A stretch of 64,000 nucleotides of DNA from Sanghuangporus weigelae (lineage: Eukaryota; Basidiomycota; Agaricomycetes; Hymenochaetales; Hymenochaetaceae), in assembly GCA_033182465.1 (NCBI GenBank), contig CP137320.1:1302001-1366000 (forward strand), in the 5' to 3' direction. A program made the position numbers and the translations under genes. A model generated the notes under the pieces. That model made no database searches and had not been told where the DNA came from. It saw only the letters and a program-made list of their open reading frames with translations. Each line of letters opens with the position of its first letter. Positions within the stretch are counted from its first letter, which is position 1. Shown here one piece after another: positions 1 through 64,000 of the stretch.

Positions 1-499
1 CTAGCGCGGTGCACTCAAGTCAGGTGCTTGTCTGTACCCACCCTTGCTGAATATTAGTGCTGTGGTTTATTTGACATCAGCATATCACTCAGATACGTCA
101 TTGCACAGGTAGCTGACACTACTTTAGTGTTTGCTGTTAGTACCTGTTAAGAATAAGTGCGGTTGCTAGTACTGCGAAGAGCGTTGCTACTAGGACCGAT
201 AACGATAAGCGAGGTTGCTAGAACCGCTACTGTGCTGCTTCTAGAACCTAGTACGTATTAAGTTTGAGTTCAGGACTCTTATCAGCAAATCACACCTATC
301 ATACGTTGTCACCCCAAAATCATCCATATCAACTTCCATTACTTACCCAACGGCCAACAATATCATACGCAGTCTAAGAATTAGTTGCCCCTAGCTAAAC
401 GAACAACAGGGAGGACTACCCGTCTAGATAAATAGACCGGTTGACTCTGTGAGAGCACTGTAGAATTTATTCACAAGTCCACTCTCAGCACGACAACGC
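1..499. other. Unassigned sequence upstream of gypsy-1 pol
   Basis: No open frame or recognisable gag, zinc knuckle or primer-binding site is visible. The stretch precedes a Ty3/gypsy pol and should hold gag and the start of the protease, so it is either strongly decayed element interior or unrelated sequence joined after truncation. The readable protease end begins only near base 480. Confidence 0.4.
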
Positions 500-3400
500 A
501 TGATCTTCAGAAAACACGAAGAGGAAATTTGCCTAGCTGTGATGTTGTTAGCATCAAGCAACATCTTCCTCGGTCACGATTGGTTACAGAAACATAATCC
601 TGAGATTGACTGGAAGGTTGGCAAGATTAATTTCACCTGCTGTCCTGACGAATGTGCATCCTCATTGTTGAAAGAAGAGGTGGATGATGAGTACGTGAGG
701 AAGGTGTGGATGGAGGAAGCGACGAAGTGGCCGTCATATCTCAAAGGGTATGGGGACGTCTTTAGCGAGGAATTGTTTGAGCAGTTACCGGCTCAACAGA
801 CGTGGGACCACGCCATCGACCTAAAACCAGATTTCAAGCCAAGTGACTGCAAGGTGTATCCATTGTCACCAAAGGAACAAGAGGCAATGAGGACGTTCAT
901 TGAAGAAAATCTTGCGTCAGGACGTATCAGGCAGTCTAAATCTCCAATGGCATCACCATTCTTCTTTATCAAGAAGGAAGACAGGAGTTTGCGAGTGATC
1001 CAAGATTATCGAAAGCCCAACGAGGGAATGGTTAAAAACAAGTATCCCTTACCCCTAATCAACGAGCTCATTGACAAAATCAAGGATGCTAAATACATCA
1101 CTAAGCTCAATGTCTGCTGGGGATATTATAATATCCAGATCTGCAAGGGAGATGAATGGAAAGTGGCGTTCAGGACAAACCTGGGGCTATTCGAACTGAC
1201 AGTAATGTTTTTCAGTCTGTGCAATGCACCAGCAACATTCCAGGGCTTCATGAACGATATCCTTTGGGAAATGATCCATGAAGGTGTCGTTATCATTTAC
1301 CTTGATGACATACTCATTTTCTCGAATACAATAGAAGAACATCGTAAACATACTAGACGAGTCTTTGAGATCCTTTGACAGAACAAACTTTTCCTGAAGC
1401 CACAGAAATGTGAGTTCGAGGTCAGTGCAGTCAAATACCTCGGACACATTATCGGCAATGGCAAAGTACGTATGGACCCGAAAAAAAGGTTGCAGTACAG
1501 GAATGGCCAGTCCTGAAGAACATTCACGAATTACAACAGTTCCTCGGTTTAGGCAACTGGTTACGTCACTTTGTTGAGAATTATAGCTCGGTTGTCAAAC
1601 CGCTAACTTCACTAACAGGTAAGGTGGAATGGAAGTGGGGAGAGGAGGAGCAACGAGCATTCGAGGAGTTGAAGGATCGACTGAGTAGTCCCCCAGTGTT
1701 GGCCATCCCAAATAATGACGACCCTTTCCACGTTAAAGCTGATGCATTGGACTTCGCAACGGGCGGTGTACTTCTTCAGAGACAGGAAGGCAAATGGAAG
1801 GTTATCACGTATCGGTCATCGACATTTTTAGATGCTGAATGAAACTATGAGATCTACAACAAGGAGATGCTTGCCATTGTTCAAGCACTCAAGGAGTGGC
1901 AATAATACCTCCAAGGAGCCAATGCACCATTCGAGGTCTGGACCGACCACGCAAACCTGATGTATTTCAGGTCTCCCCAGAAGCTGAATCATCAACAGGC
2001 ACATTGGCGACTCGACTTCGCCAAGTTTGACTTTTTGCTGGTACACAAGCCCGGGAAAACGCTGGGAAAAGCTGACTTGTTGTCAAGGCGAGCAGACTAT
2101 GACAAGGGTGAACACAATAACAAAGGTATAACGTTCATCAAGGATGAATGGTTGGTCAGAGGCACAGTGGAGACAACGAGGGACATGCTCATGGTAGCGA
2201 TTAGAGAGGCGCAGGAGGAGATGGATGAGAAGGACAGACCATTGAATTTAGAGTTCAAGAACGGCCTGTGGAAGAAGGAAGTGACGGCTAGACTGTCAAC
2301 GGCAAGGACAAAGAAGTTCTGGAACATCTTTGTACCGATGAGCGTCAGAGGGGCAGTGATGAGGGAATGTCACAACTCAACATTAGCAGGACACCCAGGA
2401 GCAAACAAGACAGTGGCAATGGTAAGCCGAAACTTCTGGTGGCCCAACATCTACATCGATGTCCGTAATTATGTATGCGGATGCAATCATTGTCAGCGGA
2501 CAAAAGCTCTCAGAGTAACAAGAGCAAAGGTTTTGCACCCTAATGAGGTGCCAGAGGCGCTATGGCAAATTGTCACAGTCAACCTGATTAGAGAGCTACC
2601 GGAATCGAATAGGTTCAATGCCATATGCGTGGTGGTCAATTGTTTCAGCAAACAGATCCACGCAATCCCAACGACAATGAAGCTGACAGCAGAGGGTATG
2701 GCAAAGATCTATCAAGATCATGTCTTTCATTTACATGGACTACCTCGAAAGATTATCCACGACCGAGGGGTACAGTTCAATGCAAAGATGATAAAGGAGC
2801 TGTATAAACTCCTTCACATAGAAGGTAACCCGTCGATGGCGTATCACCCTCAGACTGATGGCCAAACCGAGTGTGTCAATCAGGAACTCGAACAGTTCCT
2901 ACACTTATACGTTTACTATCGGCAAACAGATTGGGCAGACTGGCTAGCACTGGCAGAGTTTGCATACAACAATTGTGAGCACTTGGCGACAAAATTATCC
3001 CCTTTCTTTGTCAATACCAGAGTCCATCTGATGGGGTTCACAAACATTGGAATGTCTTTAGCAAATCTGTCAGCAGAGGAATTCACTAAACATGTCAAAG
3101 AGGTACACAAACTCGCGCAAACAAATCTGGTCAAAGCCAATGACGACATGAAATGTTTCTATGATCGTCATGCTGAGAAGTCGGTAGAATACGAAACAGG
3201 TGATAAGATTTTCCTCGACAGACAAAATATAAAGACAATACGTCCGACGAAGAAGATAGATGATAAATGGTTTGGTCCTTTTGAAATTATCGAGAAGGTT
3301 GGAGCAAGTGCATATCGACTTAAACTGCCTCGCACATGGAGACAAGTACATCCTGTTTTTAACAAAATATTACTAAAACCAGCCATCGAACCATCTTTCA

Positions 3401-3726
3401 AATCACAAAAGAAACCACCACCACTGCCACCAATCATTGTCAATGATGAAGAAGAGTACGAGGTTGAAAAAATACTCGACTCGCATCTGCACAGAGGGAA
3501 ACTTCAATTCCTCGTCAAGTGGGTTGGATATGACGAAGCAACATGGCAGCCCAAATTGGACATTGGAGACAATGCTAAGGAAGCAGTCAAAGAATTTTAT
3601 CAAAAGCATCCTGGTGCTCCAAGGAAGTTGTCAATACCTCATCAAAATCTTCGTGTAATGTATAAATTCACGACGTCAGAAGGGTATCACAGTTGGTTGG
3701 GACACCCAACCTTGAAGGGGGGGTGA
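480..3726 (+). pseudogene. gypsy-1 pol polyprotein (protease end, RT, RNase H, integrase, chromodomain), broken
   Basis: The protease end shows LGHDWLQKHNPEIDW near 570. RT retains the YLDDILIF active site near 1298. Integrase carries an H-x-H/C-x2-C zinc finger at about 2362-2500, then a DDE core: the second Asp lies in HDRG (about 2758) and the Glu in NQELEQF (about 2880), but the first Asp is replaced by Asn in VNLIREL (about 2578). A chromodomain occupies about 3445-3610. Breaks: TGA at 1376, a one-base shift in an A7 run near 1481-1487, TGA at 1840 and TAA at 1903. The three stops each read as CGA or CAA changed by C-to-T. The element is inactive. Confidence 0.9.
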
Positions 3727-4175
3727 TGTTAGGACTTGAACATTTTCCTTTTCTTTTCTTATATCATCATTTATTTTATTATCCTTCTTTCATATTACTC
3801 ATCCATTTTACTAATCCCATTTGCTCCATCATAGCTTATTCATCTTTACTCATTCACCATAACTAAATCTGTTCCTTCCGACTAAGACACTCACTAATCA
3901 CTCCACTCCTTCATCATGTGATTCCTTATTAGAGTAGACCTTTCACACGCTCGAAGTCTATATAAGTAGATAGTTTGACTCTTTCATTTCTTTGTCTTTC
4001 TATTCTACTTACTCTCACTTCGACATAGGTACCTACTCCTGTACTATTAGTTTGCTAAAATTCTACTTACCCTCACTTCGACATAGCATGCGTCTAGCCC
4101 AGCAACTCACGTTTAGCCTATTGTTTGTTGTTGTGTTGGCCGTCTTGAGATCGACGTTAGTCTTGTCGCCTAACA
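3727..4175 (+). repeat. gypsy-1 3' LTR (449 bp)
   Basis: It starts TGTTAGG and ends CCTAACA, perfect short inverted termini with the canonical TG...CA. It begins immediately after the polypurine tract and the chromodomain stop codon. A TATA-like TCTATATAAG lies near 3957, placing the U3/R border near 3985. The matching 5' LTR is outside the window, so age cannot be judged from LTR divergence. Confidence 0.85.
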
Positions 4176-4538
4176 TTCAGGCATGCCTCAAAGCAGCACA
4201 TTCTGGTACATAATTCAACTCAAACTCAGTCTGTAAATTCATTTTATAATCATATTATCATTCTGGATAGCTTTAGGGAGGTGCTGGACCAGCAGGGATC
4301 ACAGAAAAAAAATGCACATGCAAGGAAGAGGCAAAAAATGATATTTTCGCCATTTTGAGCTCATTTTTCTCGATTATTTTTCCTAAGCAAAAGCCCTTTC
4401 GAAAAGATAAATTTTGTAACTTAGATGATGTGAAACCATTGAGATTTGGGTGAGATATGATTTTATCTTTGTTTTGAGGCTCTCATGGCGAGAAAAGTGG
4501 TAAAATCACGTGATTGCCAACAATTTTGCAACTAGCTG
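4176..4538 (+). mobile_element. Right half of palindromic MITE (copy 1)
   Basis: This matches one arm of the complete palindromic elements at 27924-29003 and 37964-39047. It starts at the gypsy-1 LTR border and ends with the terminal sequence CAACTAGCTG followed by TA at 4539-4540. The left arm is missing because gypsy-1 inserted inside the MITE. It has no coding capacity. Confidence 0.8.
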
Positions 4539-5225
4539 TAACTCAAGTCTTTGTCAGGGCAAGAAACTGACTCTCTAGACTTACAGAACCTTGCTTTACA
4601 GCCATTTTCAAAATACCTGAGAAATGTGACATTCATGTGCTTTTTTGATGCACATCTGGTCTCTGAGCCCACATAAATGAAAGAATGCCAAGTTTCTCAA
4701 CAGTGAAGGCACCATAAACTGCCAAATAGCAACCTAAAAAAAGGTCTCTTTAGGGCGCTTTGGCAGATATAAGAAAGATTGCAGATGATGCAGTATTGAT
4801 CTTAGGAGGAAAAAGGCAACAAATTTGGAAAAGATCCTTGGCATCAGTACTGAACTTTGTAAAAAGCATAACTCAATAGCCACTGCTTGCAAAAATCTAG
4901 TTGACATGCCATAAATCACTTTATGTCTTCCTTCTTGTGCAGTCCAAAACATTTGTGCCTACGCTGCCTGCAGAGAGTGCAACAAAAATTTTCTTGTGGC
5001 AGAGTTGGTACAACTACTTGTCATACACGGACATGGTTTTAAACACAGCTCCTTGATTAGATATCGCAAAAATCTGGCTGGCATACCATAAATCACTCTG
5101 TATATTTCACTTCACACTATCTAAGTTTTGTGCATCTACAGAGCTCACAGCGAGCAAGACAAAATATTTATTCACGAGTGTGAGTCAGCAGCACTATATG
5201 TGCACGACGCAGCACGCACAGACGT
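4539..5225. other. Non-coding flank with a diverged direct duplication, probably 5' part of the mariner-like element
   Basis: No gene is visible. Two diverged copies of a roughly 130-bp segment lie at about 4870-5000 and 5045-5175; both contain CCATAAATCACT and a later AACAAAA/GACAAAA box. The last four bases, ACGT at 5222-5225, form the left TSD of the next element. Sequence across that insertion (from 7194) leads into a Tc1/mariner-type transposase, so this is probably its upstream region. Confidence 0.4.
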
Positions 5226-7189
5226 TGTCGGTCGGCGGTGTCATATCTGAAGGTGCTACAGATGTCCGTCCTACTAAGGGTGCTGAATGTATGAAGGGAC
5301 CTCCAAAAATGGGATGCCGACGCTATCAGACTCTCAAAGACCTACTACCCGGCAGGTGCCAGGAACCGTCGGAGACGTAATGGATGGGTCTAGGGATGCC
5401 GCTGGATAAAGGGAATAGGATAACAGGACCGCCGCTTGAGAGGGGGGATCACAGGGGGCTGCCGACGTAGCGTAAACACAATAGATAGAGAGAAAGGACC
5501 GTATAAGATGAATATATGGACTAAGCTGGAGTGAAAGGCTGGAAAGGGCGCTGCAGGGGTGTATGATAGGAAGACTGTGTCGCCAGGTGGCCGCCGACGT
5601 TGAATAGAGGGGTGCCGGATTGAGAGGGAGGCTGCACAAATCTGCCGAAGTAGCGTAAACGCGATAGATGAAAGGAAAAGACCGTATAAGATCAATAGAT
5701 GGGATAAACTGGAGTGAAAGGCTGGAAAGGACGCCAAAGGGGAGTCTGATAAGAAGCCTGGGTCGCCGAAGGGTCGCCGATGTCAAATAGAGGGGCGCCG
5801 GACAGGTATAAAGTGTGGGGAGGAGGCTCAGGGTTAAATCCCAAGCCCTACTCACTCACTGAACGTCAGAGCGGCAGAGGCGTACCGGAGGCGGCGAAGG
5901 CAAGTAGAATGTGGAGTCAAACAAGAGGAGATGTCAAGGATAGTATATAGTCAAGGGGGAGGCTCAGTACATGAGGGGAGACTCAGAGTGAGGGATATCT
6001 CAAACTCTGGCGCTCGGTCTGGTACATGCTCTTGGAATCCTTGCTAGGCTTGGAATCCCTGCTAGGCTTGGAATCCTCGCTAGGCTTGGAATCCTCACTA
6101 GGCTTGGAATCCTTGCTAGGCTTGGAATCCTTGCTAGGCTTGGAATCCTTGCTAGGCTTGGAATCCCTTGCTAGGCTTGGAATCCCTTGCTAGGCTTGGA
6201 ATCCTTTCGTCTACAAGCTAGTATAAGCTCTATATATACTCTACTGCTGTCGCCGACACATCCTACTGTCTGACAACATCTCCTGAGTCATCTGGGTCGC
6301 CAAGGGCCGCTGCCGGAGCGCCCAGGTGAAATCTGAGAGCGGCAACGTGAGGGGGGCATCCAATCACATGAAATATTGAGTATCTGCAATAACACGGGCG
6401 CCGGCGGAGTTGGGCTTGGCGGCGCGAGTCGGTGGCTTGGCACGCCGATGTACCACATGCCTACCTTCCATACATGGTCTAATGGGGGCCGCCGCGTCAG
6501 GGGGAAGTCGGGAAACATCGGAACCGATGATTGGAGGCTGATATCGCGTATATGAGACAAAGGGCGCATCAGCCGATGTCCCTGAGGTGTCTGATGCATC
6601 GGCGGCACTCAATACAGAGTGTGGGCGATCCCTAGTGACTACTATGAGTGGCCGGAGCGGCAGTGCTGTGGGGGACTGCCGGACTGGTGGCAGATACATC
6701 GTAATGAGGCATGTAAGCACATATGACAATATATAGCTCCCTAGACAATGGGGGACTGCTTGGTAAGCTGTAGGAGGCGTCGGCGAGGGTACCTGAGGAT
6801 GTCTGAGTGTCCGCCGCATTGATCGGCACCAAGGGGGGCCGACTCGGAGGCATCCAGAGTCGCCGCACGGCTGTACGTATAGTAAATCATAAGATCGGCG
6901 GCACGTAGTCACTGAGGGATGTATCCTATAGTGCCTGGTGCTGGGTAGGAGCTGTCGGCGGACCTGTCTGAGTGTCGGGGAGCCATCGGCAGATCGATTT
7001 GGGTCATAGGAGGGCGCCGCAGTACAGTACGTGTGCTGGAATCAATGGATACGTGCTCAAATGATGTCCCGAGTGCAATAGGAGTGTGCCCTCACACTCT
7101 CAGGTGTCGGCAGTGCTGGGATATGGTATCTGCAGTAAGAGGGAGCCATAGTATGAGTGTACTGGCACAGGAGGAGCCAGTGCGCTACA
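5226..7189 (+). mobile_element. LTR-like element, family B, copy B1 (1964 bp)
   Basis: It starts TGTCGGTCGG, ends GTGCGCTACA and is flanked by perfect ACGT duplications (5222-5225, 7190-7193). TG...CA ends with a 4-bp TSD and no coding content suggest a solo LTR or a non-autonomous element. ORFs of 100-180 codons inside are not conserved among copies and resemble no known protein. It holds a TATATATAC motif near 6232 and an 18-bp tandem array. A class II Ginger-like origin (TGT...ACA ends, 4-bp TSD) is an alternative. Confidence 0.8.
6031..6205 (+). repeat. 18-bp tandem array in B1 (10 units)
   Basis: Ten head-to-tail units of about TTGCTAGGCTTGGAATCC, 18-19 bp each, with single-base variants. 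The same site holds about three units in copy B5 (near 32135-32178) and none in B2, B3 or B6, so the array expanded within the family. There are no spacers, so it is not CRISPR-like. Confidence 0.9.
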
Positions 7190-7193
7190 ACGT

Positions 7194-7738
7194 CTCATGT
7201 GCACAGTCCACTCCTAGCTTCCTCCTTGCTCCTACAACATCACCAGTGAATCCATGCATCATGCTGTGTCATGGAAGTAGCACAGCCCAAGCATTTTTGA
7301 CGAGGCCATAGGCTGGGCAATGATGCTCGAAAGATTCTTGTGAATCTGAGCCGATACTACCCAGCGATTACACTTGCAAGTCATTCAGGAGTTTCATTAG
7401 TGACCCTGTACAGAGTTCTAGATTCTTACAGACGGTCTGGTGATGTTCATGTGCACAGACTCATGGGTCCCGGAAGGCAAAGGCTTCTTGGATATGAGGA
7501 CATGAGGGTGCACGGTTGTGCTTGTTCCATTTGATCTGTATCAACTCTTCCGCCAAGTTCCTTGTTGTCTCCTTGCAGTATTGCAATGATGCATACCTCA
7601 ACGAACTACGAGATCAGATCTGAGAGAGACATGGTCAAGACGTTTTGCTCCCAACAATATATCGAGCATTGACTCATGCGGGCTTCAGTCTAAAGTTGGT
7701 AAGGAGTGTATTTCCATTTGGTGGGTGATGCATGGCAT
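7194..7738 (+). pseudogene. Tc1/mariner-type (DDE_3) transposase, N-terminal part
   Basis: From about 7286 the + strand reads as an HTH-type N-terminus (NLSRYYPAITLASHSGVS near 7343, then LYRVLDSYRRSGDVH). After a frame change near 7520 it continues as YLNELRDQI, a stop, then ERHGQDVLLPTIYRALTHAG, the second helix-turn-helix of this family. The last four bases, GCAT, are the left TSD of B2, and the rest of the gene resumes 13.95 kb away at 21693. Several stops and shifts make it inactive. Confidence 0.75.
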
Positions 7739-10700
7739 TGTAGTAGGTGGTGTGTGTCTCTGAAGGCACTACCAATGTCCGTCCTACTAAGGGTGCTAAA
7801 TGTATGAAGAAGCCTCCAAAAATAAGATGCTGACGCTATCAGACTCTAAATCCTCACTACCCAGCAGGTGCCAGGGACCATCAGAGATGTGATGAATGGG
7901 TCTAGGGATGCCAAAGTATGAAAGGGGTAAGCTAATAGGGCCACCGCTCAAAAGGGGGGATCACAGGAGGCTGCCAACGTGGTGGAAACTCGGACATAGG
8001 GTTGGCAGGAGCGTATGAGATGAATATAAGGGATAAAATGGAGTGAGTGGGTGGAGAAGGTGCCGCTGGGTCATCTGCTACTATGCCTGTGTTGCTGGAT
8101 AGCTGCCGACGTCAAATAGAGGGGTACAGAAATGAGGGGGAGGCTACACGAGTCTGCTGAAGTAGCGTAAACGCAATAGATAAAAGGTAAGGGTAGTATA
8201 AGATAGATATATGAGCTAAGCTGGAGTGAAAACTGGAAAGGGCACCACAGGGGAGTCTGATAAGAAGGCTGGGTCGCCGAAGGGTTGCCGACATCAGATA
8301 GAGGGGCACCGACGACGCACAAGAGGGGTGGAGGAAGCTTAGGGTTAAATCCCAAGCTTCTGCACACTTGCTGAATATCAGAGTGGCCGAGGCATATCAG
8401 AGGCGGTGAAGGCAAGTAGAATGATGAGTCAAGCAAGAGGAGATGTCAAAGATAGTATATAGTCAAGGGGGGAGCTCAATACAAGAGGGGAGACTCAGAG
8501 TGAGGGATATCTCAAACTCCAGCACTCGGACTGGTACATGCTCTCTTCCTCTAAGATGATCTCTCGTCTACCAACCTAATATAAGCTCTATATATACTCT
8601 GCTGCTGTTGCCGACATGTCCTACTGTCTGACAACATCTTCTGAGTCATCTGGGTTGCCAAGGGCCGCTCCTGGTGTAGACTATCAGACCCTCTTAAGCA
8701 GCGGCGAAGGCGACGGCGTTCGACCACAGAGAGGCGTCGGTGGTGTCAAAGATCAGAGAGGTAAGAAGGGGTCCAGCTCGTGGCTAAGCCCCCTGGACAG
8801 CTCGATGCCGCGGCAAACAATTTGACTTGGAACCACTGCCGCCGATTGGAATGCACGCTCAGTCATAGGGGAGAGCTCAATCATAAAGACTAGAACACAG
8901 TCGGCGTACAAAGGGGTGCCGCTGATAGCGCATGGGACAGAGGCGCCAACGATCACTAAGAGAGTGACGTTGTTGCCAATCACCATAAAGAGAACTTGGT
9001 TGGCGATTGAGTGTAAGTTCTCGGTGTCATGGATAAGTAGTAGAGTGATGGTGTTGTCAGGTTGTGCGGGCATCGCCGATTACCAGGTGAGCGACAGTAT
9101 TGCCGATTGTCAAGGAAGTGATGACGTTGCCGATTCCCAAGACTGGGGATAACTCTGCCAATCACTTGCACAGTGGTGGGTAAGCACGTGCCCCTGTTAT
9201 TACCCAAATGGGAGCAGAGTCTTGCATCGGCACACGGTCTTCGGCAGAGGTGATAGAGAGTAAAGCGACTAATAGAGAGGAGAGGAGTGTACTGGGGTCT
9301 ATTCTGGACTACTTCTCTTGAACACTACATATATGAGGTTAATATATACTGGGGAATACTGGTGAAGAGCGTAACAGATGCGGCGATGGTGATAGTGCAT
9401 CACAGGCGTGCAATTGGGGCACGCCGCAAAGCTGCCAAGACACGGGCAAATGCCGATCGGTCTGGCAGTGATTGACGCAGCGCATCATATCATTGGGTGC
9501 ACTTGGATTGCTAAGTGGTCGCACTACACAAACATGAAATGTCAGGGGAAGCAATAATACTAAAATGGGGAATACGCGAGTGGCCGCCGCATCCGACAAC
9601 GGACTCAGCGTGCGAAGTGGCATAGTATGAGCATGAAATGTGGTACCTAGGACCTTATAAAACCTCTAACCGATGTCGGATAAGCCAGTCAACAGGAGCT
9701 GACAAATATTCCATCAGCTATATGGTTTGATATACTTTCACCGCTGTAGCGGATACATCTGCCGCAGTGTCCCAAGCACCTGCATATCAGAAGACGCGGC
9801 TGGCCAAGCGTACTCAGTTTGGGAAGTCTGGAGGGTCCAGGTATCTCATCTATGATGCCAAGATGGGTTGGAGAGGTTGCCCAGAGATGTGTAGTGGTGA
9901 CGCCAGGCATGCGGAAAGAGGCAACTGACGACGTGATTGCACGTCGGCGCAGCAGAGCGGCAGCAGTCCAACGGATGTCGCCAGTCTGCTTGAACTGATG
10001 CCTGGAGTAACTTCATTTTTCTTGATTATCTGGAGGTTTGCCTAAGGGTGTCTGGTTTGAGAGAGGCCGAACTCACTTTCGAATGAGGGGAGACGGTGGC
10101 CCTATTGGTTGAGCGGCAAGTCAAGGAGCAGCACTCGGAAAGTCTTAAGGAGTGGCGGAGGTGTAGTGGTGTAGTGCGCCGCACTTGCCTAAACCGGTAC
10201 ATCGGTACAGGCCCCTCAGTACTCTGTACAGTATACTATCGTGCGGCGACCACTACACCTCTGCCGCTCCTTATGACTATCCAACCGCCGCTCCTTAATT
10301 CGCCGCTCGACTAATAGGGCCGCCGACTCCCCTCATTCGAAAGCAGGTTCGGCTTCTCTTGAACCACACACCCTTAGAACAACCTCTAGACAGTCAAGAA
10401 AAATGAGGTTACTCTGGGCACCAGTTTAAGCAGACGGGCGACATCTGTCGGAACCGTGGTCCCGATGTATTGTCACGTCTTCAGTTGCCTCTTTCCGCGT
10501 GCCCGGTGTAGACTATCAGACCCTCTTAAGCAGCGGCGAAGGCGACGGCGTTCGACCACAGGGAGGCATCGGCGGTGTCAAAGATCGGAGAGGTAAGAAG
10601 GGATCCAACTCGTGGCTAAACCTCCTGGACAGCTCGGTGCCGCGGCGGACAATTTGACCCGGAAGCACTGCTGCCGATCGGGATGCGCGCTCAGTCATGG

Positions 10701-10859
10701 GGAGAGCTCAATCGTAAGGGCTATGGTATGATCTGCGTATAGAGGGGGCGCCGCCGATAATGTACGAGACAGAGCCGCCGACGAGTCAAGATGTCGGCGT
10801 CGCGAATAAGTAGTAGAGCGACGGCGCTGTCGAGTCCTGCGAGCGGCGGCGATTACTAG

Positions 10860-10992
10860 TAGAGCGACGGTGCCGCCGGTTACCAGGAGAGCGACGGTGT
10901 CGCCGATTACCAGGAGAGCGACGGTGTCGCCGATTCCCAGGAGAGCGACGGTGTCGCCGATTCCCAGGAGAGCGACGGTGTCGCCGATTGTC
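10860..10992 (+). repeat. 27-bp tandem repeat in E2 (about 5 units)
   Basis: Consecutive near-identical units contain GAGAGCGACGGTGTCGCCGA followed by TTCCCAG or TTACCAG. Because 27 is a multiple of three, the array yields periodic ORFs on both strands, but these are a by-product of the repeat. E4 and E3 hold fewer units (near 12250-12310 and 18830-18920). Confidence 0.85.
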
Positions 10993-11352
10993 AAGAGGGC
11001 GATGGCGCTGCCGATTCCCAGGACCGGGGATAGCTCTGCCGATCACTTGCGCAGTGTCGAGTGAGCACGTGCCCCTGTTATTCCCTTAAACGGGGGCGGC
11101 GTCTTGTGACGGCACACGGTCTTCGGCGAAGGCGATAGAGAGCAAAAGGGGCTAACAGAGATGAGAGGAGTGCACTGAGATCTATTCTGAACTACTGCTT
11201 CTGAACACTACATACATGAGGTCTATATATATTGGGGAATGCTGGGGAAGAGCGTCACAGAGACGGCGACAGTGATGGCGCGTCACAGGCGTGCAATCGG
11301 TGCGGACCCGAAGATCGGGGCGCGCCGCGAAGCTGCCAAGACACGAGTGCGC

Positions 11353-12665
11353 TGTAGTGCGCCGCACTTGCCTGTACCGGTACGTCGGTACAGGCCCCTC
11401 AGTACTCTGTACAGTATACCATCGTGCGCCGATCGATACACCTCCGCCGCTCCTTAAGACCCTCCAAACCGCCGCTCTTTGATTCGCGGCTCAACCAATA
11501 CGTCCGCCGCCCCCCGTCCTTCGAAGACTTCCCAAACCGAGTACGCTTGGCCAGCCGCACTTTCTGATACACGGGCGCCTGGAACGTTGCAGCGGATGTA
11601 TCGGCTACGGCGGCGGAAGGATATCGAACCGTATAGCCGATGGAATATTCGTCGGCTCCTGTTTATTGGCTTATCCGACGTCGGGTAGTGGTTTTACAAG
11701 GTCCCAGGTACCACGTTTCATGTCCATACCATGTTGCTTCGTGCGCCGAGTCCGATTGTCGGACGCGGCGGCCACTCGCGTATTCCCCTTTTAGTATTAT
11801 TGCCTCCCCTGACGTTTCATATTCGTGTGGTGCGACCACTTAGCGATCCGAGCGCGCCCGATGATGATGCGCCGCGCCAATCACCGCCAGCCCGATCAGC
11901 GCGCGCCCGTGTCTTGGCAGCTTCGCGGCGCGCCCCGATCTTCGGGTCCGCACCGATTGTGCGCCTGTGACGCGCCGTCACTGTCGCCGCCTCTGTGACG
12001 CTCTTCCCCAGCATTCCCCAGTATATATAGACCTCATGTATGTAGTGTTCAAGAGCAGTAGTTCAGAATAGATCTCAGTGCACTCCTCTCGTCTCTATTA
12101 GCCCTTTTGCTCTCTATCGCCTCCGCCGAAGATCGTGTGCCGACACAAGACGCCGCCCCCGTTTAAGGGAATAACAGGGGCACGTGCTCACTCGCCACTG
12201 CGCAAGTGATCGGCAGAGCTATCCCCCGTCCTGGGAAACGGCAGCGCCATCGCCCTCTTGACAATCGGCGATACCGTCGCTCTCCTGGCAATCGGCGGTA
12301 CCGTCGCTCTACCAGTAAATCGCCGCCGCTCGCAGGACTCGACAGCGCCGTCGCTCTACTGCTTATTCGCGACGCCGACATCTTGACTCGTCGGCGGCTC
12401 TGTCTCGTACATTATCGGCCGCGCCCCCTCTATACGCAGACCATACCATAGCCCTTACGATTGAGCTCTCCCCACGACTGAGCGCACATCCCGATCGGCA
12501 GCAGTGCTTCCGGGTCGAATTGTCCGCCGCGGCACCGAGCTGTCCAGGAGGGTTAGCCATGAGTTGGATCCCTTCTTACCTCTCCGATCTTTGACACCGC
12601 CGACGCCTCTCTGTGGTCGAACGCCGTCGCCTTCGCCGCTGCTTAAGAGGGTCTGATAGTCTACA
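11353..12665 (-). mobile_element. LTR-like element, family E, copy E4 (reverse, 1313 bp)
   Basis: On the minus strand it starts TGTAGACTATC at 12665 and ends GGCGCACTACA at 11353. It is flanked by perfect GCGC duplications (11349-11352, 12666-12669) and lies inside E2, the innermost layer of the stack. It is the short subtype, like E2. On the plus strand a CAGTATATATAG motif at about 12018-12029 is a possible core promoter. Confidence 0.85.
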
Positions 12666-13674
12666 GCGCGCTGATCGGGCTGGCGGTGATTGGCGCGGCG
12701 CATCATCATCGGGCGCGCTCGGATCGCTAAGTGGTCGCACCACACGAATATGAAACGTCAGGGGAGGCAATAATACTAAAAGGGGAATACGCGAGTGGCC
12801 GCCGCGTCCGACAATCGGACTCGGCGCACGAAGCAGCATGCTATGAACATGAAACGTGGTACCTGGGACCTTGTAAAACCACTACCCGACGTCGGATAAG
12901 CCAATCAACAGGAGCCGACGAATATTCCATCGGCTATACGGTTCGATATCCTTCCGCCGCCATAGCCGATACATCCGCTGCAACGTTCCCGGCGCCCGCG
13001 TATCAGAAAGTGCGGCTGGCCAAGCATACTCGGTTTGGGAAGTCTTCGAAGGACGGGAGGCGGCGGACGTATTGGTTGAGCCGCGAATCAAGGAGCGGCG
13101 GTTTGGAAGGTCTTAAGGAGCGGCGGAGGTGTAGCGGTCGCCGCACGATGGTATACTGTACGGAGTACTGAGGGGCCTGTACCGACGTACTGGTACAGGC
13201 AAGTGCGGCGCACTACACCGGTGTCACCGCTTCACATCTCTGGGCGGCCTCCCCAAACCATCTTGGCATCATAGACGAGGTACTCAGATCCTCTAGACTT
13301 TTCAAACCGAGTACGCTTGGCCAGCTGCGTCTTCCGATATGTGGGCGCTTGGGACATTGCGGCGGACGTATCCGCTACAGCGGCAGAAGTATATCGAACC
13401 GTACAGCCGATTGAATGTTTGTCAGCTCCCGTCAATTGGTTTATCTGACGTTGGCTAGAGGTTTTACAAGGTCCAAGGTACCACGTTTCATGTTCATACT
13501 ATGCCGCTTCGCGTGCCAAGTCCATTGTCGGATGCGGCGGCCACTAGCGTATTCCCCACTTTAGTATTATTGCCTCCCCTGACGTTTCATATTCGTGTGG
13601 TGTGACCACTTAGCGATCTAAGCACGCCCGATGATATGATGTGCCGTGCCAATCGCCACCAGCCCGATCGGCAC

Positions 13675-15190
13675 TGAAACTCCTGTGGGTGTTCTGATAC
13701 CGGACAGGGAATGTAAAGTTCGAGGGGCTGCCCTAGAATACCTTTGAGTGGTCAGCAGAGAGTTACACCTAGACCAAAGGTAAGCAGAAATGAAGGGATA
13801 AGGGAATATATGAGGGAAAGATTGTATGAGGGCTGAGGAATGCGTGGGAAGTGCTCGAGGAAGGGTCCCGAGGATGGACTTCTCCTGAGATTGATGGTGG
13901 CGGTGTGAAGGCTAAATCGACTCTCCGGCTCAACTGCAAGCTCTGGACTAAAGCCGACAAACACAAGGCATAAGAACTAATCTAAACTTATGCTACGCTA
14001 GTCGAACCACCAACCCAAATGTGACTAATTGACCAGGCTAACACACCGGGAAGCGACGGCAGCCAATTTCACTCATAGTCTAAAGTGTCAGAACGTGATA
14101 CGATGGACAAGGAAGGATAACTAGGTGGGTCGAAACGTGATATGAGGCACAGAGGGACTATATGGTGATGGAAAGGGATGATATGGTGTCCTTTTCTGAC
14201 AACAGTGGAGAGGGGAAGGTGTTGCAAGACCAAAGGCACGCGGCATGCTAAGTAACGGGGTTACGAGCAAAACCAGCAAAACAGATCAGAACACGTAAGG
14301 GGGTTTCGGTACGGGTGATTGGTTTGAGAGGAGTCCTTTACACAAACACAGCAAACTATACAAACGTACAAACGGCTCTGCTGCAAAGAGAGATCACTGA
14401 TCGACTGTACAGAACACGAAATATTGTATATTAGACTTTAGAGACGAGAGAGTCCACTATGAACAAGTAGAACTCAAAGCTGGGGGACTTGAGACGATCT
14501 GAGAACTGCTCAGCTCCAACTAAGCTGTCCCCCCACTATAAGAGTCGTGCTATATTTATACTAAACGTCCAAGACTGAGCCTCCTTTCGGTCAGAGAACA
14601 TAAGCCATAAGAAAAAGGGGAATGCATATCACTCTCTGCAAAGGAGAGGGGAACACATATTACTATCTACAAAGGAGAGGGGCGCATAGGAATGGTTAAG
14701 GGACACATAAAGCAGAAAGAAACAATACTAAGCATGATCGGAACGAGAGCATATAGAAATAAAAGGGACGCATATAGAAAGGTGAGGGCACAAGCAAAAC
14801 CTTCGGAACCGGGTGTCTTTGAGCGGAATGAGTCGGAACTTGGGGAAAGGACTTGGAAAGGCCTCGGCTAGCTTAATAAGGCAAATCTGCAACATTTTGA
14901 ATGGGAGAGGGACTGTGGACGACGTTACAGGGTCAAATCTCTTTGTCAGGAGTACAGATCTGAGATCCGGAGACTTGTGATTGATGCGTGTAGGATCGTT
15001 GCGTGATTCTTCCGCCGTGTCTGATATGATGGCCAATCACGGAATGGTGCACGTGCCATTTAGACTATGGCATTCTTGCTAAGTCCACTTGTTCCAGTGA
15101 AACCAGTCAAAACTGGGCGAAACCAGTCAGAACACCGCAGAACTAGTCATAACGACTTCGTACGCTCCCAAGCTTTGGTCTTACTCTTCA
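13675..15190 (-). mobile_element. LTR-like element, family A, copy A1 (reverse, 1516 bp)
   Basis: On the minus strand it starts TGAAGAGTAAG and ends GGAGTTTCA. The flanks are GCAC (13671-13674) and GTGC (15191-15194), both CpG-decay products of GCGC. Uninterrupted host sequence is visible in E4 near 11895-11912. The layout matches A2 and A3: a TATAAATATAG promoter-like box in the middle and no coding region. Probably a solo LTR. Confidence 0.85.
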
Positions 15191-15270
15191 GTGCACGCCC
15201 ATGTCTTGGCAGCTTCATGGCGTGCCCCGATCTTCAGGCCCACCCCGATTGCGTGCCTGTGACGTGCCGT

Positions 15271-17071
15271 TGTAGTGCACTAGCTCCTCCTGTGCCAGTA
15301 CACTCATACTATGACTCCCTCCCACTACAGATACCATATCCCAGTGCCACCTACACCTCAGAGTATGAGGGCATACTCTTACTGCACTCGAGACACCATT
15401 TGAGCATGTTTTCACCAATTCCAGCACATGTACTGTACTGCGGCGCCCTCCTAAGGCCCAGATCGATCCGCCGATGGCTCTCCAACACTCAGACAGGTCT
15501 GCTGATAACTCCTACCCAGCACCAGGCACTATAGGACACATCTCTCAGTGACTACAGGCTGCCGATCTTTTAATTTACCGTATATACAGCCTTGTGGCGA
15601 CTCTGGGTGCCTCTGAGTCGGCCCCCTATGGTGCTGATCAATGCAGCGGACACTCAGACATCCTCAGGTACCTTCGCCGATGCCTCCTACAGCTTACCAA
15701 GTAGTCCCCCATTGCCTAGGGAGCTATACATTGTCATATGTGCTTACATGCCTCATTACGACGCATCTGCCACCAGTCCGGCAGTCCCCCGCAGCACTGC
15801 CGCTCCAGCCACTCATATTAGTCACTAGGGATCGCCCACACTCTGTGTTGAGTGCCGCCGATGCATCGGACACCTCAGGGACATTAACTGATGCGCCCTT
15901 TGTCTCATATACGTGATATTAGCCTCCGATTATCGGTTCTGACGTTTCCTAACTTCCCCCTGATGTGGCGGCCCCCATTAGACCATGTATGGAAGGTAGG
16001 CATGTGGTACATTGGTGTGCCAAGCTGCCGACTTGCGCTGCCAAGCCCAACTCCGCTGGCGCCCATATTATTGCAGATACTCGATATTCTATGCTATTGG
16101 ACACCTCCCTCACATTGCTGCTTACAGATTTCACCTGGGCACTCTGGCAGCAGCCCTTGGCAACCCAGATGACTCAGGAGATGTTGTCAGACAGTAGGAC
16201 ATGTCGGCAACAGCAGCAGAGTATATATAGAGCTTATATTAGGTTGGTAGAGAAGAGAGGTCATCTTAGAGGAAGAGAGCATGTACCAGACCGAGCACCG
16301 GAGTTCGAGATATCCCTCACTCTGAGTCTCCCCTCATGTACTGAGCTCCCCCCTTGACTATATACTACCTTTGACATCTCCTCTTGCTTGACTCACCATT
16401 CTACTTGCCTTCGCCGCCTCTGATATGCCTCGGCCGCTCTGACATTCAGTGAGTGAGTAGAAGCTCGGGATTTAACCCTGAGCTTCCTCCACCCCTCTTG
16501 TACCTCGTCGGCACCCCTCTATCTGACGTCGGCGACCTAGGCTTCCTATCAGACCCCTCTTTGGCACCCTTTCCAGCCTTTTACCCCAGCTTAGTCTATA
16601 TACTCATCTTATACAGTCCTTTTCTTTCACCTATCACATTTATGCTACTTCGGCGGACTCGTGTGGCCTCCCCCTCATTCCTGTACCCCTCTATTTGACA
16701 TCAGCGGCTATCCAGTGACACAGGCATCATATCAGACGACCCAGCGGCACCTTCTCCACCCACTCACTCCATTTTATCCTTTATATTTGTCTTATACGAT
16801 CCATATCTTCCTGTGACCGAGTTTATACCACATTGGCAGCCTCCTGTGATCCCCCCTTTCGAGTGGCGGCCCTATTAGCTCATTCCTTTCATACTGTGTC
16901 ATCCCTATACCCATCCATTATATCTCCGACAGTTCCTGGCACCTGCCGGGTAGTGGGGATTTAGAGTCTGATAGTGTCGGCATCCCGTTTTCGGAGGTTT
17001 CTTCATACATTCAGCACCCTTAGTAGGACGGACATTGGTAGCACCTTCAGAGACACACACCACCCACTACA
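15271..17071 (-). mobile_element. LTR-like element, family B, copy B3 (reverse, 1801 bp)
   Basis: A complete copy. The plus strand begins TGTAGTGCAC and ends CACCCACTACA, flanked by perfect CCGT duplications (15267-15270, 17072-17075) inside E3. The empty site is seen in E4 near 11975-11990, where GCGCCGTCACTGTCGCC is uninterrupted. It lacks the 18-bp array of B1. This is the cleanest intact reference for family B in the window. Confidence 0.9.
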
Positions 17072-17098
17072 CCGTTACCGTCGCCGCCTCTGTTATGC

Positions 17099-18581
17099 TG
17101 AAGAGTAAGACTAAAGCTTAGGAGCATACGAAGTCGTTACGACCAGTTTTGCAGTGTTCCGACTGGTTTCGCCCGGTTTTGACTGGTTTCGCTAGAACAA
17201 GTGGACTTAGCAAGAATGCCATAGTCTAAATGGCACATGCACCATTCTGTGATTGGCCATCATATCAGACACGGTGGAAGAATCACACAACGATCCTACA
17301 CACATCAATCACAAGTCTCCAGATCTCAGATCTGTACTCCTGACAAAGAGATTTGACCCTGCAATGTCGTCCACAGTCCCTCTCCCATTCAAAATGTTGC
17401 AGATTTGCCTTGTTAAGCTAGCCGAGGCCTTTCCAAGTCCTTTCCCCAAGTTCCGACTCATTCCGCTCAAAGACACCCGGTTCCGAAGGTTTCGCTTGTG
17501 CCCTCACCTTTCTATATGCGTCCCTTTTATTTCTATATGCTCTCGTTTCGATCATGCTTAGTATTGTTTCTTTCTGCTTTATGTGTCCCTTAACCATTCT
17601 TATGTGCCCCTCTCCTTTGTAGATCGTGATATGCGTTCCCTTTTTTATAGCTTATGTTCTCTGACCGAAAGGAGGCTCAGTCTTGGACGTTTAGTATAAA
17701 TATAGCACGACTCTTATAGTGGGGGGACAGCTTAGTTGGAGCTGAGCAGTTCTCAGATCGTCTCAAGTCCCCCAGCTTTGAGTTCTACTTGTTCATAGTG
17801 GACTCTCTCATCTCTAAAGTCTAATATACAATATTTCGTGTTCTGTACAGTCGATCAGTGATCTCTCTTTGCAGCAGAGCCGTTTGTACGTTCGTATAGT
17901 TTGCCATGTTTGTGTAAAGGACTCCTCTCAAACCAATCACCCGTACCGAAACCCCCTTGCGTGTTCTGATCTGTTTCGCTGGTTTTGCTCGTAACCCCGT
18001 TACTTAGCGTGCCGTGTGCCTTCGGTCTCACAACACCTTCCCCTCTCCATTGTCATCGGAAAAGGACACCATATCATCCCTTTCCATCACCATATAGCCC
18101 CTCCATCCCTCGCATCACATTTCGACCCACCTAGTTATCCTTCCTTGTCCATTGTATCGTGTTCTGACACTTTAGACTATGAGTGAAATTGGCTGCCGTC
18201 GCTTCCCAGTGTGTTAGCCTGGTCGATTAGTCACATTCGGGTTGGTGGTTTGACTAGCATAGCTTAAGTTTAGATTAGTTCTTGCGCCTTGTGTTTGTCG
18301 GCTTTAGTCCAGAGCTCGCAGTTGAGCCGGAGAGTCGATTTAGCCTTCGCACCGCCACCATCAATCTCGGGAGAAGTCCATCCTCGGGACCCTTCCTCGA
18401 GCACTTCCCATGCATTCCTCAGCCCTCATATAACCTTTCCCTCGTATATTCTCTTATCCCTTCATTTCCGCTTACCTTTGGTCAAAGGTGTAACTCTCTG
18501 CTGACCACTCAAAGGTATTCTAGAGCAGCCCCTCGAACTTTATATTCTCTGTCCGGTATCAGAACGCCCACAGGAGTTTCA
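17099..18581 (+). mobile_element. LTR-like element, family A, copy A2 (1483 bp)
   Basis: It starts TGAAGAGTAAG and ends GGAGTTTCA, with flanks ATGC (17095-17098) and ACGC (18582-18585), ancestral ACGC. The empty site is visible in E4 near 11990-12010. Together with A1 it forms a large inverted repeat around B3, which arose from two separate insertions and not from inversion. A frame of about 70-110 codons near the 3' end recurs in A1 and A3 but resembles no known protein. Confidence 0.9.
17695..17705 (+). promoter_or_regulatory. TATA-like core promoter of A2
   Basis: TATAAATATAG lies about 600 bp into the element, with a G-rich run (GTGGGGGGACAG) about 25-35 bp downstream. The same box occurs in A1 and A3, with one change in A3. 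Position and conservation fit a U3/R border of an LTR. Activity is inferred. Confidence 0.45.
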
Positions 18582-19062
18582 ACGCTTGTCACCAGTATTC
18601 CCCAGTATATATAGACCTCATGTATGTAGTGTCCAAGGGAAGTCCAGAATAGATCCAAGTGCACTTCTCTCCTCTCTGTTAGTCACTTCGCTCCCTATCG
18701 CCTCCACCGAGGACCACGCGCCGATGCAAGACTCCGCTCCCATTTAGATAATAATAGGGGCACGTGCTTCCCTGCCACTGCGCAAGTGATCAGTGGAGTT
18801 ACCCCCAATCCTGAGAGTCGGCAACGCCATCGCCCTCTTGACAATCAGAGACACTGTTGCTCTCCTGGTAATTGGTGACACCGTTGCTCTCCTGGTAATC
18901 GGCGACACCGTCGCTCTACTACTTATCAACAATGCCAAGACCTTACACTCAATCGCCGACCGAGCTCTCTTCATGGTGATTGACGTCGTCATCAATCTCT
19001 TAGTGATCGTTGGCACCTCTGTCCCGTGCGCTATCAGCGGCACCCCTCCGTACACCGACCGT

Positions 19063-20505
19063 TGTAAGATCAATAGGGTGGGTGGACGATCGGACTAGGT
19101 CTATAGGTGCGATCCTAGCAGGCTAGGGCATTTGATCCTATAGCGAGCGAGCGAGAACGAATCGGGGAAACCGAACAAAGAAGGGTGATCCGGAAGACTC
19201 CCTTGAGACAGACCGAGACTCCGGCCTACTCTGTGGGAACCGTGGATAGACGGAATACCTCCGGCCGGTACAGCCGGTGTGAACTATCTAAAAAGGGGGG
19301 AAAAGGGGGAGCGAATACACGTAGGCAAGATGTGATACTCAATGGTCATCTAGGGAGACCAATCCGGCCGTGCTGCGGTGAACCGAGTGAATACTTCGGC
19401 GACTTGATCACCTCAGAGATGAGTCGACGAAGAAAGAAGACAAGCTGAGAGTATCCAAGTCACCTCCGGGACGTCCGGACTAGTCTAGGCAAGGAAGACG
19501 AGACACCCAAGGCGGGTACTACAGCTTTCTATGACTGACAGAGTTGGTCGGGACGGTCTGAGAGGCTTCGGAACAGAGGATGTGTGCGCTGAACAGATCT
19601 CTGGTATTCACTATCTGAAAACTACGACATCTAGGCGGGTTTTATAGACTATGGGGGTCCAAAACATGTACAAAACGACTGATCTGGGACTGGGGGAGGA
19701 TCGTGACAAGACGTGAGGTGAAACGTAATAAAACCACAACAAGGAGCATGAAACCGACAAGACAGAAGTCTAGTGGACTACAGGAAACTGTGAAACGGGA
19801 TGAAATCATAGCAAGGAGTGTGAAATTGACACAATAAGGGTCAGACGGACTGCAAGGCAATGTGAAACAACATAAAAACTGTCCAGGATGGGTCCTCTGA
19901 ACCGCGCAACCAAGTCGGTGAACAAACCGGACGGAGAGATCGAACGGATGTACTAGTCGGCGAACTCCGATCGGAAGTCCGAACCTCGGAGACCACTTCG
20001 GCAAAGTCCGAACAATGGAGCGCACCTCGTGGAATGTCTGGGATGAAGGTACACGATCGTTGGGTACCTCAAAACAGGTCGGAATGATCCCTGGCGGTGT
20101 GAAATGCTGATGAAAAGGCCTAGGGTCCCTTCAGGAGTCTAGGTCCAGGCTTCGGAGTGCCGATATCTGCTCAGATGACTGAGGCGGAGGTCAGCGAGTG
20201 GTAGTGTGACAAAGTATGGACAACGAAATATGGCGTGGCGCCTATCGCGCAGTATTAACGGGTCTTCGGGGTCTTGGAATGTGACATATGTGCAATGGAA
20301 AGTGAAATGGGCTGAGCCAAGATATGTACGAAGTCTCGGGCGCGTCCTAAGGTATGGTGGACCGCTCGGAAGGATCGAATCAAGTCGTATACACCCTTTG
20401 TGACTGTTGGAGTCACTCGGGCAGGTGATACACCAGTGTGTTGGACACTGGTGAAGTATGTACAATACTCAACCGCTGACGCCCAGAATAGCGGTGTGCG
20501 CTACA
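19063..20505 (+). mobile_element. LTR-like element, family F, copy F1 (1443 bp)
   Basis: Starts TGTAAGATC, ends GTGCGCTACA, with perfect CCGT duplications (19059-19062, 20506-20509) inside E3. On its minus strand a CTATAAAACCC motif near 19650 could be a promoter. No coding region is recognised. Its first 330 bp or so are also found, reversed, at 23100-23427 upstream of an ORF, so F may be a non-autonomous relative of a larger element. Confidence 0.85.
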
Positions 20506-21692
20506 CCGTGTTCCAGTCTTTACGATCGAGCTCTCCGCCACGACTGAGCGTGCATTCCGATTGGTGGCAGTGCTTCCGGGTCAAATTGTTTGCTGCGGCA
20601 TCGAGCTGTCTAGGAGGCCTAGCCACGAGTTGCACCCTTTCTTACCTCTCCGATCTTTGATATTGCCGACGCCTCCCTGTGGTCGAACGCCACCGCCTTC
20701 GCCGCTGCTTAAGAGGGTCTAATAGTCTACAGCGGTCGCTGCACAATGGTATATTGTACAGAGTACTGAGGGGCCTGTACCGACATACCGGTACAGGCAA
20801 GTGCGGCGCTCTACACCAGAGCGCCCAGATGAAATCTGCAAGTGGCAACGTGAGGGAGACATCCAATGATATAGAATATCGAGTATCTGCAATAATACGG
20901 GCGCCAGCGGAGTTTGGCTTGGTGGCACGAGTCGGCGGCTTGGCATGCCAATGTACCACATGCCTACCTTCCATACATGGTCTAATGGGGGCCGCCGCAT
21001 CGGAGGGAAGTTAGGAAACGTCAGAGCCGATGATCGGAGGCTAATATCATATATATGAGACAAGGGATGCATCAGTCAGTGTTCCTGGGGTGTCCAATGC
21101 ATCAGCGGCACTCAATACAGAGTGTGGGCAATCCTTAGTGACTAATATGAGTGGCTGGAGCGGTGGTGCTGCGGGGGACTGCTGGATCGGTGCCAGATAT
21201 GTCGTAATGAGGCATGTAAGCACATATGACAATATATAGCTCCCTAGGCAATGGGGGACTACTTGGTAAGCTGTAGGAGGCATCGGCAAAGGTACCTGAG
21301 GATGTCTGAGTGTCCGCCGCATCAATCAGCACCATGGGGGGCCAACTCGGAGGCATCCAGAGTCGCCACAAGGCTGTATATATGGTAAATCGTAAGATCG
21401 GCAGCCTGTAGTCATTGAGAGATGTGTCCTATAGTGCCTGGTGCTGGGTAGGAGTTGTCAGCAGACCTGTCTGAGTGTTGGAGAGCCATCGGCGGATCGA
21501 TCTGGGCCTTAGGAGGGCACCGCAGTATAGTACATGTGCTGGAATTGGTGAAAACATGCTCAAATGGTGTCTCGAGTGCAGTAAGAGTATGCCCTCACAC
21601 TCTGAGGTGTAGGCAGCACTGGGATATGGTATCTGCAGTGGGAGGGAGTCATAGTATGAGTGTACTGGCACAGGAGGGACCAGTGCACTACA

Positions 21693-22450
21693 GTGTGCTC
21701 ACTTGCTAGTTCTTTAGATCTCGAAGAGAGCTTCGGAGAGAAGCGAGCTGTTGCATGCTCAGTATCTGGCCCGTATAGGTACTCACTATACTACAGATTA
21801 ACTGGTCTTTGTCAACAAAAGTGCTGTGATCCGTCGGGTGTTTCATCAGGGTTAAGCATGGGTGCTGGAAGGTAGTCAAGCATGTCGAAAGCAATTTTTT
21901 GTGTGCAAGACTAAGTGAGTTTGATCATGATGATGCTGTCTAGCATGTGATCAAGTGGCACCTCAATTATCCAGGTACTCTCTCTTACCTGCTATCAGCA
22001 TTGACAGCATGATTGACTGCATGGTGGTTCAGGGTGCTTTCAACATGAGACTCTTCACAGAATTCATCTCAGGTCTTCTTGATAAGATGAACCGCTTTCC
22101 TCTTCCATGGTCAGTCATTGTCATAGACAACTGCGCAATACACAAAGCTCCCAAGATCAGGGAGCTTATAGAATCTAGGTCATTTGCATTCTCTGTTATT
22201 CACAGTGATTTGTCTGATCTGATCTCTCTTTGTCTAGAGGCGCCAAGCTAGAATATCTGCCCCCATACTCGCCCAACTTCAATTCAATTGATCTTGCATT
22301 TTCTGTAATCAAGGCCAGGCTTTGAAGGCTGGGACAAAACAAGCAGAGTGGCGACTGGATCGTTTGCTAGCTGTACACGCAAGCATACTGCATTACTGCT
22401 CACAAAAGTTGCTCCAGGAAATGATTGGAAATTTTACAAAAAGTCCCTTA
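21693..22450 (+). pseudogene. Tc1/mariner-type (DDE_3) transposase, C-terminal catalytic part
   Basis: After a frame change the + strand reads ERSELLHAQYLARIGTHYT (about 21738), QLVFVDKSA with the first catalytic Asp (about 21805), RYSLLPAIS (about 21970), VIVIDNCAIHK with the second Asp (about 22114) and LEYLPPYSPNFNSID with the third acidic position (about 22250). This motif order is typical of DDE_3 transposases. Stops and frame changes break it. It is the direct continuation of 7286-7738 and was separated by the B2 insertion. Confidence 0.8.
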
Positions 22451-22674
22451 ATAAGGGTGGCGGAAAAGGGATAAATACCATATAATATTCTTTCCAGACC
22501 GCTTCATTGTATCGTACACAGCACAAAGAGACATAACTGTACAAAAAAGTTTTTTATGCAGAAAAGTTTTTGTGTGATTACATCTCGGTTTTGAGGTCAA
22601 AAAAAATGTAAGAGAAGGAAGTGACCAGAGAAGCCCAGTTGATACTCGACTGTCCTTCTTGAAGGTTAAGGGAG
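22451..22674. other. Non-coding, probable 3' flank of the mariner-like element
   Basis: AT-rich sequence with several short A and T runs and no gene. No inverted terminus matching the 4.5-5.2 kb side was recognised, so the right end of the mariner-like element is not defined. Confidence 0.35.
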
Positions 22675-23427
22675 ATGAAAGATGTGTCATTTCTGACAGG
22701 AAAAGGACGAATATATCAGGATGGGGGAAACCAAAATCCATTTCTAGTCACTGGAGACGTCGCAGGACTGATTGGGCCATACAATGAACTAGACCCCTCC
22801 CTTTGCTCGGTCGGATGTGGTTGGATTTGGTCTAGGATCAGATGGCTGCCCTTGATAGGATTCCTGATGCCCTTGCTGCGGGCTTGAAGGAAACTGGCTT
22901 GGTAGATTCCCTTGATGTCCATAGCCTGGCATAATGCCGCCAGAGAGATGATATGGAAGAGATGGGCCTCGCGCCACCACTGTCTCTGGTCCCAGAGAGG
23001 ATCTCTGAAACCGTAGCTGAATTGGGTAAGAATAAGAGGCAGGGTAAGGTGAATGAGATGGGTAATAGAAGTGCCCCTGAAATTGTTGGTTTGGTGGTAC
23101 ATAGGGGTTTGACATGTATTTGCTCCCCCTTCTCCCCTTTTTAGATAGTTCCCCCCTGCTCGGTCACAGAAGCACGGACCTAGATGCTCATTCACATCCT
23201 ATCCCTCTGACAGTTCACCCCGACTGTTCCGGCGGACCAATTCTGATCGATCGCTGCTCCCATAGAGTGGGTGAGAGTCTACCTCAGGGAAGTCCTCTGG
23301 ATCACCCTTCTTTGTTTGGTTACCCCGATTCGTTCTCGCTCGCTCGCTATAGGATTGAACACCCTAGCCTGCTAGGATTGCACCTACAGACCTAGTCCGA
23401 TTGACCACCCACCCTATCAATCATACA
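22675..23427 (-). mobile_element. Fragment of an F-related element with an internal ORF
   Basis: Read on the minus strand from 23427, about 330 bp match the first 330 bp of F1 (ATCGATAGGGTG-type start, CTATCTAAAAAGGGG box). Around 23110 the sequence diverges from F and an ATG-initiated frame begins. GCGG at 23428-23431 follows the terminus and fits the NCGN target pattern; the left border is not clear. This is probably a truncated copy of a coding relative of F. Confidence 0.55.
22789..23115 (-). CDS. Pro/Gln/Tyr-rich hypothetical protein in F-related element (108 aa)
   Basis: The frame opens with MSNPYVPPNQQFQGHFYYP and is rich in Pro, Ser, Tyr and Gln, with a late PSQFPSSPQQGHQESYQG stretch. 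It has no transmembrane segment or catalytic motif. Such low-complexity N-termini occur in retroelement Gag proteins, but the family is not recognised. The start follows directly on the F-like leader. It may be a truncated first part of a longer protein. Confidence 0.4.
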   Translation of the reverse strand: MSNPYVPPNQQFQGHFYYPSHSPYPASYSYPIQLRFQRSSLGPETVVARGPSLPYHLSGGIMPGYGHQGNLPSQFPSSPQQGHQESYQGQPSDPRPNPTTSDRAKGGV

Positions 23428-23577
23428 GCGGACCTTCGGAATTGCCAGTCACCAAGTCTAGTGACACACTTAGACCAGGCAATCACGTGATGCCGTATTG
23501 TACAAAACAAACTAAAGCAAGAAAAATGAAAATAATAATAATTAAAAGCGCTACCGTAGTGTACCCAGTCAACGAAC

Positions 23578-24048
23578 ATGTTCGGCACTTTGTCTGCTTC
23601 GAACCTCATCACAAACACAGGCAGCACGGCCCGAGACTGGTGCATGCTTGAGCGGAATATTCTTTCTCATATCAAACTTGGTCTGCTGCTGTCTCTCCTT
23701 TCCGCTTCCATTCTCCTTCATGCACGACTTTCCGGCTCCAATGAGTCCGGCTCTGATCCAGGACCACGCCATTCTCTTCCTTCATACTTTCCAATAGCGC
23801 TGTTTCTCGCGTTGTCGGCGCTGCTGGCTCTTCTGGCAGGAACGTGGGAGTATTGGTCTTCAGATAGGGATATGAGGACACGGCACGCCTTCATGGTGGC
23901 AAGCAAGTGGGTTCTTTATCGTAAGTCCAACTCCAAACACAAATACTGATGCACTCTCTCCAGGCCGCACATTGCTGCGATGAGTATGGTATCGGGAATT
24001 GTATTCAGCCTTTGTTTGGTGTTCCTTGTGGATAATACCATCGCCTGA
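23578..24048 (+). CDS. DUF202-family small membrane protein, one intron (137 aa)
   Basis: The N-terminus carries NTGSTARDWCMLERNILSHI, the DUF202 signature (N-x-G-S-x-A-R-D, then E-R-x-x-L). Two membrane segments follow in exon 1 and a third in exon 2 (VSGIVFSLCLVFLV). I place exons at 23578-23906 and 23964-24048 (414 nt), with a 57-nt intron GTGGGT...CAG. This splice keeps frame and restores the three-helix topology; reading through would end after VLYRKSNSKHKY. DUF202 proteins are small integral membrane proteins of unclear role. The first clean host gene after the repeats, 280 bp upstream of the Rho gene on the same strand. Confidence 0.75.
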
Positions 24049-24327
24049 GCCTGGACACACTCGCATGAAATACGACGAACGTAGTTGAGATCCAACTACA
24101 TCACTGGAAATATCAACAGTCCACCCCACCCAACTAACGTTACAGTATCATATGCGCGCACTGATAGTACACAACATTAAAGAATATTGACCGTAAGAGA
24201 ATGAATCACGTGACGTTCGAATGGCCTGACGCGCTTTCACGGTTCAACGAATGCACATTTGTTGTTTGTCTTCAGTCACCGTGCATCTTAGCCGAGCACG
24301 ATCAAAGCACTTGCTGTCCTTAATTTA

Positions 24328-25116
24328 ATGGACAACTCTGGAAGACGACCGGATCTCAAAAAGAAGCTCGTTGTAGTTGGTGATGGTGAGTGATCGGGTA
24401 CTTCGGTGACTTCTGCCTCTCACGGGTTAGGCTGTGTTCACCAGGTGGTTGCGGAAAGACGTGTCTTCTCATCGTTTATGCCGAAAACAGATTCCCAGAG
24501 GTAGGATGCTCATCCTGTATGGTTCTCCTGTTGACAACCGCCATCAGGCATATATACCCACTGTCTTCGAGAACTATGTGACATTGGTGAACTTCGACGG
24601 TAAATGTATCGAGCTCGCTCTTTGGGATACCGCAGGACAAGAAGAATACGATAGGTTGCGGCCATTGAGCTATCCGGAGAGTGATGTTATCCTTATTGTT
24701 TTCTCGGTCGATTTCCCTACGAGCTTGGCAAACATACAGGATAAGGTCCGTACTTCTTAGCTCCTAGGACCGAGTAATTCTGTCCGGTAATTGAACTGAA
24801 AGAGTTTTCATCTTTTGCTCTGTAGTGGTATCCAGAAGTTGCGCATTTTTGCGAGGACACTCCATTAGTTCTGGTAGGGACGAAAATCGATCTTAGACGC
24901 GACGACCAAACACGCAGAATGCTTGCCGCTCAAGGACAAAGCCCGATGACCACGGAGGCAGGCGCTAGGGTCGCCAAAGAAATCGGAGCAAAATACGCGG
25001 AGTGCTCTGCAAAAACAGGCGCAGGCGTGCAGGACGTTTTTAATCTTGCTTTGAAAGAGAGTATGAGAGGACGATGGGGAAGGATAATTCGACAGCGACG
25101 GTGTGTAATCTTATAG
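24328..25116 (+). CDS. Rho-family small GTPase, three introns (200 aa)
   Basis: Exons 24328-24385, 24445-24500, 24548-24745 and 24826-25116 (603 nt) join in frame with GT-AG introns of 59, 47 and 80 nt. Visible motifs: P-loop GDGGCGKTC, effector region IPTVFENYV, switch [25 protein letters not shown] for guanine binding and CSAKTG. The Rho insert helix follows TKIDLR. The C-terminus ends RQRRCVIL, a polybasic stretch plus a CaaX box ending in Leu, which predicts geranylgeranylation and membrane attachment. Such GTPases control actin, polarity and cell-wall synthesis. Rho1, Rho2 and Rho3 types cannot be separated by eye. Confidence 0.92.
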
Positions 25117-25329
25117 CATTATATTCTGACCTTCCACGTCGTTCCTTCCCTGTCTTGTATACTGTATAAGGACTATGCGCAAGTGTAAATTATAAATTAG
25201 TCGATGAAGAATATTTGACGTGCAAAGTGAAAGCATGTATAGCATGAACCGATGAACAGAGTGAGGGAAATATAGACGGGTGCATTATCGTCACTGCACT
25301 GAGGTACTAATTGTTCACCTTCAATACTT
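25117..25329. other. Intergenic, convergent 3' regions of Rho and SKT5 genes
   Basis: This 213-bp spacer lies between two convergent stop codons. It is AT-rich, as expected of 3' UTRs, and has no ORF of note. It carries none of the repeat families in the window. Confidence 0.6.
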
Positions 25330-27284
25330 TCAGCAAATCACACATTCGTCCTTGGCTTGTTGTCGCGTCGGCCTAACAGTCAAGCCTCGTTTGTTGCCCA
25401 TTCGCTTCAGCTCTGTCAGACGGTTCATGGCGCGTTTGTTTCCCTGGGCTTGAATAGGAGCGTGAATCACATGAAACATGGATATGCAATCCGCTCACCA
25501 GCTGCTCGCATATACCATCTTTTTGCTAACTCGATATCTTGTTTAACGCCGATTCCAACCTCAGAGAAGTATCCTACCGCATATTCGGCCGTACTTAGAC
25601 CCTTGTTTGCTGCCCTTCGTGCCCAAAGATAGGCCTCGGAATCGCTTTGTTTCAGCACGCCTTCGCTTCCCGTCAGATACCATCCACTTAAAGCTAACTC
25701 AGCTTCGGCGTTGCCTTTTTCCGCTGCCTTGGTATACCATCCAATAGATCGCCGAGGATCCACCGGACATGTTAAGGTACCATACTCGTAGCACTGGCCG
25801 AGCTTGAATTGAGACTGGGTATAACCAAGTTGTGCCGCCTTGGTGAAGAGGTTCTTTGCGTATAGAGAGTCGTAAGGCACAATCTTAGAATCCGGGTTTT
25901 CATGAAGCAACGCAAGTTCGTGAACTGCATGGGGATTATCTTCGTCTGCCTGTTCGGCTGCCCTACGAAGCCAGGCAACCGCTTCTCGAGGGTTACTTGG
26001 TTGACCTAAACCTCCGGACAATAGGACCATACCGAGCTTAAACATTGCCGCTGTGTCCCCTAGAGAAGCCGCCTTCCTATAAAAAGCGAACGCACGCGGA
26101 GGTTCTCGCCTCGTTCCCGCCCCGATCTCATTGCATACCGCCACTCGATACGCTGCTGCAGCATGGTTCTGCTTGGCAGCTTGTAGGTATAAATGGTACG
26201 CGCGCTCGTGATCGACTGGCAGGCCTAACATTCCAGTTCCGTGACAGTTCGCCATAAAAAATTGAGCTTCTGCATACGGCTCTCCCTGGGTCGCTAATCT
26301 TCTGAAAACCTTCAAAGCCTCCTGCACTAGAAGCTCCCGAAATTTGCGGACTGCCCTCTGGTCTGCGGCATTCGAACCGATGTGCCTCGCTGCATCGATC
26401 AGATACCTCGCATAACGAAAATGAGCTTCGGGGTCCGGATCGTTTTTGATACGTTGCCGATATTCATCGATGAATTCCTTTGTGTATGGGGGAGAGCTCA
26501 AGTCTACTGCCTTCATCTTCCGCGTACCAAGAATCACGGAACCTGTAGTACCCGAACGATGTAAGGAAGGACGAGAACTATTTTCCGACACGGTTCTTCC
26601 GTTGCTAAATGTGGAAGCACCATCATCCAGAAGACCAAACTCTTGGCTAGTCATCTGGTCTTCATTTGCTCGTGAAGAGTTGGAAGGAAAATGATATAAG
26701 GAGTATCCGTCATGCATGCTCGCTTGGGCCGTGGAAGTCTGAATGATAGTGTGCTCAGGTAGGCTAGGCCGATTATCAATCGAGTAAGCAGGCGCATCAT
26801 CAACAGGTGGTCCTCCGCCTAGCACATTAGAAGCCGCGGCGGTAAATGGATCGAATACACCCACTGGCGAGCGAGCACGATAGGGAGCAGAATAATCATG
26901 TCCACTTAACCATGGACGACCATCCTCCCGGGGCGGAATTGATGATATGTCTGTAAACGTGTCCGCGTCGTATGCATAGGCCTCATAATCCGCCGTCGTT
27001 GATTGCGGAATACTCGAGGCTACTCTGTCTACACCCAGGTAAATTTCCCTGTTTCCAGTTCCATCACTTATTGCCAGGTCAGTCGCTGATGTCTCGCTCA
27101 AAGATATCCTATTGACCCCATCTGATAAATTGTAAAGACCATTTGGGTTTGAACTCTGCGGAGGAGCAGGAGAGGAAGAACGATCGAAAGTCTCAGGAGA
27201 AGTCAAAGTGGTAGGTGCCATTGGTGAGGCTAGAGAGCCGAAAGATGCGGAGCACAAGACTGAGTGTTCTAGACGAGAACGCAT
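25330..27284 (-). CDS. SKT5/CHS4-like chitin synthase regulator with Sel1 repeats, CaaX end (634 aa)
   Basis: Exon 1 is 27284-25499 and exon 2 is 25448-25330, with a 50-nt intron (GTGAGC...AAG) on the minus strand; together 1905 nt. A Ser/Pro-rich disordered N-terminal half is followed by Sel1-like repeats over about residues 290-610 (for example AYHLYLQAAKQNHAAAAYRV and AKRWYMRAAAQGNKRAMNRL). The second exon supplies the last repeat and the C-terminus KDECVIC, a CaaX prenylation box as in yeast Skt5/Chs4, the activator of chitin synthase III. Met at 27221 is an alternative start; the first 21 residues look unstructured. It is convergent with the Rho gene, 213 bp between stops. Confidence 0.88.
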
Positions 27285-27590
27285 TATGATAGAGCGATGG
27301 TCTCACCGTAATAACCCTCTCCGGTTCCATTCCTTGTGGGTAGACGCATTTCATCTGGAGACCTGAAAGTTTTGGACCGTTCGTCATCTAGTCGCTCGTG
27401 ACTGGTGTCTACGTGGCGTAAATATGCTGGGTGGGGAGGCAATCCTCCATCAGTCGCTTGTGATTGGTATTTGTACAATTGGACTGGAGACTGTACATCT
27501 GACATGAGGGACGACGTACAGAATGTGTTAACGTCGAGCTCTGGCGCTCTCGCGGGACGCTTACGTAAACATGTGTACTGGCTGACACAC
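27285..27590. other. 5' region of the SKT5-like gene
   Basis: This stretch has host-like composition. Short frames exist on both strands but none extends the Sel1 protein convincingly. It presumably holds the promoter and 5' UTR; no clear TATA box is seen. Confidence 0.45.
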
Positions 27591-27718
27591 ACCTGGGGCA
27601 AAACCCTATTTCCAAACCTGAAAAATTTGATCCAGAACTGGAAAGCTCACCTCTGATTGGCTGAATTCCAGTTCTGGATCAAAATTTTCAGGTTCAGAAA
27701 TAGGGTTTTGCCCCAGGT
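27591..27718. mobile_element. 128-bp perfect-ended inverted repeat (candidate mini-MITE)
   Basis: Arms of about 53 bp begin ACCTGGGGCAAAACCCTA and end with its reverse complement, separated by about 20 bp. GACAC occurs on both sides (27583-27587, 27719-27723), two bases off the left arm, so it may be a TSD. There is no coding capacity. It sits just upstream of the SKT5-like gene, the only repeat touching the host island. Confidence 0.55.
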
Positions 27719-27923
27719 GACACCCATTCTAAGTCATCAGAATTTTAGTTGGAATTTGATGCCAATACAGGCATTTACTGATCCTTTAAACAGTACCCTT
27801 CCTTTGAACACCCTACATTTACTCACTCAAACCTCCAACTTGCAACTTGAAATTTTTATCATAGGTGGACAGAATACACATGAGTCATGCTGCGAAATTT
27901 CAGCAAATTACTATGACTTGTTA
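27719..27923. other. Non-coding, with a fragment similar to the 63-kb MITE
   Basis: Around 27770-27835 the sequence (ACTGATCCTTTAAACAGTAC, then CTTTGAACAC and ACTCACTC) resembles the left end of the TA-flanked MITE at 62993-63660. The rest shows nothing recognisable. TA at 27922-27923 is the left TSD of the next element. Confidence 0.45.
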
Positions 27924-29003
27924 CAGCTAGTTGCAAAATTGTTGGCAATCACGTGATTTCATCACTTTTCTCGCCATGAGAGCCTCAAAACACAGATAAA
28001 ATCATATCTCACCCAAATCTCAATGGTTTCACATCATCTAAGTTGCTAAATTCATCTTTTTGAAAGGGCTTTCATTTAGGAAAAACGATCGAGAAAATAG
28101 AGCAAAAAATGGCCCCAAAATAGTGAAACTATTGTTTTTTGCCTCTTTCTTGCATGTGCATTTTTTTCTGTGATCCCTGCTGGTCCAGCACCTCCCCAAA
28201 GCTATCCAGAATGATAATATGATTATAAAATGAATTTACAGACTGAGTTTGAGTTGAATTGTATACCAGAATGTGCTGCTTTGAGGCATGTCTGAATTAC
28301 TCAAAACTCATCATTTCCCCCTAGCCTCCCAGGCTCCAGAAAAATTTCTTACAGGCCAGATTCATGCATATAAATTCATTTTAGATAATAGACTAGGTTT
28401 ATGTGCTAGCTAGGTCCTCAGCATCCACTGGTGAGCTGGGAAGATGCTGTCTAAAATGATGCATACAACCAGAATCTCATGTTCAGGCCAGCTCACTAGT
28501 GGATGCTGAGGACCTAGCTAGCACATAAACCTAGTCTATTATCTAAAATGAATTTATATGCATGAATCTGGCCTGTAAGAATTTTTCCTGGAGCCTAGGA
28601 GGCTAGGGGGAAATAATGAGTTTTGAGTAATTTAGACATGCCTCAAAGCAGCACATTCTGGTACACAATTCAACTCAAACTCAGTCTGTAAATTTATTTT
28701 ATAATCATATTATCATTCTGGATAGCTTTGGGGAGGTGCTGGACCAGCAGAGATCACAGAAAAAAATGCATATGCAAGGAAGAGGCAAAAAATAATATTT
28801 TTACTATTTTGGGGCCATTTTTTGCTCTATTTTCTTGATTGTTTTTCCTTACTGAAATCACTTTCAAAAAGATGAATTTAGCAACTTAGATGATGTGAAA
28901 CTGTTGAGATTTGGGTGAGATATGATTTTATCTGTGTTTTAAGGCTCTCATGGCAAGAAAAGTGGTAAAATCATGTAATTGCCAACAATTTTGCAACTAG
29001 CTA
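27924..29003. mobile_element. Palindromic Tc1/mariner-type MITE, copy 2 (1080 bp)
   Basis: Two arms of about 0.5 kb are near-perfect reverse complements around about 28465. Termini read CAGCTAGTTGCAAAATTG, and TA flanks both ends (27922-27923, 29004-29005). TA duplication plus a CAG... terminus is typical of Tc1/mariner elements. It encodes nothing and must have been mobilised in trans. Copies also at 4176-4538 (half) and 37964-39047. Confidence 0.85.
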
Positions 29004-29154
29004 TAACAGTATGGTAGATACTAGAGCATGTAGGCTTTACAATAAAGAAAGCATGGCCTTCTTTGGTGTACAAAGATGATCATATCTGACTAAGTCCAGA
29101 TTATGAAAAAAGCACAGGAACAAAGCAAAACTACACAAATAGAATACCACTATA

Positions 29155-29448
29155 AATTATCAGACTCTCCTAGACATTGTCTAAGGCAGCGGCAGCGTTC
29201 AACCACAGGGAGGCAGTGCTGGTGTTAATAATAAAGAAGTTTGATATAGTCAGTGACGAGCTCAATTGTAATAGAGAGAAGACATGAGAGTTGCCAATTA
29301 GTAAAAGAGTGATAACATTAATATCCTGATTGACTAGTAGATCTGGCTGATTTAATCATCGATCTGCCACAGAGTAGATGATACGAGATAATAGCTCTAA
29401 AGATGCTGATAGTAGATGAAGCATAGATAGGCTGAACAGAAGGGGCAT
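29155..29448 (+). repeat. Decayed fragment of family E
   Basis: TATCAGACTCTC, GGCAGCGGCAG and GTTCAACCACAGGGAGGC match the start of family E (compare 8684-8740) with many C-to-T type changes. It is truncated by copy B4, whose left TSD GCAT occupies 29445-29448. Bases 29006-29154 before it show no recognisable feature. Confidence 0.6.
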
Positions 29449-31509
29449 CGTAGTGGGTGGTGTATGGTCTCTGAAGGCGCTACAGATATCTATCCTACTA
29501 AGCGTGCTGAATGTATGAAGAAACCTCCCAAAACGAGATGCCGATGCTATTAGACTCTAAATCCCCACTATCCAGCAAATGCCAGGAACTGTTGGAGACA
29601 TGATGGAGAGGTCTAGAGATGCTGAAGTATGAGAGGAATAAGCTAATAGGGACACCGCTCAAAAAGGAGGATCACAGAAGGCTGAAATAGTGTAAACTCG
29701 GACACAGGATTACTAGGAGCGTATAAAATGAATATAAGAGCTAAAATGGAGTGAGTGGGTGGAGAAGACACCAATGAGATGTCTGGTAGGATACCTGTGT
29801 CATCGGAGGGTTGCCAATGTCAAATAGAGGGAGCAGGAACGACGAGAAGGCTGTATGAGTCTGGCGAAGTAGCATAAACTTGATAGACAAAAGGAAAAAA
29901 TCATATAAGATCAATATATAGAATAAACTGGAGTGAAAGGCTGAAAAGGACACAGCAGGGGAGTCTGATAAGAAGCCTGGGTTGCTGAAGGGTTGCTGAT
30001 GTCAGACAAAGGGGTGTCGGACAGGTATAAAGTGTGGGGAGAAGGCTCAGAGTTAAATCTCGAGCCCTACTCACTCACTAGATGTCAGAGCGTTAGAGGC
30101 GTATCAGAGGTGGCAAAGGCAAGCAGAATGGTGAGTCAAGCAAGAGGAGATGTCAAGGATAGTATATAGTCAAGGGGGAGGCTCAGTACATGAGGGGAGA
30201 CTCAGAGTGAGGGATATCTCAAACTCTGATGCTCAGACTGGTACATGCTCTGCTCCTTTCATCTACAAGCTAATATAAGCTCTATATATACTTTGCTGCT
30301 GTCGCTGATACATTCTACTGTCTGACAACATCTCCTGAGTCATCTGGGTTGCCAAGAGCCGCTGCTGGAGCACCCAGGTGAAATTTGCAAGTGGCAATGT
30401 GAGAGAGGCATAAAATATTGAGTATCTATAATAATATGGACACTAGCAGAGTTGAGCTTGGCAGCGCAAGTCGGTGGCTTAGCACACTGATGTACCATAT
30501 GCCTACCTTCTATACATGGTCTAAAGGGGGCCGCCATATTGGGGGGAAGTTGAAAAATATTGGAGCCAATGATTAGAGGCTAATATTGCATATATGAGAC
30601 AAAAGGCGCATCAGTCAGTGTCCCTAAGGTGTCTGATGCATTGGTGACACTCAATACAGAGTGTGGGCAATCCTTAGTGACTAATATAAGTGGCTGGAGC
30701 GGCAGTGCTGTGGGAGACTGCCGGTGTAAGATCGATAGGGTGAGTGGACGATCAGACTAGGTCTGTAGGTGTGATCCTAGCAGGCTAGGGCGTTTGATCC
30801 TATAGGGAGTGAGCGAGAACGAATCGGGGAAACCGAACAAAGAAGGGTGATCTGGAAGACTCCCTTGAGACAGACCGAGACTCCGGCCTACTCTGTGGGA
30901 ACCGTGGATAGACGGAATACCTCCGGCCGGACGGCCGGTGTGGACTATCTAAAAAGGGGGGAAAAGGGGGAGCGAATACACATAGGCAAGATGTGATACT
31001 CAGTGGTCGTCTAGGGAGACCAATCCGGCCGTGCTGCGGTGAACCGAGTGAATACTTCGGCGACTTGATCACCTTGGAGATGAGTCGATGAAGAAAGAAG
31101 ACAAGCTGAGAGTATCCAAGTCACCCCCGGGACATCCGGACTAGTCTAGGCAAGGAAGACAAGACACCTAAGGCAGGTACTACGGCTTTCTATGACTGAC
31201 AGAGTCAGTTGGGACGGTCTGAGAGGCTTCAGAACAGAGGATGTGTGCACTGAACAGATCTCTGGTATTCGCTATCTGAAAACTACGACATCTAGGCGGG
31301 TTTTATAGACTATGGGGGTCCAAAACATGTACAAAACGACTAATCTAGGACTGGGGGAGGATCGTGACAAGACGTGAGGTGAAACGTAATAAAACCACAA
31401 CAAGGAGTGTGAAACCGACAAGATAGAAGTCTAGTGGACTACAGGAAACTGTGAAACGGGATGAAATCATAGCAAGGAGTGTGAAACTGACGTAATAAGG
31501 GTCAGACGG

Positions 31510-33154
31510 TGTAGGTTGGCGGTGTCGTATCTGAAGGTGCTACAGATGTCCGTCCTACTAAGGGTGCTGAATGTATGAAGGAACCTCCAAAAATGGGATG
31601 CCGACGCTATCAGACTCTCAAAGACCTACTACCCGGCAGGTGCCAGGAACTGTCGGAGATGTAATGGATGGGTCTAGGGATGTCGCTGGATAAAGGGAAT
31701 AGGATAACAGGACCGCCGCTCAAGAGGGGGGATCACAGGGGGCTGCCGACGTAGTGTAAACGCGATAGATGGAGAGAAAGGACTGTATAAGAAGAATATA
31801 TGGACTAAGCTGGAGTGAAAGGCTGGAAAGGGCGCCGCAGGGGTGTATGATAGGAAGGCTGGGTCGCCAGGTGGCCGCCGACATTGAATAGAGGGGTGCC
31901 GGACAGGTATAAAGTGTGGGGAGGAGGCTCAGGGTTAAATCCCGAGCCCTACTCACTCACTGAACGTCAGAGCGGCAAAGGCGTATCGGAGGCGGCGGAG
32001 GCAAGTAGAATGTGGAGTCAAACAAGAGGAGATGTCAAGGATAGTATATAGTCAAGGGGGAGGCTCAGTACATGAGGGGAGACTCAGAGTGAGGGATATC
32101 TCGAACTCTGGCGCTCGGTCTGGTACATGCTCTTGGAATCCTTGCTAGGCTTCGAAATCCTTGCTAGGCTTGGAATCCTGTCGTCTACAAGCTAGTATAC
32201 GCTCTATATATACTCTACTGCTGTTGCCGACACGTCATACTGTCTGACAACATCTCCTGAGTCATCTGGGTCACCAAGGGCCGCTGCCGGAGTGCCCAGG
32301 TGAAATCTGAGAGCGGCAACGTGAGGGAGGCATCCAATAGCATGGAATATCGAGTATCTGCAATAATACAGGTGCCGGCGGAGTTGGGCTTGGCGGCGCG
32401 AGTCGGTGGCTTGGCACGCCGATGTACCACATGCCTACCTTCCATACATGGTCTAATGGGGGCTGCCGCGTCAGGAGGAAGTCGGGAAACATCGGAACCG
32501 ATGATCGGAGGCTGATATCGCGTATATGAGACAAAGGGCGCATCAGCCGATATCCCTGAGGTGTCCGATGCATCGGCGGCACTCAATACAGAGTGTGGGC
32601 GATCCCTAGTGACTAATATGAGTGGCCGGAGCGGCAGTGCTGTGGGGGACTGCCGGACTGGTGGCAGATATGTCGTAATGAGGCATGTAAGCACATATGA
32701 CAATATATAGCTCCCTAGACAATGGGGGACTGCTTGATAAGCTGTAGGAGGCATCGGTGAAGGTACCTGAGGATGTCTGAGTGTCCGCCGCATCGATCGG
32801 CGCCGACTCGGAGGCGTCCAGAGTCGCCGCAAGGCTGTACGTATGATAAATCATAAGATCGGCGGCATGTAGTCACTGGGGGATGTGTCCTATAGTGCCT
32901 GGTGCTGGGTAGGAGCTGTCGGCGGACCTGTCTGAGTGTCGGGGAGCCATCGGCGGATCGATCTGGGTCATAGGAGGGCGCCGCAGTACAGTATGTGTAC
33001 TGGAATCAGTGGAAACGTGCTCAAATGGTGTCTTGAGTGCAGTAGGAGTATGCCCTCACACTCTGAGGTGTCGGCGGCGCTGGGATATGGTATCTGCAGT
33101 ATAGGGGGAGCCATAGTATGAGTGTACTGGCACAGGAGGGGCCAGTGCGCTACA
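31510..33154 (+). mobile_element. LTR-like element, family B, copy B5 (1645 bp)
   Basis: Starts TGTAGGTTGGCGG, ends GTGCGCTACA, with perfect ACGG duplications (31506-31509, 33155-33158) inside F2. F1 at 19857-19880 shows the uninterrupted target. It resembles B1 most closely and keeps about three units of the 18-bp array near 32135-32178. Confidence 0.9.
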
Positions 33155-33601
33155 ACGGACTGCAAGGCAATGTGAAACAACATAAAAACTGTCCAGGAAG
33201 GGTCCTCCGAACCGCGCAACCAAGTCGGTGAACAAACTGGACGGAGAGATCTGAAAGGATCCGCTCAAAAACTCGCATCAGGATTGACACAATCAACAGA
33301 TCTACACGATCAGCTTCTCAAACGCGACCGGTAACCAAGCCAGCTATCACGGGCCCAAGCAATCGAGCGGCCTAGGCAACAGTAACCCGTTACCACCTGA
33401 GCGCTAGAAGCACCAAAGCGGATACGTAATCCCGCTAACAGCTAACACCGCCGACCGCCTATTACCGCGGACTACCACTCTAACACCGCCGACCAAGTAA
33501 CCAGAGCGACCTCGATCAAAAGAAGCGATCAAACTTCTTAGAAGTCCAGAAGCACAACTACTAAAGCCTAAACGCTAAAAGGCTAAAGGCTAATAAGGTT
33601 T

Positions 33602-35749
33602 ATGGAGACCTCACTGGCATTTCAGCACTGTCAAGTCTGTGCACGAGTTTACATGGTCCTTTATGAAGTATACTACATAGTATGCATGGCAACAGTTGGT
33701 ACGCGTGACTGTCACATCGAAAGCGAGCGACACCTTCAAGATACAATGCATTCCAATCCACCAAACCCAATAGCACCCAAGAAACGAGAGGAACTCACGA
33801 TCACAACTCGAACCCCTCAAACTGCGAACCCGATAACTTGGAGAATGATTGGATGGTATAGACCGGAGTTGCACACACCATGTCCAGCATCTACGATACA
33901 GGCAAACCTTTATTTACCAAGAGATGCGAACCTGGAGACCAAGCAGTTACAACTTCTTATACAACAAAGGATATGGCATTACATTCGAGACATACGATAT
34001 GAAGGCAAAGCATGGCTAGTCACCAGAACCCAGCAGAACCCGCCAGCAGAGCTTATGCAGTTCATGATATGCCTTGGACCATACTCTACACCAACCCGAC
34101 ACCTTAACACGGACGTGCGAGTTATGCTTACCCTCGCTGGACCTTGAGATGAATTCCGAAGAATCACATACCGATGAAGAGTAAGACTAAAGCTTGGGAG
34201 CGTACGAAGTCGTTACGACCAGTTCCGCGGTGTTCCGACTGGTTTTGCCCGGTTCCGACTGGTTTCGCTGGAACGAGTGGACTTAGCAAGAACGCCATAG
34301 TTCAAATGGCACGTGCACCGTTCCATGATCGGCCATCATATCAGACACGACGGAAGAATCACGCGACGATCCTACACGTGTCAATCACAAGTCTCCGGAT
34401 CCCGGATCCGTACTCCTGACAAAGAGATTTGACCCTGCAGCGTCGTCCACAGTCCCTCTCCCATTCAAAACGTCGCAGATTTGCCCTGTAAGGCTAGCCG
34501 AAGTCTTTCCAAGTCTTTTCCCCTAGTTCCGACTCGTTCCGCTCAAAGACACCCGGTTCCGAAAGCTTTGCTTATGATCTCACTTTCTATATGCGTCCCT
34601 TTTATTTCTTTATGCTCTCGTTCCGACCATGCTTGGTATTGTTTCTTTCTGTTTTATGTGTCCCTTAACCATTCATATGCGCCCCATTCCTTTGTAGATA
34701 AGTGATATGCGTTCCCCTTTTTCTTATGACTTATGTTTTCTGACCGATGGGAGGCTCAGTTTGGACATTTAGTATAAATTTAGCACGACTCTCGTAGTGG
34801 GAGGGACAGCTTAGTGGGAGCTAAGGAGCTCTTAGATCGTCTCAAGTCCCCCAGCCTCGAGTTCTTCTTGTTCGTAGAAAACTCTCTCGTCTCTAAAGCC
34901 TAATATATGATATTTCGTGTTCTGTACAGTCGATCGGTGACATCTCTTCGCAGCAGAGCTGTTCGTACGTTCGTATAGTTCGCCTGGTTCGTATAAAGGA
35001 CTCCTCCTGTCTCTGTCACCCGGATCGAAACCGCATTGCGTGTTCCGATTGGTTTCGCTGGTTTTGCTCGTAACCCAGTTACTTAGCGTGCCGCGTGCTT
35101 TCGGTCTCGTAACACCTTCCCCTCTCCACTGTCGTCGGAAAAGGGCACCATATCACCCCTTTCCATCACCGTAAAGTCCCTCCGTCTCTTGTATCACGTT
35201 TGGGTCACCCAGTTACCGTTCCCGTCCATCGTACCGCGTTCGAATCGTTACGCCGCGTTCCGACACTTTAGACTCCGAGTGAGATCGGCTGCCGTCGCTT
35301 CCCAGTGTGTTAGCACGGTCGATTAGTCACGTTCGAGTTGGTGGTTCGACTAGCGTAGCTTTAGTTAGATCAGTTCTTGTTCCTCGTGTTAGTCGGCTTT
35401 AGTCCAGAGCTCGCAGTTGAGCCGGAGAGTCGATTTAGCCTTCGCACCGCCACCATCAATCTCGGGAGAAGCCCATCCTAGGAATCCTTCCTCGAGCGCT
35501 TCCCACGCGTTTCCTCAGCCCTCATACTACCCTTCTCTCGTATATTCCAGTATCCCTTCGTGTCCACTTGCCTTTGGTCTAGGTGTATCTCTCTGCTGAC
35601 TATTCAAAGGTATTCTAGGGCAGCCCCTCGAACTTTATATTCCCTGTCCAGTTTCAGAACGCCCACAGGAGTTTCACCGAGCAGCCTACATCGCTCCAAG
35701 AGCAAAGATGCCACTCAATGACGGCAATGACATCGTTATGGAGTACTAA
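33602..35749 (+). pseudogene. LTR-encoded ORF of family H, interrupted copy
   Basis: The same reading frame as the intact 213-codon ORF at 51697-52338 runs from Met at 33602, with about a dozen substitutions in the first 181 residues. It is broken by TGA at 34145 (read as CGA to TGA). A3 (34175-35676) then splits it, and the frame resumes at 35681 and ends at TAA 35747-35749. The match of both ends shows the ORF existed in the ancestral LTR. Confidence 0.7.
34175..35676 (+). mobile_element. LTR-like element, family A, copy A3 (1502 bp)
   Basis: Starts TGAAGAGTAAG, ends GGAGTTTCA, with perfect CCGA duplications (34171-34174, 35677-35680). The empty site is seen in the H 3' LTR near 51770. A TATAAATTTAG box near 34773 corresponds to the TATA-like box of A2. 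Non-coding. Confidence 0.9.
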
Positions 35750-37348
35750 CAGTGGAGCATTCCACATCGGAACACTACCTCTATTGTCTCAGTCAGCAAC
35801 TCCACAGAATTCTGTCATAGTGGGGACAACCTTACAAAGAGTGGAGCAAAGCGCAGCAGGATGACAAAGGAACAGATGTAATGGTGGAGAAAGGTGGAGA
35901 AAAGTGGAGCAAAGTGGAGACAGGATGAGTAAGAAATAGGACAGAAAATGGAATATCTGAGAGCATAAATAGCTGTAGAATTAGGCCCTCATTTCCCCAT
36001 CTTTCGATCCTCTTAACACACTGGTGTAAAGTCCTAACTAGACTATTACTGTGTGCTTTGTACTATCACGCCTCTTGGAAATCCCAATCTGCTTTACTAT
36101 CACCTCGTATCTGAAAGTATCCATAACTCGGACCGCGACTAGGAAGGCTAGTAAGGGACCGCGTGGTATAGCCAGACGTAGGTAGATTAGATCACCTCTG
36201 CACAACATACCGCTGCTTAGGCAAAAGGATCGAACTGGTGTAACCCCGGGCCTACTCCCTAACAAGATCGAACGGATGTACCAGTTGGCGAACTCCGATC
36301 GGAAGTCCAAACCTCGGAGACCACTTCGGCAAAGTCCGAACAACAGAGCGCACCTCGTGGAACGTCTGGGATGAAGGTACGCGATCATTGGGTACCTCAA
36401 AACAGGTCGGAATGATCCCTGGCAGTGTGAAACGCTGATGAAAAGGCCTAGGGTCCCTTTAGAAGTCTAGGTCCAGGCTTCAGAGTGCTGATATCCACTC
36501 GGGTGACTGAGGCGGAGGTCGGCGAGTGGTAGTGTGACAAAGTATGGACAACGAAATATGGCGTGGCACCTATTGCGCAGTATTAATGGGTCTTTGGGGT
36601 CTTGGAATGTGACATATGTGCAATGGAAAGTGAAATGGGCTGAGGCAAGATATGTACGAAGTCTCGGGCGTGTCCTAAGGTATGGTGGACCACTCGGAAG
36701 GATCGAATCAAGTCGTATACACCCTTTGTGACTGTTGGAGTCACTCGGGCAGGTGATACACCAGTGTGTTGGACACTGGTGAAGTATGTACAATACTCGA
36801 CCGCTGACACCCAGAATAGCGGTGTGCGCTACACCGGACTGGTGGCAGATATATTGTAATGAGGCATGTAAGCATATATGATAATATATAGCTCCCTAGG
36901 CAATGGGGGACTGCTTGGTAAGCTGTAGGAGGTGTTGGCAAGGGTATCTGAGGATGTCTGAGTGTCCATTGCATCGATTGGCACCATGGAGGGCTAACTC
37001 AGAGACATCTAGAGTCACCACAAGGCTGTATGCATAATAAATCATAAGATCGGCAACCTGTAGTCACTGAGGGATATGTTCTATAGTGCCTGGTGCTGGG
37101 TAGGAGCTGTTAGCAGACCTGTCTGAGTGTCAGAGAGCCATTGGCAGATCAATCTGGGTATTAAGAGGGCGCTGCAGTACAGTATATGTACTGGAATTAA
37201 TGGAAATGTACTCGAATAGTGTCTAAAGTGCAGTAGGAGTATGTCTTTGCACTCTGAGGTATAGGTGGCACTGGCATATGGTATCTGCAGTCGGAGGGAG
37301 TCATAGTATGAGTGTGCTAGCATAGAAGGGGCCAGTGCATTACAGCAT

Positions 37349-37705
37349 AGCAATACATGACTATATAACTGCTAAAAGGAGATATGAACAATTTACTGAA
37401 TGATATGTATAATCAATACATATCATTGGTAGAGTTATTAAGCACTGGAGAAGATAATAGAGACAAATAACTGGATAGAGTGTGTAATAGATTCTTACTC
37501 CCACTTTTCTCTACTGTCTATATTAGATACATGCTATTTATATATACTATGGGCTACTATTAGAGGACATGATAAAGGTGGTAGGAGGTGGTGGAGTGTG
37601 ATAGGTGTACTAAGAGAGTGGGGGTTGCTGTCAAGATATGCTACAAAGTCACCTAGATCTAAAAGTGCTCCAATCAGAAGGGCAACTATTAGAGTAATAT
37701 ACTAA
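37349..37705. other. AT-rich unassigned sequence
   Basis: No ORF or match to the repeat families of this window. A short imperfect palindrome ATGATATGTATAATCAATACATATCAT lies near 37398-37426 and the base composition is strongly AT-biased, as in decayed repeats. It separates the B4 stack from the old H LTR. Confidence 0.35.
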
Positions 37706-37963
37706 TATTAGAGAGTAGGTCTGGAGTTACACCAGTTTCAATCCTATTACCTAAGTAGTATGTTGTACAGAAGTGATCTATCTGCTCATGTATAGCTGTA
37801 CTATGTGGTCTTTTTACTAACCTTCCTAATTATAGTCTAAGTTAAGGATGTTTTCAGATATGAGGTAGGAGTAAAAGCAGATTGGGATTTCTAAAAGGCA
37901 TAATAGTATAAAGTACACAGCTATACCATGCGTTAAGAAAACACAATGATAATCAGTGTGTTA

Positions 37964-39047
37964 CAGCTAGTTGCAAAATTGTTGGCAATCACATGATTTC
38001 ACCACTTTTCTCGCCATGAGATCCTCAAAACACAGATAAAATCATATCTCACCCAAATCTCAATGGTTTCACATCATCTAAGTTTCTAAATTCATCTTTT
38101 CGAAAGGGCTTTCGCTTAAAAAAAACTATAGAGAAAATAGAACAAAAAATGACCCTAAAATGGCGAAAATATCGGTTTTTGCCTCTTCCTTGCATGTGCA
38201 ATTTTTTCTGTGATCCCTGCTGGTCCAGCACCTCCCCAAAGCTATCCAGAATGATAATATGATTATAAAATGAATTTACAGACTGAGTTTGAGTTGAATT
38301 GTGTACCAAAATGTGCTGCTTTGAGCCATGCCTGAATCACTCAAAACTCATCATTTTCTCCTAGCCTCCCAGGCTCCAGGAAAAATTCTTACAGGCGAGA
38401 TTCATGCATGTAAATTCATTTTGGATATAATAGACTAGGTTTGTGTACTAGCTAAGGCCTCAGCATCCACTGGTGAGCTGGGCTGAACAAGTGATTCTGG
38501 TTGTATGCATCATTTTAGACAGCATCTTCCCAGCTCACCAGTGGATGCTGAGGCCTTAGCTAGTACACAAACCTAGTCTATTATATCCAAAATGAATTTA
38601 CATGCATGAATCTCGCCTGTAAGAATTTTTCCTGGAGCCTGGGAGGCTAGGAGGAAATGATGAGTTTTGAGTGATTCAGGCATGCCTCAAAGCAGCACAT
38701 TTTGGTACACAATTCAACTCAAACTCAGTCTGTAAATTCATTTTATAATCATATTATCATTCTGGATAGCTTTGGGGAGGTGCTGGACCAGCAGGGATCA
38801 CAGAAAAAATTGCACATGCAAGGAAGAGGCAAAAACCGATATTTTCGCCATTTTAGGGTCATTTTTTGCTCTATTTTCTCTATAGTTTTTTTTAAGCGAA
38901 AGCCCTTTCGAAAAGATGAATTTAGAAACTTAGATGATGTGAAACCATTGAGATTTGGGTGAGATATGATTTTATCTGTGTTTTGAGGATCTCATGGCGA
39001 GAAAAGTGGTGAAATCATGTGATTGCCAACAATTTTGCAACTAGCTG
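37964..39047. mobile_element. Palindromic Tc1/mariner-type MITE, copy 3 (1084 bp)
   Basis: The arms are so alike that the same 86-codon frame appears on both strands (38049-38309 and 38702-38962). Termini CAGCTAGTTGC, TA on both sides (37962-37963, 39048-39049). The empty site is visible in the H LTR at 51415-51430: GTGTTAAGAGG here becomes GTGTTA-element-TAAGAGG, which proves TA duplication. Non-coding. Confidence 0.9.
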
Positions 39048-39097
39048 TAAGAGGATTGAAAGATAGGAAATAAAGGCCTACTTCTACAACTATTTAT

Positions 39098-39383
39098 TGT
39101 TGTGAGGGAGCGAACACGAATATCCGAGAGGAAAACTCTCTATTATTTTGTTATACAGTTTTTACAGCGGTTTTATAATACTGAAGGGATCTGAGACATA
39201 AGTCGGGATAGAACGGTAAAGAAATAGAATGGTAATACAATTCAAAAAGCGAAAGAGAATTGACAAACAAGAATGACAAGCACAAAACCGAAAGAATGCA
39301 AATGATTAATAAATACCATATATTCATTCTAAACGGCAAGTGAGACAACTCGATCGGAACTTCGACAGTTTGATAATCCAACA
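39098..39383 (-). repeat. Copia 3' LTR (286 bp)
   Basis: In element orientation it starts TGTTGGATTATC and ends CCTCACAACA. It follows a polypurine tract GAGGGGGAG (39392-39384 on the minus strand). Same length and sequence as the 5' LTR. Confidence 0.95.
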
Positions 39384-39390
39384 CTCCCCC

Positions 39391-42300
39391 TCAAAGTGTG
39401 CGAAGTCCGAGTTCCAAAGCAAAATGTTTGACTTTGAAAGATGGCAGAGGTTTTGTAAATATGTCGGCTGTCATGTCCTCGGTAGGACAAAACACGAGTC
39501 GAATTTTATTTTCCTCGATGAGCCATCGAATGAAGTGATATCGAACATCGATATGTTTTGTTTGAGCGTTGAACTGACGTTCTTTGGTAATGGAAATCGC
39601 GGATTTGTTGTCAGAAAAGATGGTTGTTGGTTGAAGAGACGTCTTGAATAATTGATAAACAAGTTGGCGAAGCCAAATTGCCTCTTTGGCTGCATGGGTG
39701 GCGGCAATGTATTCAGATTCGGCTGTAGAAAGCGAGACGATTTCTTGTGTTTTCGAATACCACGATATGGCTCCTCCATTCAGAATAAATACATTACCAG
39801 AAATTGCTCGACGTTCTTCCTGCATGGTTCCATCTGCGTCCGTAAAGCCTTTCAACTCACGTCCTTGAACTCCTCCGTAGGTCAACCAAAGATTTCTGGA
39901 ACCTTTTAAGTACGCGAATACACGTTTGACGGCCTTCCAATGATCTGGCCCAGGGTTCACGGAAAACTTGGATAATAGTGTTACAGTAAATGCTATGTCG
40001 GGCCGGGTTGCTAAAGCCGCGTACATTAGGGACCCAATCGCCTCTCGATATGGTACGTCCCGCATGGTGCCAAGTTCTTCGGCTAAGTGTGGAGATTGCG
40101 AAGAGGTTAAACGAACATTTGGGTCCATGGGACTGGACAGCGGTTTTAGCTCGTCAAAGTTAAATCGACGTAAGATAGCATCGATGTAGGCCCGTTGAGA
40201 AAGAGAAAGGCTTCGATTTTCGCGATTCCGAATGATTTCAATTCCGAGCAGCCAATGAAGTGATCCAAGGTCAGTAATGTCGACATATTCTTGAAAGCGT
40301 TGCTTGAACCAAGCTATCTGTTTGCCACGTGTTCCAGCAATAGTAAAGTCGTCGACATGAATCACCACAATAAGAATTTTGTCTTTGTTGTGGAGGAAGA
40401 AAGCCCCGAGATCGGCATCCGAGCAGGTAATCCCAATTTATTACAAAGGATCCACGTGACTTTTTGATACCATTTTCGTCCAGACTGCTTAAGGCTATAT
40501 ATGGGTTTCTTCAGCTTGTATACCTCGGTTTTGCTCCTCGCATATCCTGGTGGCGGCCTCATGAATATGTCCTCTCCGTCATCAAAGTGGCCATTTAGGT
40601 AAGCACTTTTAACTTCAATTTGTTCCAATTCGAGGTCGTAAAGTGCTGCCATGGCCAGGACGGCTCGGATAGTAGAAAGTTTCGCGACAGGTGCGTATGT
40701 TTCAAAAAAGTCGACTCCTGGGACTTGACTGAAACCCTGTGCCACTAACCTTGCTTTATATCGTATAGGCTTCCCAGCAGCGTCCTTCTTCACCTTGAAG
40801 ACCCACTTGGAACCTACGATGTTGGTTCCTTTAGGTACGTGGTCGCATTTCTCCCATGTACCAGCTGATTCTAATGCGTGTATTTCTTCTTTCATAGCTT
40901 GCTCCCACAGTCTCCATTCGGGGAGTCTTTTCGCTTCTGATAGGGAGTGTGGTTCAACGACGTCCACGTCATCCATAGCGGCCATGAATGCATACTCCTC
41001 ATCGTAGTCGTCCACCCTCTCATCAATCACATCCGCAGCCGCAGCTACTGCTGCGCGCATGCCCCGCGGCAGACTCCTATTGGATCCCTTGCCGGCCAAT
41101 ACTCTCCTAACGTATGGAGAGGGTTTCTTAATGCGTTTAGAAGAGTTCTCGTTGTCCTCATCGACGATCGTCTTGGATTTGTAAGTCTCTTTTTCTTCGT
41201 TTTTGTTTTTCTCGCTAGGGGTCTCCTTTTCTTCCTCCCTCTCAAGACGAATCGATTTGACGTCGCTCGGCGAAAAGTATACACTTCGTTCCACGGTGAG
41301 TGATTTGTTTTCTGGCCAATATATGCGTGATCCATTCAATGCTGAATCATATCCAACCCATCTGCCCTCACGGACTCTTTTGTCCAATTTGGATCCACTA
41401 GTGTCGTGTACCCAGACTCAAGAGCCCCATTCGGGCAATCCCTTCAAGAAGGGTTTCTTTCCGTAAAGTGCCTCGTATGGCGTTTTATTTCCTAATGGTC
41501 TGGTAACGACACGATTCTTCAACCATGCTGCATGCTTGCAGCATTCGGACCACAAGTTCTTCGGCAAAATGCTGCTATGCAGCATTGAACACATTTTCTC
41601 GCCAATTGTCCTATTGACTCGTTCAGCAACTCCATTGTGTTCGGGAGTATCATGAACGGTGAGCTTCTGTTCTGTTCCCTGAGATTTGAGAAACTCAACA
41701 AAGTCTTTCCCAGTGAATTCTCCCCCTCGATCGGAATGAAGTCTTTTTATTTTAACGCCATGTTGCGTTTCGGCCCACTTAGCAAACATTTTGTACGAGT
41801 CGAAAGCGTCTTGTTTTGATCGTATGATTGCCAGGTATGTAAATCTTGTGGCATCATCTGTAAATGACACATAGTAACGTTTGCCTCCAATCGATTGGAC
41901 AGGTGAGGGTCCCCAAAGATCGGTATGAATTTCATCACCGAAATTTTCTGCTAACTTGCTAGATCGAGCTTTTGTTATCTGGAATTGAGTAGCACGGCCA
42001 TATAAACATGAATCACATATTTTGGGCGCAGGTACTGACTGGTCTAGCTGGATTCCTTCAACAAGACCCTTCGTTATCAACTGGGTGGCAGATTTGGGCG
42101 ATATATGGCCCAATCTCGCGTGCAACTGATCGACAGTGAGTTTCTGCCTCTCATCTTCATCATTGATCAAGTATGTAGCAGAATCGACGTTGAAACGGTA
42201 TAGACCACGTTCAGTACGAGGTATGTCAGCGATTTTCCTTCCTTCTGGATCGATAATGATGCATTTTCCGTTTCCAAAAGTCGATTCGTGTCCCATTAAA

Positions 42301-43900
42301 TCGAGACGGCCCACTGAAATTAGGGTAGATGTCACTCGAGGTGAGTACCACGCATCCTTCAATTTTATCTTTGACGCTGAATCTCCATTCGGTAGTTCTA
42401 TCTCGATAGTTCCTTCTCCAACAGCGTGGAACGGCTGTCTATTCGCTGCACGAAGTAACTTCGACGGAACGGTACGAAACGAGATTTATTTGGAGAAAGG
42501 TGACGTGTACTTCCAGAATCAATGATAACTTGACTAATTCTTTCTTCTTCCTCGGGTGTATCCTCTGTCACTTTGGCTGAGAGCTCGACCATAGGATAGT
42601 CGTTTTCGTCTTTATCAAACCAGTCTTTGAAACCAGGTGGGCACTCGACACCTTCTTTCACATCCTCATCTACTGCAGCACACCAATCCGATTCGTCCTC
42701 AGAATCCACAGTTACGTTAGCAGACTCTTTCATGTTTCCATCCTTCGATTTAGGCTTTTCTGTCTCAGGTGGTAAGTTATTCATTTCGCGTTTTGGTCCA
42801 CTGTAAGATTGATCTTTTCTTTCTTTGAGCTTCTTACAGTTCTTGACAATATGCCCTGGTTTGTGGCAATAACGACACGTCCTCGTTTCCTTTCGAGGTC
42901 GTTCCTCAGCAATGAGGGATACTTCCTTGCCTTTGGTATCTTGTTTTTGGTCAGTTTTTCGTCTTTCACGTTCTTTCGACTCTCGTTCGGATTCGACTGA
43001 TATGAGATGGATTAGAGCGTCTAGATCGATGGCTCGGATTTTTCGAATGGTTTCCTGGGAAATTTGGCCACCATAAAACGAAATTGCATGACTTGCTGCT
43101 ATTTCAGCGGCCAAAACTTGGGTCGAAGCGTACTTGGCCAATCCAGGAGGAATGGAGTTGATGATAGTCGACCTGTAAGCATCATCGTCAATTGTTACGC
43201 CGCATGCTGCTAATGTTTGCTTTTTGAGGCGTAATTCATTCAGGAATTGCTTCACATTCGCTCCTTTGGGGCATTTCGACTCCATGAATTTGTTTTTCAA
43301 TGAGGTTTGTGCAAACATCGATTTGTCGGTATATTCCTGAACTACTAATCTCCATTTCTCAGCAACTGTACGACATGTCAAGATTCGGACAATAGTTGTA
43401 TCAGGGAGCTTCGAGGTAAGCAAATAATTTGCTGTATCTTCGTCTTTGTCCCATGCATCCTGACGAATTGACAATGTTAGATCGTCATTGTCATCGTCAT
43501 CAGCTGGAGGAACCCCCGGGGATGGTGGAAGAGGCGGTAGGCTTTCTATAGGCGGTTCAGGCTGGGGCGGCGGAGCAGTCGCTGCTCCTCTGCCTCTGCC
43601 CCTACCTCGACCAGAACGCGTTTGGATTCCCTCAGGAGCGACAGGAGGCGGTTGAGGGGCTGGTGCAGAGCCCGTCAAACCCAAATTCGGCCAACCCAAG
43701 GGGCCGAATGACTGAGCTGAAGGCTGAATAGGCGGGGGAACGACTCCAGCCGCTTCAGGACGAGTGGACGACCCATCAAAGTGGTCCCAAACTCGTTTGG
43801 CACGTACAGCGGCCTCAAGACGTATAGCGAATATCGTCCAATTCTCCCCACTAGGCTGTAAAGACGGCACGGACTTCAGTTCGTCCAATGACAAGGACAT
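39391..43900 (-). pseudogene. Copia gag-pol polyprotein, three lesions
   Basis: Gag starts at 43900 (MSLSLDELKS). It holds a zinc knuckle CRYCHKPGHIVKNC (about 42870) and a protease DSGSTRH (about 42525). Integrase shows the H-x3-H/C-x2-C region (near HARLGH and CDSCLYG) and a DDE core. RT carries HVDD (about 40361, usually YVDD) and RNase H ends with DIFTKPLP and LELGLRTL. Lesions: a frameshift in protease near 42475, TGA at 41418-41420 after integrase, and a frameshift in RT near 40370-40440. Given identical LTRs these are recent or could be sequencing errors. Confidence 0.9.
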
Positions 43901-44000
43901 ATCGGTGAGTTTCTCCTTTTCTCTGTAGCGGTCTCAGGCGCTAACACTCGGAATATTGCTTTGATTGAAAAATAGCGGACTCTGGCGCACGATCAAGCAA

Positions 44001-44011
44001 GGCTCATAACC
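44001..44011 (-). promoter_or_regulatory. Copia primer-binding site matching initiator tRNA-Met anticodon stem-loop
   Basis: The plus strand reads GGCTCATAACC, the anticodon stem-loop of eukaryotic initiator tRNA-Met (CAU anticodon). The element RNA is therefore complementary to an internal tRNA site and not to the 3' CCA end. Drosophila copia is known to use such a half-tRNA primer; its use here is inferred. Confidence 0.7.
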
Positions 44012-44297
44012 TGTTGTGAGGGAGCGAACACGAATATCCGAGAGGAAAACTCTCTATTATTTTGTTATACAGTTTTTACAGCGGTTTTATAATACTGAAG
44101 GGATCTGAGACATAAGTCGGGATAGAACGGTAAAGAAATAGAATGGTAATACAATTCAAAAAGCGAAAGAGAATTGACAAACAAGAATGACAAGCACAAA
44201 ACCGAAAGAATGCAAATGATTAATAAATACCATATATTCATTCTAAACGGCAAGTGAGACAACTCGATCGGAACTTCGACAGTTTGATAATCCAACA
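44012..44297 (-). repeat. Copia 5' LTR (286 bp)
   Basis: Identical to the 3' LTR. The primer-binding site abuts its inner edge without a spacer. Confidence 0.95.
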
Positions 44298-44547
44298 TTT
44301 ATACTTCTAGATAATCTATTTTTTGTCCTATTTCCTACTCATCTCCTTTCTACTTTACTCCATCTTGCTCCACCTCCATCTTGCTCCACCATTACAACTG
44401 TTCCTTTGTCATCCTGCTCTACTTTGTGCTATTTTGCTTCAACATTTGTAAGATCATTCTTCCCCATAATAGAATTCTGTAGGATCGCTGACTGAGACAA
44501 TAGAGATGGTGTCTCAATGAATATATTAAGAGTCAAAAACAGGTGAC

Positions 44548-44620
44548 CAGCCAGACTAGGGATTGAACCTAGGATCTTCTGAGTATATACCAGATGCTTT
44601 CACCACTAAGCTATCTAACC
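44548..44620 (-). tRNA. tRNA-like sequence (possible pseudo-tRNA or SINE head)
   Basis: The minus strand folds by eye as a 73-nt cloverleaf: acceptor GGTTAGA with TCTGGCT (several G-U pairs), an A-box-like TAGCTTAGTGG, anticodon stem TCTGG/TCAGA and a B-box-like GGTTCAATCC. The anticodon would be TAT (Ile), but position 33 is A instead of T. It lies inside an extra stretch absent from other H LTR copies, so it may be a SINE or an inserted tRNA pseudogene. Confidence 0.5.
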
Positions 44621-45495
44621 AGGTTAATCATTTAGGTTGACATTGTTGTTATTGGGTAGAACCCTTGCTCTTGAAGCAATGTAGGCTACTTTGTATATAA
44701 TCTATCAAAGTTTGCTTTGAGGTCTAGTGAGTGTAAGTGTAACTTGCACATCAGTGTTAAGATATCAGATCGATGTAATGTATGATCTAATATATATATA
44801 TCATAAACTGCTTGAACTTTGCTGGCAGATGCTGCTGGCTTCAAGTGACTAGCTATATCTTGCCTTCATATCAGATGTCTTGAATGAAATGTCAGATCCT
44901 TTGTTGTATCAAGAGTTGTAGTTATTTGATATCCAGGTTCATGTCTCTTGATAGATAGAGGTTTGCTTGTATCATAGATGCTGAATTTGGTATATGCAAC
45001 TCTGGTTTATATCATCTAATCATTCTCTAAGTCATTGGGTCTGCATTTTGATTTTGAGAGGTTTGAGTTATAATAGTGAGTTCCTCTTATTTCTTGGATA
45101 TTATTAGATTTAGTGGATTAGCATACATCTGTTCTAATAAATGTTGTTTGATTTCAATGCAACAGTTGCAGGTTCCAGCTGTGGATAGACATACTAGATA
45201 GTACACCTCATAAAGGACTATGTAAACTTGAGCACAGACTTGACAGTGCTGAAATGCCAGTGAGGTCTCTATGAAACTATATTAGCCTTTAGCTTTTAGT
45301 AGTTAGATTTTAGTAGTTGCACTTCTGGACTTCTAAGAAGTTTGATCACTTCTTTGATTAAGATCACTCTAGGTGTTTAGTTGGCAGTGCTAAGGTGACG
45401 GTCTACAGTAATAAGTAGTCAGTGCTATTAGATGTTCACCTCTATGTTTTTAGTGCTTGGATAGTATTGGGCTACCATTGCCTTAGTTGCATTAT

Positions 45496-45659
45496 AGCAT
45501 ATAGCACTTTTCTGAGTGTCAGCGAGCATTTTAGTACATATCTTCCCAGTGTTCAACACACTGGTATGACACCTCTCGAGAGACTCCAACAGTCCCGAAG
45601 AGTACATATGACTATTAGAATCTATATCAAGCAGTCCGATCAAGAGAGATTTGACACGC
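45496..45659 (-). repeat. Decayed F-like remnant
   Basis: GTGTTCAACACACTGG and AGACTCCAACAGTC match the reverse of the F family (F1 near 20407-20450) with decay. It ends at ACGC, the left flank of B6. Too short to define borders. Confidence 0.45.
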
Positions 45660-46330
45660 TGTAGTGGGTGCTGTGTGTCTCTGAAGGCGCTACCAATGTC
45701 CATCCTACTAAGGGTGCTGAATGTATAAAGAAACCTCCAAAAATGGGATGCCGACGCTATCAAACTCTAACTCCCCACTACCCAGCAGATGCCAGAAACC
45801 GTCAGAGACGTGATGGAGAGGTGTATGGATGCCGAAGTATGAAAGGAATAGGCTAATAGGGCCGCCGCTTGAAAGGGGAGATCACAGGAGGCTGCCGACG
45901 TAGTAGAAACTCGGACACAGGGTTGGCAGGAGCGTATGAGATGAATATAAGGGATAAAATGGAGTGAGTGGGTGGAGAAGGCACCGCTGGGTTGTCTGGT
46001 ACTATGCCTGTGTTGCTGGATAGCTGCCAACATCAAATAGAGGAGTACAGGAAGGAGGGGGAGGCCACACAAGTCCGCCAAAGTAGCGTAAACGCGATAG
46101 GTGAAAGAAAAGGACTGTATAAGATAAGTATATGGACTAGACTGGGGTGAAAGGCTGGAAAGGGTGCCGCAGAGGAGTCTGATAGGAGGCCTATATCGCT
46201 AAAGGGTCGCCGATGTCAGATAGAGGGGTGCCGACAAGGTACAAAGTGCAGGGAGGAGGCTCAGGGTTAAATCCTGAGACCTACTCACTCACTGAACATC
46301 AGAGCGGCAGAGGCGTATCGGAGGCGGCAG

Positions 46331-47678
46331 TGTAGTGCACATAGGTGCTTCTGTAGCGTCAGCGGACTATCCCTCAGGTCACCCGAATGAGCCAGTATGC
46401 CCACAGCCCCCATCTGACGACTAGATCACATCACTAGACTCCCAAGGTCACAGAGTGACCATTGTACACTGCCCTTCCATGTGTTTCAGACTATTCAGCG
46501 CATTGTGACCTTTCCAATGTATCGCACCCCACAGGACCTTTCGAGCTGAGCACAGGACTGTCACCCAAAGCAGATATGACTCACCCGACGCCCTGACCAT
46601 ATGGCATACCCTAGGGTTGCATACCTGCCTTACATGGTGTCCCAGACAGAGAAATGTACTTTGATTCGTCCGGACTCTTAACCCTTTCATTCCTTGCAAT
46701 ATTCCGATGGCTGACAGACAGACCCTGAACACCCAATGCATCATCCGAGGCGGCTGTGCAGGTCCGGACTAGTTGGATAAAGGTCCGGGCTACACAGCCA
46801 CTCCATCCAGGCATCCCGAAGCTTCGAACGTTTCATGTTTTGACCTGTTTTACCTTCCGTTACACGTTTCACACCTTCGGACTCACCCCTTTGACTCAGA
46901 TTGGTAGATTAGACCCCCGATTGAGTACCCTGACAGCCTCGGGCTCGAGTCTGAGACCGTTGTGGCCTATTCCGACCCATTTCCGTTGACCCTTTCGTCT
47001 TATATGCTTGTTTTGTTGCATACATGACTTGGCTTGGTAGTACAGTATAAAAGGATGCATGTACTAGCTAGACCGACAGTAGTGGGTGGTAGACGACCAC
47101 TGTAGACTCCCAGTATACCTCAATGGAGTAGAGTTCACCCTCATTTACTCTCTTGCTTCACCTCTCTCCATCTTTGCTCTTAGTTCTTGATTCCGACCAC
47201 AGCCTGGCGCTGTATGCCCATTTTATGGCCCTTCCACTCATTCCTCAACTTCCCCCTGCCTGGCTGAGCATCCGATGACGTCTCCGGACCCTTGTTAGTG
47301 TTCTGAACATCCACCCGAGTCCAGTCCGGACCTCCCGACGTTTCTACAACATCAGCTCTGGCACACATTTCTGACACTCCGGACCATCGATACACGTTTC
47401 CTCCATCCTCCATGCACTTCCCCCAGCTCGTTCAGGTTTGGACCTTTGTTTCCTGGTTTGGACTACTCCCTATTTGATCCCCTCCATCATACGGTCATCC
47501 GGTTGAGCTTTGCAAGGCCTATTCAGCCTTTCGGACGATCCTGGGCATGCTCCTGTGTCATCTTCGCGACTTCCCTGTCATCTGTGATGCTCCCTCTCAT
47601 CACTGAGACCTAATTGGCTCTCTTTGGGGTCGAACAGCCTACCAGCCATCGCCCTTCAGAATCCTGATCAGCCATACA
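46331..47678 (+). mobile_element. LTR-like element J (1348 bp)
   Basis: Starts TGTAGTGCAC, ends GCCATACA, with GCAG on both sides (46327-46330, 47679-47682); removing it restores the B sequence at GGAGGCGGC-AGGCAAGTAG. A TATAAAAGG box at 47046 suggests the + strand is sense. No coding region; not similar to the other families apart from termini. Confidence 0.7.
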
Positions 47679-48723
47679 GCAGAGGCAAGTAGAATGAAGA
47701 GTCAAGCAAAGAGAGATGTCAAGGATAGTATATAGTCAAGGGGGAGACTCAGAGTGAGGGATATCTCAAACTCCGGTGCTCGGACTGGTATATGCTCTCT
47801 TCCTCTAAGATGACCTTTTTGTCTACCAACCTAATATAAGCTCTATATATATTCTGCTGCTGTTGCCAACATGTCCTACTGTCTGACAACATCTCCTGAG
47901 TCATCTGGGTCGCCAAGGGCTGCTGCCAGAGCACCCAGGTGAAATCTGCAAGTGGCAACGTGAAGGAGGCATCCAATGGCATGGAATATCGAGTATCTGC
48001 AATAATACAGATGCCAGCGGAGTTGGGCTTGGCGGCGCAAGTCGGCAGCTTGGCACACTGATGTACCACATGCCTACCTTCTATACATGGTCTAATGGGG
48101 GCCGCCGCATTGGGGGGAAGTCGGGAAACGTCAGAACTGATGATCGGAGGGTAATATTACATATATGAGACAAGGGGTGCATCAGTCAGTGTTCCTGAGG
48201 TGTCCGATATGTCAGCGGCACTCAATACAGAGTGTGGGCGATCCCTAGTAACTAATATGAGTGGCTAGAGCGGCAGTGCTGCGGGGGACTGCCAGACTGG
48301 TGGCAGATACGTCGTAATGAGGCATGTAAGCACATATGACAATGTATAGCTCCCTAGGCAATGGGGGACTGCTCAGTAAGCTGTAGGAGGCATTGGCAAA
48401 GGTACCTGAGGATGTCTAAGTGTTGTCCGCCGCATCAATTGGCGCCATAGGGGGCTGACTCGGAGGCGTCCAGAGTCACTGCAAGGCTGTATGTATGGTA
48501 AATTGTAAGATCGGCAGCCTGTAGTCATTGAGAGATGTGTCCTATAGTGCCTGGTGCTGGGTAGGAGTTGTCGGCAGACCTGTCTGAGTGTTGGAGAGCT
48601 ATCGGCGGATTGATCTGGGCCTTAGGAGGGCGTCGTAGTACAGTACATGTGCTAGAATCGGTGGAAACGTGCTCAAATAGTGTCTCGAGTGCAGTAGGAG
48701 TATGCCCTCACACTCTGAGGCGT

Positions 48724-50040
48724 TGAAACTCCTTCGTACTTTCTGTTAGCAGAGGAGTGTCACAGTTCTGTTGGGGGCTGTCCTGTAGGATCAAGACGAA
48801 TGGAATGGCGGAAGGATGACTATAGGCTAAAGCTGGGATGATTTCCGAAGGGTTAAGCTAAGTTCCGAAGCGGTTTCGGAGGGGATGAGTGAGTTTGAGA
48901 TTTGAGGCTGCTGAAAGTATGCGGGGGTGGGGATTTGATCGGAGAAGAGATGCTAAGAAGCAAGCGGGAGAAGTCGAAGCGAGGGGGATCGGCGGCGGCG
49001 ATACGATGGTACGAACAATATCCTCACAGGTAATCCTTCAATGGATTCGAACCCTGGGGACTAGAAGACGATGAGACGAAGCTTGGGACGATATTCCCAA
49101 GGCTTAGAACGAAGCTAGAGTGATCCTACGAGGATCCGATACGATGTGACGGGATGCGACAAAACGCGAGGTATTCCGCAGCGTAACGATGCGAAACGAC
49201 GCGGAAACGGAGCGGGGAGACGAGAGCTGATTAGGGAGACGAGTAGTTTTCGAGTGAAGATTCTCTAACAGCAACGCGAGTCGAACTGAGCACACTAATC
49301 TCGGAACGCAACTGTTAAGCAGAGGTTTCGGGACGTGTGAAGCAGAACTATCGTATATTTGATAGAGGCAGGGGAGTCGAAGTGAGTACAGTGAGAGTTG
49401 AAGTGATTCGACTATAGCAACGAGAGAAGACGAGCAGGACTAGAAATGGGCTTTCAGATCCGGACTCGACTCCTGTACTGACTGAACTGTCCCCTCTACG
49501 CGAATAGATTGTCTATTTATAACATTGTCCACCCTGAGCCTTCGAAGCATCAGGGAGCATATACGAAGAGAAGTCGGAAGGCATATCATAAAAAGGGGAG
49601 CATGGAGAACAAAAGACGAGGTGAACATATCTGGAAAGTGGCGAGCATATAGATCATAGGGCATAAAACAAAATATGAGCGCATATAGAACATAAAGGGG
49701 AAAAGTCGGAGCACAATGCATCGGTTCGAAGCTTGGGAGGCGTCGGTGGTTGAGTCCGAGTTTCTCAATTCAAACCTCGAGATTGGGACTGATAGGACGA
49801 ATCAACTGAGCCTTCCTTTGTGGAGTCGACTGGGTGGCTCAGGTGTCCGATCTGCTACCCTTGTGTGATTTCCAACGTCGTAAGTCCTCTTCAGGCGGCA
49901 GTCCGATGCGCGAGGCTGTAATAGACTGTTCCGCTTCGAATCTTGTCGATCCGCGCTGGGTTAAGCTGTTACGACGCGGAACGTGGCGGAATATGTGTCA
50001 TGTGCGTGATTTCGGACTTAGCGTGTTGGTGCTTCTTACA
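48724..50040 (-). mobile_element. LTR-like element I (1317 bp)
   Basis: The plus strand starts TGAAACTCC and ends GCTTCTTACA, with perfect GCGT duplications (48720-48723, 50041-50044) in B6. The TGAAACTCC end equals the reverse of the family A 3' terminus, so I and A may be distant relatives. Non-coding; short frames only. Confidence 0.75.
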
Positions 50041-51166
50041 GCGTAGGCAGCACTGGGATATGGTATCTGTAGTGGGAGGGAGTCATAGTATGAGTGTACT
50101 GACATGGGAGGGGCCAGTGCACTACAGCGCTACAGATGTCTATCCTACTAAGGGTGCTGAATATATGAAGAAATCTCTAAAAATGAGATGCCAACGCTAT
50201 CAGACTCTCAAATCCCCACTACCTAGCAGATGCCAGGAACTGTTGGAGATATGAAGGAGGGATCTAGGGATGCCACAGGATGAAAGGAATAAGCTGACAG
50301 GGCCATCACTCGAAAGTGAGGATCACAGGAGGCTGGTGTCATAGTATGAAGCTGGATACAGGATTGCAAGAGGGGTATAAAATGAATATAAGAGATAAAA
50401 TGGAGTGAGTGGCTGGAGAAGGTGCTGATGGGTTGTCTGGTAGGATGCCTGTGTCACCAAAGGGTCGCCGACATTGAATAGAGGAGCACAGGAATAAGGG
50501 GGAGGCTGTACGAGTCTGTCGAAGTAGCGTAAACTCAATAGATGAAAGGAAAAGATTGTATAAGATTAATATATGGGATAAACTGGAGTGAAAGGCTGGA
50601 AAGGATGCTGCAGGGGAGTCTAATATGAAGTCTGGGTTGCAGAAGGGTTGCTGACATGAAATGGAGGGGCGCCGGACAGGCATAAAGTGCGAGGAGGAGG
50701 CTCAGGATTAAGTCCCAAGCCCTACTCACTCACTGAATGTCAGAGCGGCAGAGGCGTATCAGAGGTGGCAAAGGCAAGCAGAATGGTGAGTCAAGCAAGA
50801 GGAGATGTCAAGGATGGTATATAGTTAAGAGAGAGGCTCAGTACATGAGGGGAGACTCAGAGTGAGAGATATCTCGAACTCTAGTGCAGTCTACTAGTGT
50901 ATGCTCTGCTACCTCTAAGATACCATCTACCAACCTAATATAAGCTCTATATATACTTTGCTGCTGTCGCCGACATGTCCTACTGTCTAACAACATCTTC
51001 TGAGTCATCTGGGTCACTAAGTGCAACTGCTGGAGCGCCCAGATGAAATCTGCAAGTGACAATGTAAGAGAGGTATTTAATGACATGAAATATTGAGTAT
51101 CTGCAATAATACGGGCACCAGTGGAGTTCAGCTTGGCGGCACAAGTTGGCAGCTTGGCATGCCAAT

Positions 51167-52693
51167 TGTTAGGGAGTAGGCCCGGAGTTACACCGGTTCG
51201 ATCCTTTTGCCTAAGCAGCGGTGTGTTGTGCAGAGGTGATCTTATCTACCCACGTCTGGCTGTACCACGTGGTCCCTTACTAGCCTTCTTAGTCGCGGTC
51301 CGAGTTATGGATGCTTTCAGATACGAGGTGCTAGTAAAGCAGATTGGGATTTCCAAGAGGCGTGATAGTACAAAGCACACAGTAATAGCTCGCTGTAGGG
51401 CAAGCTTTACACCAGTGTGTTAAGAGGATCGAAAGATGGGGAAATGAGGGCCTAATCCTACAACTATTTATGCTCCCAGATATTCCATTTTCCGTCCTAT
51501 TTCTTACTCATCCTGTCTCCACTTTACTCCACTTTTCTCCGCCTTTCTCCACCATTACATCTGTTCCTTTGTCATCCTGCTGCGCTTCGCTCCACTTTGC
51601 TCCAATCTTTGTAAGGTTGTCTCCACTATGACAGAATTCTATGGAGTTGCTGACTGAGATAATAGAGGTGGTGTTCCGATGTGGAATGCTCCACTGTCAG
51701 TACTCCATAACGATGTCATTGCCGTCATTAAGTGGCATCTTTGCCCTTGGAGCGATGTAGGCTGCTCGGTATGTGATTCTTCGGAATTCATCTCGAGGTC
51801 CAGCGAGGGTAAGCATAACTTGCACGTCCGTGTTAAGGTGTCGGGTCGGTGTAAAGTATGGTCCAAGGCATATCATGAACTGCATAAGCTCTGCTGGTGG
51901 GTTCTGCTGGGTTCTGGTGACTAGCCATGCTTTGCCTTCATATCGTATGTCTCGAATGTAATGCCATATCCTTCGTTGTATAAGGAGTTGTAACTGCTTG
52001 GTCTCTAGGTTTGCATCTCTCGGTAAATAAAAATTTGCCTGTATCGTAGATGCTGGACATGGTGTGTGCAACTCCGGTCTATACCATCCAACCATTCTCC
52101 AGGTTATTGGGTTCGCAGCTCGAGGGGTCCGAGTTGTGATCGTGAGTTCCTCTCGTTTCTTGGGTACTATTGGGTTTGGTGGATTGGAATGCATTGTATC
52201 TTGAAGGTGTCGCTCGCTTTCGATGTGACAGTCATGCGTACTAACTGTTGCCGTGCATACTATGTAGTATACTTCATAAAGGACCATGTAAACTCGTGCA
52301 CAGACTTGACAGTGCTGAAATGCCAGTAAGGTCTCCATAAACCTTATTAGCCTTTAGCCTTTTAGCATTTAGGCTTTAGTAGTTGTGCTTCTGGACTTCT
52401 AAGAAGTTTGATCGCTTCTTTTGATCGAGGTCGCTTGGGTTACTTGGTCGGCGGTGTTAGAGTGGTAGTCCGTGGTAATAGGCGGTCGGCGGTGTTAGCT
52501 GTTAGCGGGATTACGTATCCGCTTCGGTGCTTCTAGCACTCGGGTGGTAACGGGTTACTGTTACCTAGGCCGCTCGATCGCTTGGGCCCGTGATAGCTGG
52601 CTTGGTTACCGGTCGCGTTTGGAAAGCTGATCGTGTGGATCTGCTGATTGCGTCAATCCTGATGCGAGTTTTTGAACGGATCCTTTTACTACA
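51167..52693 (-). repeat. H 3' LTR (1527 bp)
   Basis: In element orientation it starts TGTAGTAAAAGGATCC directly after the polypurine tract and ends CTACTCCCTAACA. It carries a sense ORF in U3 (51697-52338), a CATAAATAG box near 51467 and a CATCTTTCGATCC segment (51439-51427), the proposed transcript 5' end. Confidence 0.9.
51697..52338 (-). CDS. LTR-encoded ORF of family H (213 aa), unknown function
   Basis: An uninterrupted frame in sense orientation in the U3 part of the LTR, opening METLLAFQHCQVCARVYM and ending NDGNDIVMEY. It is basic to neutral, with a hydrophobic segment near the N-terminus (VYMVLYEVYYIV) and a Trp/Tyr-rich centre; no known motif. The same frame is found in the solo LTR at 33602 with mostly single-residue changes. 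The 5' LTR of this element has lost most of it. It ends upstream of the proposed TATA box, so it would need another promoter or read-through into the 3' LTR. Confidence 0.5.
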   Translation of the reverse strand: METLLAFQHCQVCARVYMVLYEVYYIVCTATVSTHDCHIESERHLQDTMHSNPPNPIVPKKREELTITTRTPRAANPITWRMVGWYRPELHTPCPASTIQANFYLPRDANLETKQLQLLIQRRIWHYIRDIRYEGKAWLVTRTQQNPPAELMQFMICLGPYFTPTRHLNTDVQVMLTLAGPRDEFRRITYRAAYIAPRAKMPLNDGNDIVMEY

Positions 52694-52704
52694 CCCCCCC
52701 TAAG
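52694..52704 (-). promoter_or_regulatory. Polypurine tract of the H element
   Basis: The minus strand reads CTTAGGGGGGG immediately before the LTR start TGTAGTAAAAGG. This is the expected plus-strand primer and fixes the LTR border. Confidence 0.8.
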
Positions 52705-52812
52705 ATGAACTTTCAGAGAATTGTTCATCCTAATCCGTGAGAAAGCTCGGATAAAGGGTCGCCTAGTGATGGTTGATCTTTGCTATCAAACCATCATCAT
52801 CTCTGCTCCAAA

Positions 52813-53128
52813 ATGTCGAAAGTCGCCGCTGCTGCTACTGTTTTTGTCGTTATTGTCGCGATTTTCGGCATAAATCATTGGATTTTGGAGCGTAAGAGGC
52901 GTGCTCAGGTAAGTGATGCATGCTCTGTGCCGTTTCAAGTCATTAATCATCCTCTAGGAGGCCGACTTCAAAATGCAATTGTTCCAGCGCGATGTTACTA
53001 CTGTCGCGCTTCGAGTTCACCTCACGCTCGGTTATGACGTTGAGGATATCGATCCAGTCGTCGAAAATGCAGGTATTGCTTCGCAGGAACGTCGTGAAAA
53101 GGGTGTCTGGGAAGACATTGACTTGTAA
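52813..53128 (+). CDS. Small intron-containing gene, antisense inside the H element (88 aa)
   Basis: Exons 52813-52908 and 52958-53128 join in frame across a 49-nt intron with GTAAGT donor and CTCTAG acceptor. The product starts MSKVAAAATVFVVIVAIFG, a single N-terminal membrane segment, then a charged region (WILERKRRAQEADF) and an acidic end (REKGVWEDIDL). Not recognised. It lies between the extra 3' ORF and the polypurine tract, opposite to the element, an arrangement that would let an intron survive retrotransposition. A chance ORF with splice-like sites cannot be excluded. Confidence 0.45.
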
Positions 53129-53666
53129 AGGGTGGTGGGAAGGGATATGAATATGAAATGTGCATCATGTAAAGAATATGACGCAATTGAAAGTGATAAG
53201 AAAGAAATCATAAAGTCGTTAATGAATAAGTTTTATACCAATTTGGGAGTGAAGTTCCCAGTGTTTACCTATGGCTCTTCAACCCCCAAATGGAGTTTTT
53301 CGAAGAAAGAGTGGAATTGGAGTGTCTTTCAGCGTGAAGGCACATCCTAGCATAATGCAAGGGAGTGACTTCACGTAAACTTTTGGCTTCTCCGTTGCAT
53401 AGAGGATAATAAAAGGTAGGCATAATCTGCCAATTCGGCGCCGGCACAATAAAACAATATACAAAATGTCTAGGCCCTTGTTGGTTCTTTGACACTTCTG
53501 CATAGTGCTTCATTTATGCTGGTTGGCAGAATGAGCGTGATATAAAGAGGTGCATAAGCATAATTTGGTCGGATGTGACCATAAATACCATAAGGTAAGA
53601 ATGAAATGCATAATTGACCATGTCGGGTCACGATATGGGAAAGGGGTTGCATAAAAGAAGAGTTGT
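53129..53666. other. Non-coding part of the H element
   Basis: Only frames of 60-82 codons on both strands, none with recognisable features. It lies between the antisense small gene and the extra 3' ORF. Confidence 0.45.
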
Positions 53667-54665
53667 TTACAAATCTTCGGGTTCTTCAGCCTCAGGTGTA
53701 GTCTGGGCCGAGTTCGCTGGGGTATATAGTTCCTTACTTTCACCTTCTTCGCTTGACTCTGTGTCGTCGGAGTGTATGTACATATCCTCCTGTTCTGACA
53801 TAGTAAGCATCTCGTCCGGTTGGTAGAGTTCGTTCGGGTACTGGTAGACTGAGATCATCAGATCTTCCAGCAATGGGTGTCGTGTAGCCTGTAGTTTTTC
53901 TCTGGCTTCTTCCTCTCGGTTGTTGAGTTCCATAAGGTAATGAGGGTCGTAGTTAACCTCTTTGCCTTTGACTATGTGGTGCTCTATGGTATCAAGTGGT
54001 AGCTCGTCCGTAGTAGAGTTCCTTGCTTCAATAACCGTTCGGTATCTCGTTCCTTTGTAATACTTCGTCATGTTGAGTACCGTCATAAACTGCATGGTGT
54101 GGGATGCATAGAAGCCCGTCTGGTCGGCTATGTATATGATGTACTTCATCGTATCAATGCTCATCGGATGATAGTGACTCCATCGCATCATTCGGTTAAG
54201 AATTGCGGTAGTCATGTCTCATCGGTAGGCGCAAATTTGAATTGCCGAATGATAGATGCCCATAATGTTCTTGTATGTCGTTTCGTGCCTGAAGTCAATC
54301 TTGCCTCAGTGTAAGGCTTGTGTTTCGAGTTCGATCGCATAGGTTAGAAATGCATCATCATTCAGTCGGCGTACTGCTGCGTCTCGAGGGTTACTGAGTT
54401 TGAATAACCACTCGTCTGAGTGATTCGCCATCATAAGGTGGGGTATCTCGTCTTGGTTGTGGTGGACTGCGTTCCACTTGTCGAATAGATCATCAAAGTA
54501 CTTCCCTGGGCATAGGGGTACAATTTCGTCTTCGTAGTTTTCTTCGTTGAATCGGTTGCACAGCTGTGGCCATTGATAACATTCGATCGGTGGCCTGAGT
54601 GCAAATGTCCATTCTGGTGCATCTTCTGGTTGACAGAATGCATGTAGCTCGTCGAAGATAGGCAT
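53667..54665 (-). pseudogene. Extra ORF downstream of pol in the H element (about 332 codons)
   Basis: One frame runs from Met at 54665 (MPIFDELHAFCQPEDAPEW) to TAG at 53667, with two in-frame TGA codons at 54306 and 54216, both likely CGA to TGA. The middle is rich in Trp, Tyr, His and Asp; the end is acidic (EQEDMYIHSDDTESSEEGE). No transmembrane segment typical of Env is apparent. A third ORF between pol and the 3' LTR is unusual for chromoviruses. Function unknown. Confidence 0.6.
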
Positions 54666-54919
54666 AGTTGAGTAGTAGTTCGCTTGCAGTGAAGTAGAGC
54701 TGTTGAGATTCGGGTTGTTGTTCGTTCAGCTCGAAGTTCTACATGTTTTATACTATCTTGTTGGTATGTCGGCGATGTCTTGCCTAATTCTTCTATCTCT
54801 GCTCTCGCTTTGGTGTGCCACATTGATGTCATTGCTTGGTAAGGTCTTTGGAGATCTTACTCATCGTCTCTATTGTGGATCTATAAGCGGCTCCATCGGG
54901 TGGAGTGCATGTGATGCAA

Positions 54920-57900
54920 CTATTGCCTTATTCGTTTTCGTGCAGCGATCCATTGGTTAAGGTTCGGTGGCTGGATTGCCTGAGGATACTTTTTATGGAA
55001 TGCTTCGATCATTTGATAGGAGTTCTTGAGGTTGTCAAGTGGCTCCCATGTTCGCTCTTGGTATCCTTTCCATTGGATAAGGTATTGGACCTTGTTCCGA
55101 TGACGTCTCGTATTATGAATTGTCTCCACTTCGTACTCTGCTTCTCCCTCCACTTCAATAGGTGGTGGTTCGTCCAAAGTGGGTCTTCCAGGGTATTCCT
55201 TTCGTTTGTAAGGCCTGAGAAGACTCACATGAAACACTGGGTGGATCGGAAGGGTTTTAGGTAAGCGTAATCTGAATGGCACTTGTCCGACTGCCTTCTC
55301 GACTTTATAAGGCCCTGCCCATTTCATTGCCAGTTTCTCCGTTGGTTCCAATCGACTGAGATTCCTCATGTCTAGTAACACTTCATCTCCTGGCTTGTAC
55401 TCCGGCAGTTTGCCTCGATGCAGGTCTGCATAAAGCTTCATCGCCTTGTTTGCTTGCCTAATTGAATTATAGGCTTCTTGCTGTACTTGTTGAAGCTTCT
55501 CTAGGTGATTTATTGCTTCTGGGACGTTTGAATCACCGGTCTCCGCAACGTCCAGGTGAGGATGCCATCCATACAGTGTATAGAATGGTGACTGATGTGT
55601 GGTACTGTGCTTCCTATTGTTGTAGGCGAATTCTGCTATATCGATGTACTCTGCCCAATCTGTTTGTCGGTAGGACACATAGCAGCGTAAGTACTGTTTG
55701 AGCTCTTGATTGAGTTGCTCAGTTTGACCATCGGTTTGTGGATGATACGCTGTACTAGTTTTCCAATCGACATCGATGAGTCTGCAGAACTCCTTGAGGA
55801 ATTGCACAGTGAAGTTGCTACCTCGGTCGGAGATTACTCGTTTAGGGGCCCCGTAGTATTTGAAGACATGTTGGCAGAACAAACGTGCCAACTGCTTAGC
55901 ATTGGGTATTCCTTGGCAAGGAATGAACTTCCCCATTTTAGTGAGTTTGTCCACTATAATGAGTATCGCACTGTAGCCTTCATTGCTGACTGGTAGGTCG
56001 GTAATTAGGTCACAGGTTATGGTTTCCCATGGTTGATGTGGTGCCTCCAACGGTTGGAGCGGCGGATTTCGAAACTGTCGAATCGGTTTTGCACGCTGAC
56101 ATATGTCGCAGGTTGCGGTATATGCTCAGATCATTTCTTCCATCTTCGGCCAATGGTATGATCGCTTTACAAGCTCTATGGTCTTTTCTGCTCCTGGGTG
56201 GCCTGCAAGTTTGTGATCATGGCGCCTTCGGATTAGCAACGCTCATAGGTTGGCGGACGGCGGGATATATAATGCATTGGTTACGTAGTGCAAGCCGTTC
56301 CTGTAACTGTACCCGTTGCTCTGCTTGATCGCCTGAATTTCCTTCTTAGCCTCCTCGGTATTGTAGTTCCTCTTGATCGTTCGGATAATAGGATCAGAGA
56401 TAGTGACCATTTTGGTTTCTAGCTTGTATAGACCGTTGATCTCTGTTCGTCGCAGTGTTTGCTGCTTGATCGTATCAGGAGGTAACAAGGTAACTCCTAA
56501 GTTGTCCTTGTCCTCTGGCATATAGTCGGATCATCGTGATAGCTCATCAGCTTGGTTCTTCTTGCCTGGCCAATGGAGAATCTTGAAGTTATAATGTGAT
56601 AACTCTAGTGCCCATCTCGCTTGACGTCTCAATAGATTCTGAGCTGTCATGAAGTATCGGAGGTTTGCATGATCGCTTCGGATTGTTACTGGTTCTTTGG
56701 TTCCCTCCAATAAGTGTCTCCAATGCTTGAGTGCTTCCATGATTGCTAGCATCTCTTTGTCATGCGTCGGATAGTTTCGTTAGGTGTTCGTTAGAGTTTT
56801 CGACATGAAACCTAAAGGTCTCAGTTCTCCTTGGTTGTCTTCTTGTTGTAAGACTGCACCAATCGCTACATCGGATGCATCAGTTTCCAATGTGTATGAT
56901 TTGTCTGGCTTTGGCATTGCCAATACGACTTCTGTTTCGAATGCCTTCTTGATACTTTCGAATGCCTTGTCTTGTGCCTCTGCCCATATGAACTTACGAT
57001 CCTTCTTGATAAGGTCGCCAATGGGTGCGAATGTATCGGCATAGTTCCTGATGAATCTTCGGTAGAAGTTACAGAATCCTTGGAACTTTCGAACTTGTCG
57101 TTTCGTCTTTGGCACTGGCCATTCGTGAATAGCTTTGAGCTTATAAGGATCCATCTGGATGCCTTTCATTCCTACTACAAATCCCAAGTAGTCGAGCTGG
57201 GTTTGGAGGAAGTGACACTTCTTGATTTTGAGGTAAATGTAGAGCTCTCGGCATTTCTGTAGAATTGCTCTGAGGAGTTTCCAATGTTCCTCCTCGGTTT
57301 GTGCTTGACCAATAAGGTCGTCCAAATAGTTGAGTGCTTCTTCTGTCCTGAGCCAATATTCGAAGTTGTCATTCATAAATTGTTGGAATACTGCAGGTGA
57401 GTTCTTCATTCCAAACATCATGACCTTTGGCTTGTAGACTGCATTGCCAACTCGGAATGCTGCCTTCCACTCGTCTCCTTCTCGGATTCGCAGGTTATTG
57501 TAACCTGATTGCATGTTGAGTGTAAAGAAGAATTTTCCTTTCTCCAGTTTCTCTGGGAGAACACTCATGATCAGTATCGGGTATGGGTCTGATACTGTCG
57601 TGTCGTTGATGTCTCGGTAATTGGTTACTGCTCGTGCTCCTCCGTCTTTCTTTCCTACAAAGAAGACTGGTGCTGCTACCGGACATGGTTCGTGTGGTTG
57701 AACCTTTTCAATCCATTCTTTGTCAAGTAACTCTTTGACATAAGCGTTGAGTACTGCCTGCTCTTCTCGTGTGAGCTTGATAATAGGCCTCGGTTTCGGT
57801 AATGGTACTCCTTCTCTGAGGTTAATCGCCATATCCCATTTTGTATGCTTGGGTAACCTTCTCGATCTTTCAGGGTCAAAGACATCTGCATAGTCTTCTA

Positions 57901-59398
57901 TTTCCTTTAGTAGGAGTTTTCGCCAATCTCGTTTCTGTGTTCCTAGTAGTCCTTCTGCAGCTGCCTTCTGTTGAGAATACTGCTGGGATACTGAACTCGC
58001 TTTGTTCAGTGGCTGTGAGACTTGGTTCTGCTGCCTTGGTGACCAATTTCAATTGATATCTAGCTCTAGCTTTGCAGCGAGCTCTTCCTTTCTAGTAAGG
58101 GTAGCTGGTTGGTTGGTCGTCCTAAGACTTTCAATGTCTTCTGGCTCTATATCGTGCATAGGAGTGTCTTCTGTTGTCTCCTGTTTGTCTTGCATCTCGA
58201 TATCGCTTTTGTTGTCTGCCCATCTTGTACGCTTCGGTGTGAGACTAGCTCCTCGCATTAACGATGCTGTTCTCGGTCGTATAATGCCTGCCACTGGTTT
58301 CTCTGGATACCGTGTCTTTCGTGGTCGTATCCTATACTTCATGCCCAGGTTTTCTTCTGGTGATGGCCAGAGTTCTTCATCTTCCGGCATGTTTTGCCTC
58401 AGTGGGTGTATCTTCTGTAGTGGTTGTTTCTTCCATCGCTTCGGAGAGTTGTTTATTTCCTCCTGTTCGTCTAGGCTATGCTTGCCTGTTATCTCTTGTG
58501 TTTTGCCTTCAGATGTCTGGTACAATTGCCGTGCTGGGATCATCTGTCTCGGTATGTGCCTTGGTCGTCGTTGCACTATACTCGTTCCTTGTGGTGCCTG
58601 TTTCTTCCATTGCTTCGGAGTGTGGTTTATTTCCTCCTCATCTCGATGATGCTTGTTTGCCATTTCCTGCTGTGGCTGTTTCGTTGCAGAGTCTGGTATA
58701 TTTTCCATGCTCGGACTCTTTGCTTCTGGCGTCCGTTTTGCCTATTCCAGTCTTGGTGTTGCTGGTCTTGCTTCCGGCTTTGCTTGTGGCTTCGTTTCGT
58801 GAGAGTGTCCGTTGTTGTCTCTCCTTGGCGCAAATATTATTCCTGGTGCTCCAGAGTGTCGATAGTTGTCTCTGTCCTGAGCCTGTTGCTTTGTGTTATG
58901 CCTAGGTCTTGTCTTGTCAGGTTTGCCTTTTGTTTGCCGTTTCCGTTTGCGCTTCCTGTGCTTTCGCTTCTTGGTAGCTCGTATGACGTTGAGCTCGAAT
59001 GGTATCAAGTTACCATTCCGATTCCATACTTGATTCTTCCAATCAATTTCGGGATTGACTTTGGCCAAATAGTCAATTCCTAGGATCACTTGATCCTGTC
59101 CTGTGGTTGCTACTGCCAACGTTTGTGGCTGCGGTTTAGGTCCATCAAAAATTAATGTGTAGACCTCGTGCGTGATTGCTCCTCCTTGATTGGGACTTCC
59201 ATCCGCATTATTCAAAGGTCGAGGGTGATCAAGCCTCTTTTTGAATAGGCTGCAGTGTCGTACCAAGTTGGGGTGTATCGTGCTGCATGTAGCTCCGGAA
59301 TCGATTAACGCTTTGACTGCTAGGGTCTTTGTTCCAACCTTCACTCGAATAGGTAGTCGGGGATGCAATGCTTGTATTGGCAATCGCTTATTGTACAT
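54920..59398 (-). pseudogene. H element pol: protease, linker, RT, RNase H, integrase, chromodomain
   Basis: A single frame of 4479 nt broken only by point stops (58742, 58049, 56780, 56531, 56243 and one near 56105). Protease: ALIDSGATCSTIH near 59300 and ILGIDYL. A long hydrophilic linker (58740-57900) holds a duplicated segment (NHTPKQWKKQ and NNSPKRWKKQ). RT active site is YLDD (about 57325). RNase H ends near NQADELSR. Integrase has HDHKLAGH, CDICQR and a complete DDE core (CDLITDLP, ISDRGSNF, NQELKQYL). Chromodomain near 55180-55050 (AEYEVETIHNTRRHRNKVQY). Stops fit CGA, CAG or CAA changed by C-to-T. Confidence 0.92.
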
Positions 59399-59502
59399 CG
59401 CTTCACTGGGGTTGAACCCAGGAGGTTTGAAACACTGGTTGTTGAAACCTTTCTCGTCACCCTTGTTACACTCACATCGTGCAGTCTCGTTCGATGGAGG
59501 TC

Positions 59503-60516
59503 TTAATCTTTTCCCTGTTGCTCTTTACTTGCTAGGGATTTGCGAATGTTGTTTCGGTATTCTTCGTCATGCTTGCAAGTCCATCCTGCTGATTCGTTGC
59601 CTTTAGCCCATGCTACATGATCATAGTGGACTGGCCTTCGGCAATGTGGATCAGGACATGTTTCCTTGAAATTGATTGTTCGTGTTGTCATCGTCCTCTG
59701 CTTTACACCATTAGTCTTCTTCGGCTTCCTAGAGGAAGAACCCTTTTGCTTCCTTGGTGCCTTGCAATCCTTTGCGTAATGTCCTGACTTTTCACAGTTG
59801 TAGCATTTGCTTCCCTTCTTTGGCAAGTCTCGGAGTGCATCTACATCCATGGCGTCTGGATCTCATTTTGTTGTTTGTACTGGTGGTCAGAAAGATGACT
59901 GTCTGTTTGATTTAAATCTTGGGGTGTATGTTTGACTACCCATGAGCCTTTGCCTGGCATCAGAGTTTGCTAGGTTGCTTGTCCATTCCATCCATGCATC
60001 GAGATCGTTCTTCTCAAAAGCGTCGGGTTGTACAGATTCGACTCGTCGTTTGACCCACATGTCTAGTCCTTTGACATAGATGTACTTGAGCATTTGCTTA
60101 TCTATCGTATCTGGTGCTCGTGCTTTGAGCCATCGGAATTCGTCGTTGTATGCCCTAATGCTTGCTCCTTTCTGCTGGATGCATAGTAGTTGGAATAGGG
60201 CTTCCTGTTCTCCAATGATCGGATGCCCTGCTCGGATCCTCATCCAGTTCAGCATGTCCTTGAGTGATGCGAACATTCCGTTTGTTGCAGCGATAATCGC
60301 AGGTACCGGTTTTAGTTTCCCATTGGCATCGAATGATGTTAGGGTATTCTTCTCTGCAAACCAATCGTAGCTGTCGCCTTCTAGTGCCGCAAATAGGCTC
60401 TTTGCAATCTCCTCCTCATCCTTGACTCCATGCTGTGCCAGCTTCGAGATACATCAACTAATCCACAGATCAATATCTTCGCTTCGCTTGCCATAGTACT
60501 TTGGAAGCTTGATGCT
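59503..60516 (-). pseudogene. H element Gag: capsid region and zinc knuckle
   Basis: The frame reads KHSIKLPKYYGKRSEDIDLW (about 60516), then a retrotransposon-Gag-like helical region (MLNWMRIRAGHPIIGEQEAL, then FRWLKARAPDTI). A zinc knuckle CYNCEKSGHYAKDC (CX2CX4HX4C) lies near 59806. Interrupted by in-frame stops at about 60454, 59887 and 59863. It is followed by a lysine-rich tail. Nucleic-acid binding and particle assembly are the expected roles. Confidence 0.8.
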
Positions 60517-60520
60517 GTGT

Positions 60521-61561
60521 TTAGAGAGTTGTGTCTGAAGAGTCTGTAGTTGCTGCTCCAGTGCTTGCACCTTCTGGTCGGTTGTCGACATGATCGTATG
60601 TGCTTATGGGCACTGCTGGTGGTGAATAGGATGGTGGTGGTGGATTCTCTGGCGCTTGGGTTGCTACTGAACCACTTGTTGGTACTGCAGGTACTGTTGG
60701 TACTTGGATGATAACCGTTCGAGGTGGGGTTCTGAGCAAGAATGGCCTCCGCGTTCGTGATGCTTCTTCGTCTGAGGACACTGATTCGTCAGAACTTCCT
60801 TCTTGTTGGGTTCGCTCTCTTGGTAGAAAGTATTCCCAGCGCTGTGCTGCTTGAGCTACTTCTCGAATTTGTTGAGCGTGTTCGAGTATGTTCCTCGAGG
60901 TAGTCTCGGTTGTCTGTACCGATGTGAGTATAGCCGCGTAGGTACATTGACTCGACTCGATTGTTTGTCCTAGTTGGAGTAGGGCTTCTTGCAGGTTATG
61001 GATATCTTGAACAATCCTTGGTTGATCTAGAGCTGTCCTATTAAGCTCTCCGACTCTCATCTCGATCGTCTGTAGTTGTTGTTCCTGAGCAGTAATCCTG
61101 TTTTGGATAGCGTTGAGCTCTCGGTCAAGTACTCCGTTCCTATCTATGACCCGCTGATTGAGTGCTCCTGCTGCTCGATCCAATTCCAGAGTATATCTCT
61201 CTAGAGCTGCTACTTGTGCTCCAATTCTCCGAGTAGTTGTTTCGAGTGCTTCAAATCGATCTCCTACTGCTGTCACGTACGCTCCGGTTGGTAGACTGTT
61301 TGACTGCCCTGTGTTTGCAGTTCGTTCTTCCAGTCATTCAACCCTTTCTTGTAGTCTCCTGATCACTGGTGGATACAATATGCTATGGTTCGTTGTTGCG
61401 TATAGTATGTCGTGATCGCTTTCCAGACTACGTAGCCTGTTGGTGATATGTTGAACTTGTTCATCGAGGGATCTAGGCGTAAATCTCGTTTGATTATTGT
61501 TCGCCCATTCGTTCGTTCGATGACCGTTACTTCTGTTGTTGGCATTTCCTGATCGGTTCAT
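60521..61561 (-). pseudogene. H element Gag N-terminal coiled-coil ORF
   Basis: Met at 61561; one in-frame TGA at 61334-61336; ends at 60521. Long heptad-like stretches (VAALERYTLELDRAAGALNQ, then NRITAQEQQLQTIEMRVGEL) predict a coiled coil, then a Ser/Glu-rich and Pro-rich tail (PENPPPPSYSPPAVP). The start ATG overlaps the stop of the previous ORF as ATGA. The next Gag segment is in another frame, so a frameshift or an independent start is needed. Confidence 0.65.
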
Positions 61562-61899
61562 GAACTTCGTTTCTCGCCTGATGCTTCAGGGTTATTGTTC
61601 CTTGGTGCTGTTAACCAAGTAGTTCCTTTCTCGTCGAATGTAGCAATAGTGGAAGGGACTGCTGCTACTTTCGTGGTTGTTGTTTGCGTGCTCCCAACTG
61701 CAGGGCTACCAGATGCCTTTGCTATTAGGTACACTTCGTCGTTGTAGGGGTTATGATAGTAGATGTGTGATTTAAGTGAATCGGGTTTGTCGTTCTCCAG
61801 GATGTGCACTTGTCCTGAGGATTCGATATGGGTACTAGTCTCGAAACTAGTGACGTCGATAGGGACTTGAGGTCGACGGTCCTCGTCTCGATAAAACAC
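61558..61899 (-). CDS. H element leader ORF (113 aa)
   Basis: First ORF after the primer-binding site, opening MFYRDEDRRPQVPIDVTSF, without known motifs. Its TGA overlaps the start of the coiled-coil ORF (ATGA, 61561-61558), suggesting termination-reinitiation or that both belong to one decayed Gag. Ser/Thr-rich middle. Confidence 0.45.
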   Translation of the reverse strand: MFYRDEDRRPQVPIDVTSFETSTHIESSGQVHILENDKPDSLKSHIYYHNPYNDEVYLIAKASGSPAVGSTQTTTTKVAAVPSTIATFDEKGTTWLTAPRNNNPEASGEKRSS

Positions 61900-61945
61900 T
61901 AGCCAAGAACCTTGCCCATGAGAGGTGGTGGTAAAACTAGCGAGT

Positions 61946-61958
61946 CATCTTTCGATCC
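61946..61958 (-). promoter_or_regulatory. Self-complementary primer-binding site of the H element
   Basis: The minus strand after the 5' LTR reads TT then GGATCGAAAGATG. This 13-mer is the exact complement of CATCTTTCGATCC in the LTR (62232-62220 on the minus strand), which lies about 30 nt downstream of the CATAAATAG box, where the transcript should start. No CCA-end tRNA complement is present. This matches the self-priming design of Tf1/sushi-type elements. Confidence 0.7.
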
Positions 61959-61960
61959 AA

Positions 61961-62886
61961 TGTTAGGGAGTAGGCCCAGAGTTACACCAGTTCGATCCTT
62001 TTGCCTAAGCAGCAGTGTGTTGTGCAGAGGTGATCTTATCTACCCACGTCTGGCTGTACCACGCGGTCCCTTACTAGCCTTCTTAGTCGCGGTCCGAGTT
62101 ATGGATGCTTTCAGATACGAGGTGCTAGTAAAGCAGATTGGGATTTCCAAGAGGCGTGATAGTACAAAGCACACAGTAATAGCTCGCTGTAGGGCAAGCT
62201 TTACACCAGTGTGTTAAGAGGATCGAAAGATGGGGAAATGAGGGCCTAATCCTACAACTATTTATGCTCCCAGATATTCCATTTTCCGTCCTATTTCTTA
62301 CTCATCCTGTCTCCACTTTACTCCACTTTTCTCCGCCTTTCTCCACCATTACATCTGTTCCTTTGTCATCCTGCTGCGCTTCGCTCCACTTTGCTCCAAT
62401 CTTTGTAAGGTCGTCTCCACTATGACAGAATTCCATGGAGTTGCTGACTGAGACAATAGAGGTGGTGCTCCGATATGGAATGCTCCACTGTCAGTACTCT
62501 ATAACGATGTCATTGCCATCATTGAGTGGCATCTTTGCTCTTGGAGCGATGTAGGCTGCTCGGTATGTGATTCTTCAGAATTCATCTCGAGGTCCAGCGA
62601 GGGTAAGCATAACTCGCACGTCCATATTAAGGTGTCGGGTCGGTGTAGAGTATGGTCCAAGGCATATCATGAACTGCATAAGCTCTGCTGGCGGGTTCTG
62701 CTGGGTTCTGGTGACTAGCCATGCTTTGCCTTCATATTGTATGTCTCAAATGTAATGCTATATCCTTCGTTGTATAAGGAGTTGTAACTGCTTGGTCTCC
62801 AGGTTTGCATCTCTCGGTAAATAAAGGTTTGCCTGTATCGTAGATGCTGGACATAGTGTGTGTAACTCCGGGCCTACTCCCTAACA
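61961..62886 (-). repeat. H 5' LTR, rearranged (926 bp)
   Basis: The inner 0.9 kb matches the 3' LTR (51167-52083), but the outer 0.6 kb of U3 is replaced by an inverted copy of the LTR tip (TGTTAGGGAGTAGGCCC in element orientation). Consequently the repeat begins and ends with the same tip in inverted orientation. The switch point lies in a shared CCGGAGTTRCAC. The TATA-like box is kept. Flanked outside by CCAAT. Confidence 0.85.
62258..62266 (-). promoter_or_regulatory. TATA-like box of the H 5' LTR
   Basis: CATAAATAG on the minus strand, conserved in the 3' LTR and solo LTR. The segment complementary to the primer-binding site begins 26-34 nt downstream, a usual TATA-to-start spacing. Confidence 0.55.
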
Positions 62887-62992
62887 CCAATGTACCATAT
62901 GCCTACCTTCTATACACAGTCTAATGGGGGCCACTGCATTGAGGGGAAGTCAGAAAACATCAGAGCTGATGATCGGAGACTAATATTGTATA

Positions 62993-63660
62993 CAGTCATT
63001 AACCGGTCCTTTAAACAGTACCATTCCTTTAAACACTTTGCATTTTCTCACTCAATTCTTCATCCCTCGCCACAAGAAAAATGCTGCAGATGCAAAGTGT
63101 ATACATGATCTGATATCCAAGTTTTTAAGTAAATTGGGCAAGTTGTTGGGTCAGGAAAAATTATACACTGGTAAAATTTATTGAAACTAGTAAACATCAG
63201 TCTAATCAAATTGGTCCTGTGCATTTTTCTGTGAACCAATGTGTATTCTAAGTTTGCAGGCAAATATCTATCTATTACAAGTGTCTTATCACATATTTTC
63301 AAGGAGGAATATGCTTTCAGTAAATTAATGCAAGCCAAATAAGCCAAAAATGTGGCAGATGCACAAGCAGTTTAATTACATAATACGATCAATGTTGTTA
63401 TGCCAAGTCAGCAAATTAGCCGATATTAAGCAGTTTGTAGTGTCACACGGTGTTCAAAGGAGCTGTTTATGTGACGGACACCTATGTTTTTTCTGTTGGC
63501 CGTATTAATTTTTCTAGCCCATTTCACAACTCCGAAAAAAATCAGCAAGTGTATCTCATGGTAGATAATTGGATTATGCACTAATATTTGAGAAAAGTGT
63601 TACGTGGTAAGCTGTAAAAGTAGATCTGTAATAGGTGTTCAAAGGACCGGTTAATGACTG
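62993..63660. mobile_element. Second Tc1/mariner-type MITE (668 bp)
   Basis: Terminal inverted repeats CAGTCATTAACCGGTCCTTT with TA on both sides (62991-62992, 63661-63662). The interior is AT-rich and non-coding. It interrupts copy B7; other B copies show the empty site near CTAATATTG-ATATGAG. A related fragment lies at 27770-27835. Confidence 0.85.
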
Positions 63661-63855
63661 TATATGAGACAAGGAGCGCATTAGTTAGTGTCCCTGAGGT
63701 GTTTGATGCATCGGCGGCACTCAATACAGAGTGTGGGCAATCCCTAGTGACTAATATGAGTGGCTGGAGCGGCAGTGCTGCAGAGGACTGCCAGACTAGT
63801 GGCAGATATATTGTAATGAAGCATGTAAGCATATATGACAATATATAGCTCCCTA

Positions 63856-64000
63856 TGTTAGAGTATACAAATCTAGCAAGGGACCACTGAGTCCAGTGGT
63901 GAGTATACTTGATGTATATTAACAGTCTAACTACATACCTGAGTCCAGTGGTGACTACACTTGATGTAGAGTACTCACCAATGGACTGTGCCGCTTTTAC
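63856..64000 (+). mobile_element. Start of another LTR-like element, cut by window end
   Basis: B7 sequence stops at CTCCCTA and a new sequence begins TGTTAGAGTATAC. It contains two near-identical boxes, GAGTCCAGTGGTGA (63889 and 63942), each followed by ACTTGATGTA. The TG start and sharp junction suggest an LTR end, but the other end is outside. Confidence 0.4.

Follow-up and report, generated by a model that had tools for sequence, protein, structure and literature searches.

The window considered here, a stretch of 64,000 nucleotides from the fungus Sanghuangporus weigelae (contig CP137320.1, positions 1,302,001 to 1,366,000), carries sixteen insertions of six families (A, B, E, F, I and J), which are long terminal repeats (LTRs), mostly solo. 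An earlier note had described all of these insertions as flanked by NCGN-type target site duplications (TSDs), intact or decayed, and the 16 reported pairs were all recovered. B1 (5226..7189, probably on the minus strand, given the end TGTAGCGCAC common to F) lies between two ACGT tetramers. Three solo LTRs are interrupted by nested elements: B2 (7739..21692, probably minus, GCAT/GTGT), E1 (8675..20815, minus judging by where GGAGA lies beside other E copies, CTGG/CCAG) and E3 (10170..20731, probably plus, GTGG/GCGG). E2 (10507..13217, probably minus, CCGG/CCGG when its start is taken one base left of the computed boundary) contains E4 (11353..12665, probably plus, GCGC/GCGC). They are accompanied by A2 (13675..15190, minus, GCAC/GTGC) and A1 (17099..18581, plus, ATGC/ACGC), both oriented from a full A copy described below, B3 (15271..17071, probably plus, CCGT/CCGT) and F1 (19063..20505, minus from the GGAGA side of copies L051 and L054, CCGT/CCGT).

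A further group begins with B4 (29449..37344, probably minus, GCAT/GCAT), which is interrupted by F2 (30725..36833, minus, CCGG/CCGG), itself interrupted by B5 (31510..33154, probably minus, ACGG/ACGG) and by the LTR of a Gypsy element, D (33252..36264, no strand assigned, 5-bp TSD AGATC/AGATC), that contains A3 (34175..35676, plus, CCGA/CCGA). The site that B5 occupies inside F2 is empty in F1, as read by eye. Toward the right, a copia element (39098..44297, minus strand) is followed by J (46331..47678, probably plus, GCAG/GCAG) and I (48724..50040, GCGT/GCGT, minus as suggested by the end GGAGTTTCA common to A). Both copia and another element, H, had been credited with 5-bp TSDs: that of copia stands (TTTAT/TTTAT), while that of H was not reproduced with four boundary choices, two per element. 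A coding nature of these insertions was discarded: the longest open reading frame measured 124 aa in the single I copy examined, and 96 aa for one that overlaps the single E copy examined.

What kind of element left these sequences behind? The search for an autonomous partner, proposed along with the NCGN pattern, led to one copy of family A in which two LTRs with TG...CA ends (L157 27-1409 and C10:73342-74827) surround a coding region. The left LTR has ACGT on its left and, 2 bases downstream, a TGG-initial stretch resembling a primer site, then open frames; the second LTR is preceded by CCCGGGAGA and followed by TCGG. In two aligned parts the identity between the two LTRs is 98.6% and 97.5%. 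Their outer flanks disagree (ACGT at left, TCGG at right), which counts against the proposed target rule. The L157 pieces exceed Pfam cut-offs for Asp_protease_2, DUF4100, RVT_1, two RNase H models and Integrase_H2C2, and in them reverse transcriptase (RT) and RNase H precede integrase, whose core motif was seen by eye in the next frame; at E 0.01 this last piece returned nothing from Pfam. Of two related frames, L158 passes the cut-offs for both rve and H2C2, and L162 that for rve. The integrase sequence matches those of PFV and Ty3 in the PDB. In the integrase, whose C-terminus the earlier note had also proposed to inspect, the DDE residues and a GPF-like motif can be read by eye, SH3_Tf2-1 stays below its cut-off, and the integrase ends are partly covered. 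No Chromo model, which after the integrase would mark a chromovirus, was found in the five L157 pieces (E 0.01), nor in L158, L162 and P0002 (E 1), the frames of L158 and L162 being incomplete.

For family F the partner is seen less completely, as integrase pieces at C2:330710-333704 followed on the same strand by an F LTR after TGCCGGGAGA at C2:335435. A role for an integrase in the CpG centre, as the earlier note had suspected, is supported, with a visible partner in A and a partial one in F. B, E, I and J are represented by single LTR-like copies, none of them with pol; two E copies have a GGAGA flank, and the putative membership of these four families rests on ends and a target rule common to all. 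The protease, RT, RNase H and integrase order, together with LTRs, H2C2, DDE and a GPF-like end (family A copy L157 and the related frame L158), is that of Metaviridae (Ty3/Gypsy). We consider it very probable that the six families are LTRs, ~1.3 to 2 kb long and with TG...CA ends, that belong to related retrotransposons of Gypsy type in this basidiomycete, and that the integrase of this lineage makes cuts 4 bp apart on either side of a CpG.

Two other Gypsy elements were considered as partners and dropped. Among the candidates scored, the Gypsy seen most often was element D, with a frame of 1534 aa; its LTR in the window has the 5-bp TSD AGATC. A 1798-aa Gypsy with a chromodomain-like end by eye carries separate LTRs of 1540 bp, is bounded by a 5-bp TSD (ATTTC) and is nested within the A copy; it had at first looked right, with an A LTR adjoining it. 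A PF00665 profile search, in which 150 of 248 candidates were scored, did not return the A copy integrase among the matches listed, and an IMG/VR scan found no relatives. Candidate fungi for full-length relatives of this integrase are Sanghuangporus, Leucoagaricus, Agrocybe, Hypholoma and Hypsizygus.

The nearest target-site precedent is found in Ginger1 DNA transposons, which combine a Gypsy-like integrase with GPY/F, TGTNR ends and 4-bp TSDs with a central CG, either CCGG (75%) or CCGT/ACGG (24%), according to PMC2836005. Could the present families be transposons of this type? No LTR pair was noticed by eye among the matches listed for the six families, as would suit such elements, but one of those matches turned out to belong to the full A copy, as its 5' LTR. 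Between the two LTRs of that copy lie pieces of RT, RNase H and integrase, and GGAGA, found beside copies of A, E and F, resembles a polypurine tract. Ginger1 has terminal inverted repeats of 40-270 bp (PMC2836005), whereas no long ones were seen here, the ends having 2-7 bases in common by eye. Its transposase carries OTU or Ulp1 and lacks RT, in contrast to the A copy, with its RVT_1 and no OTU or Ulp1 domain in the five L157 pieces. A Ginger1-type origin, abandoned once the A copy with RT turned up, is highly unlikely.

The target rule extends beyond the window. Among 60 copies bounded elsewhere in the genome, representing the six families, the centre of the 4-bp flank is CG in 91 of 120 flanks, TG or CA (one transition away from CG) in 27, and something else in 2, so that 118 of 120 flanks fall within these three centres. 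Identical NCGN tetramers occur at both ends of 28/60 copies (CCGG 6, ACGG/CCGT 3, other NCGN 19, a diversity that differs from the restricted Ginger1 set). All 10 E pairs have identical NCGN at both ends, all 10 B pairs have CG at both ends, and all 10 I pairs are NCGN-type. The outer bases are unequal between sides in 13 of the 60 copies, which counts against the proposed target rule. So does one flank each of L036 and L065, which is not NCGN-type. In family F, 30 left flanks comprise 16 CG, 12 TG or CA, and 2 other centres; two F copies, L058 and L060, have a flank in common, with CAGA at left.

Searching the genome with a pattern for the ends of families B, E and F returned 182 matches, with letters available for the 100 listed. 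Three of these 100 were preceded by GGAGA and were dropped post hoc, after inspection; the other 97 flanks have CG (81), TG (13) or CA (3) at the centre. The enrichment that the earlier note had proposed as a check is plain: CG is at -3/-2 in 77 of 94 distinct flanks, against 4.4% of window dinucleotides (binomial P ~7e-87). In the same 94, position -4 is T in 2% and position -1 is A in 7%. Such a signal might reflect CpG-rich targets or nesting and not integrase choice, since insertion into other repeats is frequent (of 40 flanks when joined, 21 had an uninterrupted match in the DNA compared), but CG is found in 81 of the 100 listed flanks at -3/-2 and in no more than 0 to 10 of them at any other offset, element D of the same genome has CG in 1 of 22 TSDs (Fisher P 2e-12), and an E and a B copy (L095, L141) are inserted at the identical position of an A LTR. 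A mere effect of target composition is hardly credible, and a single CpG-centred 4-bp target rule common to the six families is supported. This near-exclusive use of CG suggests that the integrase is unusually exacting about a single dinucleotide site.

The TG and CA flanks had been interpreted as decayed CG, a reading borne out by the F LTRs: CG is replaced by TG or CA in another copy at 15.9% and 14.7%, whereas C-to-T differences outside CpG run at 1.4 to 5.0%, and CpG is thus a fast-mutating context. An integrase that takes any pyrimidine-purine (YR) step, with CG merely its favourite, would leave some original TG or CA flanks. PFV, a spumavirus with 4-bp TSDs and a matching integrase sequence, favours YR steps at the centre (PMC4422553), and matching non-CG pairs do exist, in the F copies L046 (GTGC/GTGC) and L047 (CCAG/CCAG) as in B4 and J of the window; these four may be true TG/CA insertions. 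However, TA is absent among the 97 flanks drawn from the 100 of 182 matches listed, none of the 30 E, B and I pairs has the same non-CG centre on both sides, and CpG decays fast in F LTRs. A general YR preference is possible but doubtful; unlike that of PFV, the preference here is nearly only for CG.

Other known systems offer partial likenesses. TSDs of 4-6 bp are typical of most LTR retrotransposons (PMC12440569), and plant LTR elements with 4-bp TSDs have a GC-rich central dinucleotide, but in a logo pooled over many families and without a strict CG (PMC6911290, in its accessible part). PlavakaA has TGT...ACA ends and a 2-bp TSD (PMC12730594), in contrast to the 4-bp duplications found here. 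A literature search, mainly of freely readable papers, returned no fungal LTR element with NCGN TSDs. The family Metaviridae is not known for having CpG fixed at the centre of its TSDs.

How might such a rule arise? After reverse transcription, the integrase would join both LTR ends to the target at points staggered by 4 bp, with the CpG between them. The target centre would have to bend sharply, as with PFV integrase, thus favouring a flexible pyrimidine-purine step; here the choice is apparently narrowed to CG, and T is disfavoured as the preceding base, A as the following one. Recombination between LTRs would later remove the internal part and leave solo LTRs, while C to T changes at CpG would convert old sites to TG or CA.

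Might the integrase, or a host tether, read methylated CpG? CpG in these LTRs mutates like methylated DNA, and targets are often repeats, but such hypermutability may arise after insertion, and the pieces scanned (L157 pieces, L158, L162 and P0002, with integrase ends partly covered) contain no methyl-CpG-binding domain, making this reading unlikely. Equally improbable is its broader form, in which a whole fungal Gypsy lineage would have an integrase near-absolute for CpG that recognises methylated CpG and so homes to silenced repeats. NCGN itself provides a simple mark to find and bound old solo LTRs, and an integrase whose insertions nearly all have CG at the 4-bp centre would lend itself naturally to testing how bases are read by intasomes, and also whether CpG methylation steers insertion.

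The NCGN rule that the earlier note had drawn from the 16 window insertions (window C3:1302001-1366000) of families A, B, E, F, I and J holds for copies elsewhere in the genome (33.87 Mb, 13 contigs). Those 16 insertions, some of which span thousands of bases solely because other elements are nested inside them, were re-bounded with the same flanks. At most 40 candidates were scored in the search for each family, so copy counts per family are lower bounds. From each of families A, B, E and I, ten copies were chosen with their flanks still unseen (most of them high in the match lists, with some rows skipped, and for B from full and two-part rows) and bounded by 30-base junctions, one I copy being read whole. 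Also counted were 15 of 30 F loci and five of 10 J loci, after exclusion of window copies (F L031 and L032, J L061), of F loci with the polypurine-tract-like GGAGA on one side (L051, L054) or an altered end (L056), of ten F loci covered at the near end only, and of four partial J loci. Identical NCGN flanks occur in 28 of the resulting 60 pairs (10/10 in family E), agreeing outer bases with at least one TG or CA centre in 17, disagreeing outer bases with both centres of NCGN type in 13, and one side outside all NCGN-type classes in two; counted per side, 91 of 120 centres are CG, 14 CA, 13 TG, one CC and one AT.

The reading of TG and CA flanks as decayed CG gains support from a pairwise comparison, made without a consensus, of 30 F copies over their initial 785 bases: where one copy has CG, the other has TG in 15.9% and CA in 14.7% of cases, while C to T amounts to 5.0% at CpA, 3.5% at CpC and 1.4% at CpT. 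These flanks thus fit aged CG, as from CpG methylation, which says nothing on methylation at insertion, and A and F look older, given their more numerous TG/CA flanks. As for disagreeing outer bases, ectopic exchange between LTRs at separate loci would be a possible source.

A genome search with a degenerate pattern that describes one terminus of the B, E and F elements gave 182 matches vs 2 for the reversed control. Flank letters from the first 100 matches (contigs C1 to C6) show, at the TSD centre (-3/-2), CG in 81, TG in 13, CA in 3 and others in 3, all three of the latter finishing in GGAGA. Among 94 distinct 10-base flanks, CG is found in 77, while T seldom occurs at -4 (2%) and A seldom at -1 (7%): the preference is a palindromic VCGB. 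The skew of TG over CA (13 vs 3) on the searched side is notable because decay of CpG on both strands alike should make the two about equally frequent. In contrast, one LTR end of the Gypsy element D gave 233 matches, with letters for 43; in 21 of these the flank is constant and was assigned to the internal side, and CG stands at -3/-2 in 1 of the remaining 22. Element D in the window (51168-62871) has a 1534-aa frame, and its family, with at least about a hundred rows of nearly equal score, has likely been active recently. The 5-bp TSDs that had been attributed to H, two near-palindromic elements of ~1.1 kb (window 27921-29008 and 37961-39050), were not recovered, as no matching TSD was seen at the boundaries tried.

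By eye, all six families start with TG, finish with CA and contain TATA-like boxes, and the two ends of an element have only 2 to 7 terminal bases in common. The end TGTAGCGCAC recurs in B, F and J, and GGAGTTTCA in A and I. The decisive copy, on C10, is that of A. Its 5' LTR (L157 27-1409, ~100 bases shorter than its mate) has ACGT before and AGTGGAGCCCACGGCGAGG after, followed by plus-strand open frames; the second LTR (C10:73342-74827) has CCCGGGAGA before and TCGG after, so that the outer bases disagree here too. The A frames are interrupted by stops and were read as separate, unjoined pieces: DUF4100, Asp_protease_2, RVT_1, two RNase H models and Integrase_H2C2 pass their cut-offs, zinc knuckles lie below them, and nothing matches the first, third and last pieces at E 0.01. 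By eye, the last piece holds the integrase core motif VTDN...NGLVERRH. Since the LTR pair encloses RT, RNase H and integrase pieces, A is the LTR of a Gypsy-type element. Between the two LTRs also lies a second Gypsy copy, whose own two 1540-bp LTRs are identical and whose TSD is ATTTC on both sides. Within the internal region of A, nearer the 3' LTR, lies an antisense open stretch (L154 1-1813, C10:59300-61112); it begins MSTPEEINALV... and is acidic, with glutamine runs.

Among the best 120 of 530 matches of the last A frame, the closest named relative belongs to Sanghuangporus weigelae (79% identity across 67% of the query), and the five organisms named are all mushrooms; the host of the elements is therefore likely a basidiomycete, perhaps close to Sanghuangporus. 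In a genome search with this frame (142 of 162 candidates scored), at least nine strong rows represent six or seven loci; set against the 182 LTR-end matches of three families, most copies are therefore solo. Two loci, L158 (C3) and L162 (C7), are 98% identical to each other and show, by eye, a D...D...E core together with RYLGPF, a motif of the GPY/F type; PDB matches of the integrase are the PFV and Ty3 integrases. For F, integrase pieces lie upstream of an LTR preceded by TGCCGGGAGA on C2, and adjoin the LTR L051, with the same flank, on C6; these are probably one event, duplicated. Nested elements with matching flanks (C2 ~313-336 kb, C6 ~778-802 kb) point to a segmental duplication. In E, TAGAAGGAGA precedes two copies among the matches listed, and neither integrase pieces nor a purine-type flank was seen among the B, I and J copies examined.

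When the flanks of 40 insertions were joined and searched (at most 4 mismatches in 28), 21 had an uninterrupted match in the DNA searched, including none of the five pairs among these 40 whose outer bases disagree. One position in the A LTR has been hit both by E (L095, GCGT) and by B (L141, GCGC), with both sides matching; at one D-LTR position the E copy L097 matches on both sides, and single flanks of B L133 and F L035 also match. A B LTR with the TSD ACGC/ACGC sits within the C3 integrase gene, whose C7 relative has no interruption at that position.

No precedent for a strict NCGN rule across six LTR families of one fungus was found in the literature searched, where passages report CCGG/CCGT specificity for Ginger1 (PMC2836005) and GC-rich centres for plant 4-bp TSDs (PMC6911290). 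PFV, according to passages of PMC4422553, also makes a 4-bp TSD, on a bent target whose central step is unstacked and where YR steps, of which CG is one, are favoured. The simplest account would be that the lineage keeps a target geometry of the PFV type, while additional base reading by its integrase may let in almost only CG.
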